64,000 bases of DNA from Desulfobacterales bacterium. GTDB taxonomy: Bacteria > Desulfobacterota > Desulfobacteria > Desulfobacterales > Desulfosalsimonadaceae. Below, piece after piece: positions 1 through 64,000 of the stretch (position 1 is the stretch's first letter; each line of letters begins with the position of its first letter). Below the pieces are notes generated by a model. The model was not told the origin of the DNA and ran no database searches. It was given only the letters and a program-made list of their open reading frames with translations. Made by a program: the position numbers and the translations under genes. The stretch is from positions 558,001 to 622,000 of the forward strand of contig JAXHNP010000003.1 of the NCBI GenBank assembly GCA_034520365.1, in the 5' to 3' direction.

Positions 1-501
1 GAAACCGACTATTTATACCGCATCAATTTGAGCAACCGTCTGGCCCAGGGAGATTTCCGCATTTTTTCAGCGAACCAGCCCAAAGAAATCAACCGCCTGA
101 TCAAAAAGAAAAAAATCGATGTTGCACTATTGGATCTTTCAGGGTTAAAATTAGAAGGATTAAAAATATTGTCATTGATCAAAAAGCTCAACCCGTTGAC
201 GGAGGTAATTACACTTAACGGCTCCGGCAATATGGCATTATCCATAGACGGGATGAAGCGGGGCGCGTTTGATGACCTTTTGATTCCGTTTGATATGAAA
301 ACCTTGATGGAGCGGATCAAAACAGCCTATGCGCAGAAAAGTGAGCGCGAGGCCGAAACCGCCATCAGCGGATATCAAAAGGTTATGATGGCTGCTGCAT
401 TCGCTGAAGCGGGGGAAAGTGAAACCGCTAAAGCGTTAATGGATAGTTGCAAAAGAAAATCTGTTGACCCAAACTCAAAAGGAGAACGCAATGGCGGATA
501 A
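1..501 (+). CDS. receiver-domain protein, 5' end outside window, degenerate active site
   Basis: This is the C-terminal part of a CheY-like receiver. The frame is open to base 1, and the first visible residues (ETDYLYRINLSNRL) look like the stretch just after the acidic VDD motif, so the start lies upstream. The phospho-acceptor Asp is present (VALLDLSG). The conserved Thr of the usual LTG motif is Asn (LNGSG), and the usual Lys-Pro is Ile-Pro (LLIPFD). Phosphorylation-driven switching is therefore doubtful. After the receiver there is a short tail (AFAEAGESETAKAL) that is nearly repeated in the next gene. The stop overlaps the next start by 11 bases, so the two are probably translationally coupled. 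There is no output domain. Receiver identity is sure; function is unknown. Confidence 0.85.
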   Translation, partial: ETDYLYRINLSNRLAQGDFRIFSANQPKEINRLIKKKKIDVALLDLSGLKLEGLKILSLIKKLNPLTEVITLNGSGNMALSIDGMKRGAFDDLLIPFDMKTLMERIKTAYAQKSEREAETAISGYQKVMMAAAFAEAGESETAKALMDSCKRKSVDPNSKGERNGG

Positions 502-985
502 AGACAACATTAAAATTCTTCTGGTCGATGATGAGGAAGAATTTGTCAAAACCCTGTCCGAACGGATCAAGATGCGGGAACTGGGCACCAATATTGCACA
601 TAACGGGGAGCAGGCCCTGGAGCTTGTGGACAATGAAGTCCCGGATGTCATGGTGCTTGATTTAAGGATGCCGGGCATTGACGGCATGGAGGTCTTAAAG
701 CGGGTAAAAAAAACCTATCCGGATGTTCAGGTCATCATTCTGACCGGCCACGGCTCGGAAAAGGATGAAGAAGAGGCCAGGCGGCTTGGTGCGTTTGAAT
801 ATCTGCAAAAGCCGGTAGAGGTTGACACCCTGGTGCAGAAAATCCAGCGCGCCTATCGGCAGAAAATCGAAACCTCCATGATGGCCGGCACGTTTGCTGA
901 GGCCGGGGAGTTTGATACCGCCCAACAGATCCTTGATCGGGACAAAAAGAAAGATAAAAAAAAAGATAAAAAAAAAGACAGGTAG
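491..985 (+). CDS. stand-alone response regulator receiver with Lys/Asp-rich tail
   Basis: A 164-residue receiver protein. I chose the ATG at 491 because AAAGGAG lies just upstream, although the frame stays open further 5'. Acidic pocket (VDDEEE), acceptor Asp (MVLDLRMPG), Thr (ILTGHG) and Lys-Pro (LQKPVE) are all present, so it should be phosphorylatable. Residues ~130-150 repeat the AEAGE-type tail of the preceding protein (TFAEAGEFDTAQQIL). The extreme C-terminus is a run of KKKD repeats encoded by A-rich 12-base repeats. There is no DNA-binding domain, so it probably acts by protein contact or in a phosphorelay. It overlaps the upstream receiver and is followed by a terminator. Confidence 0.9.
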   Translation: MADKDNIKILLVDDEEEFVKTLSERIKMRELGTNIAHNGEQALELVDNEVPDVMVLDLRMPGIDGMEVLKRVKKTYPDVQVIILTGHGSEKDEEEARRLGAFEYLQKPVEVDTLVQKIQRAYRQKIETSMMAGTFAEAGEFDTAQQILDRDKKKDKKKDKKKDR

Positions 986-1030
986 CCCGAAACTGATGCG
1001 TTAAGCTTACCTTTACACACGGAACAGAGC

Positions 1031-1075
1031 CTCGGCATAGCCATCTGCCCTGACAGATCACTATGCCGAATTTTT
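1031..1075 (+). terminator. Rho-independent terminator after the two receivers
   Basis: The inverted repeat CTCGGCATAG / CTATGCCGA with an inner ATCTG/CAGAT pair is followed by five T. It lies 45 bases after the receiver stop and separates it from the CBS gene. Confidence 0.7.
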
Positions 1076-1110
1076 ATGAAGCTGCCATTTTAAAGACCAG
1101 GAGCTTATGA

Positions 1111-1674
1111 ATGAAGGAAATACTTGTTAAAGACTTGATGGTTCCCCTGGAGGAGTACGCGACCATCCACGAAAGCGCGACTCTCTATGATGCGGTCCAG
1201 GCCCTGGAGCAGGCGCAGAAAAGCTGGGAAAAATCCCACCAGACCTATCTCCATCGGGCGGTTCTGGTTTACAACGATAAAAAAGAAATTGCGGGTAAAT
1301 TAAGCCAGCTCGATCTCCTCAAAGGTCTGGAGCCCAAATATCACCAGGCTTCTGCACAGGGCGGCCGGATGATGACCAGCGGGTTCAGCCAGAGCTTCCT
1401 GCGCTCTCTCATCCAACAATTCTCCCTCTGGGACAAGCCGCTCGCGGATATCTGCAAAAAAGCGGCTAAAATGCAGGTAAAAAACTGCATGTATATTCCG
1501 GAGGAGGGCGAATACGTGGATCTGGAGGATACCCTTGATGTCGCCATCAACCAGCTGGTACTGGGCCACCATCAATCCCTGCTGGTGACCAGAAACGGGA
1601 AAATCGTGGGTATTCTTCGGCTGACCGACGTTTTCAAAGAAGTCTGCAATATGATTAAAGCGTGCAGCATCTAA
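1111..1674 (+). CDS. CBS-domain pair protein
   Basis: A 187-residue protein made of two CBS motifs: residues ~1-75 (VKDLMVPLEEYATI..) and ~130-180 (a strand ending GKIVGILRLTDVF). CBS pairs (Bateman modules) bind adenine nucleotides and usually act as energy sensors. The start has AGGAG eight bases upstream. The first motif resembles the C-terminal half of the receiver-CBS protein at 21890-22804 (VLEVMVPIHEYTTL), so the two are likely related, here without the receiver. It lies between receiver genes and just ahead of a receiver-DASS pair, which suggests a role in the same signalling set. The ligand is unknown. Confidence 0.85.
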   Translation: MKEILVKDLMVPLEEYATIHESATLYDAVQALEQAQKSWEKSHQTYLHRAVLVYNDKKEIAGKLSQLDLLKGLEPKYHQASAQGGRMMTSGFSQSFLRSLIQQFSLWDKPLADICKKAAKMQVKNCMYIPEEGEYVDLEDTLDVAINQLVLGHHQSLLVTRNGKIVGILRLTDVFKEVCNMIKACSI

Positions 1675-1732
1675 CCGGATTGAGCCAGAAAAGCCCGATT
1701 CACAGATATTTGCGTGATTAAAGGGGGACTAC

Positions 1733-2182
1733 ATGAAAATTCGTATCCTATTGGTTGATGATGAGGCCAGCTTTGTGGAACAGCTGGCCGAACGCCTGAA
1801 ACTAAGAGACTATGATGTCACCACCTGCCTGAGCGGTGAAGAAGCCGTAGAAAAAATCAAAAAATATAATTACGATGTGGTGGTCCTTGATGTGGCCATG
1901 CCCGGCATTGACGGAACCGAGGCGCTGCGCCAGATTAAATCCATGAAACCGCTCATCGAGGTCATCATGCTAACCGGCCATGCCACAGTGGAGTCTGCCA
2001 TTGAAGGCATGAAACTGGGGGCCTTTGACTACTTGATGAAGCCCTGTGAAACCGATGAACTGATCCAAAAAATCAACAATGCCCATGAGCGAAAGGCCGC
2101 CCAGGAGGAACGCATCCGGTCGGCAAAAGCGGAAAAATATTTCACCTCTCCGCGCTCGGCGCTGAAAAACGATGACAAATGA
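1733..2182 (+). CDS. stand-alone response regulator receiver
   Basis: A 149-residue receiver with all key residues: LLVDDEASF, VVLDVAMPG (acceptor Asp), MLTGHA (Thr) and LMKPCE (Lys). About 25 residues of charged helix follow, with no output domain. GGGGGA precedes the ATG. It ends 30 bases before the DASS transporter gene, so the two are almost certainly co-transcribed. Receiver-next-to-DASS pairing recurs at 13 kb and 22-27 kb. It is likely the phospho-acceptor of a kinase encoded elsewhere, since none is adjacent here. Confidence 0.92.
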   Translation: MKIRILLVDDEASFVEQLAERLKLRDYDVTTCLSGEEAVEKIKKYNYDVVVLDVAMPGIDGTEALRQIKSMKPLIEVIMLTGHATVESAIEGMKLGAFDYLMKPCETDELIQKINNAHERKAAQEERIRSAKAEKYFTSPRSALKNDDK

Positions 2183-2212
2183 GTTTGAACCTGAAACACA
2201 GGAGAGTGGTAA

Positions 2213-3844
2213 ATGAGTCATGATATCGAAACTCCGGGCGGCAGCGGGCTGCTCGCAAATAAAACCTTCTGGTTAATCGTTGGCATTGCCGTTTTTGTTC
2301 TCGTCGCCTTTGTCCTGCCCACGCCGGACAGCCTGACGCAAATTATCGGAGAGCGCGGCATTGATAAAAAATTAATCGACTGGGGCGTGGCCACAGATCT
2401 TGAAAACGCCGCAGATAAAGCCATGACTGTCTTAGGAATTATTCCTATGGCGGTCATTTTTTTTGCCACTGAAGCCATTCCCATTGGACTCACCGGCATA
2501 TTGATGCCAGTGCTCGCCTACTTCCTTAATTTACTCCCCAAAGGCATGATCGGCAAAACCTTTGCAGGCGATGCCCCGCTTTTTTTGCTGGGGGTCCTGG
2601 CCATGGGCGTCGCCGTGGTGGATGTCGGCCTTCACAGACGCCTGGCCGCCTGGATTCTCGGCTGGACCAAGGGATTTTATACGCCCATCTTCGTTCTCTG
2701 CATCAGCATGGCGGTGATCGGCTCCTTTATCTCCGCCCACGCCATGTGCGCCTTTATGACCCCGGTCATGATGGCGGTCTATTTCGGCGTGGTCCAGTCC
2801 AATAGCCCTTCCGGCGAAATCCAGCATGATCCCAACCTGGCCAAATTTTTACTCTTTACCCTATGCTTTGCTTTAAACGTGGGCGGCGTGGGATCTCCGG
2901 CCGCCGGCGGCCGAAACGTCATCATGATGGGCTACTGGCAGGGCTACAATGTGCCCATGGACTTCTTTACCTGGATGAAGTACGGCTTCCCGCTGGTGCC
3001 GGTCATGGGGCTTCTGGTGGCTGTTTACATGCTGGTGGTATTTTCCCGCAAACTCAAACACAAGGATCTGACCCCGGGTCTGACCGCGATTAAAGACGAA
3101 AACCGCAAGATGGGGAAAATGAAATACGCCGAATATGTCACCTTTGCCATGCTGATCGTCATTCTACTCTTATGGGTTTTCGCCTCAGGCACCCTTGGCC
3201 TCGGCGGACCGGCACTGCTGGCACTATTGATTCCAGTCATTTTTCGAACCACGGACTGGCATAAAATCTTAAACGGCATTTCCTGGGATGCCTGGTTCAT
3301 GTACTGCGGGGCCCTTACCATGGGCGCACTCTTAAAAGAAAGCGGCGCCGCCCTGTGGCTGGCCCAGAGCGTCATGGCCGCTTTAAGCAATCTGGGCATG
3401 AGCCAGGGATTCGGCCTCTGGGTGGGGTTGTCCTCATTTTCCGGTCTGATGACCAACTTTATGTCCGATGCCGGTACCACCGCCCTTTTGGGACCGATCG
3501 TCATTCCCATGGGGATTATGTCCGATGTGGCGGGTGAACCGTGGGCATCCGGCATGGCCGTGGCGTTTGCCACATCCTTTGCCCATTTCCTGATCGTAGG
3601 CACCCCGAATAACGCCATCGTCTACGGGCTGGGCACCTATCCGGATACCGGAGAGCGGGTCATCCAGCCCATCGACTTTGTCAAATATGGATTCGTGCTG
3701 TGGCTCCTCTGTCTGGTGGCCGTCTGGCTCCTGGCATTCCTCGGGACCTTCAACCTGGTCGGTTTTCCCGAAGGCATCCTGGAGACCGCCAGAGGCGTAT
3801 TGCAGAGCGGGGCGGAAATCTCAGAAGTATCCGGCGGACACTAA
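2213..3844 (+). CDS. DASS (SLC13) family sodium/anion symporter
   Basis: A 543-residue polytopic inner-membrane protein of the divalent anion:Na+ symporter family (substrates in the family: C4-dicarboxylates, citrate, sulfate). The family pattern is clear: hairpin-like segments at ~170-185 and ~410-430, and GTPNNAIVYGLG near residue 463. The canonical Ser-Asn-Thr signatures of the two hairpins, as in VcINDY, are not present. The positions read FISAHAM and NFMSDAGTT, so the substrate cannot be assigned by analogy. A ~40-residue loop separates TM1 from TM2. AGGAGAG precedes the ATG. It is in an operon with the receiver at 1733-2182. DASS membership is sure; substrate is unknown. Confidence 0.9.
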   Translation: MSHDIETPGGSGLLANKTFWLIVGIAVFVLVAFVLPTPDSLTQIIGERGIDKKLIDWGVATDLENAADKAMTVLGIIPMAVIFFATEAIPIGLTGILMPVLAYFLNLLPKGMIGKTFAGDAPLFLLGVLAMGVAVVDVGLHRRLAAWILGWTKGFYTPIFVLCISMAVIGSFISAHAMCAFMTPVMMAVYFGVVQSNSPSGEIQHDPNLAKFLLFTLCFALNVGGVGSPAAGGRNVIMMGYWQGYNVPMDFFTWMKYGFPLVPVMGLLVAVYMLVVFSRKLKHKDLTPGLTAIKDENRKMGKMKYAEYVTFAMLIVILLLWVFASGTLGLGGPALLALLIPVIFRTTDWHKILNGISWDAWFMYCGALTMGALLKESGAALWLAQSVMAALSNLGMSQGFGLWVGLSSFSGLMTNFMSDAGTTALLGPIVIPMGIMSDVAGEPWASGMAVAFATSFAHFLIVGTPNNAIVYGLGTYPDTGERVIQPIDFVKYGFVLWLLCLVAVWLLAFLGTFNLVGFPEGILETARGVLQSGAEISEVSGGH

Positions 3845-3868
3845 TTCGAATCAACCATAAACTAATAC

Positions 3869-3915
3869 TTGCCCCGGGTGAGAGCCGACAGTCCCGCCTC
3901 CCCCGGGGCAAACTT
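3869..3915 (+). terminator. strong GC hairpin after the DASS gene
   Basis: The inverted repeat TTGCCCCGGG / CCCCGGGGCAA starts 25 bases after the DASS stop. Only a short T run follows (AAACTTT), so it may be a weak terminator or an mRNA-stabilising hairpin. Confidence 0.5.
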
Positions 3916-3923
3916 TCCTGCCG

Positions 3924-4358
3924 ATGATGCTTCATTTGCCAAAAACCGGTCAAAAACGCCCTTTCTGGGTATGGCTCATCTTTGCATTCTATCTTTTTTC
4001 CGGGGTCATGAATCTCTCCATGCTCTGGCTGATACTTACCGGTGATGTCAATCTTTCGCCTGAAGAGCTGAGCATGGCCAGAAAAACCTCCCTGGCCTGG
4101 ACCCTGGGGGGCCTTCTGCCGCTGGCGAATATCGCCGGGGCGGTATCGATTTTCCTGCTCAGAAAAATGGCTTTCTATATTTTTTCAGGCATGTTTATCG
4201 CCGGGCTGGCAAACGGCATGCTGCAGTTTGTGCTGTTGGACTGGTCGCTGCAGACGGTTTCCGGGCAAGGCTTGAGCCAGGTGGGCATCGGCTATCTGAT
4301 CACCCTTGCCGTCTGCATCTATACCTACCGACTCAAAAAACAGAATATCCTCATATAG
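3924..4358 (+). CDS. small four-helix membrane protein, unknown function
   Basis: A 144-residue protein with four hydrophobic segments (about 15-38, 53-75, 80-105 and 118-138), short charged loops and a basic C-terminus (RLKKQN). I do not recognise a family. It lies 80 bases downstream of the DASS gene, behind a GC hairpin, so it may be an accessory to that operon or an independent gene. Two consecutive ATG codons (3924, 3927) could start it, and no strong ribosome-binding site is visible. The coding call rests on the long uninterrupted hydrophobic pattern. Confidence 0.6.
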   Translation: MMLHLPKTGQKRPFWVWLIFAFYLFSGVMNLSMLWLILTGDVNLSPEELSMARKTSLAWTLGGLLPLANIAGAVSIFLLRKMAFYIFSGMFIAGLANGMLQFVLLDWSLQTVSGQGLSQVGIGYLITLAVCIYTYRLKKQNILI

Positions 4359-4455
4359 CGGAAAGCCCAAGGATCGCTCGATTCAGGTTTCAACCGAGTC
4401 CCCCGCTATCTTATGTCATATGGTTAAAATATATCTTGAATTCTAAACCGTGCGG

Positions 4456-5511
4456 TCAATTCTCACATGGCTCCGCTGTCGTCTTGTTCTTTGAATTCCA
4501 GCCCTTCCCATGAATTTTTTCAATGAATTGATCGATATTGATTTGCGGGCCGACAAAAACAAGTGTGTCACCCGCATGAATCAACTCCAAGGAAGAGGGA
4601 TTGTATATCCGGGTGCCATCGGCCCGTTTTATTGCCACAATAATCAGGTCAAATTCGTTGCGGATGTTTGCGTCCATCATTGACTTGCCGACAAAGGTGG
4701 CCGTTTCAGGGATTTCCAGCTCTTCGATGGCCAGTTCGATCTCTTTTCCGGAAATCGTTGAATCCAAAAAATCGGTTATGGTCGGACGGAGGATATTCTG
4801 GGTGATGCGCAGCGCCGCGCTGGCATAGGGCGAAACCACATAATTGGCCCCGGCCCGTAAAAGCTTTTTTTCAACGCCCTTGCTGCTGGCGCGGGCGAAG
4901 ATAGACATATCCGGATTCAGTGCCCGGGCCGTCAAGACGATAAAAACATTATCCGCGTCGCGGTTCACGACTGAAATAAGCCCCTTGGCCCTTTCCACCC
5001 CGGCTTCTTTAAGGCTTTCCTCTTCCATGGCATCCCGCCTGAGATGCGCGACGCCAAGTTCCTTGCACTTAAGAATGGCCCTTTCATCATTATCAATAAC
5101 CACCAGCGGCATACCGCTGGCCAACAGTTCAGCCGTAACGATCTGGCCCACCTGGCCATGGCCGCAAACCACATAATGATCCGTAAAATTTTTCAGCTTT
5201 TTACGCACTTTTCGCCTCCGATAGAGTTCGAGCGTATTGCCATCCAGAAACATATTGCCGAGAAGCGCAGCTGTCGCAGCCACCAATCCGAAACCAAAAA
5301 CGATAAGCACAATGGCGAAAATACGGCCGCCATCGCTTAACTCGAAAGGCGCCACAGTAGTGAGGGTGCCGATGGTCAAATACATGGCTTCAACCGGAGT
5401 CCGCTCTTCCACGAGCATATAGCCGCACATGCCAAACAAAAACAGGCAAACCAGGGAAAACAATAATAGCGCAGCAATCTTATTTCTAGTTGAAAAAAAT
5501 ACGTGTCTCAT
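4456..5511 (-). CDS. two-TM ion channel with RCK (TrkA-N/TrkA-C) domains, unusual filter
   Basis: A 351-residue protein built like MthK-type K+ channels: TM1 (~10-32), a pore loop, TM2 (~60-85), then a TrkA-N Rossmann domain (VVCGHGQVGQ, ~113-235) and a TrkA-C domain (~255-335). RCK domains gate such channels in response to Ca2+ or nucleotides. The pore loop reads TLTTVAPFEL where K+ channels normally carry TVGYGD, so the selectivity filter is not canonical although the rest of the pore region (MYLTIGTLTT, GGRIFAIVLIV) aligns well. It is monocistronic between convergent and divergent neighbours. A 30-base repeat element sits 18 bases upstream of its ATG. The channel fold is confident; K+ selectivity is not. 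Confidence 0.88.
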   Translation of the reverse strand: MRHVFFSTRNKIAALLLFSLVCLFLFGMCGYMLVEERTPVEAMYLTIGTLTTVAPFELSDGGRIFAIVLIVFGFGLVAATAALLGNMFLDGNTLELYRRRKVRKKLKNFTDHYVVCGHGQVGQIVTAELLASGMPLVVIDNDERAILKCKELGVAHLRRDAMEEESLKEAGVERAKGLISVVNRDADNVFIVLTARALNPDMSIFARASSKGVEKKLLRAGANYVVSPYASAALRITQNILRPTITDFLDSTISGKEIELAIEELEIPETATFVGKSMMDANIRNEFDLIIVAIKRADGTRIYNPSSLELIHAGDTLVFVGPQINIDQFIEKIHGKGWNSKNKTTAEPCEN

Positions 5512-5528
5512 GGCCTGACAATATCAAA

Positions 5529-5558
5529 ATTTTAAAAATTTGGAACGCTCAATTTAGG
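5529..5558. repeat. 30-bp repeat element, copy 1 of 3
   Basis: The core TGGAACGCTCAATTTAGG flanked by an ATTTTAAAAAT stretch recurs at 46559-46588 and 62636-62665 in inverse orientation, with at most one mismatch over 30 bases. It sits just 5' of the TrkA-channel gene. Confidence 0.85.
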
Positions 5559-5577
5559 TTTGATAATATTGAGTGGA

Positions 5578-6528
5578 TTAATAGCCGAAAAAGTCGGCCA
5601 TATATTTGAGAGCGGTAAAGAGGATAATGCCTGTCAGCATCCACTTAATCTTTGCGGCTGGAACATATTTCTGGCACCGGGCACCCAGGTACATGCCTGC
5701 CATTCCGCCGAATCCGAACAAAAGGCCCAGCGCCCAGTCCGGTGCCACAGACATGGCTGGATAAAACGGGGCAATGCTTTGGTAGAAAAGGACTCCAGCC
5801 ACAGAGGTCACAAAGGTGCCCATAAGCGCGGCTCCGGCCACGGTATAGACCGGCAGGCCGAAAAAGGTTACGAAGAACGGGGCGATGATGGAGCCGCCGC
5901 CGATGCCGTAAATGCCGCCCACAATGCCCACCACAAAGCTGAGACTGAAAAGACCCCAAAAGGAGACATCAAAGGATTCATCATAAAAAGTATACCCCAG
6001 TCGTTTCAGATTAAAATAGTCCACTCTGACCGGTTTAACGGCCATTTCCTTTCCGTCAGCCTTTGCTTGGCGGCGGCGGATCATCTCGTGAAATCGTCTT
6101 TCGCTTGCAGCCGTGCTGCTTTGGACAGAATTCTTACTCACCAGTTCCCGACCCATTTTTGCACCGATATACAATAGCACGCAAGCAGCAAAAAGTTTAA
6201 AGTGCTGCGGATCAGGCAGCCAGGATACGCGTACAATAGCACCGATCAGAACTCCGGGCAGCGTGCCGATGATTACAATCCAGGTCAGTGGCCAGACCAT
6301 CCGGCCTTCTCTGAAGTAACGATAAACGCCGCTGGGAATAGCCACAACGTTGAAAAGTTGATTTGTCGCACTCACCGAAGGGTTTGTGTAACCCAGGAAC
6401 GTCATCTGGAATGGTAAAAGGAGAAATGCTCCTGAAACGCCGCCCATAGAAGTAAAAAATGAAACTATAAAGGCAACAACAAAAGGTATGGCCGGATTTA
6501 CCTCTACGCCTGAGATGGGAAACAGCAT
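5578..6528 (-). CDS. TauE/SafE family membrane exporter
   Basis: A 316-residue polytopic membrane protein of the TauE/SafE (sulfite exporter / DUF81) family. Family features are the N-terminal half with MGGVSGAFLLLPFQ and the repeated second half with GIYGIGGGSIIAPF. A cytoplasmic loop of about 60 residues (near 140-195) separates the halves. I chose the ATG at 6528 (MLFPISG) because AAAGGAA lies just upstream; the 26 extra residues further 5' look non-coding. It is 65 bases after the USP gene on the same strand, so it probably shares its transcript. Members export small sulfonates or sulfite; substrate is not determinable here. Confidence 0.85.
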   Translation of the reverse strand: MLFPISGVEVNPAIPFVVAFIVSFFTSMGGVSGAFLLLPFQMTFLGYTNPSVSATNQLFNVVAIPSGVYRYFREGRMVWPLTWIVIIGTLPGVLIGAIVRVSWLPDPQHFKLFAACVLLYIGAKMGRELVSKNSVQSSTAASERRFHEMIRRRQAKADGKEMAVKPVRVDYFNLKRLGYTFYDESFDVSFWGLFSLSFVVGIVGGIYGIGGGSIIAPFFVTFFGLPVYTVAGAALMGTFVTSVAGVLFYQSIAPFYPAMSVAPDWALGLLFGFGGMAGMYLGARCQKYVPAAKIKWMLTGIILFTALKYMADFFGY

Positions 6529-6593
6529 GCTGGGTTCCTTTTTAAAGACAGATTTTTTCGGGTTGCAGACCAAACATGAATAATAAATGAAAC

Positions 6594-7520
6594 TCATATA
6601 ATCCAAACCGTATGGTATCTGCCGACTTGCACGACCTTTTGGCAGACCCTTCCCATGGCAAAATCCTGGACTTTGGAGTGCCCGCGCCGGCCCACTGCGA
6701 TGGTGCTGTAATCGCCAAACTCAGCCTCCATAACGATGGCGCCGGAGCGGGAATACGCGCCGGTGACGATTTTTTGTGTGATATTTTCGGATTTCACCCC
6801 GGCGGATAGGAGTTTTTCCCGCAGCCCTTTAAAATGCTCATGCATGTGTTTTTCTGCCATCTCCAGGCTCACCGGTCCCATGTCAAGGTCCGGGTAATCC
6901 GGCATGCTTTTGCCGAATCCCCGGATGACATGGATAAGGCCGACGGCATAATCGTAACTCCCGATTTGCGCGGCCACATAATCCACTGCCTGAGCGGCTG
7001 CCTCAGACCCATCAACGCCGATCAAAATTCTGTTGTTTGGCTCCTTCCGGCCCGCTACCTGGATGGGTAAAAAAATGATTTTTGCAAGCAGTTTTGAGGC
7101 CACGCTCCCCATTGAAAGCCCCTCGAGTTCCGTCATTCCCCGCCGGCGCAGCACGATCGCATCATAATCCTTTTCGGCCTCCTGCAGAATATCCCGGGCC
7201 ACTCCCTGCTCGCGGTCATGAATTTTTACCTCAACGGCTGATTCGTCAAATCCGGCATCGATTAGACGTTTGCGGGCGTGCTTCATATAGGTGTCCATGC
7301 TATACCGTTTTTCTTTTCCCCATGTTTTTAACTCTTCAGAGCCATGAACGTTTGCCGGCTCCTTTCCCAGATCCCGGTAGCTTTCCGGAATACCGCTGAA
7401 AACATGGTAAAGTACAATTTGATTGCCGTGGAACATGAGCATGCGGCTTATATAGTCCACAGTCATTAAGGAACGCTGCGAACCATCCAATAATACGAGC
7501 ACTTTTGGGGGTTTTGCCAT
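6594..7520 (-). CDS. tandem-domain universal stress protein
   Basis: A ~308-residue cytosolic protein with two USP (Usp/UspA) domains: ~1-145 (VLVLLDGSQRSLMTVDY to RRRGMTELEGLSMGS) and ~155-308 (ILIGVDGSEAAAQAVDY to GRRGHSKVQDFAMGR). Both carry the ATP-binding type G-x2-G-x9-G pattern, with Arg replacing Gly in the first and Arg replacing Ser/Thr at the end of the second. The start at 7520 (MAKPPKVLVLLDG) aligns with the paralog at 20745-21671; an ATG two codons earlier is an alternative. It follows a CBM48 protein by 23 bases. USPs bind ATP and support survival under stress; partner unknown. Confidence 0.9.
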   Translation of the reverse strand: MAKPPKVLVLLDGSQRSLMTVDYISRMLMFHGNQIVLYHVFSGIPESYRDLGKEPANVHGSEELKTWGKEKRYSMDTYMKHARKRLIDAGFDESAVEVKIHDREQGVARDILQEAEKDYDAIVLRRRGMTELEGLSMGSVASKLLAKIIFLPIQVAGRKEPNNRILIGVDGSEAAAQAVDYVAAQIGSYDYAVGLIHVIRGFGKSMPDYPDLDMGPVSLEMAEKHMHEHFKGLREKLLSAGVKSENITQKIVTGAYSRSGAIVMEAEFGDYSTIAVGRRGHSKVQDFAMGRVCQKVVQVGRYHTVWII

Positions 7521-7543
7521 CTTCATCCGCTTTTCATTTTTTA

Positions 7544-7819
7544 CTAAACATTTAAAATACAGTTTTCCGTGCCGAATCTGTTTCGGCACTTGTCCGGATT
7601 TTCTGTATCCAGACGCCATTTCCCATCAACCTGAAACTTATATTCATAACAGCCGGGGGCAAGCATCAGGGTTTTTTCCCAAGAGCCGTTTGAGTTTCTG
7701 CGCATGGGATGCTTATCCGCATCCCAATCGTTGAAATCTCCCACCAGACAAACATGCGCGGCATCCTTTGCATTTAATTGAAATTTGACCCGTTTTTTCC
7801 CTTTGTTGTTTTTGGCCAT
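7544..7819 (-). CDS. free-standing CBM48 / AMPK-beta-like glycogen-binding protein
   Basis: A 91-residue protein that is essentially one early-set (isoamylase N-terminal, CBM48) domain. Diagnostic parts are VCLVGDFNDWDADKHPM and GCYEYKFQVDGKWRLD. In larger proteins this domain docks glycogen-branching or debranching enzymes, or AMPK, on alpha-glucans. Here no catalytic domain is attached. AAAGGAGG sits at good spacing before the ATG at 7819. It leads an apparent minus-strand operon with a USP and a TauE-type exporter. A carbohydrate- or adenylate-linked sensory role is inference only. Confidence 0.85.
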   Translation of the reverse strand: MAKNNKGKKRVKFQLNAKDAAHVCLVGDFNDWDADKHPMRRNSNGSWEKTLMLAPGCYEYKFQVDGKWRLDTENPDKCRNRFGTENCILNV

Positions 7820-8017
7820 TCTCAAACCTCCTTTATCAAGAAGTGCGCCCATAACCATGATTGCAGAATCCTCATCTGCATTTCTTTGCATAGGTTATGC
7901 CAGGTATGAGCAAAAACACGCCAAGGATAAAAATCTTTAATTCCAAAAGATTATAGGTAGTGCAGAAAAAAAATAAATGCCGCTGGTAAATCTTATCTCG
8001 TGCGGCATCGACTCAAT

Positions 8018-8032
8018 TTTACATTCTGTAAA
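8018..8032. promoter_or_regulatory. TTTACA-N3-TGTAAA palindrome, site A (putative activator site)
   Basis: TTTACA TTC TGTAAA is a perfect 6-bp inverted repeat with a 3-bp spacer. It is centred about 100 bp upstream of the sigma-54 promoter at 8117, the usual distance for an NtrC-type enhancer site. The same palindrome is at 27855 and 32461, and one-mismatch forms are at 16175 and 21836. Confidence 0.6.
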
Positions 8033-8116
8033 AAAACCTGGCAGCAAGCCTGGCCCAAACACCGCCTTTTTCATATAATTTTATAATTATATCATTTGGT
8101 TAAACAAAGACCTGCA

Positions 8117-8131
8117 TGGCACAAATATTGC
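8117..8131 (+). promoter_or_regulatory. sigma-54 (-24/-12) promoter of the PstS-like gene
   Basis: TGGCAC-AAATA-TTGC matches the sigma-54 consensus TGGCAC-N5-TTGC exactly, followed by T. It lies about 150 bp upstream of the start at 8281. Confidence 0.8.
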
Positions 8132-8280
8132 TGTAGTTTTGAGCAGTTGCCCGATAAGGGCCGCATGCCAGACATATCGTGCCTATGGACCCAACAAACA
8201 AAAAAAAGGGGGGGATGCTGGAAAAATGATGAAACACTAATCCCAAAAAAAACATTAATTACAAAAATCAAAGGAGAAAA

Positions 8281-9129
8281 ATGATGAAAAGCATACTGAA
8301 AAACCAAAAAAGAAAAACAGTAACGCTCTGCTCGGCACTCCTGTTTTTCGTTAGTGCCTGTATTTGCCTGAATGGTGCCTTCATGCAGTGCGAGGCCAAT
8401 GAGGTGCTGCGGTATTCCTGTTCAAACCAGGTTTATGAGGCATTTGAAATGCAGCGTCTGGACGAATTTACCAAAAAAACCGGGATCGATATCGATTTGA
8501 CATTATGCTCATCCCCTATGGCCATTTCTCGATTGATGAGCGGCTACAGTGATATTGCCAGTACAGTTCAGCAGCTCTTGCCGGTTCAACGGCAAAGCGG
8601 ATTAATTGAAACACCATTTTGCAAAGATCCGCTTTCGGTGATCACACACCCGGGCGTCCGTGTTTCCAGCCTGAGCGATAACCAAATACAAGGTATTTTT
8701 AGCGGACAAATTACCAACTGGAAACAGGTGGGCGGGGATGATGCTGAGATTATGGTGATTGTGCCGGATGAAGAAACAGGTTTATACAAAAATTTTAAAC
8801 GCGAAGCGATGAAAGGCCAGGATTTAATTTACCACATCAAAACTCATGCTTCTACCAAAGTGATCGAGGCTGCACGGCATTTCCGGAATTCCGTTACTTT
8901 TATCGCTCAGGGCGCCTCGCGCCGGGGCAAAGAGGGCCTCAAAACAATCGCAATCAACGGTTATAAGCCAGGAGATCCAAATTATCCCTACGCCCAGGTA
9001 TTTTCATTTGTTACAATCGGCCGCCCGGAAGGCCCTGCTAAGGCGTTTATCGATTTTGCCCTTTCACCGGAAGGCAAGGAAATCATAAAAAGTCGCGGCA
9101 TGGTGCCCTTCCCGGAAACCAATAAATAA
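8281..9129 (+). CDS. PstS-like periplasmic phosphate/oxyanion-binding protein
   Basis: A 282-residue secreted protein. The N-terminus (basic, then LCSALLFFVSACICLNGAF) is a signal peptide. The rest resembles the PBP-like domain of PstS: IFSGQITNWKQVGGDD, a pattern typical of phosphate-binding proteins, and AFIDFALSPEGKEI near the end. The usual multi-Thr/Ser phosphate loop at the N-terminus is not obvious (YSCSNQVYEAFE), so the ligand may differ. No PstC/A/B genes are nearby, which points to a sensory or orphan role. GGAGAAAA precedes ATGATG; either ATG could start it. The sigma-54 promoter at 8117 suggests control by an NtrC-type activator. Confidence 0.82.
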   Translation: MMKSILKNQKRKTVTLCSALLFFVSACICLNGAFMQCEANEVLRYSCSNQVYEAFEMQRLDEFTKKTGIDIDLTLCSSPMAISRLMSGYSDIASTVQQLLPVQRQSGLIETPFCKDPLSVITHPGVRVSSLSDNQIQGIFSGQITNWKQVGGDDAEIMVIVPDEETGLYKNFKREAMKGQDLIYHIKTHASTKVIEAARHFRNSVTFIAQGASRRGKEGLKTIAINGYKPGDPNYPYAQVFSFVTIGRPEGPAKAFIDFALSPEGKEIIKSRGMVPFPETNK

Positions 9130-9155
9130 AGGCACCAAATCAATGAGGTTTAAAA

Positions 9156-9182
9156 GGGCGCTTCTCTGGCAAGAAAGCGCCC
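9156..9182 (+). terminator. hairpin downstream of the PstS-like gene
   Basis: The stem GGGCGCTT / AAGCGCCC starts 27 bases after the stop. No T run follows directly (CCCCCCGTTTT comes next), so it is a moderate terminator candidate. Confidence 0.5.
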
Positions 9183-9279
9183 TGCCCCCCGTTTTCTCTA
9201 ATTATCACCCCAATTTTTCATGATTTGAATTTGGAGGCCGGAGGGGACAAAGCGGCCTCAGCCGCCTTTGGTCAATCAT

Positions 9280-9774
9280 TCAAGTCTTTTCGCCGGCGTC
9301 AATCTCCCTTAACCGCCGCAGGATATCCCGGCTGGAGGTCGTTTGGGAGATCTTTAGGATCTCGTTCATCCGTTTCTCTTCAATCTGATTTTTATTCATC
9401 ACCTTCTGCTTATAGGCGTTCTTCAAAACCTCCAGCAGCTGCTCAAAATCACACGGCTTCTGCAAGTAAGAATACGCCCCGCCCTGGGTGCATTCAACCG
9501 CCGAGTCCACACTGCCATGACCGGTCAGGATGACGATTTCCATCCATTTATGCTCCTTCTTCAAGGCCTTAAGCGTCTCCTCGCCATTCATGCCCGGCAT
9601 TTTCAGATCCACCAGCGCCACATCAAAGGGCGTTTTGCGGGCCGCTTCAATCGCCTGTTCGCCCCGTTCAACGGCCACCACATTAAAATCCCGGGTTTCC
9701 AGGCGTTTTTTCATGGATTCGAGAAACTGACGTTCATCATCCACAAACAACAGATGAATTTTTTTCTTATCCAT
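9280..9774 (-). CDS. stand-alone response regulator receiver
   Basis: A 164-residue receiver with FVDDERQF, VALVDLKMPG, ILTGHG and LQKPCD, so all phosphorylation residues are present. A ~40-residue charged helical tail ends in RRLREIDAGEKT. There is no output domain. AAAGG lies upstream of the ATG. It is the last gene of the minus-strand block that runs from the kinase at 15817 through the DASS gene. About 115 bases separate it from the previous receiver, the widest gap in this part of the block, so it may have its own promoter. Confidence 0.9.
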   Translation of the reverse strand: MDKKKIHLLFVDDERQFLESMKKRLETRDFNVVAVERGEQAIEAARKTPFDVALVDLKMPGMNGEETLKALKKEHKWMEIVILTGHGSVDSAVECTQGGAYSYLQKPCDFEQLLEVLKNAYKQKVMNKNQIEEKRMNEILKISQTTSSRDILRRLREIDAGEKT

Positions 9775-9788
9775 TTTTACAACCTTTC

Positions 9789-9809
9789 TTAATTGATAGA
9801 TTCAATTAA
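9789..9809. repeat. AT-rich perfect inverted repeat between two receivers
   Basis: TTAATTGA-TAGAT-TCAATTAA is an 8-bp perfect inverted repeat. It lies 15 bases upstream of the receiver ending at 9280. It looks more like a regulator site than a terminator because the stem has no GC core. Confidence 0.4.
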
Positions 9810-9889
9810 AAATTAATTCGTTTGTTTTTAAAGCGCCCTCTATTTGATCCTGACTCATATAAGTTGGGCAAAAAATATTTTGGCAGGCA

Positions 9890-10333
9890 CTAATAAACAT
9901 TGCCGCCTTTTCGCAGAAGAGACCGCTGTTCGGCTTTTCGGATCCGTTCCTCCTGCTCCTCTTTTCGCTTCCGCGCCCCCTCAATTTTGGTGGTAATTTC
10001 TTCCACATCCGCCGGTTTCAGCAGGTATTCATAGGCGCCCAGCTTCATGCCTTCGACCGCGGTTTCAATCGTGCCGTGCCCGGTCAGCATGATCACCTCC
10101 ACGATGGGATAGCGTTTCTTGATTTCCTGAAGCGTCTCTATGCCGTCCATTCCGGGCATCTTGATATCCAGAACCACCACGTCGATATATTCTTTTGCCA
10201 GGAGGTCCAGGCTTTCTTTTCCGCTGTAGGCTCTGTGGACGCGCTCTCCGGCTTCCTCCAGCCGCAGGCCGAACATCTCCACAAAATCTTTTTCATCGTC
10301 TACGATCAGGACGTTGGTCGGAATTTTGATCAT
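9890..10333 (-). CDS. stand-alone response regulator receiver
   Basis: A 147-residue receiver with LIVDDEKDF, VVLDIKMPG, MLTGHG and LLKPAD, so it should be active. A basic helical tail (KRKEEQEERIRKAEQR) follows. Its ATG overlaps the TGA of the upstream receiver-kinase gene (ATGA-type overlap), implying tight translational coupling. This makes it the likely partner of that kinase. Confidence 0.92.
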   Translation of the reverse strand: MIKIPTNVLIVDDEKDFVEMFGLRLEEAGERVHRAYSGKESLDLLAKEYIDVVVLDIKMPGMDGIETLQEIKKRYPIVEVIMLTGHGTIETAVEGMKLGAYEYLLKPADVEEITTKIEGARKRKEEQEERIRKAEQRSLLRKGGNVY

Positions 10334-11532
10334 GATTCGGGCTCTCCCTTTATTCGATTTAAAATTTCATAGCATATATTTTCGTTGTCTGTGATTTCCC
10401 CTTCGACCGGCGGCTGGCAGCGGGGCAGCTCAATCACGATCTTCGTTCCACGGCCCACCCGGCTGTCAACCCGCATTTTTCCGCCCAGGCGGCCAACGAT
10501 GCCCCGGCTGACATACAGGCCCAGGCCCGTCCCCTGACCGGGCGGCTTGGTGGTAAAAAAAGGCTCGAAAATTTTATCCAGGTTCTCTTTGGGGATGCCG
10601 CTGCCGGTATCTGCCACTGTCAAAGCCACCCCCTCCCCCTGGTCTTCAATCCTTATGGTGATGCGGCCGCCGGCCGGGGTCGCATGGATGGCATTGGTCA
10701 CCAGGTTGATCAGGACCTGCCGGATTTCATAGGGATTGCTCCAGATAACCCTCTCGCCGCCGGCCTCGATACTTATTTCAATATTATTCTGCCGGGCCTC
10801 CTTGCCGAGAAATTCAAGGGTTTCATCCGCCAGCGCCTTAAGGTCGGTCTCCATAAAGGATTTTTCCTGCTTGCGGACAAATCCCAGCAGCTGATGCGTA
10901 ATCCGCCGGGTGCGATCCACCGCCGCCTCGATTTTATCCACGGCATTAGAAAGATCCTTTTGACGGGGAATGCCGCTCATTTCATCTTTGTTCAGGACCA
11001 GGCGCATATATCCGGCAGACTCCTTTATAATCGCCAGGGGATTATCAATTTCATGGGCAATGCCGGTGGAAAGGGTCCCCAGTGAGGCCAGACGTTCCGT
11101 GGCAACCATCTGCTGCTCCATCTTTGTCCGAAACTCGGCTTCCCGTTTTTTTTCAATCTCGCGGCGGCGTTTTTCAGTCGCCTGATTGATCTTGCCGGCC
11201 AGATGCGTCAACTCTATGGGCTTGGTGAGATAGTCAAACGCCCCCTGCTTAATCCCCTCAACCCCATCCTCTGTTGAGGAATGCCCGGTCAGAAGAATCA
11301 CCTCAATTCCTTGAAACCGCTCCTTTATCCTGGCCATGGTATCAATTCCGTTTAAACCGGGCATCTTCACATCCAGCACCACCACGTCGATGGGGTTGGC
11401 TTCAAGGTAATCCAGGGCCTCTTCGCCGCTGCCGGCCTCATGAATTTCAAACCCCCGGCGATCCAGGCGTTTGGCAATGGGGCGCCTGAAATCCGCTTCA
11501 TCATCAACCAGCAGGACACGAATTTTCTCCAT
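10330..11532 (-). CDS. receiver-histidine kinase fusion (cytosolic hybrid kinase)
   Basis: A 400-residue protein: receiver ~1-120 (VLLVDDEADF, VVLDVKMPG, LLTGHS, LTKPIE), linker coiled coil, HisKA with phospho-acceptor His (GTLSTGIAHEIDNPLAI, ~160-225), and HATPase ~265-375 (N box NLVTNAIHA, G boxes DTGSGIP and GQGTGLGLYV). There is no membrane segment. A receiver ahead of the kinase core suggests a phosphorelay intermediate rather than a primary sensor. I chose ATG 11532 because GGGGAG is at good spacing; a GTG at 11568 would add 12 residues. It lies directly after the DASS gene and is coupled to the receiver at 9890-10333. Confidence 0.92.
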   Translation of the reverse strand: MEKIRVLLVDDEADFRRPIAKRLDRRGFEIHEAGSGEEALDYLEANPIDVVVLDVKMPGLNGIDTMARIKERFQGIEVILLTGHSSTEDGVEGIKQGAFDYLTKPIELTHLAGKINQATEKRRREIEKKREAEFRTKMEQQMVATERLASLGTLSTGIAHEIDNPLAIIKESAGYMRLVLNKDEMSGIPRQKDLSNAVDKIEAAVDRTRRITHQLLGFVRKQEKSFMETDLKALADETLEFLGKEARQNNIEISIEAGGERVIWSNPYEIRQVLINLVTNAIHATPAGGRITIRIEDQGEGVALTVADTGSGIPKENLDKIFEPFFTTKPPGQGTGLGLYVSRGIVGRLGGKMRVDSRVGRGTKIVIELPRCQPPVEGEITDNENICYEILNRIKGEPES

Positions 11533-11568
11533 TTCTGAACTCCCCGGACCCTGATTGTCCATACCCAC

Positions 11569-13140
11569 CTACACCAGCCCCAGAATGTTCCACCAAATCA
11601 TCGCCATAATGACGAGTATCGTGAGAAGTACCGGCATTACCACCACGCCGAGCTTGGTCAGATCCACGGATTTGAAATACCGATAGCTGTAGGCAATGGC
11701 ATTGGGCGGGCATCCGATAACCAGGAGCATGGCAAAAGAACAGGCCATACCGAGGCATAAGGCAAGTACTGTCGGATCCACGCCCTCCATTTGGGCCATG
11801 GGAATAACAATCGGCAGAATCAGCGCCGCTGCCGCCACATTCGCCATGGCATTGGTCACAATGGCACCGAATATGCCGACCCCGATAAACAGGCCCAGCC
11901 ATCCGGTCCCCTGAACCACCGGGAAAAACAGGTTGGCAAAATACTCGCCCGCCCCTGAATAGCCCATGGCAAGACCAAGCGATATGCCGCCGCCGAAAAT
12001 AAACAGCGCGGTTCCCCATTCCAGGTTGTCATTGATATCCTCCCATTTAAGACAGCCGGTCACCGTGAGCACGGCAACCCCCAGCATACCAGTAATCGAG
12101 TAATGGATCCCGTGAACGCCCTTGGTCAACCAGGTCAGAAAGGTCAGGCCGACAATGATCAGGGTGACAATTTCCGTTCGGGTAAGCGGCCCCAGTTCCT
12201 CGTCCAGCTCCGGAAGCCTGAGGTTCGGGTCCGGCCGATAGACCAGGTAGACCATAAAAACAGCCGCCGGCACCGTTACCAGGGCCATAGGCATGGCATA
12301 CATGATCCACTCAAAAAAAGTAATCTCAAGTCCGGTAAATTCTTTTAAAAATGCCGCAGCCACCATGTTTCTGCCCCCGCCGACCAGGGTCCCCATCCCG
12401 CCGGCTGAGCAGGCAAACGGAAGCGAGAGCATCATGAACTTGGCGGTTTTTGTGTGGGGCTCAATGCCGGCGGCTCGCATCATGGGCAGCATAGTGACAA
12501 GGCCCACCGCACAGGCGGCGGCATCGTGCATAAACCCGGAGGCCCAGCCAAGGCCGATTGAAATGATAAAGGTAAAGCGGGTCACGCTGGTGCCAGCCTT
12601 ACGAATGATAAAATAGCCCAATCGTTTGGTAAGGCCTGAGCGATCCAGGGCAATGGCAAATATCAGGCAGCACATGATAAACAGCACCACCGGGTGCATA
12701 TAGGGCGCCCAGGCCCCCTCCACACCGCTCACCCCCATGACCACAAGCCCCACCCCGATCAGGATGGCCGTAATTTCCAGTGGAATGGGCTCTACCACAA
12801 ACATAAAGATCAAAAACACCAGCAGGGCCAGAAAACGCTTTGCCTTGGGGGACAGGCCGTCCACATAATCAACGGATACATCCGCTAATCCGGCTGCTGC
12901 AATCTGCTCTTTCAGGTAAATACCATTTGCATCTGCCGCGCCCGGCTGCTTGCTTTTGAGCACATATCCGCCTCTTTTCGCGGGTTGGAGTTCAAAACTG
13001 TCGCTTACCTGCGCATACAACTTTTGTCCGGCATCTCCGGTGATTTTATATTGCGTCCCTTCCGGCCGGGGGATAAGAAAGACAATCACCCCGAGCAGTA
13101 TCCCGATGCCCAGCTTAAACAGATTGGATTTAAAAAACAT
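11569..13140 (-). CDS. DASS (SLC13) family sodium/anion symporter, second paralog
   Basis: A ~523-residue polytopic membrane protein. TM1 is followed by a ~75-residue hydrophilic, presumably extracytoplasmic loop (positions ~25-100), then the DASS core ending in GCPPNAIAYSY. The two hairpin signatures read GFMHDAAACA and TNAMANVAAAA instead of Ser-Asn-Thr. AAGGAG precedes ATG 13140; the GTG three codons earlier overlaps that site and is less likely. It is 12 bases after a receiver gene and directly before a receiver-kinase gene, so transport and signalling are in one operon. Substrate is unknown; the context suggests the kinase cascade regulates, or is regulated by, the transporter. Confidence 0.9.
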   Translation of the reverse strand: MFFKSNLFKLGIGILLGVIVFLIPRPEGTQYKITGDAGQKLYAQVSDSFELQPAKRGGYVLKSKQPGAADANGIYLKEQIAAAGLADVSVDYVDGLSPKAKRFLALLVFLIFMFVVEPIPLEITAILIGVGLVVMGVSGVEGAWAPYMHPVVLFIMCCLIFAIALDRSGLTKRLGYFIIRKAGTSVTRFTFIISIGLGWASGFMHDAAACAVGLVTMLPMMRAAGIEPHTKTAKFMMLSLPFACSAGGMGTLVGGGRNMVAAAFLKEFTGLEITFFEWIMYAMPMALVTVPAAVFMVYLVYRPDPNLRLPELDEELGPLTRTEIVTLIIVGLTFLTWLTKGVHGIHYSITGMLGVAVLTVTGCLKWEDINDNLEWGTALFIFGGGISLGLAMGYSGAGEYFANLFFPVVQGTGWLGLFIGVGIFGAIVTNAMANVAAAALILPIVIPMAQMEGVDPTVLALCLGMACSFAMLLVIGCPPNAIAYSYRYFKSVDLTKLGVVVMPVLLTILVIMAMIWWNILGLV

Positions 13141-13152
13141 TGATTCCACTCC

Positions 13153-13557
13153 TTATTCCGAAGCCGCCAGCGATTGATAGGCCGCTTTTATCTTTTCCAG
13201 AAGATCATTGAGTTCACAGGGTTTTGTCAGGTAATCGAATGCCCCGAGCTGCACCCCCTCGCGTGCCGCCGCCTGCGACCCATGTCCGGTCAGCATGATG
13301 ACTTTCATCCGGAGCCCCATGCGATTGAAGATCTTCAGCACTTCAATACCGTCCATGTCCTCCATCTTGAGATCCAGAATGACGACATCAAAGGTTTTCC
13401 TGGCGGCTGCCTGGATCGCCTCAGCGCCGCTGTAGGTCTTGCAGATATCAAGACCGCGCCGTTTCAGCCGGTTGGCCAACACATTGACGTAGCCTTCCTC
13501 GTCATCCACGATCAGAAGCCTGATCGGTACGCCGGTTTCAGTTGAATCCCCAGACAT
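13153..13557 (-). CDS. stand-alone response regulator receiver
   Basis: A 134-residue receiver: LLIVDDEEGY, VVILDLKMED (acceptor Asp, with Glu-Asp where Pro-Gly is usual), MLTGHG and LTKPCE. I chose ATG 13557 with GAGGG upstream; the frame extends 11 codons further without a good site. It has no output domain. It ends 12 bases before the DASS start, so co-translation with the transporter is likely. Confidence 0.9.
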   Translation of the reverse strand: MSGDSTETGVPIRLLIVDDEEGYVNVLANRLKRRGLDICKTYSGAEAIQAAARKTFDVVILDLKMEDMDGIEVLKIFNRMGLRMKVIMLTGHGSQAAAREGVQLGAFDYLTKPCELNDLLEKIKAAYQSLAASE

Positions 13558-13645
13558 TAGGCCCTCGATATTCCCATACCTTTCTAACACATATCTAAAT
13601 TGAATGTTTCTGATCTTTAAAAAAGGCGGCGTTTCTGATATTTGT

Positions 13646-14080
13646 TCATACGCCCCGCGTTGACATCACCTTTTCGATTCTCGCCTTTTCAATCTTTTCC
13701 TCATGGGCATACTTCTTTCCGGCCGCCTCTTCCACCTTGGCTGTCAACACATCCATCTCGCAGGGCTTCATCAGGTAATCGAAGGCCCCCAGCTTCATTC
13801 CCTCTATGGCTGATTCCACGGTGGCGTGGCCGGTCAGCATGATCACCTCGATCAGGGGATACTGTTTTTTGATCGCCTGCAATGTTTCAATGCCGTCCAT
13901 CCCCGGCATTTTAACATCAAGGACCACCACATCGAGGTTGCGATGGTTAGCCAGCTGCTTTAATGCCTCCTCGCCGCTGTAAGCGGCAAGAACTCGATAT
14001 CCGCGCTTGTCCAATCTTTTTTGCATTGGTTCGACAAAAGATTCTTCGTCATCAACCAGCATGATAAAAGGTTTTGTCAT
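13646..14080 (-). CDS. stand-alone response regulator receiver
   Basis: A 144-residue receiver: MLVDDEESF, VVLDVKMPG, MLTGHA and LMKPCE, with a charged tail (EEKIEKARIEKV). It is very similar in pattern to the receiver at 1733-2182 (SAIEGMKLGAFDYLMKPCE is identical in both), so the two are close paralogs, both sited next to a DASS gene. AAGGAGAGG precedes the ATG. It sits 42 bases after the membrane kinase, which is its likely phosphate donor. Confidence 0.92.
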   Translation of the reverse strand: MTKPFIMLVDDEESFVEPMQKRLDKRGYRVLAAYSGEEALKQLANHRNLDVVVLDVKMPGMDGIETLQAIKKQYPLIEVIMLTGHATVESAIEGMKLGAFDYLMKPCEMDVLTAKVEEAAGKKYAHEEKIEKARIEKVMSTRGV

Positions 14081-14122
14081 TTTCCCTCTCCTTTCATTAT
14101 CTTGATATTAGATTTTTCCTGG

Positions 14123-15817
14123 CTATTTCTGGACCGGCAGCCAAATCCGAAACCGGGTCCCTTCGCCCACAGTACTGTGCACATCGATTTTTCCGCCCAT
14201 CTTCTGAACAATCCCGTAGCAAATCGAAAGACCTAAGCCCGTACCGCGCCCGACCGGCTTGGTGGTAAAAAAGGGTTCAAATATCCGATCCAGGTTGGAT
14301 TCGGGAATCCCCGGTCCGTCATCCTCCACAATGATAACAATATGATCCTTTTCCAAACGGCTTAATTTGGTAATAATTTTGATGGTACCGCCGCTCTTGC
14401 CCATGGCATCCATCGCATTATTAATGAGGTTTAAAAGCACCTGCTGCATTTCTGAGGGCGAAATCGTAATATAGGGCAGATCCGGCTGCAGCCCGGTTTT
14501 TATAGCCACCTTGTTATATCTGGCCATCTGCTCGGAGAGCCCCACGATTTCCTGGATCAGTTGATTGACCTGTACATCCTTTAATGTGGTATCGGTTTTT
14601 CTGGCAAAGCTTAACAGCTTGTGGGTAATCTCTTTACAGCGCTGCCCCTGAGTATTTATCTGTTTGAGCGCGCGTTTGAACTCTTTTAAATTTTCACTCT
14701 CCTGAAACTCCTCATCCTCCAGCAGATCCTCAATCCAGCCGGCCTCTTCCACCATAATCGCCACCGGATTATTGATTTCATGGGCAATTCCCGCTGCCAG
14801 TTCCCCCAAAGATGCCATTTTTCCGGTTTCAATGATCTGCTTGTTCATCATCTCCGTCTCTTCATCCGCCCGGCGGATCCTCCGCACCATCTGCTTTGAA
14901 GTAACAAAGGCCATGCCGATAATTCCCCCGCCGCCTAACAAAAAAATGAGCAGGGCGATATTGGACATCCGGCTAAGATCGGAAAATGCGTCAGCCACAC
15001 TTTGTTTGACGATCAGCAGCCATTCCCCGTTTTTGAGGCTGCCCACGGCATACAGGCTCTCTTCGCCGCTGTCCGTGGTCCACCGGGTAATCAAAATATT
15101 GTTCTGTGTCTTTTCCACCGCCTCCCAGAAAAAGGAATAGCATCCGCTGCAGGGGTCAATGTCCTTTTTGGGCGAAGCCTGAAATTCTCCTTTTCGGTTG
15201 AGAATAAACGCAAATCCGGTCTGCCCGACCCGAAAATTTTGGACCAGCGAATTAAATGCGTTAAAGTTTACGGTTGCCCGCATCAGCCAGAATCCGCCGT
15301 TATGCTCAATTCGGGTGGCAACGATAAAATGCGGGAATCCGCGGAGGCCTGAAAAGACATCACTGATAAAATGCGGCTCGGAAATCGCCTTTTCAAACCA
15401 TTCCGCCTTATGGTAATCGGCCGCCTCCAGCTCATAAGGGCCGGCATATGCCCGCTGGATGCCGTTTTCATCAACCAGCCCAAGATCGACGAACACATTC
15501 TCATAGTCCCGTCTCAGTTCAATAAGGAGATCGTATAGAAAATCATTGTCTTTGAGCGCTGAAAACTTTTGGCTGGATGCCAGAAACTCAATTGTTGACA
15601 GCCTCTCTTTTAAAAAGGAGTCGATATTCTGCTTATGTTTTTGAACCAATTCGGTTAGATGCGCATGGGTTTTCGCATGATATGACGCAGAGAACTGCTG
15701 CAGCAGAATGGCAATGACAAGCACCATGGGGGTAAAGGATACAATGATAACGGTGAAAATCATTTTCCGCGTGAGCAACCGATAATAATGCCTGCGATCC
15801 CCTTTTTGTTTGGCCAT
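14123..15817 (-). CDS. membrane sensor histidine kinase with double-Cache domain
   Basis: A 564-residue kinase. TM1 (~18-40) and TM2 (~282-303) enclose a ~240-residue periplasmic region of dCache type ([32 protein letters not shown]), which in related kinases (DctB-like) binds small carboxylates. A CSGC motif near residue 233 is unusual for this domain and could bind metal or sense redox. The cytoplasmic part has HisKA ([17 protein letters not shown]) and HATPase ([26 protein letters not shown]). It heads a minus-strand operon with two receivers, a DASS transporter and a receiver-kinase. The ligand is plausibly the transporter substrate. Confidence 0.92.
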
Positions 15818-15916
15818 TTACTGTCCAGCTCATTTTTTTTGTTTGCGACGTTTAGCAGAGCGGCCGAAAACTTCTTAACACAGTCAATGGAATCGGCCTG
15901 AACACCATGAAACATT

Positions 15917-15931
15917 TCAATTAGCATGCCA
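15917..15931 (-). promoter_or_regulatory. weak sigma-54-like promoter for the kinase-DASS operon
   Basis: On the minus strand it reads TGGCAT-GCTAA-TTGA. The -24 element and spacing fit, but the -12 element ends in GA instead of GC. It lies 100 bp upstream of the kinase start. Confidence 0.35.
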
Positions 15932-16174
15932 ACAGCCACAGGAGAACCTGCGGCGGTCATTTAATAAGTAACTGTAAAAACTAAACAGAAATTATTTTCG
16001 GGGGGATAAAATTTGATGGACTCATAAAAAGAAAACTAACGCGGGGGGCACACCGATGGACCGGCCCGCAGGGGTAACTTAGATTTTATCTATAAAATGA
16101 ATGGTCAAATGACATGGAAAAGGCATTTGATAAGCCCCTATAACAGTTCAAACAGTGTTCAGATGCCCATAATT

Positions 16175-16189
16175 TTTCCAGCTTGTAAA
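16175..16189. promoter_or_regulatory. palindrome variant, site B
   Basis: TTTCCA-GCT-TGTAAA has one mismatch to TTTACA-N3-TGTAAA. It lies about 255 bp upstream of the weak promoter of the kinase-DASS operon. Confidence 0.4.
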
Positions 16190-16316
16190 AAAAATTGACA
16201 CCCGGAAGGCGCGCCTTAAGAAAAGCCTCCCATGGTTACCTGGCGCATGTCTTAAAGAAGTAAAAAAAACGAATGGGGGAAACTACAACAAACCAAAATC
16301 AAGCTTATTGAACATG

Positions 16317-17087
16317 CTATTCGGCCATTTCAAAAATATTATCCAAGCTAAATGAGCGCATGAGCACTTCGTTCTCATACTCCAGATATGCCTGCAGATC
16401 CTGATAGGAAAAATTGAGAAGTGCTTTCAGCGCGGCCACCGAAGACAGCGGCCTTTGTGCAAATGCTTCGGCCCGCTCAAAAGCGGCGCGTTCGAGATCG
16501 GCAAATGGCACCACCTCGTTGACCAATCCCAGTTCCCTGGCCTCATGGGCACTGAGATCGCTTTTTGACAGCATGATCTCATATGTTTTAGCCCGCCCGA
16601 TCAGCTTCGGAATAAAATATGCCCCGCCCCCCTTTGCAATAAGGCCGACATCAACACAAGGATTCTGTATAAGGGCATCCTCTGCAAGAATCCGATAGTC
16701 GCAGGCCAGTCCGATATTTAGAAATGAGGCCAGTACTCTGCCGCTGTTGATATAAACAACAAACTTGTTCATCTCTGCCAGCCTCAGAACCAGTTGGCTG
16801 ATCACATTATACATTCGATGCACTAAGGTCGGATCCATCCCTGATGCACCGAATTGCCTGAAAAAATCCACAAACTCCTGCCTCCCCTTGGCATCGGGAG
16901 AACCGGCCACGACCAGCGCCCTAATGGATTGATCCGCCGAAACCCTTTCAAGAAAAGTCAGGGCTTTGTCCCGGTCTTTCAGATTGGCAGTGCGCAGCAG
17001 AAAATGCGGCTGGAAGCGCAGCGCCACGATCGTCTCCTTATGGCGGCTCGTCGTAAATGTCTCGCAAGTGATTTCGTAACTGCCCAT
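16317..17087 (-). CDS. enoyl-CoA hydratase/isomerase (crotonase) family protein
   Basis: A 256-residue cytosolic crotonase-fold protein. The oxyanion-hole strand region (VYINSGRVLASFLNIGLACDY) and the following block (QNPCVDVGLIAKGGGAYFIPKLIGRAKTYEIML) match the family. The conserved Glu residues of true hydratases are not evident in that block, so the reaction cannot be named. It is divergent from the STAS-like gene. A good sigma-54 element lies about 80 bp upstream on its strand, so it may belong to the same regulon as the stress genes nearby rather than to a beta-oxidation operon. Confidence 0.85.
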   Translation of the reverse strand: MGSYEITCETFTTSRHKETIVALRFQPHFLLRTANLKDRDKALTFLERVSADQSIRALVVAGSPDAKGRQEFVDFFRQFGASGMDPTLVHRMYNVISQLVLRLAEMNKFVVYINSGRVLASFLNIGLACDYRILAEDALIQNPCVDVGLIAKGGGAYFIPKLIGRAKTYEIMLSKSDLSAHEARELGLVNEVVPFADLERAAFERAEAFAQRPLSSVAALKALLNFSYQDLQAYLEYENEVLMRSFSLDNIFEMAE

Positions 17088-17166
17088 CTGCTACCTTCCC
17101 TCTTTCCCGTTTTTCCTATCCATATGAATTATCGCTGCCTTGGCACTTCCTTTACCTAAATTTTAA

Positions 17167-17181
17167 GCAAGTAGCAGGCCA
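17167..17181 (-). promoter_or_regulatory. sigma-54 promoter of the crotonase gene
   Basis: On the minus strand it reads TGGCCT-GCTAC-TTGC followed by T, with the required GG-N10-GC geometry. It lies 80 bp upstream of the crotonase ATG. Confidence 0.65.
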
Positions 17182-17223
17182 AGCATTCAGAAACTTCCTC
17201 GATACCCGATAAGTTTGCATCCA

Positions 17224-17238
17224 TGGCACCATAATTGC
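17224..17238 (+). promoter_or_regulatory. sigma-54 promoter of the STAS-like gene
   Basis: TGGCAC-CATAA-TTGC is an exact match to the consensus, followed by T. It lies 78 bp upstream of the ATG at 17316, back-to-back with the crotonase promoter. Confidence 0.8.
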
Positions 17239-17315
17239 TAAGCATATAAATAGACATCTCGATCGGACGATTCCCCTAACAAATGGCTAAACATTTTTCA
17301 AAAGGAGGGATTTAA

Positions 17316-17705
17316 ATGGCAGCTAATTTTCGAATTACCAGTCGCCACAAAGGAGGCAACCTTCATTTAAAACTCAGCGGGAATTTCGACGGCATGGCCG
17401 CAATGGAACTGATATACGCTCTAAAGGACAGCCTCGACTTTGCCCAAAAAATCTATATTGAAACCAATGACTTGAGCACTTTGCATCCTTTCGGCCAGGA
17501 TGTATTTCAAAAAAATTTCATTTTCTCCCCGGCAGCATCAAAAAAAATATACTTTTTCGGGGACTTCAGCCGGGCCATCGCCCCCAGGAACGCTTATTGC
17601 GTTAATGATCATGGCAGCTTCCGGATGTCTGATGCGATAAAGCCATCTGCAACCTCAAGCATAAAAAGGGCCGGCAATGAAGCGAGTATTGATTATCGGC
17701 AATAA
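17316..17705 (+). CDS. small STAS-like protein
   Basis: A 129-residue protein. Residues ~1-60 (GNLHLKLSGNFDGMAAMELI, then IYIETNDLSTLHPFGQDVF) have the beta-alpha layout of STAS or anti-sigma-antagonist domains, but the phosphorylatable Ser is not clearly in place. The C-terminal third looks low-complexity. AAAGGAGGG precedes the ATG at ideal spacing and a sigma-54 promoter lies upstream, so it is clearly expressed as a gene. Its tail runs into DNA next to a transposase remnant, so the original 3' end may have been lost. STAS assignment is tentative. Confidence 0.6.
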   Translation: MAANFRITSRHKGGNLHLKLSGNFDGMAAMELIYALKDSLDFAQKIYIETNDLSTLHPFGQDVFQKNFIFSPAASKKIYFFGDFSRAIAPRNAYCVNDHGSFRMSDAIKPSATSSIKRAGNEASIDYRQ

Positions 17706-17744
17706 AGCCCAAGATAGAGAATTGGTTAATCAAGCGCTGGAGTA

Positions 17745-17950
17745 TATCATCGCCTCAACGCATGTAAATAAATGGCACCGGATTTTGCTGTCCGTCCAGT
17801 GCCGGATGGGCCGGATGCCGACCAGTTCGTCGCCATTGCTGATTCGAAAGCAATCTTCCACCTGCCAGCGATCAAGGATGACCTCACAATCTCACCTGTG
17901 GTCCAGTCCATATTGTCGGTAATAATGATTTTTGCCCCGCCGGGCGAGTT
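17745..17950 (-). pseudogene. remnant of an IS4/IS1634-type transposase
   Basis: Read on the minus strand, two adjacent frames together give a transposase C-terminal region. KIIITDNMDWTTGEIVRS is in one frame and DRWQVEDCFRISNGDELV, then GIRPIRHWTDSKIRCHLF, is in the other. The DRWQVEDCFR and RPIRHWTDSKIR blocks are typical of the YREK-like region of IS4/IS1634-family DDE transposases. A frameshift separates the parts and no terminal repeats or full ORF remain. A short plus-strand frame starting at 17677 (MKRVLIIGNKAQDREL) runs through the same DNA and may be the broken start of a receiver gene. Confidence 0.75.
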
Positions 17951-18016
17951 CTGATTGCTGGTCAGTTCATCTTGCCCCCCCTTTCATCAAAACAATAACC
18001 GTTTAAAAACAAGCAA

Positions 18017-20728
18017 TCAGGCAACCGAGTGCAATTGATCCAATTCTGTCGCATCCTGTCCATCAGCAAAATTATAGCTCAATTCAAACGCACTGCTGTT
18101 ATGCACCAATTTCCGGGAAAAACCGAGTTTTTTACCCAAAGCGAGCATGTTGGTATTATCAGACAGCACAAGCCCCCATACCCGCTCAATATTACGCATG
18201 CGAGCAATTTTCAAACACCGCTTCATCAACTCCGCGCCTATGCCCTTGCCATGCCACTCATCACCTACTAGCACGGCAAATTCAGCATTTTTTTGATCGT
18301 ATTCGATAATCACCCTCCCGACACCAAGCATCTGTTCACTGCCCATGCTATTTAGAATGGCAACAAGCGCTATTTCCCGATCATAGTCAATCTGAGTAAA
18401 CCGGGCGAGCATGTTTTGCGGCAGCTTTTTCATGGGGCTAAAAAACCTATAGTAAATACTTTGCTTGGACAGTTTCTCAAAAAGTTCTGTCAGTAGGGAG
18501 GCATCCTCGGGGCGAATGGGCCTTATCAGCAAACGCCCCACATCCATGATTTCCACGTAGGATTCATATTGGTCGGGATACGGGCTGATAACCAAGTGCA
18601 GAGGAGCGGCAACTGTCTCTGGCTCGACAATTATTCGGGCATCTACCGCAACCGCGAATCTGTCGGTTATGATGAGCGGATTAATATCTATTTCAGAAAT
18701 CTGGGAAAAATCCGTCACCAGTTGCGACAGTCGGATCAGTATCTCCTCAATCTGCATGATATTTGCGCCCGGATAGTTTCGATAACCTTTCAAAACCCTG
18801 AAAATTTTTGTCTCTTCCATCATCCGACGGGCAAGCAGACGATTCAAAGGCGGTAAAGCCAATGCCCGATCCTGGATAATCTCGGTAAATATGCCGCCGG
18901 TGCCAAAGAGCAACACGGGTCCGAAATCCCGGTCCTTTTTCACCCCCAGGATCAGCTCATAATCCGGGCGGTTCAGCATGGGCTGGATGGTGACGCCTTC
19001 AATTTTAGCATCACGCTGATACAGCCGTACACTTTCCGTAACCTTTGAAAAGGCCTGTCTGATACCTGCCGGACTGCCTACGTTTAAGACAACACCGCCG
19101 GAATCCGTTTTGTGTGTCACATCCGGCGAATAGATCTTCACCGCTACCGGATATCCCATTTCTTCAGCCAACATTACCGCGATTTCTTCATCCTTGGCGA
19201 CTTCAGTCTCATTAACTGGAATCCCATAGCAGTTTAGAAGCTTTTTGGAATCAATTTCAGTCAAACACCCTTTGGTTTGCGCCAAAGCGCAGGAGATAAT
19301 TTCCTCAGCCGCCTTCCGTTCAAACGTCAGGCGATTCTGAAGTTTGGGGGGAACTTCCTGCAGCATTTCCCTGTTTCTGGCGTATCGGTAAAGATCCATA
19401 AATGCCCTTACCGCCCTTTCCGGTGTATCAAATGTGCTAATCCCCGCCCGGTTGAAAATCTCGCGACCGGCCGCTACTCCAGCACCGCCCATCCATACCG
19501 TAAAAACCGGGAAGTTTTTATCTTGAAGAAAATCCGAAAGGGCGCTTGCAACCTCTGAAGGATCGGCAACCGCTTGCGGCGAGAACATAATCAATAACCC
19601 GTCAACTCCTTTTGCCTTCATCAGCGTTTTCACGACCATTTGATACCGTTCAGGCGTTGCATCGCCTAAAATATCTACAGGATTGGAGCGGCTCCAATAA
19701 TACGGCAGCAGCTTATCAAGTTGCTCGATGGTTTCCCTTGCGAGTGCCGTCGGTTCTGCATGATGATCAGCCAGCGCATCAGCCGCCATTACACCAGGAC
19801 CGCCAGCGTTTGTAACAATAGCGAGGCCGGGACCTTCTGGTAGAGGTTGTTTGGCCAAAAATTCAGCACAATCAAAAAGTTCTTCAAATGTCTTGACTCG
19901 AACGATGCCGGCCCGTCTAAATGCAGCATCATATACCGCATCAGCGCTGGCAAGCGCCCCTGTATGGGAGGCAGCCGCTTTGGCACCGGCATGGCTTCGA
20001 CCAGCTTTGAGGGCAATAATCGGTTTGATCCGCGAAACGGCCCGCGCAGCGCTCATAAAATTTCTTATATGGGTGAGATTTTCAATATAGAGTACGATGC
20101 TGCTGACTTCCGGGTCAGCACCCACAAAATCAATCATATCCCCGAAATCAACATCCAGCATGGAGCCGAGACTAACGAAATAGCTAAACCCCATATTCTC
20201 CTTTATTGAAAAATCAAGAATTGACGTGCAGATGGCGCCGCTTTGGGAAATAAATGCCATTTTCCCAGTAGCCGGCATCCGGCTGGCAAATGTGGCGTTC
20301 AACTGCGACTGAGTGGAGACAACGCCGAGGCAATTTGGCCCGATAATCCGAAGATTATTTTTTGAAGCCTGCAGAATTTCTTTTTCTAAAATCACACCCG
20401 CTTTTCCAATCTCTTTACCGCCGGCTGAAATGACAACAGCGCCCCCTACCCCCGCCTTACTACATTCCGAAATTATTTTAGGTGCGTATCGGATGGGTGT
20501 GGCGATAATTGCCAGGTCTATGACCTTCTGAATTTTCTTAATGGTCGAAAAACACGTCAAATTGAAGACTTCGGGATGAAACGGGTTTACTGGATAAATT
20601 TCACCTTTAAACCCGCCGCCAATTAAGTTTCGCATAAGGGCTGTTCCCAAGCTGCCCGTCTTTTCACTGGCGCCGATGACCGCAACAGATTTGGGACGAA
20701 ACATTCTTTCCAAATTAAGTATTGCCAT
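18017..20728 (-). CDS. ADP-forming acyl-CoA synthetase fused to GNAT acetyltransferase (Pat-like)
   Basis: A 903-residue fusion: CoA-binding domain ~1-135 (VAVIGASEKTGSLG), succinyl-CoA-ligase-like domain ~150-455, ATP-grasp ~485-705 and a C-terminal GNAT domain ~735-890 (VLVGDEWHGKGIGAELM, acetyl-CoA loop). The architecture is that of the protein lysine acetyltransferases Pat/YfiQ, which acetylate and silence acyl-CoA synthetases. Unlike enterobacterial Pat, the catalytic His of the ADP-forming synthetases seems retained (SHTGALASAD, His255), so it might still be an active ligase. It is co-directional with, and 16 bases after, a tandem USP gene; the pair has a sigma-54 promoter. Several acyl-CoA synthetases in the window are possible targets. 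Confidence 0.9.
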   Translation of the reverse strand: MAILNLERMFRPKSVAVIGASEKTGSLGTALMRNLIGGGFKGEIYPVNPFHPEVFNLTCFSTIKKIQKVIDLAIIATPIRYAPKIISECSKAGVGGAVVISAGGKEIGKAGVILEKEILQASKNNLRIIGPNCLGVVSTQSQLNATFASRMPATGKMAFISQSGAICTSILDFSIKENMGFSYFVSLGSMLDVDFGDMIDFVGADPEVSSIVLYIENLTHIRNFMSAARAVSRIKPIIALKAGRSHAGAKAAASHTGALASADAVYDAAFRRAGIVRVKTFEELFDCAEFLAKQPLPEGPGLAIVTNAGGPGVMAADALADHHAEPTALARETIEQLDKLLPYYWSRSNPVDILGDATPERYQMVVKTLMKAKGVDGLLIMFSPQAVADPSEVASALSDFLQDKNFPVFTVWMGGAGVAAGREIFNRAGISTFDTPERAVRAFMDLYRYARNREMLQEVPPKLQNRLTFERKAAEEIISCALAQTKGCLTEIDSKKLLNCYGIPVNETEVAKDEEIAVMLAEEMGYPVAVKIYSPDVTHKTDSGGVVLNVGSPAGIRQAFSKVTESVRLYQRDAKIEGVTIQPMLNRPDYELILGVKKDRDFGPVLLFGTGGIFTEIIQDRALALPPLNRLLARRMMEETKIFRVLKGYRNYPGANIMQIEEILIRLSQLVTDFSQISEIDINPLIITDRFAVAVDARIIVEPETVAAPLHLVISPYPDQYESYVEIMDVGRLLIRPIRPEDASLLTELFEKLSKQSIYYRFFSPMKKLPQNMLARFTQIDYDREIALVAILNSMGSEQMLGVGRVIIEYDQKNAEFAVLVGDEWHGKGIGAELMKRCLKIARMRNIERVWGLVLSDNTNMLALGKKLGFSRKLVHNSSAFELSYNFADGQDATELDQLHSVA

Positions 20729-20744
20729 AAATCACCGATGGTTC

Positions 20745-21671
20745 TTATACAATCCAAACCGTGTGATACCTGCCCACTTGCACGACTTTCTGGCAGACCC
20801 TGCCCATGAAAAATTCACGCACTTTAGAAAGCCCTCTTCGACCGACAACGATAGTGCTGTAATTTCCGCATTCAGCTTCCATAACGATTGCTCCGGCGCG
20901 TGAATAGGCCCCGGTAATAATTTTCTCGCTTATGCTCTCCGGCTTAAAGCCGCTGGAGAGCAGCTTTTCTCGTAGTTCCTTAAAATGGCTCTGCATATTC
21001 GCTTCAGCTGTCTCAACATTTTTTACCGGCATTTCAAACTCTGAATTTTCCGGCATGATGCTGCCAACCCCCCGGATCACATGAAGCAGCATTACGCAGC
21101 AATCGTATTTGCCAAGATTTTCTGCGACAAAATCCACGGCCTTTGCTGCAGCGGTTGAACCATCTACGCCTATTAGTATCCTGTTCGTCTGCTCCTTGCG
21201 TCCCGCCACCTGAATGGGCAGAAATGTCAATTTTGATAAAAGCTTCGTGGCAACGCTGCCCATTGATATGCCTTCCAGCTGCCCCATCCCCCGCCGGCGA
21301 AGTACAACCGTGCGATAACCGGCTTGCGCCTCATTTAAAATATCCCGGGCAATCCCTTTTTCACGGTCGTGAATCTTGACCTCAATTGCGGCGTTCGGAA
21401 AACCGCCATTGACTAAACGGCTCCGGGCGGTTGACATGTATTCTTCAATCTTCTCCTTTTTATGTTTTTCCCAGGCCCGAAGCTCATGATAGGCATGAAC
21501 ACTTGAAGGCTCTTTCTCCAGGTCCCAATAACACTCTGGAATGCCGCTAAAAACCGTGTAAAGAACAACCTTCATGGATTGAAACATCTGCATGCCGGCA
21601 ATATAGTCAACTGTCATCAATGAGCGTTGTGATCCGTCCAATAAAACAAGCGCATTTTTTTGAGTCGGCAT
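20745..21671 (-). CDS. tandem-domain universal stress protein, second paralog
   Basis: A 308-residue protein with two USP domains: ~1-145 (ALVLLDGSQRSLMTVDY, RRRGMGQLEGISMGS) and ~155-308 (ILIGVDGSTAAAKAVDF, GRRGLSKVREFFMGR). It is a close paralog of the protein at 6594-7520, down to the shared end RVCQKVVQVGRYHTVWI. GGAGGAAG precedes ATG 21671; the seven residues further upstream would hide that site. It heads an operon with the Pat-like gene under a sigma-54 promoter. Binding of ATP or acetyl-CoA-linked signals is inference. Confidence 0.92.
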   Translation of the reverse strand: MPTQKNALVLLDGSQRSLMTVDYIAGMQMFQSMKVVLYTVFSGIPECYWDLEKEPSSVHAYHELRAWEKHKKEKIEEYMSTARSRLVNGGFPNAAIEVKIHDREKGIARDILNEAQAGYRTVVLRRRGMGQLEGISMGSVATKLLSKLTFLPIQVAGRKEQTNRILIGVDGSTAAAKAVDFVAENLGKYDCCVMLLHVIRGVGSIMPENSEFEMPVKNVETAEANMQSHFKELREKLLSSGFKPESISEKIITGAYSRAGAIVMEAECGNYSTIVVGRRGLSKVREFFMGRVCQKVVQVGRYHTVWIV

Positions 21672-21719
21672 TTTTCTTCCTCCTGCAGTCATGAGTTAAA
21701 TCCTTTGATGACTATAAAG

Positions 21720-21734
21720 GCAACAAACATGCCA
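21720..21734 (-). promoter_or_regulatory. sigma-54 promoter of the USP-Pat operon
   Basis: On the minus strand it reads TGGCAT-GTTTG-TTGC. The -24 and -12 elements and spacing are right. It lies about 50 bp upstream of the USP start. Confidence 0.75.
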
Positions 21735-21835
21735 ATTAAAGACTCCCGGGATAAATTTTAATATTTCGATTTAATTGTTAATTATTATCAAACGAGTGAG
21801 CCTGCCAAACAAAGTCAATGTAAATGTCAACTTCT

Positions 21836-21850
21836 TTGACAGCTTGTAAA
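21836..21850. promoter_or_regulatory. palindrome variant, site C
   Basis: TTGACA-GCT-TGTAAA has one mismatch to TTTACA-N3-TGTAAA. It is centred ~116 bp upstream of the USP-Pat sigma-54 promoter and shares the GCT spacer with site B. Confidence 0.5.
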
Positions 21851-21889
21851 AAATCCGGCAAGTAAATTATGGCGCAAGGAGAGCGGCAA

Positions 21890-22804
21890 CTAAGCATTGC
21901 TGCGTCCGTTCAGCACCTTCTCCATTTCAAAGAACAAGTCCTGCTCCCGGATGACACCGACCACACCGCCCCCCTGCCTGACCACCAGCCGGCGCACCTG
22001 GTATCTGACCATCATGTAGGTCGCCTCCATCAAAGAGGCGGTGGAATCAATGGCATACGGCGCCGGTGACATCACATCATAAATTTTTTTATCCGCGCTC
22101 CGCCGGACCTCAGTGGAAAACATTCCATTCCAGAACATGGGAGAATACTGGATGCTGTCTGCCAGGCTGGGCTTGGGGGCAGACAAGTAGGCCGGCATGA
22201 TCATTTTCAAAAGGTCCAGGATTGCCACCACGCCCTTTACACGCTTTTGCGCATCCACCACCAGCACAGATCGATGCCCGGTTTCCATGATCCGGGACGT
22301 GCTCACTTTGGAGGCAAACGATTTTTTCAACGCCTGGATGGCGTCCTTTACCGAAGTGTCTCCTGACAGGGTAGTGTATTCATGGATCGGCACCATGACT
22401 TCCAGTACGGTATGCTCCCGGTATTCCCGGGGCGGGGTTCCACGGTTATACGCATCCTTTATCTTTCCGGTGAGTACATCGATGTCGCAGGGCTTGGAAA
22501 GATAATCAAACGCCCCTTCCCCATAAGCATCCCGGGCGGATGGAAGATCGCCGTGGCCGGTCAGCATGATCACCGGCAGATCCGGTTTCTGCTTTTTGAT
22601 CTCCCGCAGGGTCTCGTGACCATCCATTCCTTCCATTTTAATATCCAGGATCACCACATCCGGATCTTCCTTTAATTTTTCGATGGCCGTTGCCCCGCTT
22701 TCCGCCATGATGGTCTCAAAACCCCGGCGCGTTAGAATCTTATTGGTGGTGGCCCGGAACTGCTCCTCATCGTCAACCATCAAAACCTTTATTTTATCCG
22801 TCAT
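21890..22804 (-). CDS. receiver-CBS pair fusion protein
   Basis: A 304-residue protein: receiver ~1-122 (VLMVDDEEQF, VVILDIKMEG, MLTGHG, LSKPCD) followed by a CBS pair ~135-300 (VLEVMVPIHEYTTL to GVVGVIREQDLFFEM). The combination would join phosphorylation input to adenine-nucleotide sensing. The acceptor motif has Glu in place of the usual Pro. AAGGAG precedes the ATG. It is the last gene of the receiver-kinase-DASS-Yip1 operon. The CBS half resembles the free CBS protein at 1111-1674. What it controls is not evident, since there is no DNA-binding part. Confidence 0.9.
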   Translation of the reverse strand: MTDKIKVLMVDDEEQFRATTNKILTRRGFETIMAESGATAIEKLKEDPDVVILDIKMEGMDGHETLREIKKQKPDLPVIMLTGHGDLPSARDAYGEGAFDYLSKPCDIDVLTGKIKDAYNRGTPPREYREHTVLEVMVPIHEYTTLSGDTSVKDAIQALKKSFASKVSTSRIMETGHRSVLVVDAQKRVKGVVAILDLLKMIMPAYLSAPKPSLADSIQYSPMFWNGMFSTEVRRSADKKIYDVMSPAPYAIDSTASLMEATYMMVRYQVRRLVVRQGGGVVGVIREQDLFFEMEKVLNGRSNA

Positions 22805-22850
22805 GATTTCATCTCCTTATCGTAAATATGGCGCCTTGATTGGGTTCTCA

Positions 22851-23372
22851 TCAAGTAATTACCGGAAGCATGGCCCAGAAAACCAAAACCATTATACCTA
22901 TTGAAAGCGCGACAACGCTCCACGCCTGCCTTGAGCTCAACCCGCAGGCGCGGGAAAGCCCGGTTCCGATCAGCCACCATTTCCAGAGCTCGGTCAGCCA
23001 AAGAGCCATGGGTATCCAGGCCGCAAGAAAAACCGTGCCCGCGGCATAGGCATACACCGACAACACCTGCACGAAAGAAAACCGCCGGCCCGCTATTAAC
23101 ACCACCAACGCATACCCCAAGCCTGCTGAAATGATCGTCATACCCAGCGCATTGGTGAACAGGATCGAGGTCATCACCATGGGATTCGGGAACTGATACA
23201 CCAGGTGAGCCGCGAATGCGAGAAACAGGCTGGACACCACCAGAAATATAAGCGGGGTTCTAACGTGTACAGTTTTGGACAGTTCGGTAAAAAACTTGCC
23301 GGGCTCAGCCATTACCCGTGTCGCAATCTGAAAATAGGCGGTTACCGAAAATTCCGGAATTGCCTGCGCCAT
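22851..23372 (-). CDS. Yip1-family membrane protein
   Basis: A 173-residue protein with a short N-terminal segment typical of Yip1 proteins (FQIATRVMAEPGKFFTEL) and five hydrophobic segments from ~35 to 172. I chose ATG 23372 (MAQAIPEF) with GAGGGAG upstream. The function of bacterial Yip1-domain proteins is poorly known. It lies between a 49-residue membrane protein and the receiver-CBS gene in the third DASS operon, so it may be an accessory of that transporter or kinase. Confidence 0.75.
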   Translation of the reverse strand: MAQAIPEFSVTAYFQIATRVMAEPGKFFTELSKTVHVRTPLIFLVVSSLFLAFAAHLVYQFPNPMVMTSILFTNALGMTIISAGLGYALVVLIAGRRFSFVQVLSVYAYAAGTVFLAAWIPMALWLTELWKWWLIGTGLSRACGLSSRQAWSVVALSIGIMVLVFWAMLPVIT

Positions 23373-23383
23373 GACATACTCCC

Positions 23384-23533
23384 TCAAAATATCCCCAGTT
23401 TATATAGAATGCCGGCACCCAGCATGAAAAGGGTCAGGACAAAAAACACCTTTCGTTCCATTCGCCGGGTGAAATATATCCGGCCCCTGTCATAATGAAT
23501 CGGTTTTTTGGCTTCTTCTAATGCGCGAAACAT
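23384..23533 (-). CDS. 49-residue single-pass membrane protein
   Basis: Short ORF: N-terminal charged part (MFRALEEAKKPIHYDRGRIY), a basic stretch (TRRMERK), then one transmembrane helix (VFFVLTLFMLGAGILYKLGIF). AAAAGGAG sits six bases before the ATG. The stop is 11 bases ahead of the Yip1 start, whose ribosome-binding site lies at the junction. It is 37 bases after the DASS gene. This close packing argues it is real. It could be a small regulatory or structural subunit of the transporter; I recognise no family. Confidence 0.7.
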   Translation of the reverse strand: MFRALEEAKKPIHYDRGRIYFTRRMERKVFFVLTLFMLGAGILYKLGIF

Positions 23534-23570
23534 GGAAAACTCCTTTTATTGAGTCATTGACAAGCCACTC

Positions 23571-25424
23571 CTAAAATCCGGCCAGATTGCCGAATCCCCG
23601 AAGGCTCCAGTAAACAGCCGTCATGAGAAGCAGCATAATGTTGGCGCAAACCCATACGGGTATGCCCACCCGCAGGTAATCCTTGGGCTCCAGATAGCCG
23701 GATGCATACACAATGGCGTTCGGCGGAGTGCCGATAATCAGGCAGTATGCCATAGACGAGGCCACGGCGGTTGACATGGCCATAAAGGGCAGATATGTGG
23801 TACCCGGATGCACCAATCCGGCCAAATTCAAGGCAATCGGTCCGACGGCGGCGGCAGCCGGCCCGTCTGCCATAAGGTTAGTCAGAATGGCGGTCAGGCC
23901 GTTAGATACGGCCATCAGCGGCAGCCCTGAATTAATCCCCAAAGGCCCGATAAAATCGATGACTGAGCGCGCCAGCCAATAGGCGGCGCCGGTTTCATCC
24001 AGGACCCGGCCGAAGATAATGGCCCCGGCATACAGCCAGACCACCCCCCAATCGACCTTTTCCTGATAATCCCGCCAATTGACAACGCCGGCCATGATAT
24101 AGGCGACGGCCCCGGCCACGGCAATGGTACCGATGCCCAGCCGGATGGGATAAATCCCCATTTGATAAAAGGCTTTCTCTGTGAACCAGCCGAAAATCAT
24201 AACCAGAAAGATAATGATGGCCACAATCTGATACCGGTTCCATCCGCCCATGCGATCAATTTCAGAGCGCAGATGCTTCATGGCCGGGGCCAGGGAAAAA
24301 ATCTGCGGCTTAAACCGCCAGTTTACCGTAAACCAGACGATAGGGATCATGATCACCACAAAGGGGAAACAGTAGGTGACCCACTGAAGGTAGCCGATAT
24401 CAAAGCCGAACATGTCGTTTAGATAGGTCATCATGATAACATTTCGGGCGCCGCCGGATGGCGCACCCGGCCCGCCGATATTGCAGGCCATGGCAATGGC
24501 GATCATCAACAGCTTGGCAAGCTCCGGATCCTCACGGGTCTCCGGGGTCAGGCTGTTTTCATAGAGCAGAATGCCGATGGGCAGAAACATGGCGGCCAGG
24601 GCATGGTCGGAGATAAAGGCGGCCAGCGGGCTGATAATGATAAAAAATATCAGGGTGATCCATTTGACATTGGGCCTGGCCAGTTTCCTAAACATGATCA
24701 GGCACATTCGCTTATCCACCCCGGTTTTGACAAATGCAGCGGCAAACATGAGGCTACCCATGATAAACCAGCAGGCATCGTCCCAGTAAAGCATGGCCAG
24801 GTTCTTCTTTGTGACCACGCCGGTGAAAACAAGAATCAGGCCGATGCAGAAAGCCACCCCCGGCAGCGGAATGCATTCGGTAAAAAAGCAGATGATCACA
24901 AAAACGGCCATGGCAATGGAGACCTTGATATGCCAGGCCGCCTCATCCGCTTTTTTCTTCTCTTCAGGCGTCAGGTTCTCGTATTTGAGCTTCTCTTTGC
25001 GCAGATCCAGGGCTGACTGCATGAGGGAGGTAAACTTGTCCTTGGAGAGCTGATTTTCAACAAAGATTTTCGCCTCCTCAAAATTTTGGGCATCCACCGG
25101 GATGTTGTATTTTTTGCACCACCCCATGTCCCGTTCCATAAAGCGGTTTTTGGAAAGCGCCCCCATCTGCATGTTCTGCTCCATCATCTGTGCAGTCAAG
25201 AGCTGCCACTGATTCACTTCACTGCTTTTTTGCTGAAACAATGACTGGGTAATATAGTTGACCACTGCTTTGGGGCCGATGCGGTATTCCGTACCCACAT
25301 CCTTCATCCCATAGGGCGTTGGCAGCATTAATATCAGGAAGAAAAGCACCACTGGTATGATAAATATCTTCCAATCCACATACTTGTCATAGCCGGTTAC
25401 CTTCTGTTTTTTCTCTCTGGCCAT
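23571..25424 (-). CDS. DASS (SLC13) family symporter with long extracytoplasmic insert
   Basis: A 617-residue transporter, longer than the usual ~470-540. TM1 (~14-33) is followed by a ~110-residue mostly helical hydrophilic insert (to ~145), then the DASS core ending with GTPPNAIVYASGYLEP. Hairpin signatures are FISDHALAAMFLP and TNLMADGPAAAAVGP, again not Ser-Asn-Thr. AAAGGAG precedes the ATG. It lies 71 bases after the dCache kinase and upstream of small membrane proteins. The insert is the most distinctive part and could contact the periplasmic domain of the kinase (inference). Family is sure, substrate unknown. Confidence 0.9.
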   Translation of the reverse strand: MAREKKQKVTGYDKYVDWKIFIIPVVLFFLILMLPTPYGMKDVGTEYRIGPKAVVNYITQSLFQQKSSEVNQWQLLTAQMMEQNMQMGALSKNRFMERDMGWCKKYNIPVDAQNFEEAKIFVENQLSKDKFTSLMQSALDLRKEKLKYENLTPEEKKKADEAAWHIKVSIAMAVFVIICFFTECIPLPGVAFCIGLILVFTGVVTKKNLAMLYWDDACWFIMGSLMFAAAFVKTGVDKRMCLIMFRKLARPNVKWITLIFFIIISPLAAFISDHALAAMFLPIGILLYENSLTPETREDPELAKLLMIAIAMACNIGGPGAPSGGARNVIMMTYLNDMFGFDIGYLQWVTYCFPFVVIMIPIVWFTVNWRFKPQIFSLAPAMKHLRSEIDRMGGWNRYQIVAIIIFLVMIFGWFTEKAFYQMGIYPIRLGIGTIAVAGAVAYIMAGVVNWRDYQEKVDWGVVWLYAGAIIFGRVLDETGAAYWLARSVIDFIGPLGINSGLPLMAVSNGLTAILTNLMADGPAAAAVGPIALNLAGLVHPGTTYLPFMAMSTAVASSMAYCLIIGTPPNAIVYASGYLEPKDYLRVGIPVWVCANIMLLLMTAVYWSLRGFGNLAGF

Positions 25425-25495
25425 TGTTTGCTCCTTTCCAGGCCCCCTCGCCCCGTTTGACCAAACTTTTAATATTTTCAGAAAATTAAACTATT

Positions 25496-27256
25496 TTATG
25501 CATTATTTTCCGATTCTTCTCCCCGGTTGATGGGCAGGCTAATGGTAAATGCGCTGCCGGCGCCGGGCATGCTCTGCACATCAATGGTGCCGCCCATGGC
25601 CTCAATAATGCTCAGACTGATACCCAGCCCAAGACCGGTGCCCTTGCCGGCCGGCTTGGTGGTAAAAAACGGGAGAAAAATCTTTCCCAGCTCCTCCTGG
25701 CTCATCCCTCTGCCGGTATCTGAGATCACGACCTGCACTTTGTTATCCTTAACGCGGGTGGTGAGGGTGATCTTGCCCGACCCCTCTATCGCGTCCGCCG
25801 CATTGTTAATCAGATTCTGAAATACCTGACGAAGCTGATTCACATCCACCTGTATTTCCGGCAGATCCTCTGCGTAATCCCGCACCAGTTCTATATTTTC
25901 GACATGGAATTCCCGCTCGATCAATCCGTTGACCACATCCTCCAAGGTCTGATTAATATTTGTCGTTTCCCAGCGCGGCTCGGTTTTTCGGGCGGATCTT
26001 AAAAGCTTATGGGTGATATCGCCGGCCCGGCCGACCGCATCATCGATAACAGCCAGTTCTTCGCGGATCTGATCGGCAAGTTCCGCCGTGATGTCCTTGC
26101 CACCCCCGTATTCCGGATCGAAAAGGTCCCGGATCACCCCGCACTGGGATCCGATAATGGCCAGGGGATTGTTGATTTCATGGGCCACGCCGGCTGCCAG
26201 TTCGCCGACCGATACCAGCCTGGCGGCATGATATAACTGGTCCTGCAGCTCCCGGCGCTTTTTCTCGGTTGCTTCAGCCCTTGACAGGAGACGCCGAACA
26301 CTGAACCAGGTGATACTGAAAAGAAGAATAATGATCGCCACAGTGGTAATAATCAGCACCACCCGCGCATGATACATCCGGGCATAGGCGACGCGCATCG
26401 GCTGCATCACGATCAACGCCCAATCCACCTCTGACAGCCAGGCACAGGCCAGAAGCTGATCAGCGCCCGATTTGGCAATCTCAGTTACCCCGGAGCCTTT
26501 TTTTGCCGGCGGATCAATGCCGCTTTGCGCAAGCAGCTGACCCCTGTCCGGATCCACGATCTGGTATTCCCCCTCACGGTTAATAATTGATGTCACGATA
26601 CTTTTGCCGCGCCCTATGTCCCTCAAAAACATGTAGAACTTGTCCGGATCCAGCGTGGCGCGCATTACGTAATACTGGTTATTCACCTGCTGCTTGACCG
26701 CAATGGTAAAATGGGGTTTATCCCGAAACCCCAGGTATATATCGCTGATATAATAATTCTTCTCCTGCTTTATCAGGGTCTGGAACCACTTCTCCTGGCT
26801 GTAGTCCTTTCCGTGCAGATAAGGGTGCGGACCGGCATATCCGATCTGCCGGCCGGCGGGATTGAAGAACCCGACATCGATAAAGGCGTCATTGGCCTCC
26901 ATTAAATTTTGGAGATAATGATGCATATCCGATTGATCCGGCGTTACAGTGAACCGGTCGCCATGAAAAAGGTTAAATATATTGACCACCCGTTCCTGGA
27001 GAAACAGATCAATGGTATTGCGCAGGCTTTCTGCCAGCGAGACCACATGCAGCTTGCCGCTTTTTTTAAGCGTGGCATTGAATTGAAAATGAAAGTAGCC
27101 GGAGAGAATGACAAGCGGGATAATAAAGGCCAGAATCATAGAGACAAACAGCCGTTTTTTCAGCCGGCTGAAATAGGTTCGCGTATCCGCCTCCGACCCA
27201 TTCGGCGCTTCCGGCGGCTTACCCTTATTTTTGTTTTTATCCGAATGCGGCGACAT
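25496..27256 (-). CDS. membrane sensor histidine kinase with double-Cache domain
   Basis: A 586-residue kinase: Pro/Lys-rich cytoplasmic start, TM1 ~37-58, periplasmic dCache region (YAGPHPYLHGKDYSQEKWF, YISDIYLGFRDKPHFTIAV), TM2 ~310-330, HisKA (GELAAGVAHEINNPLAI) and HATPase (NLINNAADA, DTGRGMS, GKGTGLGLGI). It is built like the kinase at 14123-15817, and each leads into a DASS gene. ATG 27256 has AAAGGAA upstream; the earlier ATG overlaps the previous gene and is less likely. The partner is probably the receiver immediately upstream (27295) and/or the receiver-CBS protein. Confidence 0.92.
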   Translation of the reverse strand: MSPHSDKNKNKGKPPEAPNGSEADTRTYFSRLKKRLFVSMILAFIIPLVILSGYFHFQFNATLKKSGKLHVVSLAESLRNTIDLFLQERVVNIFNLFHGDRFTVTPDQSDMHHYLQNLMEANDAFIDVGFFNPAGRQIGYAGPHPYLHGKDYSQEKWFQTLIKQEKNYYISDIYLGFRDKPHFTIAVKQQVNNQYYVMRATLDPDKFYMFLRDIGRGKSIVTSIINREGEYQIVDPDRGQLLAQSGIDPPAKKGSGVTEIAKSGADQLLACAWLSEVDWALIVMQPMRVAYARMYHARVVLIITTVAIIILLFSITWFSVRRLLSRAEATEKKRRELQDQLYHAARLVSVGELAAGVAHEINNPLAIIGSQCGVIRDLFDPEYGGGKDITAELADQIREELAVIDDAVGRAGDITHKLLRSARKTEPRWETTNINQTLEDVVNGLIEREFHVENIELVRDYAEDLPEIQVDVNQLRQVFQNLINNAADAIEGSGKITLTTRVKDNKVQVVISDTGRGMSQEELGKIFLPFFTTKPAGKGTGLGLGISLSIIEAMGGTIDVQSMPGAGSAFTISLPINRGEESENNA

Positions 27257-27294
27257 CCGTGTTCCTTTCTGAAAAAGAACGTAAATAAATAGAA

Positions 27295-27681
27295 TCAATC
27301 CATGCAGTGGGTATCATACGAACAAAGCACCGTTGCGACGGCCTCTTTTAGCGCCGTCGGATTGCCGCTTTTTTCCACAAATGCATCCACCCATTGAACC
27401 TTCTCATGGCGCTCATACTCCATGTAATTCGTATAAATCACGACCGGTAACCGGGGCAGCAGATTATAGAGTCGCCTCAACACCTCAAAGCCTATTTTTA
27501 GGGGCATATCCAAGTCCATGACGATCAGATCCGGCGGAGAGCCCGAGCGCAGGTGGTCAAAAATCTCCCTGGCCTTCTCGGCCGTTTCTACCTGATAGCC
27601 GTCAGCAGACAACTCCCGTTGCAGAAATGCCCGCACAAAGGCATTTGAATCCGCTACCAGCAGGGTAAACGCATGCTTCAT
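27295..27681 (-). CDS. small response regulator receiver, divergent acidic pocket
   Basis: A 128-residue receiver. Acceptor Asp (IVMDLDMPL), Thr (VIYTNYM) and Lys (VEKSGN) are present. The first acid of the usual Asp-Asp pair is Ala (LLVADSNAF), so Mg2+ binding may be weaker. AAAGGAAG precedes the ATG. It is the first gene of the operon with the dCache kinase and the third DASS transporter, directly behind a sigma-54 promoter. Confidence 0.88.
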   Translation of the reverse strand: MKHAFTLLVADSNAFVRAFLQRELSADGYQVETAEKAREIFDHLRSGSPPDLIVMDLDMPLKIGFEVLRRLYNLLPRLPVVIYTNYMEYERHEKVQWVDAFVEKSGNPTALKEAVATVLCSYDTHCMD

Positions 27682-27718
27682 TTCCGCTTCCTTTCTTTTC
27701 CCGACTGTCTCTCTTTGA

Positions 27719-27733
27719 GCAAGCAGCGTGCCA
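27719..27733 (-). promoter_or_regulatory. sigma-54 promoter of the receiver-kinase-DASS operon
   Basis: On the minus strand it reads TGGCAC-GCTGC-TTGC followed by T, an exact consensus match 38 bp upstream of the receiver ATG. Confidence 0.8.
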
Positions 27734-27854
27734 GGAAGCCCGGAAAATGTTCAAGCTATTGAAATTGATGTTTATTTTTTAAAAAAGGGTTTTAGCGGAA
27801 GGGGCTTTGAATGCCCGCCGGGGACGTGTATAAAAACAAGGCGTGTTGATTTTT

Positions 27855-27869
27855 TTTACAAAGTGTAAA
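27855..27869. promoter_or_regulatory. TTTACA-N3-TGTAAA palindrome, site D
   Basis: TTTACA-AAG-TGTAAA is a perfect palindrome centred ~136 bp upstream of the sigma-54 promoter at 27719-27733. It is also 64 bp past the end of the NtrC-type activator gene. No other structure was seen in the 251-bp gap 27682-27932. Confidence 0.6.
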
Positions 27870-27932
27870 ACATTACAGCAGACAAGCAGAAAAAGGAGCG
27901 GGGACCCGAGCGCTTAACGCCAGATGGCCGCC

Positions 27933-29390
27933 TCAGGGAGTCTGGGGATTTTGCGGGGTGGTTCTTACTTCAGTTTCAATCATGAGATTGTATTTTTCTA
28001 TCTTGGACTGCAGGGTCGGCCGTGACATCCCGAGCAATTTGGCTGCCTGACTGCGATTGCCTCCGGTCTGATGCAGGGCCTCGCCGATGACGATACTGCC
28101 GAACCGATCCATCAGATAATTATACATATCCGGCCGGCTTTCCTCTTCTAGCTTTTTCCGGACCCAGTTCCGCCCGACGCTTTCAACGGAAATATTTTCC
28201 GCCTGGGTGGCTGCCGCCTCATTGTCTACTAAAAGCGCCTGGGTCATTTCTTCAGCCCGGATCGGATACCCCCGGGAAAAAATCAGCGCCTTTTTAATGG
28301 CATTGCCCAGTTCCCGGATATTTCCCGGCCAGGTATGTTTATTGATCATATCCTTTGCACGCTCACTCATGCCCGGGTTATCAATCTCCATCTCCTTTGC
28401 ATACAGAGACAGGAAATAATCGCATAGCAGCGGAATATCGCCCTTTCGCTCCTTTAACGGCGGCAGCTCAAGCGTTACCACTTTTAAACGGTAATACAGG
28501 TCCTGCCGGAAGCGCTCCTCCTCTATGGCGCGCTCCAGGTTACGGTTGGTTGCGGCAACAATCCGCACATCCACGGAAATGGGTCGGGTGCCGCCCAATC
28601 GCTCTATGCTTTGCTCCTGAAGCAGGCGCAGGATTTTTGCCTGAATGGAAAGGGGCATATCGCCGATTTCATCGAGGAATACAGTCCCGCCGTTTGCCTG
28701 CTCGATTTTTCCCAGGCGACGATTCACTGCCCCAGTGAAGGCGCCTTTTTCATAACCGAAAAGCTCGCTTTCCAGGAGCGTCTCCGGGATGGCCACACAG
28801 TTTATGACCAAAAAGGGTTTATCCGAGCGGTGGCTGTACTGATAAATGGCCCGGGCCACCAATTCTTTGCCGGTACCGGATTCGCCCCGGATCAAAACGG
28901 TGGCATCGGTGGGCGCCACACGGCCGATTGACTTATAAACTTCCTGCATGCAGGGGCTTCGGCCGATAATGGCGTCCCGCTTGGCAGTATCCGGTGTGAC
29001 ATCCATTTCCACCCGGCAACGCATGAGCCGGCCCGCTTCAAGGGCTTCGCCGATTAAATCCAGAATATCCGGTATATCAAAAGGTTTTAGAACATAATCG
29101 AAGGCGCCCAGTTTGGTGGCTTCAATGGCGGTTTCCATGGTGCCGTAGGCGGTCATAATAATCACCGGCAGGGTGGTATCAATGCCGCGTATGGCGGCTA
29201 ACGCTTTCAGCCCGTTTATGCCGGGAAGCTTCACATCCATGATCAGAAGATCCGGGCTCCCTTTTTGCACCTCTTCGATGCCGGCTTCGCCGGTGGGCGC
29301 GGTGCGAACCGTGTATCCGTCATTTGTCAGAAGCCGGTCAAAGCTCTGCCGCAGCTGATTATCGTCATCTACAATCAAAATCTCACTCAT
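27933..29390 (-). CDS. NtrC-family sigma-54-dependent response regulator
   Basis: A 485-residue activator: receiver ~1-120 ([29 protein letters not shown]), AAA+ domain ~145-380 with Walker A GESGTGKE, the sigma-54 contact loop GAFTGA and Walker [11 protein letters not shown], then a Fis-type helix-turn-helix (~440-475, [18 protein letters not shown]). It should be phosphorylated by the kinase encoded just upstream (ATGA overlap) and drive sigma-54 promoters. Several such promoters and a shared palindrome occur in this window, so it is the prime candidate regulator of the local regulon. Confidence 0.95.
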
Positions 29391-30868
29391 TCGGATCCCT
29401 CCTCAACCGCCGGCAATGTAATCCTAAAGGTGGTGCCTTTGCCTTCAGCCGATATCAATTCGAGGCGGCCCCCGTGCTCCTCGACAATGCGCACCACTAT
29501 AAAGAGCCCGAGACCGGTGCCGTCCGCCTTGGTGGTTTCAAACGGCTCAAGCACCCGGGCCTGGACATCTTCGGACATTCCCGGCCCGCTGTCCTTAACC
29601 CGAATGATCACCGACCGTCCGATATGCTCCGCTGTTGCAGCCTCGGCTTCTATCTCAATGTCGCCTCCGTTGACCATGGCCTCGCAGGCATTGACCACGA
29701 GATTGACAAAGACCTCCTTTAACAGCTCCGGGTCCGCTTCGATCTTTGGCAGCGATTCATCCGGGGTCCAATGCACCGCCACTGAATGCAGATTCAGGCG
29801 ATAGGATAACAGGTCCAGCGTCATGCTGATTACATCGCAGATATTTAGCCGCTGCTTGTGGAGTTTATGGGGGCGGGAGAATTCAAGAAAATTACGGACA
29901 ATATTGTCCAGCCGGCGCATTTCCTCTGAAACCACATCAAAATCTTCCTTTTGCGTGGGATTCAGTTCCAGACTCCGGGCCAGAGAAAAAAGCCGCATAT
30001 TAATCGAAGTCATGGGGTTTCGGATGCTGTGGGCCACTTCCGTGGCCAGTTTGCCGACAAGTGCCATTTTCTCAGAGTTCATCAACAGTTCTTTGCTCTG
30101 CTGCAACTCGCTTCGGGTGCGGTCCATATCCTCCATCAGGCCACGCACCCGCCGACTTAGCGCCCGGACTTCATCGCCCTCAGGCACGGAATCATCAAAA
30201 GTCGCCGCCTCCTGGGTCAGTCTCCGGATGGGCGCCAGTACCTGGGTCACCAGCATAACACATAGCAGTATCCCCAAACCCAAAGCCGCCAACACGAGGG
30301 TGACCACAATGGCCGTAAGCCGACGAAAATGTTCATAACCGGCCCTACGGGCGCTTAACATATTCTCCTGAATAGACTTTTCATACTGCCGGCACAGATC
30401 ATTTAATTCAAAAAACTGGGAACGCACCGCCCAGTGCTGCTTTTCGCCCAGATCCCGCCGGTCGCTTTTATACAAGGCAATCACCGTATCTTTTGCGTGG
30501 ATATATTCATGGTATTTATTTTCAATCTGCCTCAGAAGCTTATCCAGTTCAGTTTTATGCTCCATGGAATAGGCCTCTTTCAGCCATTCCTGAAAGTGCC
30601 GTCTCTGGGCTCTCAACTGCTCAAGCCATTTCGGATCCCCATCCAGAAAATAATAGGTGGCAAAGCCTTTGTGGTTGGCAAGGGCGGTCTGCAGGCCTCT
30701 CGCGGCCTCCAGGGCCACAATATCTTTATTAACTAATTTGGCAAGCATACCGCTGAACTGCGAGGCATGCCAAACGCTGGTCAGGCCCACGCCCAGGGTT
30801 AACGCCAGCAGAAGAAATATATTGAGAAATACCCGTGACTTCAGCGTGAACCGGCTTGTCCACTTCAT
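29387..30868 (-). CDS. membrane sensor histidine kinase (NtrB-like) with 4HB and HAMP
   Basis: A 493-residue kinase: TM1 ~13-35, a ~150-residue helical periplasmic region of four-helix-bundle type, TM2 ~190-212, HAMP ~213-265, HisKA with KLATEVAHSIRNPMTS (phospho-His) and HATPase (NLVVNACEA, DSGPGMS, DGTGLGLFI). I chose ATG 30868 because AAGGAAGG lies upstream; earlier codons in frame overlap the promoter region. It is translationally coupled to the NtrC-type regulator, forming a classical two-component pair. The helical sensor domain gives no ligand clue. Confidence 0.92.
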   Translation of the reverse strand: MKWTSRFTLKSRVFLNIFLLLALTLGVGLTSVWHASQFSGMLAKLVNKDIVALEAARGLQTALANHKGFATYYFLDGDPKWLEQLRAQRRHFQEWLKEAYSMEHKTELDKLLRQIENKYHEYIHAKDTVIALYKSDRRDLGEKQHWAVRSQFFELNDLCRQYEKSIQENMLSARRAGYEHFRRLTAIVVTLVLAALGLGILLCVMLVTQVLAPIRRLTQEAATFDDSVPEGDEVRALSRRVRGLMEDMDRTRSELQQSKELLMNSEKMALVGKLATEVAHSIRNPMTSINMRLFSLARSLELNPTQKEDFDVVSEEMRRLDNIVRNFLEFSRPHKLHKQRLNICDVISMTLDLLSYRLNLHSVAVHWTPDESLPKIEADPELLKEVFVNLVVNACEAMVNGGDIEIEAEAATAEHIGRSVIIRVKDSGPGMSEDVQARVLEPFETTKADGTGLGLFIVVRIVEEHGGRLELISAEGKGTTFRITLPAVEEGSE

Positions 30869-30998
30869 AAATATACCTTCCTTTATATACTCAAAGCGCT
30901 TTTTAACCCCATAGCGCTTTTTTAACTGCATAACGTATACAGCGTCCATAAACAACCGCCTTCAGACATCTACCTCCATTTAGGATCTATTTATATAT

Positions 30999-31176
30999 AA
31001 TCTAATATTAAAAATCAAAAACTTATCCGCCCGCCCGGCGCTATAAAAAACTGACATATCGGTTGACCACCCGATGAATTTGTGTCATTGATTTCTATTT
31101 ATTTTTGCACAAATCCATATTCCTTTGACAAACAGAAAAAAGGAGGCAAACCTGAAATGACAGCATATTATGAAGG
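30999..31176. repeat. 178-bp direct repeat, copy 1 (displaced promoter and start of acyl-CoA synthetase)
   Basis: This is nearly identical to 32476-32653. It includes the leader, the AGGAGG ribosome-binding site and the first seven codons (MTAYYEG) of the acyl-CoA synthetase gene at 32634, after which similarity stops. The truncated frame then ends after a few more codons. So this copy is a non-functional 5' gene fragment. Confidence 0.9.
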
Positions 31177-31594
31177 GACGAAACGAAATCGGGGGACGCC
31201 ATACCTATTCCTTTACGTTTATCTAACAAACCATTGATGCTTGAATGTTTCAAATCGACAGCATTGCAGTAATTTTTAAAATAGCGCACTGTCGATAAAC
31301 GTTCCGGACTTGTAAATTGTTACCAAGATTGAAGACTTTAAAAAGGCCCTATCAGCTATCCAGTTAAAAGGGGAAGCCCAACATATGGGGGTAACCTTCA
31401 GAGGCTCAGAGCCCCGGATTACTGTCTTTTCTGTTTGACTATACGTAGCGATAGCGCCGCAGAGCAAAGAATAGCTGAAGGTTCGCTAATGTATTCTTGG
31501 ATGGAGGGATAGAATTTGGGAGTGAACGTTGCCCCTAAGCCGCGCGAGGAACGAGCGTCGGCTTAGGGGCTGGTTGTGCGAACTGTGCCGTTGA
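31177..31594. other. non-coding or degraded DNA between direct repeat and hicB
   Basis: No intact gene was found. A minus-strand frame (31095-31289, MRYFKNYCNAVDLKHSSING) begins like real coding sequence but runs into the repeat, so it may be the tail of a transposase-associated gene. Another short frame at 31276-31467 has no family look. A strong inverted repeat lies at 31531-31570. Confidence 0.4.
31531..31570. repeat. strong 12-bp inverted repeat downstream of hicB
   Basis: GCCCCTAAGCCG and CGGCTTAGGGGC form a perfect stem with an inner CGC/GCG extension. It is 25 bases past the hicB stop. No T run follows, so it may be a terminator of other type or the recombination site of a cassette. 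Confidence 0.55.
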
Positions 31595-31813
31595 TTAGGC
31601 ATACGCAAGACGGCCTTTCGGCTGAGGAATAGGCCTGCCGAGTCTTGTAGCAGTTTCGATCCACTCATCGATAATTTGTTCCGCATTGCTTAGGGCTTCT
31701 TGGTAGCTCTTCCCGTCCGCCATGCATCCGGGGAGTTCCGGCACCTCGGCCACAAATGAATTGTCCTCAGAGCTCCAAAAAATAATGATTTCGTATTTTT
31801 TTTCCATCGTCAT
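31595..31813 (-). CDS. hicB: HicB-family antitoxin
   Basis: A 72-residue protein with the HicB partial RNase-H fold pattern: YEIIIFWSSEDNSFVAEVPE, then LPGCMADGKSYQEALSNAEQIIDEWI. No C-terminal DNA-binding domain is visible, as in many short HicB proteins. The ATG overlaps the TGA of the hicA gene, giving the usual toxin-first order with coupling. It should neutralise HicA. Confidence 0.88.
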   Translation of the reverse strand: MTMEKKYEIIIFWSSEDNSFVAEVPELPGCMADGKSYQEALSNAEQIIDEWIETATRLGRPIPQPKGRLAYA

Positions 31814-32064
31814 TCTCCAATTCGAATTTGGTACTTCAGGATTACATCCCTGACTTGTTTGACTTGATATGGTTTACCTTTACCCTCTTTGGGCTGTAAA
31901 TTGAGAATCTCATCAACACCATCCTTGGTGAAGATATGGTGATCCCCTCTGATACGCTCATCAAACCCAAGCCGCTTGAGCAGGGAGCATAAAGTCTCGA
32001 ATGGGACATTCGCATCTGATCTTCGCATCAAAATGTGCTCGTACAGCTTTTCCAGTTTGCTCAT
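31810..32064 (-). CDS. hicA: HicA-family mRNA interferase toxin
   Basis: An 84-residue protein with the small dsRNA-binding-like HicA fold. The key His lies in GDHHIFTKDG, with LKRLGF upstream and LQPKEGKGKPYQVKQVRDVI downstream, as in the family. HicA cleaves mRNA when free of HicB. It is coupled to hicB by a 4-base overlap. The pair sits alone between two 178-bp direct repeats, in the position of an inserted cassette. Confidence 0.85.
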   Translation of the reverse strand: MSKLEKLYEHILMRRSDANVPFETLCSLLKRLGFDERIRGDHHIFTKDGVDEILNLQPKEGKGKPYQVKQVRDVILKYQIRIGE

Positions 32065-32475
32065 AATCGTATCCTATCATTTCCATTCAATTGGGCCAAG
32101 TTGCTCTTTACATCTCTCGCATAACAAGTGATTCTCCGGTTTTCCGGATATCATTCATCTTTGTATAATATTCAAAATTTATCATGATGAAACAAATCCC
32201 ACAAATATTTTTACCGATTTGAATCGCGGCTGAGAAAAAATCAGGCAATATTCCCAAGCTTTCTCAAATTTGCATCTTGCTCGCCATATTCTGGACCGTC
32301 AATTTCAAGCGTGGACTGAGGAATGTAAAAAGCAATGTAGCAACAACTATCAACTACGGATAGGACCTACAAGATCTTGGGGCGCACAAGCCGCACCCGG
32401 CCAACAAACCTGAATCAAGACCTCTGCGGCATCCTGAATCCAAACCGCCTGCAGCCTTTCTTTACATTTTGTAAA
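32065..32475. other. intergenic region upstream of hicA and before repeat copy 2
   Basis: These 411 bp hold no convincing gene. The short plus-strand frame at 32377-32568 spans the repeat boundary and has no family look. It must contain the hicAB promoter, but no clear -35/-10 pair was recognised. It ends at palindrome site E. Confidence 0.4.
32461..32475. promoter_or_regulatory. TTTACA-N3-TGTAAA palindrome, site E
   Basis: TTTACA-TTT-TGTAAA is a perfect palindrome directly abutting the start of repeat copy 2, and 173 bp before the acyl-CoA synthetase ATG. No sigma-54 promoter was found between it and the gene. Confidence 0.5.
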
Positions 32476-32653
32476 AATCTAATAATAAAAATCAAAAACT
32501 TATCCGCCCGCCCGGCGCTGTATAAAACTGACATATCGGTTGACCACCCGATGAATTTGTGTCATTGATTTCTATTTATTTTTGCACAAATCCATATTCC
32601 TTTGACAAAAAAAAAATAGGAGGCAAACCTGAAATGACAGCATATTATGAAGG
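32476..32653. repeat. 178-bp direct repeat, copy 2 (functional promoter region)
   Basis: This is the intact copy of the repeat at 30999-31176. It contains the leader, ribosome-binding site and first codons of the acyl-CoA synthetase gene. There are a few substitutions between the copies (for example CTATAAAAAAC versus CTGTATAAAAC). Confidence 0.9.
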
Positions 32654-34454
32654 ACTGGAGATCTCGGAAAAGCCCAATTATTCACTTTTTATTCGGGAAC
32701 AGGTGGATAAATACGGGGATAAAATCGCCCTGCGGGCCAAACGGGAAGGCGTTTGGGAATCCATTTCATGGCACGAGTTCGGTGACAAAATCAACCAGGC
32801 GGCCAAAGCCATGCTGGAGATGGGGATCCAAGACCAGCAGATGATAAGCATCTTCTCCCAGAACAAACCGGAATGCACCATTATCGATATCGCCGCACTC
32901 GCCATCCGGGCCGTGCCGGTATTCATCTATGCCACCAACACCGCCGGCCAGGCCGAGTATATCGTCAACGACTGCAAGGCCCGGCTGATTTTCGTGGGTG
33001 ATCAGGAGCAATATGATAAGGCCAAAACCCTTTTTCCCAACTGTGACTCGCTTCAAAAAATCATCGCATTTGATCCCAACATCCAACTCGATGGTTCGGA
33101 GAACGCCATGTACCTCTCCGATTTTCTGGAAATCGGCAGAAATTCAAAACTCGGCGATGAAATCGACAATCGGATGTCCCGGGCCTCGCAGCATGATATA
33201 CTCACCCTGATCTATACCTCCGGCACCACCGGCGAGCCAAAAGGCGTTATACTGACCCATTTCAACCTGATTTTCACAGCGGCCGCCCATGACAAGCGCC
33301 TTGACAGCGTAAGCGACCAGGATGTATCCCTCTGCTTTCTGCCGCTTTCCCACGTGTTCGAGCGCACCTGGACCTATTATGCATTGTACCGGGGCATGGA
33401 GGTCATTTATCTGGATGACCCCAAAATCATCATCGATTTTATCAAGGAGGCCAAGCCCCATATCATGTGCTCGGTGCCGCGGATTTATGAGAAAATCTAT
33501 GCCGCCGTGTATCACAACCTGGAGTCCGCCTCACCTATGAAGAAAAAACTCTTTCACTGGGCCATGGGCAAAGGCGCACAGCGCAACAACCTGATAAAGG
33601 ACCAGAAACCTGTTCCCCTCTTGATTGAGATGCAATATAAGATGGCGGACAAACTGGTATTGAGCAAAATCCGGGATCTGGTCGGCGGCCGCATCCGCTT
33701 CATGCCGTGCGCCGGCGCGCCGCTTGCCCAGAATATCGAGGAGTTCTTTTACGCGGCCGGCATGTTTGTCTGGTACGGCTACGGTCTGAGCGAGACCACG
33801 GCCACCGCCACCTGCCATCCTTCCCATAACTTCAAATTCGGCCTGGTCGGCACCCCGCTGCCCGGCGTTCATGTAAAAATCAGCGACAAGGGCGAAATCC
33901 TGATCAAAGGCGGCAATGTCATGCAGGGCTATTATAACAAGCCGGAGGCGACCGCCGAGGCATTCACCGAAGACGGCTGGTTTAGAACCGGGGATGTCGG
34001 GGAATTCGATGAAAACGGAGAGCTTCGGATCACCGATCGCATCAAGGACCTGATGAAAACCTCGGGCGGCAAATACATCGCCCCGCAGCTCATTGAATCC
34101 ACCCTGGGGGCGGATCACTTCATTGAGCAGGTGATGGTCATCGGCGAGCAGAAAAAATTCGTCTCCGCGCTGATCGTGCCCTCATTTGAAGCCCTGGAAG
34201 AATATGCCCAAAACCGGAATATCGCCTACAGCAGCCGGGCCGAGCTGGTTCAGCATCCGGAAATCATTGAGCTCTACCGACAGCGGATCAACGAGGGCTC
34301 CAAAGAGCTGGCCAGTTACGAACAGGTCAAGGAATTCACGCTCCTGCGGGATGAATTCTCAGTGGACCGCAATGAGATCACCCCCACCATGAAGATCAAG
34401 CGCAAATTCGTGGCGGAAAAATATAATGATGCCATTAACAACATGTACGGATAG
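32634..34454 (+). CDS. long-chain acyl-CoA synthetase (AMP-forming)
   Basis: A 606-residue ANL-superfamily ligase. The P-loop motif TLIYTSGTTGEPKGV (~195), the A5 motif WYGYGLSETTATAT, the A7 motif GWFRTGDVGEFDENGEL and the C-terminal TPTMKIKRKFV are all present, so it should activate a carboxylate (likely a fatty acid) via an acyl-adenylate. AGGAGG precedes ATG 32634; the frame runs further 5' through non-coding leader. It follows the disturbed HicAB island, and its promoter region is duplicated at 30999. Palindrome E lies upstream. Chain-length specificity cannot be read. Confidence 0.92.
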   Translation: MTAYYEGLEISEKPNYSLFIREQVDKYGDKIALRAKREGVWESISWHEFGDKINQAAKAMLEMGIQDQQMISIFSQNKPECTIIDIAALAIRAVPVFIYATNTAGQAEYIVNDCKARLIFVGDQEQYDKAKTLFPNCDSLQKIIAFDPNIQLDGSENAMYLSDFLEIGRNSKLGDEIDNRMSRASQHDILTLIYTSGTTGEPKGVILTHFNLIFTAAAHDKRLDSVSDQDVSLCFLPLSHVFERTWTYYALYRGMEVIYLDDPKIIIDFIKEAKPHIMCSVPRIYEKIYAAVYHNLESASPMKKKLFHWAMGKGAQRNNLIKDQKPVPLLIEMQYKMADKLVLSKIRDLVGGRIRFMPCAGAPLAQNIEEFFYAAGMFVWYGYGLSETTATATCHPSHNFKFGLVGTPLPGVHVKISDKGEILIKGGNVMQGYYNKPEATAEAFTEDGWFRTGDVGEFDENGELRITDRIKDLMKTSGGKYIAPQLIESTLGADHFIEQVMVIGEQKKFVSALIVPSFEALEEYAQNRNIAYSSRAELVQHPEIIELYRQRINEGSKELASYEQVKEFTLLRDEFSVDRNEITPTMKIKRKFVAEKYNDAINNMYG

Positions 34455-34475
34455 ATGTAGCTTAGCGGCTTTCCT

Positions 34476-35504
34476 ATGATTTTACACCTGATACTGCTGG
34501 CTGCCGGGTTTCTGCTGCTCTATTTCGGGGCCGAATGGCTGGTCAAGGGCTCGGCCAACCTGGCCCGGAGCCTGGGCATCAGCGCGGTGGTAATCGGCCT
34601 CACCGTGGTGGCCTTCGGCACCTCGACCCCGGAGCTGGTGGTAAGTGTGATCTCATCGCTTCAGGACAAGAGCATGATCGCGGTGGGAAACGTGGTGGGC
34701 AGCAATATCTGCAATATCGCCCTGGTGCTGGGTGCGGCCGCCGCCATCATGCCGATCACCGCCAACCGGTCGGTGGTCCAACGCGATATCCCGCTGATGC
34801 TTGCCATCTCCGTCTATCTGCTTCTGCTCTCTCTGGACTCCCGCATCAGCCGGATCGAAGGGGTTACCCTGTTTGCCGGGATTATTTTATACACCATTTT
34901 CAACTACTACATCTCGATTAAAGAAAACCCGGCAAGCCGCGAAATTTCATATACCCCGGCTAACAGGGGCGCAGAGGCCTGCGATACTGCGGACCCGGCT
35001 GAAAGCATAGAGGCGCAGGTCGAAGAGATCGACACCATTGAATCCCGCCCCAAACAGGTGCTCATGATCATTGCGGGCATTGCCGGGGTGGTGATCGGCG
35101 CGGACACGATGATCGATGCCGCTGTGGCCATGATGAAAAATTCCGGAGTCAGCGAAAAATTCATCGGCTTAACCATTGTGGCGCTTGGCACCTCGCTGCC
35201 TGAGCTGGCCACCTCAGTGGTGGCGGCCATGAAAAAACAGATGGACATCAGCATCGGCAACCTGGTGGGCAGCAATGTCTTTAACATCCTGTCAGTGATC
35301 GGTGCCGCCGGAATGATCCGGCCGATCCCCATCCCGGGCGGCTTCATTGAAAGCGGACTGATTATCGATTACCTGGTGATGATGGGTATCAGCCTCCTGC
35401 CGTGGCTGATGATGCGAAAGGACTGCACGGTTAAACGGTGGGGCGGCGGGCTGCTGATCTTATGCTATGCCGGCTATATTGCCTATCTGATCCATATCGG
35501 ATAA
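34476..35504 (+). CDS. Ca2+/cation antiporter of the CaCA (YrbG) family
   Basis: A 342-residue membrane exchanger with the two alpha repeats: first VAFGTSTPELVVSV / GNVVGSNICNIALVLG (~45-90), second VALGTSLPELATSVVA / GNLVGSNVFNILSVIG (~230-275). Acidic residues that bind cations are present in both. A ~60-residue acidic cytosolic loop lies between the halves. It is 21 bases after the acyl-CoA synthetase, so possibly co-transcribed. Cation (Ca2+ versus other) is not certain. Confidence 0.9.
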   Translation: MILHLILLAAGFLLLYFGAEWLVKGSANLARSLGISAVVIGLTVVAFGTSTPELVVSVISSLQDKSMIAVGNVVGSNICNIALVLGAAAAIMPITANRSVVQRDIPLMLAISVYLLLLSLDSRISRIEGVTLFAGIILYTIFNYYISIKENPASREISYTPANRGAEACDTADPAESIEAQVEEIDTIESRPKQVLMIIAGIAGVVIGADTMIDAAVAMMKNSGVSEKFIGLTIVALGTSLPELATSVVAAMKKQMDISIGNLVGSNVFNILSVIGAAGMIRPIPIPGGFIESGLIIDYLVMMGISLLPWLMMRKDCTVKRWGGGLLILCYAGYIAYLIHIG

Positions 35505-35532
35505 ACTGCTTGATAAGAATAACGGACACATT

Positions 35533-36360
35533 ATGACCAACGACCGAATTATCCGCCACTACCATGTGGATGAGAATCTGACGGAAAGCGTATTATCCGC
35601 TATCAAAAAAGAAAAAGGCGGTTTGGATAATCTTTCCGTGGATGATCTGATCGCCATTGACGGCTTCCACATCCGGGGCCGCAAATCGACCATCGAGCTG
35701 GCCGAACAGCTCAACCTGGATGCCGGCCACAGGGTCTTAGACATCGGCGCCGGCTCGGGCGGCACGGCCCGGTATCTGGCATCCAGATTCGGCTGCCGGG
35801 TCATTGGTATTGATCTGACATTCTCCTATGCCGCCCTGGCGGCTGAACTTGCCAAGCACGTGGGGCTTTCCGATCAAACCGCCTATGGCTGCGCCAACGG
35901 GGCAAAACTTCCGTTTGAAAAAGAGAGTTTTGACATTGCCTGGACCGATCACATCCAGATGAACATCCCGGATAAGGGCCAGTATATTAAAGAGCTCCGC
36001 CGGGTGCTAAAGCCCGGCGGGAAAATCGCCCTGCATGAAGTGTTCACCGGCGCCCACGGTGATCCCTACCTGCCGGCACCCTGGTCGAGTGAGCCGTCCA
36101 CGAGCTTTGTCATCCCGGCCGATCAAATGAAAACGCACTTAACGCAAATGAATTTTAAAGTTCTGGAATGGCAGGATGTCACGGAGATTTCCAGCCAGTG
36201 GTTTCAAAAGATGCAGGCCCGGCAAAAAGCGAGCAGCCCACCGCCTTTGGGGATTCACTTACTCATGGGGCCGAATGCGAAAGAAAAAATCGCCAATATG
36301 GGCCGCAGTCTGGCTGAAGGCCGGGTCCGGGTGATTATGGGGGTTTTGCAGAAAATCTGA
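35533..36360 (+). CDS. SAM-dependent methyltransferase (class I)
   Basis: A 275-residue protein. Motif I VLDIGAGSGGTARYLA, motif II VIGIDLT, post-I ANGAKLPFEKESFDIAW and motif III RVLKPGGKIALHEV define the SAM fold of the UbiE / sarcosine-dimethylglycine methyltransferase type. An ~65-residue N-terminal helical part precedes the fold. It is 28 bases after the exchanger gene. The substrate is not identifiable; a small-molecule amine or quinone-type substrate is possible by family. Confidence 0.85.
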   Translation: MTNDRIIRHYHVDENLTESVLSAIKKEKGGLDNLSVDDLIAIDGFHIRGRKSTIELAEQLNLDAGHRVLDIGAGSGGTARYLASRFGCRVIGIDLTFSYAALAAELAKHVGLSDQTAYGCANGAKLPFEKESFDIAWTDHIQMNIPDKGQYIKELRRVLKPGGKIALHEVFTGAHGDPYLPAPWSSEPSTSFVIPADQMKTHLTQMNFKVLEWQDVTEISSQWFQKMQARQKASSPPPLGIHLLMGPNAKEKIANMGRSLAEGRVRVIMGVLQKI

Positions 36361-36373
36361 CTTAAATTGACGG

Positions 36374-38341
36374 CTAAAAAAACAAATGCCACGCGGTCAG
36401 CACCTCATAATGCTGCTGACCCGCATCTTTATATGCGGCCTCAACCGATAAATGATTGTTCGGACTGAGCCGGAAATTGCCGATTGCGCCGGCTGTATAC
36501 TCGGCATGGGTATCGCCGGCAAAAAATCCGAGCCCCCGGCCGTATAAATGAAACTTGCTGGCCGGCCCCAAGGAAAAAATGGTGCCAAGCGACGCCCCGC
36601 TCCCCGCAGCGTAGTCGGCCTCCAGGTCGCCGCCCACCGCTAACTCGGCTTCGGCCATGGCATAACACATCCCCAGCCATGACGTCCGGGCGGCCGCTCC
36701 GGCCCCGCCGTTTACCCGGTAATAAGAGGCGTCGCCGTCATTTTCAAGCGGCTTTCGGTGCCAGCCGGTGTTGAATTTCCAGGAAAGGGGCTTAAAAATG
36801 GCGTCCATTGGCGCAACCGACACAATATCCACAATATCAAACTGCTCAAGGGTCAGCCGGCCGGATTCCGGATAATACCGGGTCCGCAGGTCGCCGAACT
36901 CAATCTGGGCCCCCTGGTTATGGACATAATCCATATCGGTTAGATCGGTCAGCGCCGGCCGAAACCGCAGCTCATAAAACACATCCCCGCTTCGCAGGCC
37001 GACCCCGGCGCTGGCCCGTCTGGAATCGTGGCTGTTTTCGGGCCGCGGCGGCACCGGAATTTCCGCCTCCCAGTCGGTTTCAGCCTGCCCCAGCCCGCTG
37101 CGGACCCGCAATGCGGAAAGGAGCTGCTTACGATAGCTCTTCTTGTCCAGGTCTTTACTGACATATTGGTATTGAATCACCTCGACCACCAGATCCAGTA
37201 TCCGGATCTTTTCCTCCCGGGAAAACGGTTTGTCGAGCAACGCTGCAGGAGCTGTTCGGCCCCGGATGATCGCCTCGGCAGCCGCGACCTCTCCGGTATC
37301 CAGATGGTCGATCAGGTAATCAATCCGGGTGGCCTTGGCCGGCCTGAATGCCGCATCCACAATAAGGCCTTCTTCCTTTACCGCCTTAACGGTATCAATG
37401 GGAATGGCGTAGAGATCAAACCGATCAATCAGGTGAACCGACGGCCGTGCGGCCTCGATCAGATAAAGCAGGTTGTAGGAGCAGTTTTCATCAAAAAAAT
37501 AGTAATCCGAGCCGATCTCGTCCATTTCCCGGATGTGGCGCACCATCCGGCGAAGCTCTGCCGGGGTTAGATTCAGTTGGTACTCCCATATATCCCGCTG
37601 GTTGATATCGCTGTATTCCTGGATTTTTTTATAATAGGGCATAACCGAATAATACCCCTGGTAAAGCCCGGTAAGCCCGGAAAGGGCCATTGATAACCCG
37701 TCGCCGCCCCCGGTAACAGCCGCATAATTTACCGCATTGGACAACCGTTTGTTGGTATATGCCGTATCAATGATAATCAGCGTATGGCCAAACATAGAGG
37801 CCGGGTTGTTCATGTAATAGGTGGGAAAAATCAGGCTGGCCGACCGCGGGTCGATGCGGTCGATATCCGGGCAGTCCCGGCCGGCAAAACATTGCGGCAG
37901 CACCCCGCCCAGCTCTTCTTTCAACCACCCGAACCGGGCGTAAAACCGGCAGGCGGCTTCTTCCTGCGCGTCAGTTTCGCCGTCAAAGAGATAGCGGATG
38001 GTGGCCCGGAGTTCGGCTTCCGGATCGGTCTTGCCGTCTTCTGCCAGGAAAAAATCCGGATCATCCACCTGGCTTTCAACACCTGTCAGCTTTTTCTCAT
38101 AGTGCATGAGGATATGCCAGTACCGGTCCGCATGAAGATTTTTTTCCCGGGCCGTCGAGAGCAGGCGCTCGACCGAACACTGACCGCATGGCCCGGAATG
38201 GGCGGGGAATGGAAAAAAAATGCCGGCAGCCAACAGCGCCATGATAAAAAACGATACGGCCCCCTCTGCTCGGAGGCCGTATCGTTTTTTTAGTCTTGTT
38301 GGAATTCGCTGCTGATCAGATGGTTTGAATGATCTGGGCAA
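36374..38341 (-). CDS. DUF4105 (Lnb N-terminal-like) envelope protein
   Basis: A 655-residue exported protein. A basic N-terminus, hydrophobic FFIMALLAAGIFFPFPAHS and a likely cleavage site are followed by a DUF4105 domain (~150-320) with NNPASMFGHTLIII and FFDENCSYNLLYLIEAARP. The conserved His and Cys resemble the catalytic residues of Lnb/NlpC-like thiol enzymes. The C-terminal half (~430-655) looks like a beta-barrel-type region ending in HLFF. The start is uncertain: ATG 38341 overlaps the previous gene, and a terminator-like hairpin falls inside the first codons; ATG 38242 would lose the charged signal region. It follows DUF3015, a frequent partner. Confidence 0.78.
   Translation of the reverse strand: MPRSFKPSDQQRIPTRLKKRYGLRAEGAVSFFIMALLAAGIFFPFPAHSGPCGQCSVERLLSTAREKNLHADRYWHILMHYEKKLTGVESQVDDPDFFLAEDGKTDPEAELRATIRYLFDGETDAQEEAACRFYARFGWLKEELGGVLPQCFAGRDCPDIDRIDPRSASLIFPTYYMNNPASMFGHTLIIIDTAYTNKRLSNAVNYAAVTGGGDGLSMALSGLTGLYQGYYSVMPYYKKIQEYSDINQRDIWEYQLNLTPAELRRMVRHIREMDEIGSDYYFFDENCSYNLLYLIEAARPSVHLIDRFDLYAIPIDTVKAVKEEGLIVDAAFRPAKATRIDYLIDHLDTGEVAAAEAIIRGRTAPAALLDKPFSREEKIRILDLVVEVIQYQYVSKDLDKKSYRKQLLSALRVRSGLGQAETDWEAEIPVPPRPENSHDSRRASAGVGLRSGDVFYELRFRPALTDLTDMDYVHNQGAQIEFGDLRTRYYPESGRLTLEQFDIVDIVSVAPMDAIFKPLSWKFNTGWHRKPLENDGDASYYRVNGGAGAAARTSWLGMCYAMAEAELAVGGDLEADYAAGSGASLGTIFSLGPASKFHLYGRGLGFFAGDTHAEYTAGAIGNFRLSPNNHLSVEAAYKDAGQQHYEVLTAWHLFF
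38246..38291 (-). terminator. bidirectional terminator-like hairpin downstream of the DUF3015 gene
   Basis: The long inverted repeat AAAACGATACGGCC / GGCCGTATCGTTTT with A and T runs on either side starts 24 bases past the DUF3015 stop. On the annotated start it would lie within the 5' end of the DUF4105 gene. Confidence 0.75.
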
Positions 38342-38798
38342 TTTCAGTAACGACGGTCTCGTTGGTCACCTCTGAATCGATATAGATCCGGTCGAAATTC
38401 TGCTGCAGCTTGCTGTTTAACATGGGCCGTTTGGTTTCGGGCACTTGGGCGATCTCCGCCAGCGCATCCAGGGATTCCCCCTCGCCCTGGGCGATGTCAA
38501 CGGCCAGGGAATCCATGTTGTCGGCCACGTAGATGTTTAACTGCTCGTTCATGGCCAGGGACTGCACCTGACCGCAATCAAGCGTTCCGGAACTCATGGC
38601 AAACGTTTGATTGCCGGAGATGCCGTTTAAAAACGTGCCCACCAGCTTCCAGACCAGGCCGGTTTTGTCCCCGATAGCCATGCCGCCTAAGCCGCATCCG
38701 CAGTCCTCGCGGACCGTGTGGCCGCCCTGGGCCATGCATACCGATGCAAAGCCCACCGTCATAAAACAGATGAGAACAATAAAAGCAATCTTTTTCAT
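38316..38798 (-). CDS. DUF3015 family exported protein
   Basis: A 160-residue protein with signal peptide (MKKIAFIVLICFMTVGFASVCMA) and the DUF3015 pattern: CGCGLGG, then TGNQTFAMSSGTLDC-like (here SGNQTFAMSSGTLDCG), and a C-terminal helical part. GGAGGAG precedes ATG 38798. Function of the family is unknown, probably periplasmic. It immediately precedes DUF4105 and the two probably work together in the envelope. Confidence 0.85.
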   Translation of the reverse strand: MKKIAFIVLICFMTVGFASVCMAQGGHTVREDCGCGLGGMAIGDKTGLVWKLVGTFLNGISGNQTFAMSSGTLDCGQVQSLAMNEQLNIYVADNMDSLAVDIAQGEGESLDALAEIAQVPETKRPMLNSKLQQNFDRIYIDSEVTNETVVTEIAQIIQTI

Positions 38799-39155
38799 AA
38801 TCTCCTCCAAATTATATGATGTTCCAATGAAAACCGGACCTCCCCATGAGGACCGGCCCCAATACTGGCCGTTCACGCAGATATAAAGGAAATGGGCGGG
38901 TATGATCAATCTCCAAAATGGTTTCCGGCTGCTTAATTCTTGATTATAGAATTAGTCTAACTGGAAAACCGACCGTTTTCAATCAGAAATCATCACAATC
39001 TCCTGCCGAGGCATTTTTCTCAATAATGGAATGCTGTCCGGGCACTTCCGCCAAAATGCCGGACTGGCGCGAAAGAAGGCTGATCCGCGTTTAAAAGGGT
39101 GCATTATCTGTAGAAATGGTTATAATTAACTGTTTGAAGAAAGGAGTAAATAAAT
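38799..39155. other. divergent intergenic region, no gene
   Basis: These 357 bp separate the DUF3015 gene from the Fe-S gene. A TATAAT at 39121-39126 could be a -10 box for the Fe-S gene, but no good -35 was seen. No other signal was recognised. Confidence 0.4.
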
Positions 39156-39998
39156 ATGACAAAGACCAAAACCCCGATGGAGATACTGAAACTGCTGGAT
39201 CAATCCAACTGCCGGCAATGCAATGAACCGACCTGTATGGCATTTGCCGCCCAGGTGTTTAAGGGGAAAAAGAAATTAAGCGACTGCCCGAAACTGGATG
39301 CCGCCATCATCGAACAATACGGTGAAAGCGATGAAAGCGCCGGGGATACGGAAAAACCGCGCACCTCGGAGGAAGAGGTCGAGGCCTATGTGGAAAGCCT
39401 GAAGGAGAAAGTCCGCGAGATGGATCTTTCCTCGGTGGCAGAAAAACTGGGGGGCGTATTTAAAAACGGACGCCTCACCGTTAAAGTGCTGGGCAAAGAT
39501 TTCAGCGTATACCCTGACGGCACCCTTTCCGCGGACATTCACACCAACCCCTGGGTGTCTGTGCCGGTGCTGACCTATATCACCCAGGGCGTGGGAAAGG
39601 ATCTAACCGGTAACTGGCTGCCCTTCCGGGAACTGGAAGGCGGCAGCGCATGGGCCGGCCTGTTTCACCAGCGTTGCGAAAAGCCCCTAAAGCTGATCGC
39701 GGATACTGATTATGATCTTTTCGTGGATCTGCTGGATATATTTAACGGCCGGCCGGTGGAGCATCTGGATGCGGATGTCGCCCGGGTCTTTTATGTGCTG
39801 CCCAAGGTGGCCATCATGATCTGCTACTGGCCGGCAGAGGAGGATTTTGAGTCAAGCCTCAAAATCTATTTTGACGAAGTGGCAGATGAGAACTTAAACC
39901 TTGCCTCCATCAATGCCCTGGGCTCGGGGCTGGGCCGCATGTTTGAAAAACTGGCGGAAAAGCACAGTACGAAGCAATCGCTGGCAGCGAGCCAATAA
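39156..39998 (+). CDS. Fe-S cluster (CFeSP-type) and DUF3786 domain protein
   Basis: A 280-residue protein. The N-terminal domain (~1-50) carries CRQCNEPTCMAFAAQVFKG and a fourth Cys (SDCPKL), the [4Fe-4S] pattern of the corrinoid Fe-S protein and RnfB family. The rest is DUF3786 (~95-270, RELEGGSAWAGLFHQRCEKP). Such proteins are common in anaerobes and thought to be linked to corrinoid or one-carbon metabolism, but the reaction is not known. AAAGGAG precedes the ATG and a clear terminator follows, so it is monocistronic. Confidence 0.85.
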   Translation: MTKTKTPMEILKLLDQSNCRQCNEPTCMAFAAQVFKGKKKLSDCPKLDAAIIEQYGESDESAGDTEKPRTSEEEVEAYVESLKEKVREMDLSSVAEKLGGVFKNGRLTVKVLGKDFSVYPDGTLSADIHTNPWVSVPVLTYITQGVGKDLTGNWLPFRELEGGSAWAGLFHQRCEKPLKLIADTDYDLFVDLLDIFNGRPVEHLDADVARVFYVLPKVAIMICYWPAEEDFESSLKIYFDEVADENLNLASINALGSGLGRMFEKLAEKHSTKQSLAASQ

Positions 39999-40031
39999 TT
40001 GCCAAAGTCAAACAAATCCGAATAATTGATG

Positions 40032-40068
40032 ATGCGCGCCCCTGCGGCGCGCATTTCATTTTTTTTCA
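40032..40068 (+). terminator. Rho-independent terminator
   Basis: ATGCGCGCC / GGCGCGCAT stem followed by TTCATTTTTTTT, 33 bases after the Fe-S/DUF3786 stop. Confidence 0.85.
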
Positions 40069-40106
40069 ACCCTGCTTTGTTGGTTTGTTTTTAGCCGAAA
40101 TGCGCG

Positions 40107-40682
40107 CTATACGGATTTTTCACCAACCAGCAGAAAATGCTTCGCCAGATCGTTGAATAATTGAACATTCTGGAAATTCGCGGCCGCCATCTGCTCTTTT
40201 ACCTGTTCGGGCTGCCAGCGGATGTGCTCGGGCGGGCCTTCATCCATTTCCTCCTTTTTCCAGTCCACAATAAAAATTTTACCGCCATTTTTTAAAATTC
40301 TATATGATTCCAATAGGATGGCCTGTGGATTGTCCAGTTCATGATGCAGATTGATCATGAACACCAGGACCGCCGTTTCATCATCCAGCGGCACACGGTT
40401 CTCCTCAATCTTGAGCGGCTTAATGCCGGGGTTTTGGGGACAAATATGTTCTTCCATCCATTCAATCATGGTATCGGATATATCACAGGCATAAAGCGTC
40501 TCCCCTTTTGATAACTTCAAAAAGGGAACGCTGAAAAAACCGGTTCCCGCCCCGATATCGACCAGTACGTCGGGATTTAAGATACCTATTCTGCCCCAGA
40601 TATACTCCGGCGGGATGTCCCGTAACCTGTCCGGATTATTAAGCTTCTGCAGTTTTTTGACATCAAACTTTTTCTCATTCAT
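40107..40682 (-). CDS. SAM-dependent methyltransferase (class I)
   Basis: A 191-residue methyltransferase: motif I VDIGAGTGFFSVPFL, motif II LYACDIS, post-I VLVFMINLHHELDN and motif III ILKNGGKIFIVDWK. It is of the UbiE/Methyltransf_25 type. It lies 78 bases after HisF on the same strand, so it may be in the same transcript. AGGATCACGG lies just before the ATG. Substrate is unknown. Confidence 0.82.
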   Translation of the reverse strand: MNEKKFDVKKLQKLNNPDRLRDIPPEYIWGRIGILNPDVLVDIGAGTGFFSVPFLKLSKGETLYACDISDTMIEWMEEHICPQNPGIKPLKIEENRVPLDDETAVLVFMINLHHELDNPQAILLESYRILKNGGKIFIVDWKKEEMDEGPPEHIRWQPEQVKEQMAAANFQNVQLFNDLAKHFLLVGEKSV

Positions 40683-40760
40683 TCCGTGATCCTGTTTAAT
40701 TTTTCGCAGTCGTTTCTTTTTTTTATGATCATTTCAAATTCCGGTTTGTTCATGGCGATT

Positions 40761-41522
40761 TCAGCGCACAGCCGCCCCCCGTTCGCGCAAATAGGTCTTC
40801 AAGTCGCTGATTTCAATCATCCCGAAATGAAAAACAGATGCGGCAAGCAAAATAGTCGCCCCGGCTTCCACCGCCTGATAGAAATGCGCCAGCTCCCCGG
40901 CGCCGCCGGAGGCCACCACTTCGGCCGACACCGCATCTTTCATCGCACTTATCACCGGCAGATCATAACCGGTCTTAGCGCCGTCCCCGGCTTTGCTTGT
41001 GGGCAGAATCACCGGCACGCCGTAACCGTCAACCCGCTTTGCCCATTCGATGGCATCTGCGCCGGTGGCGGTCCGGCCGCCGTCAATATAGACTTCATAA
41101 CCGGACGGCATCGCCGGATTTTGATCCACGTCAATAGCCACGGTCACGTTCCCGGCGCCCAGCTCTTTAACCATTTCTTTGATTACCTCGGGCTTCCGGA
41201 AGGCCGCGCTGCTGGTCGACACCTTGTTTGCGCCCGCGTTCAGCACCATTTCGGCGGATTTCACATCTGAAATGCCCCCGCCCACGGTAAATGGCACGGT
41301 GGTGACCTCGGCCACGCGTTTAACGACATCCAGCATGGTGGCCCTTTTTTCAACCGTCGCCGTGATATCCAGAAGCGCCAGCTCATCCGCCCCCGCCTCG
41401 CAATAGGCGCGCGCGCATTCCACCGGATCACCGGCGTCTCGTATGTCAACAAAATGAACCCCCTTAACAACGCGGCCGTTCTGCATGTCCAGACAAGGCA
41501 TGATTTTAACTGCTTGATCCAA
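40761..41522 (-). CDS. hisF: HisF-like imidazole glycerol phosphate synthase cyclase subunit
   Basis: A 253-residue (beta-alpha)8 protein with HisF features: MPCLDMQNGRVVKGVHFV (catalytic first Asp and Lys), GADELALLDITAT, VPFTVGGGI, VAIDVDQN (second catalytic Asp) and VVASGGAG. Loop 6, normally LLTSMDRDGTKxGYD, reads ILPTSKAGDGAKTGYD, so one acidic residue is replaced. It would make IGP and AICAR in histidine synthesis with HisH, but no his genes are adjacent. It may be a divergent HisF or a paralog. The start is TTG with GGAGGGAC upstream. Confidence 0.82.
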   Translation of the reverse strand: MDQAVKIMPCLDMQNGRVVKGVHFVDIRDAGDPVECARAYCEAGADELALLDITATVEKRATMLDVVKRVAEVTTVPFTVGGGISDVKSAEMVLNAGANKVSTSSAAFRKPEVIKEMVKELGAGNVTVAIDVDQNPAMPSGYEVYIDGGRTATGADAIEWAKRVDGYGVPVILPTSKAGDGAKTGYDLPVISAMKDAVSAEVVASGGAGELAHFYQAVEAGATILLAASVFHFGMIEISDLKTYLRERGAAVR

Positions 41523-41733
41523 TGTGTCCCTCCTTTTTTGCTTGGTTTTGTCCTAAGAATTCTGGACGACAGTATATTCAAATAAATTTTTGCGACAATA
41601 AAAACTTCATGCTTTGCATGGGTTGTTGATATTTTTGGAATTCATTATATTTTATCCTAACTTATTGGTATTATTTCAATCAGTTCTCTTGCTTCGACCC
41701 GGAAACCGATTAAAGATCCCGCCTCATGCAAGT

Positions 41734-41769
41734 AAAAACCCCGTTGCCGGCAAATGACGTCAACGGGGT
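41734..41769 (-). terminator. Rho-independent terminator of the minus-strand secreted protein gene
   Basis: Stem CCCCGTTG / CAACGGGG followed on the minus strand by TTTTTACT, 28 bases past the stop at 41797. Confidence 0.8.
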
Positions 41770-41796
41770 CATACATTGTAAGATTTTATGACGGTT

Positions 41797-42306
41797 TTAT
41801 TTGGCTGCATCTGCTATCTTGTCAAGAGGTACCTCATCTGCCAGTGAGATAATATCTTCCTCGTTGTCAAACGAGGATGTTGAAAAAATCACTATTGTCT
41901 GTTCACCCGCGAATACTATCAGGTTGCTTTTGCCCCCCTTCTTGTTTAGCTCCAGCACGGCCTTGTGACCGGACACATCCAGGGTTTTTACCTTTTTTTC
42001 CGCGGTCTCCATGTTGAATTTCTGCAAGGCTTCAAATTTTCGAATCCCCGGGGCATCAGAGCCGCTTACTATTTTAAGCTGAACCTGATTTTCCCCGCCG
42101 TTTGAGTAATTCTGTTCAAAGGCAGACCAACTCTGCCCGCTCTGCTCCATGTTCATGCCGTCTGCCTCGCCCTGCCTGTCAAGCCCGCCAATTTTTTCGG
42201 GCACCAGGGGCACCCAGTCCTTGTAGTCAAGGGCGTTTACCGCCGGTGCTGCCAGCAGCATAAGAACAGCGGTGAAGGCAATGATTTTTGAGAGCTTTAA
42301 TTTCAT
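41797..42306 (-). CDS. exported protein of unknown function
   Basis: A 169-residue protein. MKLKLSKIIAFTAVLMLLAAPAVNA is a clear signal peptide with cleavage after Ala. The mature part has a repeated beta pattern (VQLKIVSG, AVLELNK, LIVFAGEQTIVIFSTS) and ends in a helical acidic segment. I do not recognise the family. AAAGGAG precedes the ATG and a terminator follows, so it is a monocistronic gene, probably periplasmic. Confidence 0.75.
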   Translation of the reverse strand: MKLKLSKIIAFTAVLMLLAAPAVNALDYKDWVPLVPEKIGGLDRQGEADGMNMEQSGQSWSAFEQNYSNGGENQVQLKIVSGSDAPGIRKFEALQKFNMETAEKKVKTLDVSGHKAVLELNKKGGKSNLIVFAGEQTIVIFSTSSFDNEEDIISLADEVPLDKIADAAK

Positions 42307-42444
42307 TTCAATTCTCCTTTGTAAAAAGAGTTGACAGGCGGGACGGCCGGACCGGGATTACCGGCTCTCCGGCAGACTTTCCCCCATTTCCTTGATGCAG
42401 TTCTGCACGACCTTTGTCCTTTTTAACATCTTATTGTTATCATA

Positions 42445-42543
42445 TCAAAAATTTACCTTGGTCCGCCCGGCGAGCGCTTCGGCATCGATGTCTTTTTCCT
42501 GCATGATCTTTGCGATTCTGGCGCCGACTTTTCCTGATTTCAT
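42445..42543 (-). pseudogene. short ORF resembling a truncated XRE-type HTH protein
   Basis: It encodes MKSGKVGARIAKIMQEKD and then IDAEALAGRTKVNF before a stop. The spacing of Gly, Arg, Ile and Leu-Ala fits helices 1-2 of an XRE domain (typically GxRIRxLRxxKxLSLxxLA), but the recognition helix is missing. AGGAG precedes the ATG. It may be a true micro-protein or a gene cut short. Confidence 0.45.
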
Positions 42544-42796
42544 GATTTCTCCTGTTTGTGATAAATAATCGCGTTGCCAAGGCGGCGGATTGACTTCAAA
42601 GCCGCTCTTGTACGATATGAGATAGGGGTTGTAAAGTGAGATCAGCGGGGTTTGATGATAGCTTCATAAAAAGCGATTTATTTCGCCGCAGCGATATGTT
42701 TACAGAAAGGAACTTATGAAATAGGCCCATGCGTATACTCATTAGCCAAAGGCGCCTGCCTCATCCCCCCTTTGGAAGTCTATAGAGGGGCCGAAA

Positions 42797-42898
42797 ATGG
42801 AAATCACTTTATACCAGATTGATCTGTGCGGCCATGCCACCCTGGCGTCGGCCTGGGTGCTTTTTAAAATCTCCTGGGATATGAAAACGACCGGTTAG
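42797..42898 (+). pseudogene. PhzF-like gene with large internal deletion
   Basis: The frame MEITLYQID joins directly to LCGHATLASAWVLFK. The first part resembles the N-terminus of PhzF-family isomerases (xIxxYQVDAF) and the second the internal block EVDLCGHATLAxAHVLF that is normally about 60 residues further on. The reading frame stops after 33 codons. So the gene lost both an internal piece and most of its 3' end. Confidence 0.7.
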
Positions 42899-42991
42899 AA
42901 ACAAGTCACTTGCCTGGGGGCGCTTTAATGGATAGGATATAGTTTTACAATTTGCCTGAAATTTTTATAATACCCCAAAAAGGAGTTCTGT

Positions 42992-44077
42992 ATGAGCGAC
43001 GCATCCTATAAAAAACTGGCCCGGGTGTTGGACACCCTGCCCAATGGATTCCCGGCCACAGAAGATGGCATTGAGCTTAAAATTTTAAAAAGAATCTTCA
43101 CCCCGGAGGAGGCGGAACTCTTCTGCCAGTTAAAACTCAGCTTCGAAACCACGGAACAGATTGCTGATCGCATCGATATGACGCTTGAAGAACTCGCGCC
43201 CAAGCTTGAAACCATGGAAAAGAAAGGCCAGATTTTCGGAGTCGATTTGGGCGAGGTCAAACTCTATAAGATGCTGCCCTGGGTTTTCGGCATCTACGAG
43301 ATGCAGATGCCGCATCTCGACCGGGAGATGGCGGAAATGTGCGAGGCTTACGCCGAGACCTTCGGCAAACAATTTTTTGAAAACAAGCCCCAGCTCATGC
43401 AGGTGATCCCCATTGAATCCGAAATCGAGGGCGAACACCAGACGCTTTCCTATGAACGCGTCTCAAACATCATCGAAAACAGCCAGTCCTTTATGGTTAT
43501 GGACTGCATCTGCAAAAAGGAAAAGGCGCTGATGGGCGAACCGTGCGACCGGCCCATGCGGGTCTGCACCGCCTACGCCCCGATCCCGAACTTCTTTGAC
43601 AATCACCCCTATGGCACGCCGATGACCAAGGAGGAAGCCTATGAACTGCTCAAAAAAACCGAGGAAGAGGCCCTGGTGCATCTGACCTGGAATGTGCAGA
43701 GCGGCCATTACTTTATCTGCAACTGCTGCGGATGCTGCTGCGGCGTGCTCCGGGGCATCAATGAACTGGGTATTAAAGCCGGCGATGTGATTAACTCAAA
43801 TTACTATGCCCAAATTGACCCGGAATTATGCACGGCCTGCGGCGTGTGCGCGGACGAGCGCTGCCAGGTGCATGCCATTGAAGAAGGCGACGAGGCCTAT
43901 GAAGTGGTTCCGGAGAAATGCATCGGGTGCGGCCTTTGCGTGACCACCTGCCCGACCGAGGCCATCTCGCTTGTCAGAAAGCCGGAAGAGGAGATTGAAA
44001 CCCCGCCCAAAGACGAGATGGACTGGTTTGAGGTGCGGGCGAAAATGCGGGGGGTTGATATCAGCGAGTTTAAATAA
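42992..44077 (+). CDS. 4Fe-4S ferredoxin-type protein with N-terminal winged-helix-like region
   Basis: A 361-residue cytosolic protein. Residues ~25-90 (FTPEEAELFCQLKLSFETTEQIADRI) look like a helix-turn-helix or winged-helix fold. The middle carries Cys clusters (MDCICKKEK, then CNCCGCCCGVL), and the C-terminus has two [4Fe-4S] motifs (CTACGVCADERC and CIGCGLCVTTCPTEAI); the first is spaced slightly differently from the standard. AAAGGAG precedes the ATG. Such proteins accompany anaerobic oxidoreductases, but no partner is adjacent. Function is unknown: an electron carrier or redox-sensing protein. Confidence 0.85.
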   Translation: MSDASYKKLARVLDTLPNGFPATEDGIELKILKRIFTPEEAELFCQLKLSFETTEQIADRIDMTLEELAPKLETMEKKGQIFGVDLGEVKLYKMLPWVFGIYEMQMPHLDREMAEMCEAYAETFGKQFFENKPQLMQVIPIESEIEGEHQTLSYERVSNIIENSQSFMVMDCICKKEKALMGEPCDRPMRVCTAYAPIPNFFDNHPYGTPMTKEEAYELLKKTEEEALVHLTWNVQSGHYFICNCCGCCCGVLRGINELGIKAGDVINSNYYAQIDPELCTACGVCADERCQVHAIEEGDEAYEVVPEKCIGCGLCVTTCPTEAISLVRKPEEEIETPPKDEMDWFEVRAKMRGVDISEFK

Positions 44078-44081
44078 TTTA

Positions 44082-44182
44082 TTATACCGGAGCTTTACGC
44101 TGTTGTCATTCCGAGAAACGATAGTGACGAGGAATCTTAAGATTTCTCGCTGGCGCGCGAAATGACAGTATGGACGGATTTT
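44082..44182. repeat. 101-bp palindromic repeat, copy 1
   Basis: It shares TGTCATTCCGAG, GAGGAATCTTAAGATTTCTC and CGAAATGACAGTATGGACGG with 61488-61588, in the same order and total length. The outer parts (GTCATT..AATGAC) and the core form a nested palindrome. It lies between convergent genes, as REP/MITE-like elements often do. Confidence 0.88.
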
Positions 44183-44192
44183 GGCCAGCTTT

Positions 44193-45392
44193 TTAGACGA
44201 CCTTTATATCCTCCTCAAACCGCCCGAGCTGCTCAAGGCCGTTCTCAGTGACCACGTGCGTGTTTTCAATGCCGACCACGCCTTTTCCCGGAAAAATGCA
44301 TTTGGGCTCAAGGGCAATCACCATCCCGGCCTCAAGCTCTAATTTCTGCCCTTTGGCCAGAAACGGGAATTCATCAAGCTCCAGGCCCACGCCGTGGCCC
44401 ACAAACCGGATGCGCTGGTCACCCACACCCATGAAATAATCGCCAAGTCCGTGCGCCTCAGCCGTTTCCAAAGCCAGGTCATAGAGCGCGCCCGCAGCCG
44501 CACCCGGAACCGCGGCCTTTTTAACCGCCGCCTGGACTTCCCGCATGGCCTGATGCGCGGCCTTAAGATCCTCCGGCAGCTCGCCGATGGAGAAAATCCG
44601 GGTATGGTCGGAAATATAGCCGTCCGTGGCAAACACCAGGTCCACCAGCACCGGCTCATTCCGGGAGATGGGCCGGAGGCTTGAGCCCTGGGCAATGGCC
44701 GGCGTCACCCCTTCCCCGCCGGTGGGCGAGGACAGATAGCTGGGCGCGGCCGCGGTGGCCCCGGCCATGACATGGCCGTAAAAGAGTTCCCCGCCGAACA
44801 TCCGCATCCGGACAATGCCCTGATGCCCCATCTTCCGGGCTTCAGCTTCTATACGGCCGGCCAGTTCAATCTCGGTCATGCCCTCTTTAAGGATCGCGGG
44901 CACGGCGGCGGCCAGTTTGTCTGAAAACCCGGCGGCCCGGCGGATCAGGTCCACTTCATGCGCGGATTTAACCGCCCGGGCCATGCGGATGGTGCCGCTG
45001 ATATCCACAATCCGCGTATTTTCCAGAAGCCGGGAAAAACTAAAGTATTGGTTGGTGGGCAGGACATCGAGTTCCATACCAAGTGTTCCGGGAACGGAAA
45101 TGCCGTAGTGCGTAAGAATATCCAGCAATTCTTTGGATCGGGAAAACTGTATAATATTGGGTAATGCCGATTCCGTCCGCGCCCGCGCGATATCCTTTCT
45201 GACCATGAGCACCGGCTCGCCGCGGTCGGGGATGTAGAGCTGGCCCTGCTGAATGGTGCCGCTGAAATAGAAGAGGTCCGTATTCTGAACGATGAGCGCC
45301 CCGTCAATGCCTTCCTGCTGAAGATGCGCCTGAAGTTTTTCCCGTCGGGCGGTAAGTTCGGCGAACGGCGTGTGGGTCTGGCTGTATTCCAT
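44193..45392 (-). CDS. M24-family metallopeptidase (Xaa-Pro aminopeptidase-like)
   Basis: A 399-residue cytosolic enzyme: creatinase-type N-domain ~1-150 and pita-bread catalytic domain ~155-399. Metal ligands are visible as Asp (VLVDLVFATDG), Asp (ISDHTRI), His (RFVGHGVGLELDE), Glu (VIALEPKC) and Glu (VGIENTHVV). It would remove an N-terminal residue next to Pro, or be a related hydrolase. The start overlaps the stop of the acyl-CoA dehydrogenase gene by one base, so they are one operon. Confidence 0.9.
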   Translation of the reverse strand: MEYSQTHTPFAELTARREKLQAHLQQEGIDGALIVQNTDLFYFSGTIQQGQLYIPDRGEPVLMVRKDIARARTESALPNIIQFSRSKELLDILTHYGISVPGTLGMELDVLPTNQYFSFSRLLENTRIVDISGTIRMARAVKSAHEVDLIRRAAGFSDKLAAAVPAILKEGMTEIELAGRIEAEARKMGHQGIVRMRMFGGELFYGHVMAGATAAAPSYLSSPTGGEGVTPAIAQGSSLRPISRNEPVLVDLVFATDGYISDHTRIFSIGELPEDLKAAHQAMREVQAAVKKAAVPGAAAGALYDLALETAEAHGLGDYFMGVGDQRIRFVGHGVGLELDEFPFLAKGQKLELEAGMVIALEPKCIFPGKGVVGIENTHVVTENGLEQLGRFEEDIKVV

Positions 45393-46549
45393 TATTTTTT
45401 CCCCCGCTTCTTTTTGTCCCCAATGACCTCGTTTGCGATCACGATTTTCTGAATCTGGGAGGTGCCCTCATAGATGGTAAGCACCCGGGCATCCCGGTAA
45501 AGCCGTTCCACGGCAAACTCCCGGGTATAGCCATAGCCGCCGTGAATCTGAATGGCCTGGCCGGTCACCCGGTTGGCCATCTCAGAGGCATATAGCTTGG
45601 CCATGGAGACCTCCTTGCTGCATTTCTCGCCCCGATCCTTTTTAGCCGCCGCATTGAATAACAGTTGGCGGGCGGCCTCCACGTCGGTGGCCATATCCGC
45701 AATCATCCAGCGCAGCCCCTGGTTGTCGGCAATGGGGCGGCCGAACTGAACGCGCTGCCGGGCATAGGCCACGGCCTCGTCCAGGGCCGCCTGGCCAACA
45801 CCTAAAGACAGGGCGGCAATGCCTATGCGGCCGTCATTAAGCCCTGACATGGCCACAATAAACCCCTCGCCCGCATGGCCCAGCAGATGATCGGCCGGAA
45901 CTTTACAGTTTGAAAACAAAAGATCCGTGGTGTCCGAGGCGCATTGCCCCATTTTATCCTCAAGCCGGCCGGTGGCAAAGCCCTCCATGTCCCGGGTAAC
46001 AAGAAAGGCGGAGATGCCCTTGTGCGCCGCATCCGGATCCGTTTTGGCCAGCACGATGAACAACCCGGAGGTGGCCCCGCCGGTAATCCAGCGTTTAGTG
46101 CCGTTTAAAATATAATAATCCCCGGCTTTTTCCGCCGTGGTCTCAAGGCTGGCCGGATCCGAGCCCGCCTCCGGCTCGGACAGGGCGAAGGATCCGATGA
46201 ATTCGCCTCTGGCCATGGGCACGAGAAACTGCTGCCTCTGCGCCTCGGTGCCGAATCTTAAAAGGCTGCCGCAGCAGATGGAGTTATGAACGGACATGAT
46301 CACGGCGGTTGAGGCACAGGCATAGGCGATTTCGCTCATGGCCAGGGCATAGGAGACCGTATCCATCTCTTCGCCGCCGTAAGCCTCGGGCACCAGCATG
46401 CCCAGAAGCCCCAGTTCGCCCATTTTTTTTAGACTGTCCGCCGGATAGGCGTGCTCCCGGTCCCGCTCGGCGGCCATAGGGGCCAGGTTCTTGCGGGCAA
46501 ACTCCCGGGCCATTTTCTGAATCATCAACTGTTCCTGGGTAAATTCCAT
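45392..46549 (-). CDS. acyl-CoA dehydrogenase
   Basis: A 385-residue FAD enzyme of the short/medium-chain family. FALSEPEAGSDPASLETTAE and WITGGATSG are FAD/substrate-binding motifs, and RDARVLTIYEGTSQIQ holds the usual catalytic Glu. It introduces the alpha-beta double bond in acyl-CoA and passes electrons to ETF. It is coupled to the M24 peptidase. One copy of the 30-bp repeat lies 10 bases upstream of the ATG. Specificity (butyryl, branched or aromatic acyl-CoA) is not readable. Confidence 0.93.
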   Translation of the reverse strand: MEFTQEQLMIQKMAREFARKNLAPMAAERDREHAYPADSLKKMGELGLLGMLVPEAYGGEEMDTVSYALAMSEIAYACASTAVIMSVHNSICCGSLLRFGTEAQRQQFLVPMARGEFIGSFALSEPEAGSDPASLETTAEKAGDYYILNGTKRWITGGATSGLFIVLAKTDPDAAHKGISAFLVTRDMEGFATGRLEDKMGQCASDTTDLLFSNCKVPADHLLGHAGEGFIVAMSGLNDGRIGIAALSLGVGQAALDEAVAYARQRVQFGRPIADNQGLRWMIADMATDVEAARQLLFNAAAKKDRGEKCSKEVSMAKLYASEMANRVTGQAIQIHGGYGYTREFAVERLYRDARVLTIYEGTSQIQKIVIANEVIGDKKKRGKK

Positions 46550-46558
46550 AGGCTTTCC

Positions 46559-46588
46559 CCTAAATTGAGCGTTCCAAATTTTTAAAAT
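46559..46588. repeat. 30-bp repeat element, copy 2 of 3
   Basis: CCTAAATTGAGCGTTCCAAA and the following A/T-rich 10 bases match the inverse complement of 5529-5558 exactly. It is just upstream of the acyl-CoA dehydrogenase gene. Confidence 0.85.
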
Positions 46589-46739
46589 ACAAATTTTTGC
46601 TGAAACGAATCAATATATCCTTTAATTTATTATTGAAATCACCAGTGGGGCATGGTAACTATAAATTAAATTCTAGCCTGAAATACTTCTGTATTCAAAC
46701 AGTATCTTTACTTTCATGTCAAGCATCTTAAGGTGCGGT

Positions 46740-48293
46740 ATGGATCCCCTCACCCTCATGAGCGAGCAGCTGCAGCGCTGTCAATCCACAGAGGCCAAGT
46801 TCCATCGGCAAAACATTTACCTGGAAGCCCTGCATGAAACCTCCCTGGGCCTGATCGACCGGCTGGACAAGGAAGAAATCCTGGAGAGTATCCTGGACCG
46901 GGCGGCCTCGCTGACCGGAACCGCCCACGGCTATATCTACCTTCGCGAACCCGGCGAGGACCGGATGCAGATGCGGATGGGGCTTGGATTCTTCAAAAAC
47001 CAGCTGGGCCGGGAGGTCGCCATTGGCGAGGGCATGGGCGGGTGCGCATGGGAGGCCGGAGCCCCGCTTCTGGTGGATGATTACCAGTGCTGGCCGGGCC
47101 GGATTCCGGATAAAAAGCTCGATCAGCTGCGCTCCATCGTGGGCATCCCCCTGAAATCCGATCAGGGCGTGCTGGGGGTCATCGGCGTGGCCCACGTCAA
47201 CGGGGACAAACGGTTTACCCAGGAAGATGTCACGGTTCTGGAGCGCTTTGCCGCCCTGGCCATCATTGCGCTGCAGAAATCCCGCCTGTATGCGGATGTC
47301 CGGCGCGAACTGGCGGAACGAAAACACACCGAGGCGGTTTTGCGGGAAAGCGAGGCCCGGTACCGGACCCTGCTGGAATCCTCGCCGGATCCCATCGTGG
47401 TCTATGACATGAAAGGGGTGGCCACCTATGTCAACCCGGCGTTTGAGGAGACATTCGGCCTGACCCGGGATGAGCTTCTGGGCAAAAAAATTGATTTCGT
47501 GCCCAAGGAAAATGTGGCAGAAACCAAGGCGGCCATCAAGAAGATGCTCTCCGGCCAGACCATCAATCTGTTCGAAACCCGCCGATTTACCCGGGACGGC
47601 CAGATCCTGGATGTGCAGATAAGCTCCACCCTTTACAAAGGCATTGACGGCAAGCCGGCCGGCAATATCGTCATCCTGCGAAATATCACCGCCCAGAAAC
47701 AGGCGGAAAAAGAACTCCAGACCTATCACGACCATCTGGAAGAGCTCGTGGCCGAGCGCACCGCGGAACTGGAGCGGGCCAACCGGGAGCTGGAGCAGCA
47801 GATCGAGGAACGCAAGCGGGTCGAACGCGCCCTGCGTGAGCATCAAAAGGAGCTCAGCGCCCAGTCGCATCATCTCGAAGAGGTCAATACCGCCCTGCGC
47901 GTGCTGCTCAAGCAGCGCGAGGAGGACAAAAAGGAATTGAGCGACATGGTGCGCAGAAACGTCGAAGAACTGGTTAGCCCCTATCTGGAGAAAGTGCTGA
48001 ACAGCCGGCTTGAAACCCGGCAGCGGACCCTGCTCCAGATTTTAAAGACCAACCTGAAAAACATTATCTCCCCGTTTATCAATCAACTCACCGGTCAGAT
48101 GGGCAGCCTTACCCCGATGGAAATCCGGGTGGCGGATCTGATCAAAGCGGGCAAGACCAATAAAGAAATTGCCGAGCTCCTTTTGGTCTCCCTTAATACG
48201 GTTTTGTTCCACCGGCACAACATAAGAACCAAATTAAGCATAAAAAACAAGAAGATAAACTTGCGGTCGCACCTTTTGTCCCTTGAAAAATAG
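46740..48293 (+). CDS. GAF-PAS sensor protein with LuxR-type HTH
   Basis: A ~517-residue cytosolic regulator: GAF ~20-175, PAS ~200-320 (LLESSPDPIVVYDMKGVATYVNPAFEE), coiled coil ~325-410, a helical region and a C-terminal LuxR helix-turn-helix (~445-510, LTPMEIRVADLIKAGKTNKE). There is no receiver or kinase domain, so the sensor likely controls DNA binding directly. I chose ATG 46740 with AAGGTG upstream; an ATG eight codons earlier is possible. It precedes the transporter operon by 120 bp and is a candidate regulator of it. Confidence 0.85.
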   Translation: MDPLTLMSEQLQRCQSTEAKFHRQNIYLEALHETSLGLIDRLDKEEILESILDRAASLTGTAHGYIYLREPGEDRMQMRMGLGFFKNQLGREVAIGEGMGGCAWEAGAPLLVDDYQCWPGRIPDKKLDQLRSIVGIPLKSDQGVLGVIGVAHVNGDKRFTQEDVTVLERFAALAIIALQKSRLYADVRRELAERKHTEAVLRESEARYRTLLESSPDPIVVYDMKGVATYVNPAFEETFGLTRDELLGKKIDFVPKENVAETKAAIKKMLSGQTINLFETRRFTRDGQILDVQISSTLYKGIDGKPAGNIVILRNITAQKQAEKELQTYHDHLEELVAERTAELERANRELEQQIEERKRVERALREHQKELSAQSHHLEEVNTALRVLLKQREEDKKELSDMVRRNVEELVSPYLEKVLNSRLETRQRTLLQILKTNLKNIISPFINQLTGQMGSLTPMEIRVADLIKAGKTNKEIAELLLVSLNTVLFHRHNIRTKLSIKNKKINLRSHLLSLEK

Positions 48294-48330
48294 TGGGATT
48301 AACCCGCTATTTTACTACTATTCTGTACGC

Positions 48331-48358
48331 TTGACTCTTTGTTTGATCCGGTTATCCT
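48331..48358 (+). promoter_or_regulatory. possible sigma-70 promoter of the transporter operon
   Basis: TTGACT and TATCCT are separated by 16 bases, about 55 bp upstream of the first ABC gene. It is a moderate match to -35/-10. Confidence 0.45.
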
Positions 48359-48412
48359 AGTTAGCAAGTAAAGCATAGATCCCCACGCTCACTTCAAACA
48401 CTTGAGAGCATT

Positions 48413-49174
48413 ATGGCAAATCTAAGCGTTTCGGATGTGACCCTTACTTTCGGCGGACTTCACGCCCTCTCTTCGGTGCAAATAGAAATCCGGCAGGGAC
48501 TGATCACCTCGATCATCGGTCCCAACGGCGCCGGCAAGACCAGCCTGTTAAACTGCATCTCCGGATTCTACCATCCAACCAAGGGTGAAATCCATTACGG
48601 CGACCACCGGCTCACCAGAGCCTCACCGCACCGGGTATCAAGCATGGGGATTGCCCGGGCCTTCCAGAACCTGGAGCTCTTCCGCGGCCTCTCTGTTCTG
48701 GACAACCTCATGCTGGCCCGGCACCAGAAGCTTCGCTACAACCTGATAAACGCCTTTCTCTTCCTTGGCAAGGCCTCCCGGGTGGAGGCGGAAAACCGGG
48801 CACATGTGGAAGCGGTCATCGACTTCATGGAGCTTGAGCCCTATCGCAAGCAAGTGGTGGGCAACTTAAGCTACGGCGTTCAGAAGCGGGTGGAAGTGGC
48901 CCGGGCCCTCACGCTGGCGCCAAGGCTCATTCTGCTGGATGAACCCATGGCCGGCATGAACATCGAGGAAAAGGAAGATATCGTCCGCTTTATCATGGAT
49001 ATTAAAAACGAATGGGACATCACGGTCGTTCTCGTGGAGCATGACCTGGGCGTGGTCATGGACATATCGGATCAAATCTATGTACTTGATTTCGGAGAAG
49101 TCATCGGCTCGGGCGGGCCGAAGGAAGTTGCGTCAAATGCCAATGTTATTGAAGCCTACATCGGGGAACAATAG
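48413..49174 (+). CDS. LivG-type ABC transporter ATP-binding protein
   Basis: A 253-residue ATPase: Walker A GPNGAGKTSLLN, signature NLSYGVQKRVEVARAL (the LivG variant of LSGGQ), Walker B LILLDEPMAGMN and the switch His (VLVEHDLGVV). It is one of two ATPases of a branched-chain-amino-acid-type importer; with LivH, LivM, LivF and LivK nearby the set is complete. It is the first gene of the operon. Substrate of the importer is inferred from the two acyl-CoA ligases in the same operon rather than from LivG itself. Confidence 0.92.
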   Translation: MANLSVSDVTLTFGGLHALSSVQIEIRQGLITSIIGPNGAGKTSLLNCISGFYHPTKGEIHYGDHRLTRASPHRVSSMGIARAFQNLELFRGLSVLDNLMLARHQKLRYNLINAFLFLGKASRVEAENRAHVEAVIDFMELEPYRKQVVGNLSYGVQKRVEVARALTLAPRLILLDEPMAGMNIEEKEDIVRFIMDIKNEWDITVVLVEHDLGVVMDISDQIYVLDFGEVIGSGGPKEVASNANVIEAYIGEQ

Positions 49175-49175
49175 A

Positions 49176-51107
49176 TTGAAAACCCAGGACAGAGACTACC
49201 TGTTAAGTTTGAGTATTCCACAGCTCCTGCGCTGGCGGGTCAAAGAAAGCGGCGAGAAGACGGCGCTTCGGGAAAAGGATTTCGGCCGCTGGATCAGCTA
49301 CTCATGGGACCAGTACTACGATTATACCCGCAAAACCGGCCTGGGCCTTCAACAAATCGGCTTTGGCAAAGATGATAAAATCGCCATCATCTCCGACAAC
49401 ATTCCGGAGGTCCTCTATGTGGCCATCGGCGCCCAGGCCCTGGGCGGGATTTCCGCGGGCATCTATCAGACCACCCTGCCTGACGAAATCGGCCAGATCA
49501 TCGATTCCCTGGATGTGAGCGTGGTCTTCTGCAACGATCAGGAGCAGGTCGACAAAGTCATCGAAGTCCGGGATAGAATCCCGAATGTCAAAAAAGTCAT
49601 CTACGAAGACAGCCGGGGCATGCGCAGCTACCAGTCGGATGACTGGTTTATGTTCATCGAGGATTTGTACAAGTTGGGCGATAAGGCCCACCAGCGGGAT
49701 CCGGATTTATTCGAAAAACTGGTCGATCAAACCCGTCCGGACGATATCTGTCACCTGTGCCTGACCTCGGGCACCACAGGACTTCCCAAGGGCGCCATGC
49801 TGACGCACAAGAACTACATCAACATGGGCCTGCAGCTAACCGAGGCCGACCCCCTGGATCCATCGGATGAATACCTCTCCTTTCTTCCCTTTGCCTGGAT
49901 CGGCGAACAGATGAACTCTTTCGGCGTGGCCATGGCCACGGGCATCGCGGTCAATTTTCCCGAATCCGTGGAAACCGCCATGTCGGATTTAAAGGAGATC
50001 GGTCCGCATTTCATGTTCGGCGCCCCCCGGATTTACGAAACCATCCGCTCCCAGATCTGGCTGAAAATCGATGAATCCTATCGCTTTAACAAACTCTGCT
50101 ACAACTATTTCATGAAAATCGGCGAACGGGCGGCCAGATACCGGATGACCGGCAAAAAAATGCCCCTTGCGCTGCGACTGAAGGCATGGATCGGCAAACA
50201 GATGATGTTTCGGCCGCTGATCAACCAGATCGGGTTTCTCCGCCTCCGCCGCGCCTACACAGGAGGTGCGGCCCTGGGGCCGGAACTGTTTACCTTCTAC
50301 CAGGCCCTGGGCGTCAACCTCAAACAGATCTACGGCCAGACCGAAATCGTCGGCATTGCCTATATGCACCGCGACGGCGATGTCCGGCCCGACACGGTGG
50401 GCAAGCCCCTGCCCCGCACCCAGTGCAAGATCTCGGAAAAGGGTGAGATCCTGTCAAAATCCGATTCAGTAACCCCGGGCTACTACAAACAGCCGGAAAA
50501 AACCGCAGAGCTGCTTGAAGGCGGATGGCTTCATTCCGGCGATGCCGGCTATATCGATGAAAACGGCCACCTGGTGGTCATCGACCGGGTCTCGGACGTC
50601 ATGCACAACAACCAGGGAGAAATGTTTTCCCCCATGTTCATTGAAAACCGGCTCAAATTCAGCCCCTACATCAAAGAGGCGGTGGTTTTCGGGGATCAGC
50701 GGGACTACGTGGCGGCCCTCATTAATGTCGATCCCATCGTGGTGGGCAAATGGGCCGAGGACCGGGGTATTTCCTTTTCAACCTTCATGGATCTCTCTGC
50801 CAAGCCGGAGGTCGCCGATCTCATCTATGACGAGATCGTCAAAATCAATCAGAACGCGGAAAAAGAACATTTTAAAATCCACCGATTCGCGATTCTTTAT
50901 AAACTGCTGGATGTTGACGACGGGGAATTGACCAAAACCGGCAAAATCCGCCGCAAATTTGTGCGCGAAAAATACAATGACCTTTATGAAGCCTTATATG
51001 ACGAGGCGGTTTCGGAAAAGCAGGTCGAGGCGTTTTATCAGTATCAGGACGGTCAGACGACCACTATTCAAACCAAACTCCGTTTTTACACAATGGAAGA
51101 AAACTGA
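49176..51107 (+). CDS. long-chain acyl-CoA synthetase within the ABC operon
   Basis: A 643-residue AMP-forming ligase: HLCLTSGTTGLPKGAMLTH (P-loop), LKQIYGQTEIVGIAY (A5), GWLHSGDAGYIDENGHL (A7) and LTKTGKIRRKFV (C-terminal Lys). It is the FadD type with a longer N-terminal domain. I chose TTG 49176 right after the LivG stop, because GGGGA lies just before it and the ORF upstream is a shadow of LivG. It should activate the carboxylic acid taken up by the transporter, coupling import to CoA thioester formation. Confidence 0.9.
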   Translation: MKTQDRDYLLSLSIPQLLRWRVKESGEKTALREKDFGRWISYSWDQYYDYTRKTGLGLQQIGFGKDDKIAIISDNIPEVLYVAIGAQALGGISAGIYQTTLPDEIGQIIDSLDVSVVFCNDQEQVDKVIEVRDRIPNVKKVIYEDSRGMRSYQSDDWFMFIEDLYKLGDKAHQRDPDLFEKLVDQTRPDDICHLCLTSGTTGLPKGAMLTHKNYINMGLQLTEADPLDPSDEYLSFLPFAWIGEQMNSFGVAMATGIAVNFPESVETAMSDLKEIGPHFMFGAPRIYETIRSQIWLKIDESYRFNKLCYNYFMKIGERAARYRMTGKKMPLALRLKAWIGKQMMFRPLINQIGFLRLRRAYTGGAALGPELFTFYQALGVNLKQIYGQTEIVGIAYMHRDGDVRPDTVGKPLPRTQCKISEKGEILSKSDSVTPGYYKQPEKTAELLEGGWLHSGDAGYIDENGHLVVIDRVSDVMHNNQGEMFSPMFIENRLKFSPYIKEAVVFGDQRDYVAALINVDPIVVGKWAEDRGISFSTFMDLSAKPEVADLIYDEIVKINQNAEKEHFKIHRFAILYKLLDVDDGELTKTGKIRRKFVREKYNDLYEALYDEAVSEKQVEAFYQYQDGQTTTIQTKLRFYTMEEN

Positions 51108-52000
51108 TGAGCTATTTTCTGCAACTTGTCTTCAGCGGGATTGTGGTGGGCTCCATTTATGCCCTGGCCGCCATCGGATTCGTACTGATCTACAAGTCGA
51201 GCCGGGTCTTAAATCTCGCCCACGGTCAGATTATCGCCACCGGCGCCTATATCATGTATGTTCTCACGGTATGGGTGGGCATCCCTATCTACCTATCGTT
51301 TGTGATGAGCATGATCATCACCTTTTTCCTGGCCATGAGCGTGGAGCGGATCTTTCTGCGGCGCCTGATCGGCGAGCCCATCATCTCGGTTATCATGGTG
51401 ACCATCGGCCTGATGTCGATTATCGACGGGCTGATCTATCTCACCCCTTTCGGCTCGGAGAACTTTTCATTCCCCCCGTTTCTGCCCCGGGAGCCGATTA
51501 TGTTATGGGGAACGTACCTTTCCTACACCCAGGTGGCGGGCGTGGTTATCACCTTTATCCTGATCGGGGCGTTTTCCTGGTTTTTCAAAAAATCCACCGT
51601 GGGCATATCCATGCGGGCCGTATCCGACGACCAGATGGCCTCCATGTCCATCGGCATCTCGGTGCCCAAGGTGTTCGGGCTGGCATGGGCCACCGCCGGA
51701 TTGACAGCGGCCGCAGCCGGCGGGATTCTCGGCAATATTACGGGGCTTAATTTTGATACGCTCCACGCCTTCGGCATCCTGGTTTTCCCGGTGGTGATTT
51801 TAGGCGGGCTGGATTCGCTGCTGGGGGCGGTGGTGGCAGGCATCCTCATGGGACTCATACAGCAGTTCGCCGGGGGCTACCTGGACGGCAACTGGGGCTT
51901 GAACGGCACCGGCCAGGTGCTGCCCTATATTCTGCTGCTGGTGTTACTGCTTTTCAAGCCGCACGGCTTATTCGGCACACACGAAATCGAACGGGTGTAG
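51107..52000 (+). CDS. LivH-type branched-chain ABC permease
   Basis: A 297-residue inner-membrane permease with ~8 hydrophobic segments. GSIYALAAIGFVLIYKSSRVLNLAHGQI is split over its usual early motif, and MGLIQQFAGGY occurs near the end. Start and previous stop overlap (TGATG), indicating coupling. Together with LivM it forms the transmembrane channel. Confidence 0.92.
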   Translation: MSYFLQLVFSGIVVGSIYALAAIGFVLIYKSSRVLNLAHGQIIATGAYIMYVLTVWVGIPIYLSFVMSMIITFFLAMSVERIFLRRLIGEPIISVIMVTIGLMSIIDGLIYLTPFGSENFSFPPFLPREPIMLWGTYLSYTQVAGVVITFILIGAFSWFFKKSTVGISMRAVSDDQMASMSIGISVPKVFGLAWATAGLTAAAAGGILGNITGLNFDTLHAFGILVFPVVILGGLDSLLGAVVAGILMGLIQQFAGGYLDGNWGLNGTGQVLPYILLLVLLLFKPHGLFGTHEIERV

Positions 52001-52003
52001 ACT

Positions 52004-53098
52004 ATGTCAGCAAATCGTTGGTTGGCAACAGGCAACTATTTCACCACCTACCGAGAAGAACAGCGCATTTTCTTCACCCATATCGACCGGCTGCTTTTCG
52101 CGGCTTTCCTGACCGCGCTTTTTGCCTGGCCGCTTTTCATTGAGGCAAGCAGCAAGTACATGCTGATCTTTGACAACATTCTCGTGGCCGTCATTGCGGT
52201 TTTGGGCTTGAATCTGGTCACCGGTTTCGGGGGTCTGATATCCGTCGGCCACGCGGCCTTCGTGGGGGTCGGCGCCTATACCGTGGCCTGCCTGGCCCAA
52301 ATCATCGGGGATCAGCATGTGCTGATCACCCACGCCTGGCCGCTGATGATTGTCGCCGGCGGATTGACAGGCGCGGTTTTCGGCTTGATTGTGGGACTGC
52401 CGGCGCTTCGGCTAAGGCACCTGTATCTGCTGATGGCCACCCTTTCTTTTCAAATGATATTCCAATGGGTCGTGGGATTCATGGATTTTTTTAATCAGGG
52501 GCAATTTATATATGTGGGCCGCGTATACTGGTTCACCGGCGAGGTGGGCAGAAGCGTGCACTACAATTTCTGGTATTATGCGCTTTTGACAACAGTGGTC
52601 GTCCTTGGATTCGGCGTCCGAAATCTTCTGCGCACGCGCTATGGCCGGAGCCTCGTGGCTGTCCGGGACAACGACCGGGCGGCCGATGCTATGGGCATGC
52701 ATCCGGGGTTTACAAAAGTTTCGGCATTCGGACTGGCCGGTTTTTTTGCCGGGGTGGCCGGCGCCATGCAGGCCTACCTGAACCGGGGCGCGGGATTTGA
52801 AACCTTTACCCTGCATGAATCGATTCAATACCTGGCCATGACCATCGTCGGCGGACTGGGGTCTCTGCCCGGGACCTTTTTCGGGCCGGCGGCCATAAAG
52901 ATGCTGGATCTGCAAATGGAGAATCTGGCCGAATGGGCCGGCCATCTTCTGCCTTCCTCTCTTGACCTGGCGACCGGCCTGCGCCCTTTGAGCTTCGGTT
53001 TGGTTATCGTGCTTTTTCTCATGTTTGAGCCGCGCGGGATCGCCAACTGGTGGCGGATCTTGCGTTCATACGTAAAATTGTGGCCGTTTCGCTATTGA
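52004..53098 (+). CDS. LivM-type branched-chain ABC permease
   Basis: A 364-residue permease with ~9 hydrophobic segments. The family motifs GLNLVTGFGGLISVGHAAFVG-type and VRDNDRAADAMGMH are recognisable (written here in short form). It has a ~35-residue polar N-terminus. The gene starts 3 bases after LivH. It completes the membrane part of the importer. Confidence 0.92.
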   Translation: MSANRWLATGNYFTTYREEQRIFFTHIDRLLFAAFLTALFAWPLFIEASSKYMLIFDNILVAVIAVLGLNLVTGFGGLISVGHAAFVGVGAYTVACLAQIIGDQHVLITHAWPLMIVAGGLTGAVFGLIVGLPALRLRHLYLLMATLSFQMIFQWVVGFMDFFNQGQFIYVGRVYWFTGEVGRSVHYNFWYYALLTTVVVLGFGVRNLLRTRYGRSLVAVRDNDRAADAMGMHPGFTKVSAFGLAGFFAGVAGAMQAYLNRGAGFETFTLHESIQYLAMTIVGGLGSLPGTFFGPAAIKMLDLQMENLAEWAGHLLPSSLDLATGLRPLSFGLVIVLFLMFEPRGIANWWRILRSYVKLWPFRY

Positions 53099-53167
53099 TT
53101 CCGGCCGCCGGTTTTCCCGAATCACTTGAAAACCGATTGAAACTAACCAAAAAGCAAGGAGGGGGAA

Positions 53168-54391
53168 ATGAAAACGAAAAAAATATCCATTGGGATCATT
53201 GTATCCGTAGTTGTCCTCATGCTGGCCATGCCGGTCTCGGCAGTGGCTGAGGAATACATGATCGGGCTGTCGCTTGCCATCACCGGCCCGACATCCGACG
53301 CCGGAAATCCCTATGCCAAGGGCGTGGAGGATTATTTCCGCTACGCCAATGACATGAAGCTGCTTGGCAAGGACACCATCAAATATGAGATCCGGGACGA
53401 CAAGTACGAGACCGCCATCACCAAACGCAATTTCGAAGAATACCTGGACATGGGCATGGTCTTTTACCTCAACTACTCAACCGGCAGCACCCTGGCGCTG
53501 AAACGGGATTTTGAGGAGGTAAAGATGCCGACCCTGCCGGCCTCCTATCACGCAGGCAACATAGAGGATTCGGACTATGTTTTTCTGCCCATCGCCTCCT
53601 ATTCCGCCCAGGCCATCGGTCTGGCCGAATACCTGGTGGCCAATCATGACGGCAAAACACCCAGAGTGGCCATGTACGTGCATCCGTCCGCATTCGGGAG
53701 AGGCCCGGTGGAAGATGTCAAAGCCGCGGTTAAAGCGGGGCTTGATATGGAAATCGTGGAGGTCGTGGAGCACGGTAAGGATCTGGATGTGACCGGCATG
53801 CTTCAGCGCTGGAAAAGCAAAAATGTCCAGTATGTCATCAGCCATACGGTGCAGTCGCCGGTGGCCACCCTTTTAAAAGGCGCCAGCCGTATGGATCTGG
53901 TGGCCAAAAGCTTTGGTGAAAAAGGCAAAATCACATTTATGGGCGCCCATTACACGGGCGGAAACGATCTGATCGCCCTGGCCGGCAAGGCGGCGGAAAA
54001 TTTCTACTGGACCACTTCCTTTATTACCACCAGTGAGGACAGCTACGCCGCTGACACCCAGATGGCGCTCGCCGAGCGTTACGGCCGGGATGACAAAACC
54101 GCCAACTCCCACAACTATGCGGCCGGCATCATTGTCGCAGAGGTGGCCACAGAGGTGATCCAGCGGGCCAAGGCCAAAGGTGAAGAAATCAACAAAAAAA
54201 CCCTTTACCAGGAGCTTTTGGCAATGAACGGCATGAACGCCTTTTACTCCGGCACTGCCGTGGGCCCGGTGACCTATTCGAAAGACGATCACCAGGGTGT
54301 TGATACCCTGCAGCTCTATTCGGTCCAGAATGGGGAGTTCCGGGCTGTAGGCAAACCGTTTATCCCGGAGTATACGGATAAAATCAAGTAA
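53168..54391 (+). CDS. periplasmic substrate-binding protein of the Liv-type transporter
   Basis: A 407-residue protein with a signal peptide (basic, then IGIIVSVVVLMLAMPVSAVA) and a type-I periplasmic-binding fold (YMIGLSLAITGPTSDAGNPY, later MYVHPSAFGRGPVEDVKAAV). AGGAGGGGG precedes the ATG. The family binds branched-chain amino acids, but also aromatic, dicarboxylic and fatty acids in anaerobes. The neighbouring ligases favour a carboxylate other than an amino acid (inference). A hairpin follows the gene, perhaps to set higher expression of this component. Confidence 0.9.
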   Translation: MKTKKISIGIIVSVVVLMLAMPVSAVAEEYMIGLSLAITGPTSDAGNPYAKGVEDYFRYANDMKLLGKDTIKYEIRDDKYETAITKRNFEEYLDMGMVFYLNYSTGSTLALKRDFEEVKMPTLPASYHAGNIEDSDYVFLPIASYSAQAIGLAEYLVANHDGKTPRVAMYVHPSAFGRGPVEDVKAAVKAGLDMEIVEVVEHGKDLDVTGMLQRWKSKNVQYVISHTVQSPVATLLKGASRMDLVAKSFGEKGKITFMGAHYTGGNDLIALAGKAAENFYWTTSFITTSEDSYAADTQMALAERYGRDDKTANSHNYAAGIIVAEVATEVIQRAKAKGEEINKKTLYQELLAMNGMNAFYSGTAVGPVTYSKDDHQGVDTLQLYSVQNGEFRAVGKPFIPEYTDKIK

Positions 54392-54406
54392 GTCGCGCCC
54401 CCCGAC

Positions 54407-54458
54407 AAAAGGGGGTTGCGGTAAATTAAATGATAAAAATTGCCTCAACCCCCTTTTT
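54407..54458 (+). terminator. hairpin between the LivK and LivF genes
   Basis: AAAAGGGGGTTG / CAACCCCCTTTTT is a 12-bp stem with a ~27-base loop and T run, 16 bases past the LivK stop. It may act as a partial terminator or 3' stabiliser, so that LivK exceeds LivF. Confidence 0.65.
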
Positions 54459-54537
54459 ACCGGGTGATCGCCTCCCTGCATCAGCGAAATCGCCCGGCAA
54501 CGGGTCTGAAAAACATTGAATAGCGGGTTTTAAGTAC

Positions 54538-55356
54538 ATGGCGGCAAAAAGTAACGGGCATTTGCTCGAAGTCAACAACATTGAAGTGGTCTATCACGAT
54601 ATCGTCCAGGTGCTTCGGGGGGTCAGCCTTCAGGTGCCGGAGGGGGCGATCGTTGCGCTCTTGGGGACTAACGGAGCGGGCAAGACCACCACCCTGCGGG
54701 CCATCAGCGGTCTGCTCAAACCGGAGAACGGGTTTATCCGGGATGGATACATCAAATTCAGGGGAACAGACATCACCAATGTGCTGGGTACGCAGGTGGT
54801 CAAACTGGGGGCTGTGATGGTGCCCGAGGAGCGCCGGGTGTTTAAACATCTGACCGTGGATGAAAATATCCGGGTCGGATCCATCACCCGAAAAGACGGC
54901 CAGCATGCAATAAATGCCGACCATCAGCTCATGTACAAGCATTTTCCCCGGCTGGGAAATATCACCAATCGCCTGGCCGGGTATTGCTCCGGCGGAGAGC
55001 AGCAGATGATCGTTATCGCCAGAGCCCTGATGAGCGCGCCCAAAGTACTAATGCTCGATGAGCCGTCTCTCGGCCTTGCACCGCTTCTGGTCAAAGAAAT
55101 CTTTGAAAATATCCGCACCATCAATGAGGAATTGAATACCACCATATTGGTTGTCGAGCAGAATGCCAAGATCGCCCTGGAAGTGTCCCAGTACGCCTAT
55201 ATCATGGAGTCCGGCAAAATCGTCCTGGAAGGCCCGTCCAAGGAATTAAAGAACAATCCGGATGTCAAGGAATTCTACATGGGCATCACCCGGGGCGGGG
55301 GGCGCAAATCGTTTAAAGAAGTCAAATCCTACAAACGGCGTAAACGCTGGATGTAA
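54538..55356 (+). CDS. LivF-type ABC transporter ATP-binding protein
   Basis: A 272-residue ATPase: Walker A GTNGAGKTTTLRAIS, signature CSGGEQQMIVIARAL, Walker B VLMLDEPSLGLAP. The C-terminus is unusually basic (SYKRRKRWM). The gene is 147 bases after LivK behind a hairpin, so it may depend on read-through or its own promoter. It pairs with LivG. Confidence 0.92.
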   Translation: MAAKSNGHLLEVNNIEVVYHDIVQVLRGVSLQVPEGAIVALLGTNGAGKTTTLRAISGLLKPENGFIRDGYIKFRGTDITNVLGTQVVKLGAVMVPEERRVFKHLTVDENIRVGSITRKDGQHAINADHQLMYKHFPRLGNITNRLAGYCSGGEQQMIVIARALMSAPKVLMLDEPSLGLAPLLVKEIFENIRTINEELNTTILVVEQNAKIALEVSQYAYIMESGKIVLEGPSKELKNNPDVKEFYMGITRGGGRKSFKEVKSYKRRKRWM

Positions 55357-55382
55357 TCGGTCATCCGGAGAAGGAAAAACTC

Positions 55383-55775
55383 ATGAATATTTTAGTGGGA
55401 TATAGCGGCACGGATGTCTCTAATACGGCATTGGCGCTGGCGCGGGATCACGCAAAAATCTTCAATGCCAAAGTGCTGGTAATGAATTCCATGGAAGGCG
55501 GGGCTGCGGAAAAAATAAAAACCATTGACCGAATAGAATCCCGACTGAATGCGGCCAAAAAATTTATCCAAGAGGCCGGCGTGGCGTGCGAAACCCATCA
55601 GCTGGCCCGGGGCATGTCACCGGGGGAAGACATCGTTCAATTCGCCCAGGAAAAGGAAATCGACCTGATATATGTCGGCATCAAGAAAAAATCGCGCGCC
55701 CAGAAAATTATTCTCGGTTCAACCGCCCAGTTTATTATTTTAAAGGCCCCGTGTCCGGTCGTTACGGTTAAGTAA
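55383..55775 (+). CDS. single-domain universal stress protein
   Basis: A 130-residue USP with the ATP-type pattern near the end (GIKKKSRAQKIILGSTAQF, G-x2-G-like spacing with Lys substitutions) and start MNILVGYSGTDVSNTALA. GGAGAAGG precedes the ATG. It lies 26 bases after LivF and before an acyl-CoA ligase, in the same operon. Its role there is not clear; USP genes often sit beside transporters. Confidence 0.88.
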   Translation: MNILVGYSGTDVSNTALALARDHAKIFNAKVLVMNSMEGGAAEKIKTIDRIESRLNAAKKFIQEAGVACETHQLARGMSPGEDIVQFAQEKEIDLIYVGIKKKSRAQKIILGSTAQFIILKAPCPVVTVK

Positions 55776-55817
55776 TGGGAACCATTTCAAAAACCCCAGC
55801 CAGACGGGAAAACAGCC

Positions 55818-57338
55818 ATGGGACTGTATGATTTTACCTACTATGATCTAATCCGCCGCAATGCCGATATTTATTCAACATCATCGGCATGGCACGATGT
55901 CGATACCAAACAGGCGCTCACATTCGGCCAGGTAAAAGCCCGGGTCGATCGACTGGCTGCGGGGCTTAAAGCCGAAGGCATTCAAAAAGGGGACCGGCTC
56001 GGGGTATTCGGCAAAAACAGTACGGAGTTCTTCCTGCTCTATGGCGCGGCCGCCGCTTTAGGGGCGATCATGCTCCCGGTTAACTGGCGGTTGAGCGGCG
56101 AAGAAGCCTGCTACAATCTAAGCGACGGCACGCCTAAACTCCTGTTTGCGGATGCGGAATTCCAGGAAACGATCAACGCCCATCGTCAGAAACTGCCTTC
56201 TGACATGCGGTTCTTCAATTTAAAGACAGACAGCGGCGAATATGACTCGTTTGCCTCACTGACAAATCAAACCGAATCATTTGTACCTGCTGACGTCAAA
56301 AATGATGACGGTTTTCTCATTATCCATACCGCGGCGGTGGGCGGCCGGCCGCGTGGGGCGCTGCTAAGCCACGCCAACTTGATGTGCGCCTGCCTGCACC
56401 TAAACTATTATTTCGGGCTCTCGGAAAAGGACGTTCATTTGAATCTGCTGCCCCTTTTTCATGTGGCCGGCCTGTTCATGGCGGCGGCCGCCTTTCAGTG
56501 CGGCGCCTTAAACGTCAACATGACCAAGTTCGACGCCGCCCATGCCGCCGGCCTGATTGATGAGTTCGAAGTTTCCCTGATTTTTGACTTTCCGCCCATT
56601 CTAAACTCCATCCTGACGGCGGCCGGCGAAGGAAACCACAAATTATCTTCCCTCAAATCGGTCATCGGTCTGGGCACAGCCGAAGACATCGAGAGATATC
56701 AGGAAATGACCCAGGGTACGTATTTTTGTATGTACGGCCAAACCGAGACGGCCATGATGACAACCATCGGCCGATACAATGATGCGCCCGGCTCGGTGGG
56801 CCGGCCGGTCATTCTCTCGGATGTCCGCACGATCAATGATGACGGCCACCCCTTAGCCGCGGGAGAGGTCGGGGAAATCGTTATGAAGGGCCCCCTGATT
56901 TTTCAGGGGTACTGGAATCTACCTGACGAGAATGCCCATACGTTTCGCGGGGGTTGGCATCATACCGGGGATACCGGAAAATTCGACGAGGCCGGCTTTT
57001 TATACTATGCGGGCCGCAAAGAGGAAAAGGAACTCATCAAACCGGGCGGGGAAAATGTCTATCCCGCGGAGGTGGAAAAGGTCATTCTGGAGCACCCGGC
57101 GATTGAGAATACGGTGGTTTTCGGTGTTCCGGACCCCAAATGGAAGGAAGGGATCAAGGCCGTTTGCCTGTTAAAAGCCGGAGAAACGCTTGAGGCGCAA
57201 ACACTCATCGATTTCGTCGGCGAACGGATCGCCCGGTTTAAAAAGCCCCATTATGTAGAGATGACAGCGGATTTTCCCTTAAAAGCCGATGGCACGCCGG
57301 ATCGGGAAAAAATCAAGGAACGTTTCGGCCGCGGATAA
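55818..57338 (+). CDS. acyl-CoA synthetase (AMP-forming)
   Basis: A 506-residue ANL ligase. The P-loop is altered (IIHTAAVGGRPRGALLSH in place of YTSGTTGxPKG), whereas A5 (FCMYGQTETAMMT), A7 (GWHHTGDTGKFDEAGFLYYAGRKEE, written in part) and the final Lys region (PLKADGTPDREKI) are normal. The altered P-loop may lower adenylation or signal another acyl-acceptor. It is the second ligase of this operon, 42 bases after the USP gene. Substrate is unknown. Confidence 0.88.
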   Translation: MGLYDFTYYDLIRRNADIYSTSSAWHDVDTKQALTFGQVKARVDRLAAGLKAEGIQKGDRLGVFGKNSTEFFLLYGAAAALGAIMLPVNWRLSGEEACYNLSDGTPKLLFADAEFQETINAHRQKLPSDMRFFNLKTDSGEYDSFASLTNQTESFVPADVKNDDGFLIIHTAAVGGRPRGALLSHANLMCACLHLNYYFGLSEKDVHLNLLPLFHVAGLFMAAAAFQCGALNVNMTKFDAAHAAGLIDEFEVSLIFDFPPILNSILTAAGEGNHKLSSLKSVIGLGTAEDIERYQEMTQGTYFCMYGQTETAMMTTIGRYNDAPGSVGRPVILSDVRTINDDGHPLAAGEVGEIVMKGPLIFQGYWNLPDENAHTFRGGWHHTGDTGKFDEAGFLYYAGRKEEKELIKPGGENVYPAEVEKVILEHPAIENTVVFGVPDPKWKEGIKAVCLLKAGETLEAQTLIDFVGERIARFKKPHYVEMTADFPLKADGTPDREKIKERFGRG

Positions 57339-57558
57339 AGAATCGTCTATTTTGCTATGCCAAAACTTAAGCTTCTGCTTTTTTTGGAAAATTTATATAT
57401 ATCCTTATAAATATATTGATTTTACTATTATTTCTTTATAATATAAATAATATCAGGAAACTATTTAATAAAAAGGAGGACAGCCTATGGAATAAATGGC
57501 TTGCATGGTTGGGGGAAACTTTTTGAAACTCAGATCAAAAGAAAAAAAGGGGGGACCA

Positions 57559-58998
57559 ATGAAACGACTGACAATTTTTATGTTTTTAGTTTTTACCAGC
57601 GTGGCCTTTCTGGCCGGCCCGGCTCTGGCCGAAATGGGCATGGGCAAGGTCACACCGGTAACCACGGATGTGGGCATTCAACTTTTCGGCACCTTGAAAA
57701 CATTTCCGCATTTTGTAAGCAATATGGATTTCAATGATGATGATACCGACTTTGACTGGCTGCTTGACGAGGGCGGAATTATTGACAACGATGAGATCAC
57801 CGTCCGGAATGAATTTCGGCTCGGAATAAAAGGCGGCGGCGAAAACTGGAAATTTATGTCCATGCTGGAAAGCGATTTTGCGCTGGATAAAGGCAACGTG
57901 GACCGCGGCGTTCGGGCCGGGGAAATCAGCAATGACCTGGGAATGACCGGCGAGGACTTTGCGGTCGAAAAACTGGCATTCAGCTACGATTTCACTTCCC
58001 ACGGCATGCCGGCAACCCTTGAAACCGGCTGGAACACAACCTGGGTGGATTTGGAAACCGGCGGCTTGTTCTACGGCGACGACCATCCCTATATCAGCCT
58101 GTCCGGCAACATGAATGATGTTAAATGGGAACTCCTGGCCCTTCTCATAAATGACTGGGCAACCATGGACGGCAATGGTGATGAGGATGACTGGCAGGTC
58201 TATACCGCCAAGGCCACATTCCCTGCCGGCTCCTTAAAAGTAGCGCCTTTCTATGGCTACAGCGATAATCAGGCCCGGGAAGCGGATGTGCATTACTTAG
58301 GCATTCAGGCGTATGGGAAAATGGGCAACCTCAAACCCAAAGCCGAATTCGTCTATGCGCTGGGAGATAAAGACAACTTCACGGCCACCGGTGGTGAGGC
58401 TGATATTTCCGCATATGGCGGCTTTGCCGCAATCGAAGCCGCTGTTTCCGGTTCGGTTAATCCCTACTTCGGCGGTTATTATATCTCCGGCGATGACGAC
58501 GCAACGGACGATGACATTGAAGCGTTTAACCCGATTACCAATATCTCCCGCTATGCCGGCCCCTTCGGTCTTGAGAACGGCATCATTTACCGATACCTTC
58601 CGGTGGCCGGCTCTCATCTTTACAGCAACACCTTTGACACCCTCGGGGGCGCCCCCGGATACGGCGGCATCAGCAACTCAGCCAATGCCAACAGTCCGGG
58701 CATGTATAGTCTAGGAGTCGGCACCCACGGCGGAATGAACAGTTGGTCCTACAAAACCCAATTACAGTATTTCTGGATGGCGGAAACCGGCGCGCTGGAG
58801 GATGTTGAAGAAAAGAGCATCGACGATGCCATGGGCTGGGAATTCGATTTGCAGCTGACCTATCATTTCAACAAGCACTTTTCACTGGGCAATGTGATTT
58901 CAATCTTCGATCCCGGCGATGGTATTGAAGATCTGCAGGGCCCGGGTTTTGATGAAATGGCTTTTGTGGACACGATTGAGATGAAATGGACATTTTAG
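57559..58998 (+). CDS. outer-membrane porin-like beta-barrel protein
   Basis: A 479-residue protein: signal peptide (MKRLTIFMFLVFTSVAFLAGPALA), an Asp-rich N-terminal region, alternating aromatic and polar residues throughout, and a C-terminal Phe (MKWTF), the usual outer-membrane insertion signal. GGGGGGACC precedes ATG 57559. An in-frame ATG 21 codons earlier is possible but spoils the signal peptide. Being downstream of the transporter operon, it might let the same substrate cross the outer membrane (inference). A strong terminator follows. Confidence 0.82.
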   Translation: MKRLTIFMFLVFTSVAFLAGPALAEMGMGKVTPVTTDVGIQLFGTLKTFPHFVSNMDFNDDDTDFDWLLDEGGIIDNDEITVRNEFRLGIKGGGENWKFMSMLESDFALDKGNVDRGVRAGEISNDLGMTGEDFAVEKLAFSYDFTSHGMPATLETGWNTTWVDLETGGLFYGDDHPYISLSGNMNDVKWELLALLINDWATMDGNGDEDDWQVYTAKATFPAGSLKVAPFYGYSDNQAREADVHYLGIQAYGKMGNLKPKAEFVYALGDKDNFTATGGEADISAYGGFAAIEAAVSGSVNPYFGGYYISGDDDATDDDIEAFNPITNISRYAGPFGLENGIIYRYLPVAGSHLYSNTFDTLGGAPGYGGISNSANANSPGMYSLGVGTHGGMNSWSYKTQLQYFWMAETGALEDVEEKSIDDAMGWEFDLQLTYHFNKHFSLGNVISIFDPGDGIEDLQGPGFDEMAFVDTIEMKWTF

Positions 58999-59040
58999 TC
59001 CGCTGGATCAATTAATTATTTTGGCGCACAAAAAAGGAAA

Positions 59041-59066
59041 AAAGGCCGGACAAGTCCGGCCTTTTT
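59041..59066 (+). terminator. Rho-independent terminator
   Basis: AAAGGCCGGAC / TCCGGCCTTTTT is an 8-bp GC stem with T run, 42 bases past the porin stop. Confidence 0.9.
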
Positions 59067-59107
59067 CTGTTATTCTAAGGCTAATTCATCAGGCGAGGCA
59101 CTAGAAA

Positions 59108-60940
59108 ATGTTAAAAAAAAGGTTTGTCGGACTTTTGGCGGCCCTTAGTCTCCTGTGGGCAGCGGCGCCGGCTTCTGCCGCTTTACCGGATTATCAGGGG
59201 CTTTTCACCTATCTGGATACCGCATTTCCGGATCAGCAAAAGATCATATCAAAAATTTCCGCCGTACATCAGCACCGGCTACTTTTCCCCAAAAACGAAG
59301 CCTCCCTTGAAAAAGGCCGGGAACTTTTAATTCTTCGCCAGCCCCCCAACACGCCTGATGCCCTGCTCCCGCAGATCGGCGTATTGCAAATCGAGCGCTT
59401 GACCGGCAACAGCTATGTGGCCCGGCAGGTTGCGGTATTTGAAGATTTGCCGCCGGAATCGGGCGATCCGGTGGCCACCCCCGCCGCCCCGCTGATCTGC
59501 CTGTATTCCAATATTTCCGAAAAAAACGGGTTTGCCCCGTATCAGAAGCTGCTTCAAAAACTGCTGGATCACCATTACCCGGTTTTGGAAATCGACGCCC
59601 TTTCGCATATCCCGTCAGGTCAGGAATACGGACTTCTGCTGCGATTGGAAGGCACAGGAAACACCCTGGTCACCAAGCTGCAATCCTTGTATTCCGGAAA
59701 AACTTTCTATTCCGAAGCCCAGGCTTGTGACCAGGCGTTTCAGACAAAAGATTCTGCGGGCGAAGAGTTCATGCCGGCAACCAAACCACCTGCCCGGGTG
59801 CCGGACACGCCCCACAGGCAGGAGAAACCCGAGAAAGCTGCGCCGCCCGCCACAGATGCCAAGCTCCGGCCATCTCCGGCTGAGCCCGGATCACCAAATT
59901 TTCAAACCGTCAGCACCGAAGCCGGAAATGACTTTCAGCCGCTTCGGCTTCCCGATAAATTCCAGCGACTGGTCATCTGCCAGCTTGATGAGACGCCGGC
60001 ACTAGAATTTGTGCTTTTAAATAATGACAGGGTCCAGGTCTTTCACAAAATCGATAACAGCCTGCAATCCGTATACGATTATGCATTTGACACAGACGGC
60101 ATCATCGGCCTCCATCTCCATGCCATGGATCTGAACCGGGACGGCCGGGATGAGCTGGCCGTGACCCTGGGACAGCGGAAAATAGCGGTCGATGCCTGGA
60201 GCACCCGCTTATGCGCTCAGATTTTAAGCATTCAGGACCACCGGCTTCAGCCGATAAAAAAAGACATTCCTTTTTATCTGCGCGTCATTTCCGAACCCGA
60301 CGGGAAACCGGTATTGCTGGGCCAGGCCAAGGGCGAATACGAGCCTTATACCGGTGCCATCCTAAAAATTGATCCGGCAGATGACGGCCGTTTGTCCACT
60401 TCCACATATGCCCCGGCAAAGGGCGTTTATTCCTTATATCAATTCAGCCGCCTGCCGGGATATCCTGAGAACATAATGATTCTTGAACCCGGCCATCACA
60501 TCAGCGTCTATCACGCGGAAACTGAAAAAATAATGGCAATGACGGATCAAGAATTCGGAGCCTATGAAATCCTCTCTTATCCGGTTGCCCTTGAAGAACC
60601 GGAATTTCTCGGCGGGTTTGACAAAAAAACGTCGGCAGACTGCTTTGCGCCCAGGCGCTTTAGCCTGAAACCAGCCTATGATGAGCAGGTTTTTACCATC
60701 AATAAACAGCGCGAAATGGATTGGGGACTGGAAAAGCTTAAACGCCTCATCGGCAAAGAGAATGCCCGGGACAGCCTGGTGGCTGTTCAATGGACCGGCG
60801 AGGCCGTCCGGCAGACCTATACATCCAAAGCCATAGCCAAGGATATTCTGGATTTTTCATTTATGCGCGGAGAGGATAAAGACGAGATTTTCATTCTGGT
60901 TAAAGACGCCCAGGGCTTTGCCCTGCTAAGAATGGAATAG
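59108..60940 (+). CDS. exported protein with FG-GAP-like motif
   Basis: A 610-residue secreted protein: signal peptide (MLKKRFVGLLAALSLLWAAAPASA), an N-terminal ~200-residue domain of unknown type, a Pro/Glu-rich linker (~225-275), and a C-terminal region with a calcium-type motif DLNRDGRDELAV as in VCBS/FG-GAP beta-propeller repeats. It is probably periplasmic or surface-attached. Convergent with the small gene at 60952. Function is unknown. Confidence 0.75.
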   Translation: MLKKRFVGLLAALSLLWAAAPASAALPDYQGLFTYLDTAFPDQQKIISKISAVHQHRLLFPKNEASLEKGRELLILRQPPNTPDALLPQIGVLQIERLTGNSYVARQVAVFEDLPPESGDPVATPAAPLICLYSNISEKNGFAPYQKLLQKLLDHHYPVLEIDALSHIPSGQEYGLLLRLEGTGNTLVTKLQSLYSGKTFYSEAQACDQAFQTKDSAGEEFMPATKPPARVPDTPHRQEKPEKAAPPATDAKLRPSPAEPGSPNFQTVSTEAGNDFQPLRLPDKFQRLVICQLDETPALEFVLLNNDRVQVFHKIDNSLQSVYDYAFDTDGIIGLHLHAMDLNRDGRDELAVTLGQRKIAVDAWSTRLCAQILSIQDHRLQPIKKDIPFYLRVISEPDGKPVLLGQAKGEYEPYTGAILKIDPADDGRLSTSTYAPAKGVYSLYQFSRLPGYPENIMILEPGHHISVYHAETEKIMAMTDQEFGAYEILSYPVALEEPEFLGGFDKKTSADCFAPRRFSLKPAYDEQVFTINKQREMDWGLEKLKRLIGKENARDSLVAVQWTGEAVRQTYTSKAIAKDILDFSFMRGEDKDEIFILVKDAQGFALLRME

Positions 60941-60951
60941 AAACCCTGTGC

Positions 60952-61206
60952 CTACTGCTGCCGCTCGCCCAGAAAAAACTTTTTAATTTTTCCTGCGATC
61001 CACCTGGCCGGCAGGCGCGTGATCGTATAGCCGATGGTGGCCAGCATGATAAAGATCAGGACTTTGGAAGAAACGGCCATCTCAGGGGTTGTGGCAAATT
61101 GCTGCGCCAGCAGGGCGAGCCCGATGCCCATCAGAATCTGCCACGTATCTGGCAGGAATAGAATGTAAAAAACGATATAGGTTGGGGTTACCGGTCGTTT
61201 CGGCAT
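60952..61206 (-). CDS. small two-helix membrane protein
   Basis: An 84-residue protein with two hydrophobic helices (~8-35 and ~44-65) and a basic C-terminus (RWIAGKIKKFF). No family recognised. No strong ribosome-binding site is visible. It is read convergently to the gene at 59108, 11 bases away. The coding call rests on composition and hydrophobic pattern. Confidence 0.55.
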   Translation of the reverse strand: MPKRPVTPTYIVFYILFLPDTWQILMGIGLALLAQQFATTPEMAVSSKVLIFIMLATIGYTITRLPARWIAGKIKKFFLGERQQ

Positions 61207-61275
61207 ATTCAGGGCCCTGTTTTCTTCTAAGTAACTTCACGGGTATTAGGTTAATTAAATCAATAATTTATGGTT

Positions 61276-61339
61276 GGCACGGTGGCCGACCCTACGATGA
61301 ATCGGGTTTTTCCCCATTCGTAGGGCGGGCCACCGTGCC
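61276..61339. repeat. REP-like hairpin element
   Basis: GGCACGGTGGCC..CCCTACGA and TCGTAGGG..GGCCACCGTGCC are inverse complements with a ~20-base loop, forming a 20-bp interrupted stem. Such GC-rich palindromes are typical extragenic elements. Confidence 0.85.
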
Positions 61340-61487
61340 CGCCTGAAAAATAGATAGAACAAATTTACCGTACCTCAGTGCCTTTAAAGTTACTTATAGG
61401 CTCGGTCCCGGGCGGCAGCCCGGGGGGAATACTTTCAAGGAACTTTGGGTATTAGGTATTAGGTGTAAAACTCAATAATATATGCTT

Positions 61488-61588
61488 TTATTCCGGAGTC
61501 TTCCGCAACTGTCATTCCGAGGCGCGCCAGCAACGAGGAATCTTAAGATTTCTCGCTGCCGCTCGAAATGACAGTATGGACGGATTTT
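61488..61588. repeat. 101-bp palindromic repeat, copy 2
   Basis: Second copy of the element at 44082-44182, with the variable part in the left arm only. Its palindromic arms CTGTCATTCCGAG and CTCGAAATGACAG are better matched here. Confidence 0.88.
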
Positions 61589-61663
61589 ATGCACCTTTTT
61601 GGGTTACTTTCGGCAAAAATGGCACGCCCACGGCTTCAACCGCTTTTTGCGAAGCCGTCATTC

Positions 61664-62539
61664 CTAAAGCAGATTCTCCCCCCGCAGCCGATCAATAATC
61701 TCACTGGTGGATTTGCTCCGGTTCATAGTATAGAAGTGCAATCCCGAAACGCCTTCTTTTAACAGCCCCCGGCACTGATCAACGGCAAAATCAATCCCCA
61801 TCTGAAGCACCGCCTCCTTATCCGCGTCAGCCATTGCGTCCAATTTCTGCTGCAGTTCATCCGTAATGGTGGAGCCGCATACTTTGGATAAGATATTGGT
61901 GAGCTTGATGGTGTAGACCGGCATAACCCCCGGAATAATAGGGACGGTAATACCGGCTGCCCGGCACTTATCAACGAAATCAAAGAAATACTGATTGTCA
62001 TAGCAGTACTGGCATACGATGTAGGCCGCCCCGCTATCCTGTTTCTTTTTGATCGCCTCAATGTCTTTGTCCAGACTTTCCGCTTCCACATGGCCTTCGG
62101 GATAGGCCGCGCATCCAAGCGCAAAATCATACCGATCCTTGATAAAGCCGATCATATCCGAGGCATAAGAGAAGCTTTCCGGATGAGGGGCAAAATTTTC
62201 ATCCTTAGGCTTATCCCCCCGGATCACAAAAATCGTCTCAATCCCGAGCGCCTTATAATTATCCAGCACTTCGGTTATTTCATCCGGCCCCAGCCCATAG
62301 CCTGCAAGATAGGCAACAGTGGGCAGATTCTTTTCCTCAACCAGTTTTTTTACCGTCTGATAGGAGCCGTCCCGGTTTGAGCCGCCCGCCCCGAAGGTCA
62401 CCGTCATATAATCGGGGCCGCGCTCCGCCAATTTATCCACAATACCATCGAATTTTTCCGCTGCCGCCTCATCGCGGGGCGGAAAAAATTCCATGGACAC
62501 CACCGGGGCCTTTTTTTCATAAAGCTCTGTCACGCGCAT
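61664..62539 (-). CDS. metF: methylenetetrahydrofolate reductase
   Basis: A 291-residue TIM-barrel flavoenzyme. VSMEFFPPRDEAA has the catalytic Glu, VTFGAGGSNRDGSY the folate/FAD region, and PIIPGVMPVYT a further conserved block. It reduces methylene-THF to methyl-THF, and in acetogenic or sulfate-reducing anaerobes also serves the Wood-Ljungdahl pathway; which role applies cannot be decided here. AGGAGG precedes the ATG. It is monocistronic, with a copy of the 30-bp repeat about 100 bp upstream. Confidence 0.94.
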   Translation of the reverse strand: MRVTELYEKKAPVVSMEFFPPRDEAAAEKFDGIVDKLAERGPDYMTVTFGAGGSNRDGSYQTVKKLVEEKNLPTVAYLAGYGLGPDEITEVLDNYKALGIETIFVIRGDKPKDENFAPHPESFSYASDMIGFIKDRYDFALGCAAYPEGHVEAESLDKDIEAIKKKQDSGAAYIVCQYCYDNQYFFDFVDKCRAAGITVPIIPGVMPVYTIKLTNILSKVCGSTITDELQQKLDAMADADKEAVLQMGIDFAVDQCRGLLKEGVSGLHFYTMNRSKSTSEIIDRLRGENLL

Positions 62540-62635
62540 AATCTTAAATTTTCCTCCTGTGCGAATTTGATAATCAATTAAAACCAGAACTGCACAGTAT
62601 TTTAAAATGCCCCCGGGGTTGTCAAGACAATCTTT

Positions 62636-62665
62636 CCTAAATTGAGCGTTTCAAATTTTTAAAAT
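62636..62665. repeat. 30-bp repeat element, copy 3 of 3
   Basis: CCTAAATTGAGCGTTTCAAA plus the A/T-rich tail matches copies 1 and 2 with one substitution. It is upstream of metF. Confidence 0.85.
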
Positions 62666-62813
62666 CGGAAGCTTCAAAAAACGTCCCGGCCCGCGCCGGC
62701 CCGCTACGCATAGCCTTAAAACTTTCTGATTTTCTTAAAAATAATAATTTGACGCCCAAGTAAATCCTGTTATATTATGTAAAGAGGTCTATTATGCCTG
62801 AAAGGAGGCGGCT

Positions 62814-63164
62814 TTGCTTCAAAAATATGAAATAATTAAGGATAGCCAGCAAAAAAAACTTAAAATCCGGGAGTATGCGATTATTGACAAGCGCCTTAAA
62901 AATGTGAGCCCTGGATTGCTGCGTCCCGAGGATTACACATTTCTTCATGAGGAGACCTATGAGGCCAAAGCCATTTTCAAGGCCATCGCCCAAGGGGGCC
63001 TTGACCTGATCGCCGCCCTGCGAACTCCCATTTTTTTCCCGAATGCGGACAATATCGCCATCATCGCCGAATCCGTGGTAAAATTATATGATGCCAAAAA
63101 TAAAAAAGCGGTTGCGCTGATCTTCAATGACGGCGCCGGCCACACAAGCGCTGACATCAACTGA
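62814..63164 (+). CDS. conserved-looking protein of unknown function
   Basis: A 116-residue protein starting at TTG (LQKYEIIKDSQQKKLKIREY) with AAAGGAGG just upstream. It is mixed alpha/beta, soluble, and has no signal peptide. I do not recognise the family. It is flanked by non-coding DNA on both sides and so seems monocistronic. Confidence 0.65.
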   Translation: MLQKYEIIKDSQQKKLKIREYAIIDKRLKNVSPGLLRPEDYTFLHEETYEAKAIFKAIAQGGLDLIAALRTPIFFPNADNIAIIAESVVKLYDAKNKKAVALIFNDGAGHTSADIN

Positions 63165-63528
63165 CCCCCCGGCCTTATCCCTATTATTTAACCATTAAAT
63201 TCAGGCGATTGCATTTCTGCGCGGATACTGTTATTGTTGAGCATATCCATTTAAGATTTAAAAACGCTTGCAGGGAAATCATGGTACCCCCAAAACTTCA
63301 TATCGGCACTTCCGGCTGGAATTACAATCATTGGAAAGGCCCTATGCCGGAAGCCTTGGCGATAAACTGGGGCCGGTCCTTTTTCAGCTGCCGCCCCGCT
63401 GGAAGTTAAATATTGACCGGCTCCAGGAGCTGGCCAATTAATAAAACCTCCTGTTACCGGGATTTATTTTTGCCCAGTCCATGCTAGGTTTCGTAAAACT
63501 CTCATCCCGCTGACCGGATGACACATCC
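63165..63528. other. gene-poor stretch with a broken gene
   Basis: These 364 bp carry only the DUF72 remnant at 63281-63441 and no other recognised signal. The promoter of the porin gene must be in the last part, but is not obvious. Confidence 0.5.
63281..63441 (+). pseudogene. DUF72 (YecE-like) gene with internal deletion and frameshift
   Basis: The first frame gives MVPPKLHIGTSGWNYNHWKG, the typical DUF72 N-terminus. In the next frame the sequence continues YAGSLGDKLGPVLFQLPPRW, an internal DUF72 block normally more than 60 residues later, and stops at LQELAN. The normal family length is ~240-280 residues, so most of the gene is lost. Confidence 0.82.
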
Positions 63529-64000
63529 ATGCATATGCAAACAGAAAAAAATATAACCCGATTTTTGAGCATCCTGGCATTTTTCATTTCGATTTTTTAT
63601 TTCATTCTGCCGCAACCCCCGGTTGGCGCGGCAAACAGCCGGGAGACCCTCTGGCCGATCCCCGATTTTTTAAACAAGACCACCGTTAACCCGGCACTGA
63701 CCGATCGATTCGGTACGTGGCGGACGGATCTGTATAAAAACGGCATCCGGCTATCCATGGACACGGTAACCGGCTACCAGAATGTGCTTTCCGGCGGCAT
63801 CCGCGAAGACGGCGAGGCCGGCGGATCGCTGGACCTTGAGCTGGCCTTTGATTTTGAAAAACTCGGCTTATGGCAGGGCGGGTATGTCCGGCTGTTTGCG
63901 GAAACCCGATTCGGCGATTTTATCAATGCCGACACCGGCTCACTGCACGCGGAAAACACGGACGGATTGTACCCGCTGGCGCATAAAAACGAAACCGTCA
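63529..64000 (+). CDS. OprB-like carbohydrate-selective porin, 3' end outside window
   Basis: The first 157 residues are visible and the frame is open at the window end. There is a hydrophobic signal-like segment (FLSILAFFISIFYFILPQP), then WRTDLYKNGIRLSMDTVTGY and GSLDLELAFDFEKLGLWQGG, typical of OprB-family porins near their N-terminus. Two ATG codons (63529, 63535) are possible; no strong ribosome-binding site is seen. It should form an outer-membrane channel, with sugar specificity inferred from the family only. Confidence 0.75.
   Translation, partial: MHMQTEKNITRFLSILAFFISIFYFILPQPPVGAANSRETLWPIPDFLNKTTVNPALTDRFGTWRTDLYKNGIRLSMDTVTGYQNVLSGGIREDGEAGGSLDLELAFDFEKLGLWQGGYVRLFAETRFGDFINADTGSLHAENTDGLYPLAHKNETV

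Follow-up and report, generated by a model that had tools for sequence, protein, structure and literature searches.

Three DASS paralogs in one window

Sulfate respiration begins with the uptake of sulfate, and a locus of a Desulfobacterales bacterium raises the question of what is carried by three paralogous DASS transporters in which the Ser-Asn-Thr signatures are replaced throughout and which are encoded next to signaling genes. The locus lies in a window of 64,000 nucleotides, i.e., the whole stretch of DNA that was analyzed, and the DASS coordinates are positions in this window. The three proteins are P1 (543 aa; 2213..3844, + strand), P2 (526 aa; 11569..13149, - strand) and P3 (617 aa; 23571..25424, - strand). 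Scoring 105.6, 181.5 and 165.6 bits, respectively, they pass the curated cut-off of PF00939 (27 bits); for TIGR00785 (cut-off 198.6 bits) P2 (237.6 bits) and P3 (222 bits) lie above and P1 (154.2 bits) below. The AF2 models of P1 (pLDDT 87.6, pTM 0.86) and P3 (pLDDT 86.7, pTM 0.84) show the elevator fold with two hairpins and two broken helices. In fold searches against the PDB, NaS1 was found first for P3 (E 2.5e-18; VcINDY with TMt 0.80) and for P1 (Z 38.2, 3.0 Å over 462 residues). This ranking was not used as evidence for the substrate because NaCT (37.7) ties with NaS1 for P1. A fourth PF00939 gene, the motifs of which differ, is present elsewhere in the same genome.

A preliminary description of this DNA had pointed to hydrophilic inserts of different size after TM1, and these are present between TM1 and TM2. 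In P1 the insert comprises about 28 aa (2315..2398, + strand), with a short helix (39-48) between the AF2 helices 17-34 and 63-86. In P2 it comprises about 70 aa (12862..13071, - strand; approximate limits drawn from the sequence without a model) and in P3 about 119 aa (24969..25325, - strand; helical, AF2 blocks 88-96). A known domain in the inserts of P2 and P3 was rejected, as a Pfam search at a threshold of 0.1 was negative for both and a PDB sequence search at E 1 was negative for that of P3.

Residues of the binding site

Alignment to VcINDY revealed that Ser-Asn-Thr is replaced at both hairpin positions in all three proteins. In P1 the HP1 tip aligned to VcINDY S150, N151 and T152 reads SAH (2732..2740, + strand) and the HP2 tip SDA (3464..3472, + strand). 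The corresponding tips are HDA (12520..12528, - strand) and ANV (11836..11844, - strand) in P2, and SDH (24603..24611, - strand) and ADG (23862..23870, - strand) in P3. The HPin triplet thus always contains a histidine and usually an acidic residue. The possibility that the motif is hidden elsewhere was rejected: it is replaced in place in the alignment, and a string search of the three complete sequences found no SNT. The second-half loop L10, ATPPN in VcINDY, is kept as GTPNN in P1 (3599..3613, + strand) and GTPPN in P3 (23718..23732, - strand) and slightly changed to GCPPN in P2 (11701..11715, - strand). The altered hairpins and the C-terminal block kept in two of the paralogs had been noticed before, and both observations hold.

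The earlier reasoning was incomplete because it overlooked an arginine in the first-half loop L5. Here GSPPN is changed to (A/G)G(G/A)RN, the arginine replacing the second proline: AGGRN in P1 (2903..2917, + strand; Arg234 at VcINDY P202), GGGRN in P2 (12367..12381, - strand; Arg260) and GGARN in P3 (24441..24455, - strand; Arg327). This loop contributes to sodium site 1 and to the sulfate site of NaS1, and its change is the larger one. The G-S/T-P-P-N loop that forms Na1 in DASS-C transporters is therefore absent from all three proteins, as is an SNT followed by arginine, the HPin stretches being SAHAMC (P1), HDAAAC (P2) and SDHALA (P3) compared to SNTART in CitT.

Conservation of the signature and phylogeny

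The hairpin tips and loops are fixed within each type. Among P2 orthologs HDA and ANV are each found in 9/9 proteins, among P3 orthologs, gathered without the SDHALAAM pattern, SDH in 40/40 and ADG in 39/40 (the remaining one is cut short), and among P1 orthologs SAH in 9/10 (the exception being a fragment) and SDA in 10/10. Asn203 is kept in P1, P3 and 4/9 P2 orthologs. As the same tips recur across orthologs, the motif changes are not due to chance, and loss by decay was rejected, the tips being identical and the frames open. A broader sample consisted of 119 DASS proteins, i.e., open reading frames with a minimum length of 250 aa and a match to P1-P3 of 1e-15 or better, among the matches listed and with identical rows removed. 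In this sample 97 proteins contain both the L5 arginine and the HPin histidine, 22 (one a fragment) contain neither, and none contains just one. All 65 proteins of another set carry the arginine as well. That this residue generally forms a salt bridge with an HPin acid was dropped as a rule because P1 orthologs (alanine) and the AHT branch (histidine) lack such an acid; both triplets are devoid of acids in 14 of the 97 (13 of AHT-type, one PMH).

In a tree built without the motif columns the arginine proteins, including P1-P3, form one branch (94/85, not starred) apart from the VcINDY-type and CitT-type DASS. VcINDY branches with 15 SNT-type proteins (100/97), P1-P3 being outside, and CitT groups with the proteins L005, L006, L023 and L030 (99/96, with a long-branch warning) and not with P1-P3. 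P1 and P3 are grouped at 100/99. The L5 arginine needs two changes on this tree, one of them in HRM2_38230. Within the sampled genomes, the sulfate-linked branch is distinguished from SNT-type DASS by arginine in L5 together with histidine in the HPin triplet.

Links to sulfate

The P types were found in 25 of 296 sampled genomes, distributed over 11 families. All 25 contain dsrA, compared to 147/296 overall, and dsrA is also present in the genome encoding P1-P3. In a genome matching Desulfobacterium autotrophicum HRM2 the three types occur with the gene order and the distances expected for HRM2_38230, HRM2_38270 and HRM2_38300, locus tags that were assigned indirectly, including from gene order. 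In the tree P3 groups with HRM2_38270 (100/97), P1 and P1-like proteins with HRM2_38230 (100/99) and P2 with HRM2_38300 (99/98, long branch). According to a review, HRM2_38230 and HRM2_38300 are high below 100 µM sulfate, HRM2_40290 is high at 15 mM sulfate, and HRM2_07790 and HRM2_38270 show no change with sulfate (PMC5840216). We typed HRM2_40290 as an arginine DASS of AHT-type and HRM2_07790 as SNT-type; the gene context of AHT-type DASS was examined at 8 of 13 loci.

A further branch related to the P types, with SEH in the triplet position, links the signature to assimilation. It occurs in genomes without dsrA (0/19), and cysC, cysH or sat was found in the fetched stretch of 16/19 loci compared to 1/18 other DASS loci, these controls being chosen by hand and unmatched in taxonomy and stretch length. 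Taken together, the gene neighborhoods and the published expression data suggest that the arginine branch carries sulfate. The preliminary description had proposed a subfamily with another substrate. This interpretation is partly supported, by context: the distance from the SNT-type/VcINDY branch, the presence of dsrA in all 25 sampled genomes with P types, the two D. autotrophicum genes reported as sulfate-regulated and the assimilation genes beside the related branch. P1-P3 and the simpler assimilation-linked homologs are thus named candidate proteins for sulfate uptake, and the arginine branch offers a testable clue to how sulfate-breathing bacteria take in sulfate.

Gene neighborhood

The proposed tie to receivers is borne out for all three genes. 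Upstream of P1 a receiver-only response regulator (464..985, + strand; Response_reg, no output domain over cut-off), a CBS-domain protein (1111..1674, + strand; homolog near the P1 ortholog in 7/7 genomes examined, L238-L244) and, 30 bp before P1, another receiver-only regulator (1733..2182, + strand) are encoded. All following genes are on the - strand. P2 is preceded at 3 bp by a receiver-only regulator (13153..13590) and directly followed by a receiver-HisKA-HATPase protein (10330..11568); further receiver-only regulators (9280..9774, 9890..10333 and 13646..14080) and a dCache histidine kinase (14123..15817) lie around it. Upstream of P3 a histidine kinase (25496..27298; weak dCache match of 36.7 bits, the cut-off being 45) and then a receiver-only regulator (27295..27681) are found, and downstream a Yip1-domain membrane protein (22851..23387) and a receiver-CBS protein (21890..22804). 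None of the eight stand-alone receivers scanned shows an output domain over cut-off, and of all proteins scanned a single one, the NtrC-type sigma-54 activator (27933..29390), is clearly a DNA-binding regulator.

Among the best 80 of 189 P3 loci homologs were found for the receiver-CBS protein in 75, the Yip1 protein in 73, either of the two dCache-type kinases in 72 and a response regulator in 78. These loci are not independent evidence for SDH because they were found by peptide patterns including SDHALAAM. A TauE/SafE-family gene occurs in the cluster of the window and in 5 of the same 80 loci. A location of the sat gene inside the window was rejected, the two sat matches of this genome being on other contigs.

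Proposed function and alternative explanations

We consider it rather probable that P1-P3 are importers of sulfate, an inorganic dianion, with the DASS elevator fold and a functionally altered N-terminal half-site; the exact role of the L5 arginine is less sure than both of these. In NaS1 sulfate is held by serine and threonine of HPin together with the L5 loop, and one sodium ion by the HPin asparagine and an L5 glycine (PMC10980263). In P1-P3 the L5 arginine and the HPin histidine may bind the sulfate dianion and might provide a permanent positive charge at the position that Na1 occupies in DASS-C, while an acidic residue at the former asparagine position in HPin, HPout or both might bind a cation or a proton. 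From the Arg/His signature a different scheme of charge compensation is predicted. The sites differ among the three paralogs, which would suit them to different sulfate ranges or coupling. Probably, P1-P3 are controlled by the receiver-only regulators: cache-domain kinases would respond to an external signal, plausibly sulfate, by phosphorylating the receivers. These would act through protein contact, the transporters being possible targets, and CBS proteins might add an energy or metabolite signal.

Several observations count against this model. HRM2_38230, reported as induced at low sulfate, has tryptophan for the L5 arginine and glycine for the HPin acid, although it keeps the histidine, the P3 ortholog HRM2_38270 is reported as unresponsive to sulfate, and the 14 arginine proteins mentioned above lack acids in the triplets. 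Moreover, sulfate transport does not require the arginine, because NaS1 with its SNT carries sulfate and the SNT-type HRM2_07790 was placed in a clade with a characterized R. capsulatus sulfate transporter (PMC5840216). Only tentatively do we propose that arginine-loop DASS represent a third mechanistic class beside DASS-C and DASS-E, in which an L5-tethered arginine, neither sodium nor an HPin arginine, together with the HPin histidine would charge site 1, acid and histidine of the hairpin tips would make sulfate uptake proton-coupled or dependent on fewer sodium ions, receiver-only regulators would set the activity post-translationally in sulfate reducers, and both assimilatory and dissimilatory uptake would be served.

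Sharing the substrate and differing in mechanism, a rather unlikely alternative assigns the arginine a structural role, e.g., in packing L5, with sodium coupling as in NaS1. The largely kept L10 loop, the distribution of Asn203 and the reported low-sulfate induction of HRM2_38230 despite its lost arginine are in line with this. However, arginine and HPin histidine never occur separately in the 119 proteins, and both are located in that half of the protein which in NaS1 binds sulfate and Na1 (PMC10980263). There is a small chance that P1-P3 carry a related sulfur anion such as sulfite, thiosulfate or a sulfonate, or act as exporters; sulfate reducers handle several sulfur anions, and the TauE/SafE-family gene would fit, but the reported upregulation of two D. 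autotrophicum relatives under sulfate limitation suits import, and the sat, cysC and cysH genes adjoining the SEH branch are indicative of sulfate.

It is improbable that at least one paralog is a transceptor, which would transport little and bind sulfate mainly for signaling to the neighboring kinases and receivers. The receivers close to P1 and P2, the frequent regulator and kinase homologs at the P3 loci, the three divergent copies in one cluster and the extra domains after TM1 would agree with such a role, whereas the hairpin tips and L10 are fixed within each type as in carriers, the SEH branch adjoins assimilation genes, for which uptake is needed, with 14/19 of its loci lacking homologs of the receivers or kinases of the window, and two DASS proteins of such a cluster were called abundantly and constitutively formed (PMC11887813). 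A sensory role for P1-P3 is possible and not needed to explain them. Finally, ordinary sodium-coupled dicarboxylate transport with a neutrally drifted motif is very improbable: the DASS fold of P1 and P3 and the largely kept second-half loop would allow it, but the altered tips are identical across orthologs from several families, P1-P3 lie outside the VcINDY branch and dsrA is present in all 25 sampled genomes with P types.

Comparison to known systems

The DASS cluster of sulfate reducers and the clade are already known. The cluster Dvar_38230-Dvar_38430 of Desulfosarcina variabilis 3be13 combines DASS, two-component and CBS genes over about 30 kb (PMC11887813), and the same combination is found in the window. 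Its description calls the regulators WalR-type and does not discuss binding-site residues, whereas the stand-alone receivers scanned in the window have no output domain above cut-off. The Group Cii DASS HRM2_38230, HRM2_38270 and HRM2_38300 represent the same three types in the same order, and, on the basis of their expression, two of them were described as sulfate transporters of high affinity; the residue analysis of this review compares NaS1 positions 258-288, mentioning neither the arginine nor the loss of SNT (PMC5840216). In the open-licence literature searched no description of the L5 arginine signature or of an SNT change in DASS was found.

Human NaS1 (SLC13A1) resembles P1-P3 in fold and in holding sulfate by HPin and L5, but keeps Ser-Asn-Thr in HPin and has Thr-Ser in L5, where the proteins of the arginine branch have D/E/A with histidine and arginine, respectively. 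With VcINDY (DASS-C) they share the fold, the hairpin layout and the second-half loop, but they have neither of the SNT motifs and have also lost the first GSPPN loop. For LaINDY (DASS-E) a positive side chain was proposed to replace sodium (PMC7553777), as proposed here; CitT (DASS-E), however, keeps SNT in HPin with the arginine just after it (SNTAR), whereas in P1-P3 SNT is lost and the arginine is in L5. In yeast Pho90 a hairpin-tip histidine assists an inorganic oxyanion, this residue being on HP2 (PMC13381914), whereas P1-P3 have the histidine on HP1 and the arginine on L5.

Binding-Site Motifs and Predicted Fold of the Three Paralogs

Three DASS/SLC13 paralogs are encoded in the window, P1 (2213-3844, + strand), P2 (11569-13149, - strand) and P3 (23571-25424, - strand). 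All three match the Pfam profile PF00939; TIGR00785 accepts P2 and P3 and not P1. A fourth PF00939 gene of the same genome is located on another contig, and its neighbors look, as read from their translations, like fumarase/tartrate dehydratase subunits. As the genome carries dsrA, used here as marker for sulfate reduction, the source organism is likely a sulfate reducer.

The preliminary description reported that the SNT signatures of both hairpins are replaced in all three paralogs. The alignment with VcINDY, which served as reference for residue positions, shows that this is correct: the first (HPin) and second (HP2) hairpins read SAH/SDA in P1, HDA/ANV in P2 and SDH/ADG in P3 instead of SNT/SNT. 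It is also understated: the loop of the first half (L5), the change of which was absent from that description, reads GSPPN in VcINDY and AGGRN, GGGRN and GGARN in P1, P2 and P3, respectively. The second-half loop (L10) is mostly kept (GTPNN, GCPPN and GTPPN). As both the HPin triplet and L5 are altered, the N-terminal half-site is wholly rewritten. For human NaS1 it is reported that sulfate is held by Ser139/Thr141 of HPin and Thr259/Ser260 of L5 and that a single sodium is bound at Asn140 and backbone carbonyls including that of Gly258 (PMC10980263). The N-terminal changes are therefore located in the half to which sulfate binds in NaS1.

In the AF2 models of P1 (pLDDT 87.6, pTM 0.86) and P3 (86.7, 0.84), helices are broken at the motif positions, in line with what is expected for DASS hairpins and loops. 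NaS1 was the top PDB match for both, with NaCT level with it for P1 and VcINDY a close second for P3. P3 moreover carries an insert of approximately 119 aa between TM1 and TM2 (24969-25325, - strand), which is predicted with good confidence to be helical, gave no Pfam or PDB sequence match and is less conserved than the core (mean column homozygosity 0.56 vs. 0.82 in 36 orthologs). Following the VcINDY topology, we take it to be on the periplasmic side.

Conservation and Origin of the Arginine-Histidine Signature

Among 119 distinct DASS proteins sampled from loci returned by homology searches, the altered motifs are conserved within each type. The pattern SAH/AGGRN/SDA/GTPNN is present in 9/10 P1 orthologs, the tenth being a fragment, HDA/GGGR[NC]/ANV/GCPPN in 9/9 P2 orthologs and SDH/G[GA]ARN/ADG/GTPPN in 39/40 P3 orthologs, the fortieth being incomplete; all seven P1-like proteins show SEH/AGGRN/SDG/GTPNN. 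The L5 arginine is also found in two further branches, the SEH-type (19/19; SEH, PEH or PMH with GG[AG]R) and the AHT-type (13/13; AHT with G[AS]AR and MNV), and is absent from the remaining 21 proteins. Taken together, 97/119 proteins combine the L5 arginine with an HPin-triplet histidine, 22 have neither (the 21 and the fragment) and none has only one of them. In a second alignment of 65 P1-, P2- and P3-type and related proteins the L5 arginine is invariant. A counter-example outside these counts is HRM2_38230 of Desulfobacterium autotrophicum HRM2, in which L5 carries a tryptophan (TGG) and HPin a glycine for the acid (GGC) while the histidine is kept. Besides the L5 arginine and the HPin acid, this HRM2_38230 homolog (L236:11962-13572, - strand) has lost the HP2 serine. 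HRM2_38230 is reported to be induced at low sulfate despite its motif losses (PMC5840216).

An IQ-TREE phylogeny of 70 proteins (459 columns, motif columns excluded, root not inferred) groups VcINDY with 15 SNT-type proteins (100/97). Support for the arginine branch is 94/85 (not starred), that for the P types as a group 94/49 and that for P1 with P3 100/99; CitT and four odd proteins are separate (99/96), with a long-branch warning covering CitT and HRM2_38300 among others. On this tree the L5 arginine requires two changes, one of them in HRM2_38230, and a single origin of the arginine therefore fits. A FastTree phylogeny of 120 proteins with motif columns included is consistent with this result, separating arginine-type from other DASS (0.924) and uniting the P types (0.992).

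Link to Sulfate Respiration and Assimilation

For Desulfosarcina variabilis a 30.5-kb cluster is described that combines DASS sulfate transporters with two-component systems and CBS proteins, and related clusters are described in 26 species (PMC11887813). P1-P3 are members of this known sulfate-linked DASS group in the known cluster; new here are the arginine-histidine signature, its restriction to one side of the tree and a related branch linked to assimilation. Within the best 80 of 189 P3 loci (3-22 kb each), BLAST to window proteins labeled response regulators in 78, receiver-CBS proteins in 75, Yip1 in 73 and dCache-type kinases in 72, the receiver and kinase labels being promiscuous. P1-labeled DASS were found in 21 of these 80 (one at 68% identity, the others at 34-42%) and P2-labeled DASS in 10 (eight at 65-76%, two at only 30-34%).

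The genome matching D. autotrophicum HRM2 shows the order P1-like, receiver, kinase, receiver-CBS, P3, Yip1, receiver-CBS, P2-like; the three DASS genes, separated by three and by two other genes, fit HRM2_38230, 38270 and 38300. A PF00939 search of this genome gave seven matches, five of them strong, and the two further strong ones fit HRM2_07790 (SNT-type) and HRM2_40290 (AHT-type) by position. As reported in a review citing Tarpgaard 2017, HRM2_38230 and 38300 are highly expressed at <100 uM sulfate and 40290 at 15 mM, and the expression of 38270 and 07790 is unchanged with sulfate (PMC5840216). According to this report, three of the four arginine-branch genes thus respond to sulfate, and neither the SNT-type gene nor the P3 ortholog does.

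When a single sample of 296 genomes from the phylum was queried with P1, P2, P3 and dsrA, P-type proteins (identity of at least 71% for P1, 38-42% for P1-like, at least 63% for P2 and at least 52% for P3) occurred in 25 genomes of 11 families. dsrA was present in 25/25 of these compared to 147/296 overall (hypergeometric 8e-9, ignoring kinship). It was likewise present in 13/13 genomes with AHT-type and in 0/19 with SEH-type proteins.

The SEH-type branch is associated with assimilation genes. At locus L251, the genome of which lacks dsrA, the SEH-type DASS gene is flanked by a radical-SAM gene and a Usp gene; cysC, cysH and sat follow, and upstream are cysM, a JAMM gene (desampylase-like, under the cut-off) and a moeB-like gene. 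This row, cysM - JAMM - MoeB/ThiF - radical SAM - DASS - Usp - cysC - cysH - sat (L251:4502-13841), recurs partly in L252-L253 and L258-L273 and looks like a sulfur-carrier pathway for cysteine that has a sulfate importer of its own. In 11/19 SEH-type loci moeB and the radical-SAM gene both have homologs, and in 13/19 the Usp gene does. At least one of cysC, cysH and sat was found within the fetched stretch in 16/19 SEH-type and 0/8 AHT-type loci, and in 1/18 loci of other DASS (16/19 vs. 1/18: Fisher 1e-6), these 18 controls being hand-picked from match lists and unmatched in taxonomy and length. All eight AHT-type loci examined, out of 13, encode receiver, kinase, NtrC or CBS homologs (L254, L255, L274-L277, L296 and L297; the type resembles HRM2_40290). 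As 5/18 control loci also have kinase or NtrC homologs and 5/19 SEH-type loci have receiver or kinase homologs, regulator genes alone are weak evidence.

Proposed Substrate and Mechanism

Sulfate is likely the substrate of P1-P3. In DASS-C transporters the dianion is described to be neutralized by sodium at Na1/Na2, and for the DASS-E exchanger LaINDY Arg159 and His392 were proposed as sodium surrogates (PMC7553777). CitT carries an arginine directly after the SNT of HPin, which probably corresponds to LaINDY Arg159, whereas in P1-P3 the SNT is lost and the arginine is located in L5. We hypothesize that in P1-P3 the L5 arginine binds sulfate and/or takes the role of Na1, together with the HPin histidine, and that the acidic residues might handle a cation or a proton. 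There are reported precedents: Pho90 uses a hairpin histidine for phosphate, an aspartate beside the hairpin asparagine of ArsB is a proton-coupling candidate (PMC13381914), and Drosophila INDY is proton-coupled (PMC11782487).

Receivers and Other Neighboring Genes

The cluster encodes eight stand-alone receivers, in which the domain scan found no output domain over the cut-off: seven receiver-only regulators (464-985, 1733-2182, 9280-9774, 9890-10333, 13153-13590, 13646-14080 and 27295-27681) and a degenerate one at the window edge (28-501). In the published model, WalR-type regulators act on promoters (PMC11887813). As an NtrC-type protein (27933-29390) is the sole clear DNA-binding regulator among the scanned window proteins, a realistic alternative is that the receivers act through protein contact, perhaps with the transporters. 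The idea of a transceptor role extends no further than this. A Lys/Glu-rich tail (EE+I+KA-like) is common to the receivers at 1733, 9890 and 13646 and to some relatives, and this C-terminal element may serve for docking.

The cluster also contains a CoA-binding/ATP-grasp/GNAT fusion, i.e., an acyl-CoA synthetase-like protein with an acetyltransferase (18017-20728, - strand); homologs occur in 12 of the best 80 of 189 P3 loci. To connect protein acetylation with the uptake of sulfate is guesswork. The cluster further encodes two universal stress proteins that resemble each other, the first (6594-7619) with two Usp stretches and the second (20745-21692, - strand) assigned by likeness; at L251, too, a Usp gene comes after the SEH-type DASS gene. 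Finally, a potassium-channel-like protein with TrkA-N/TrkA-C domains (4456-5511, - strand) adjoins the DASS cluster.
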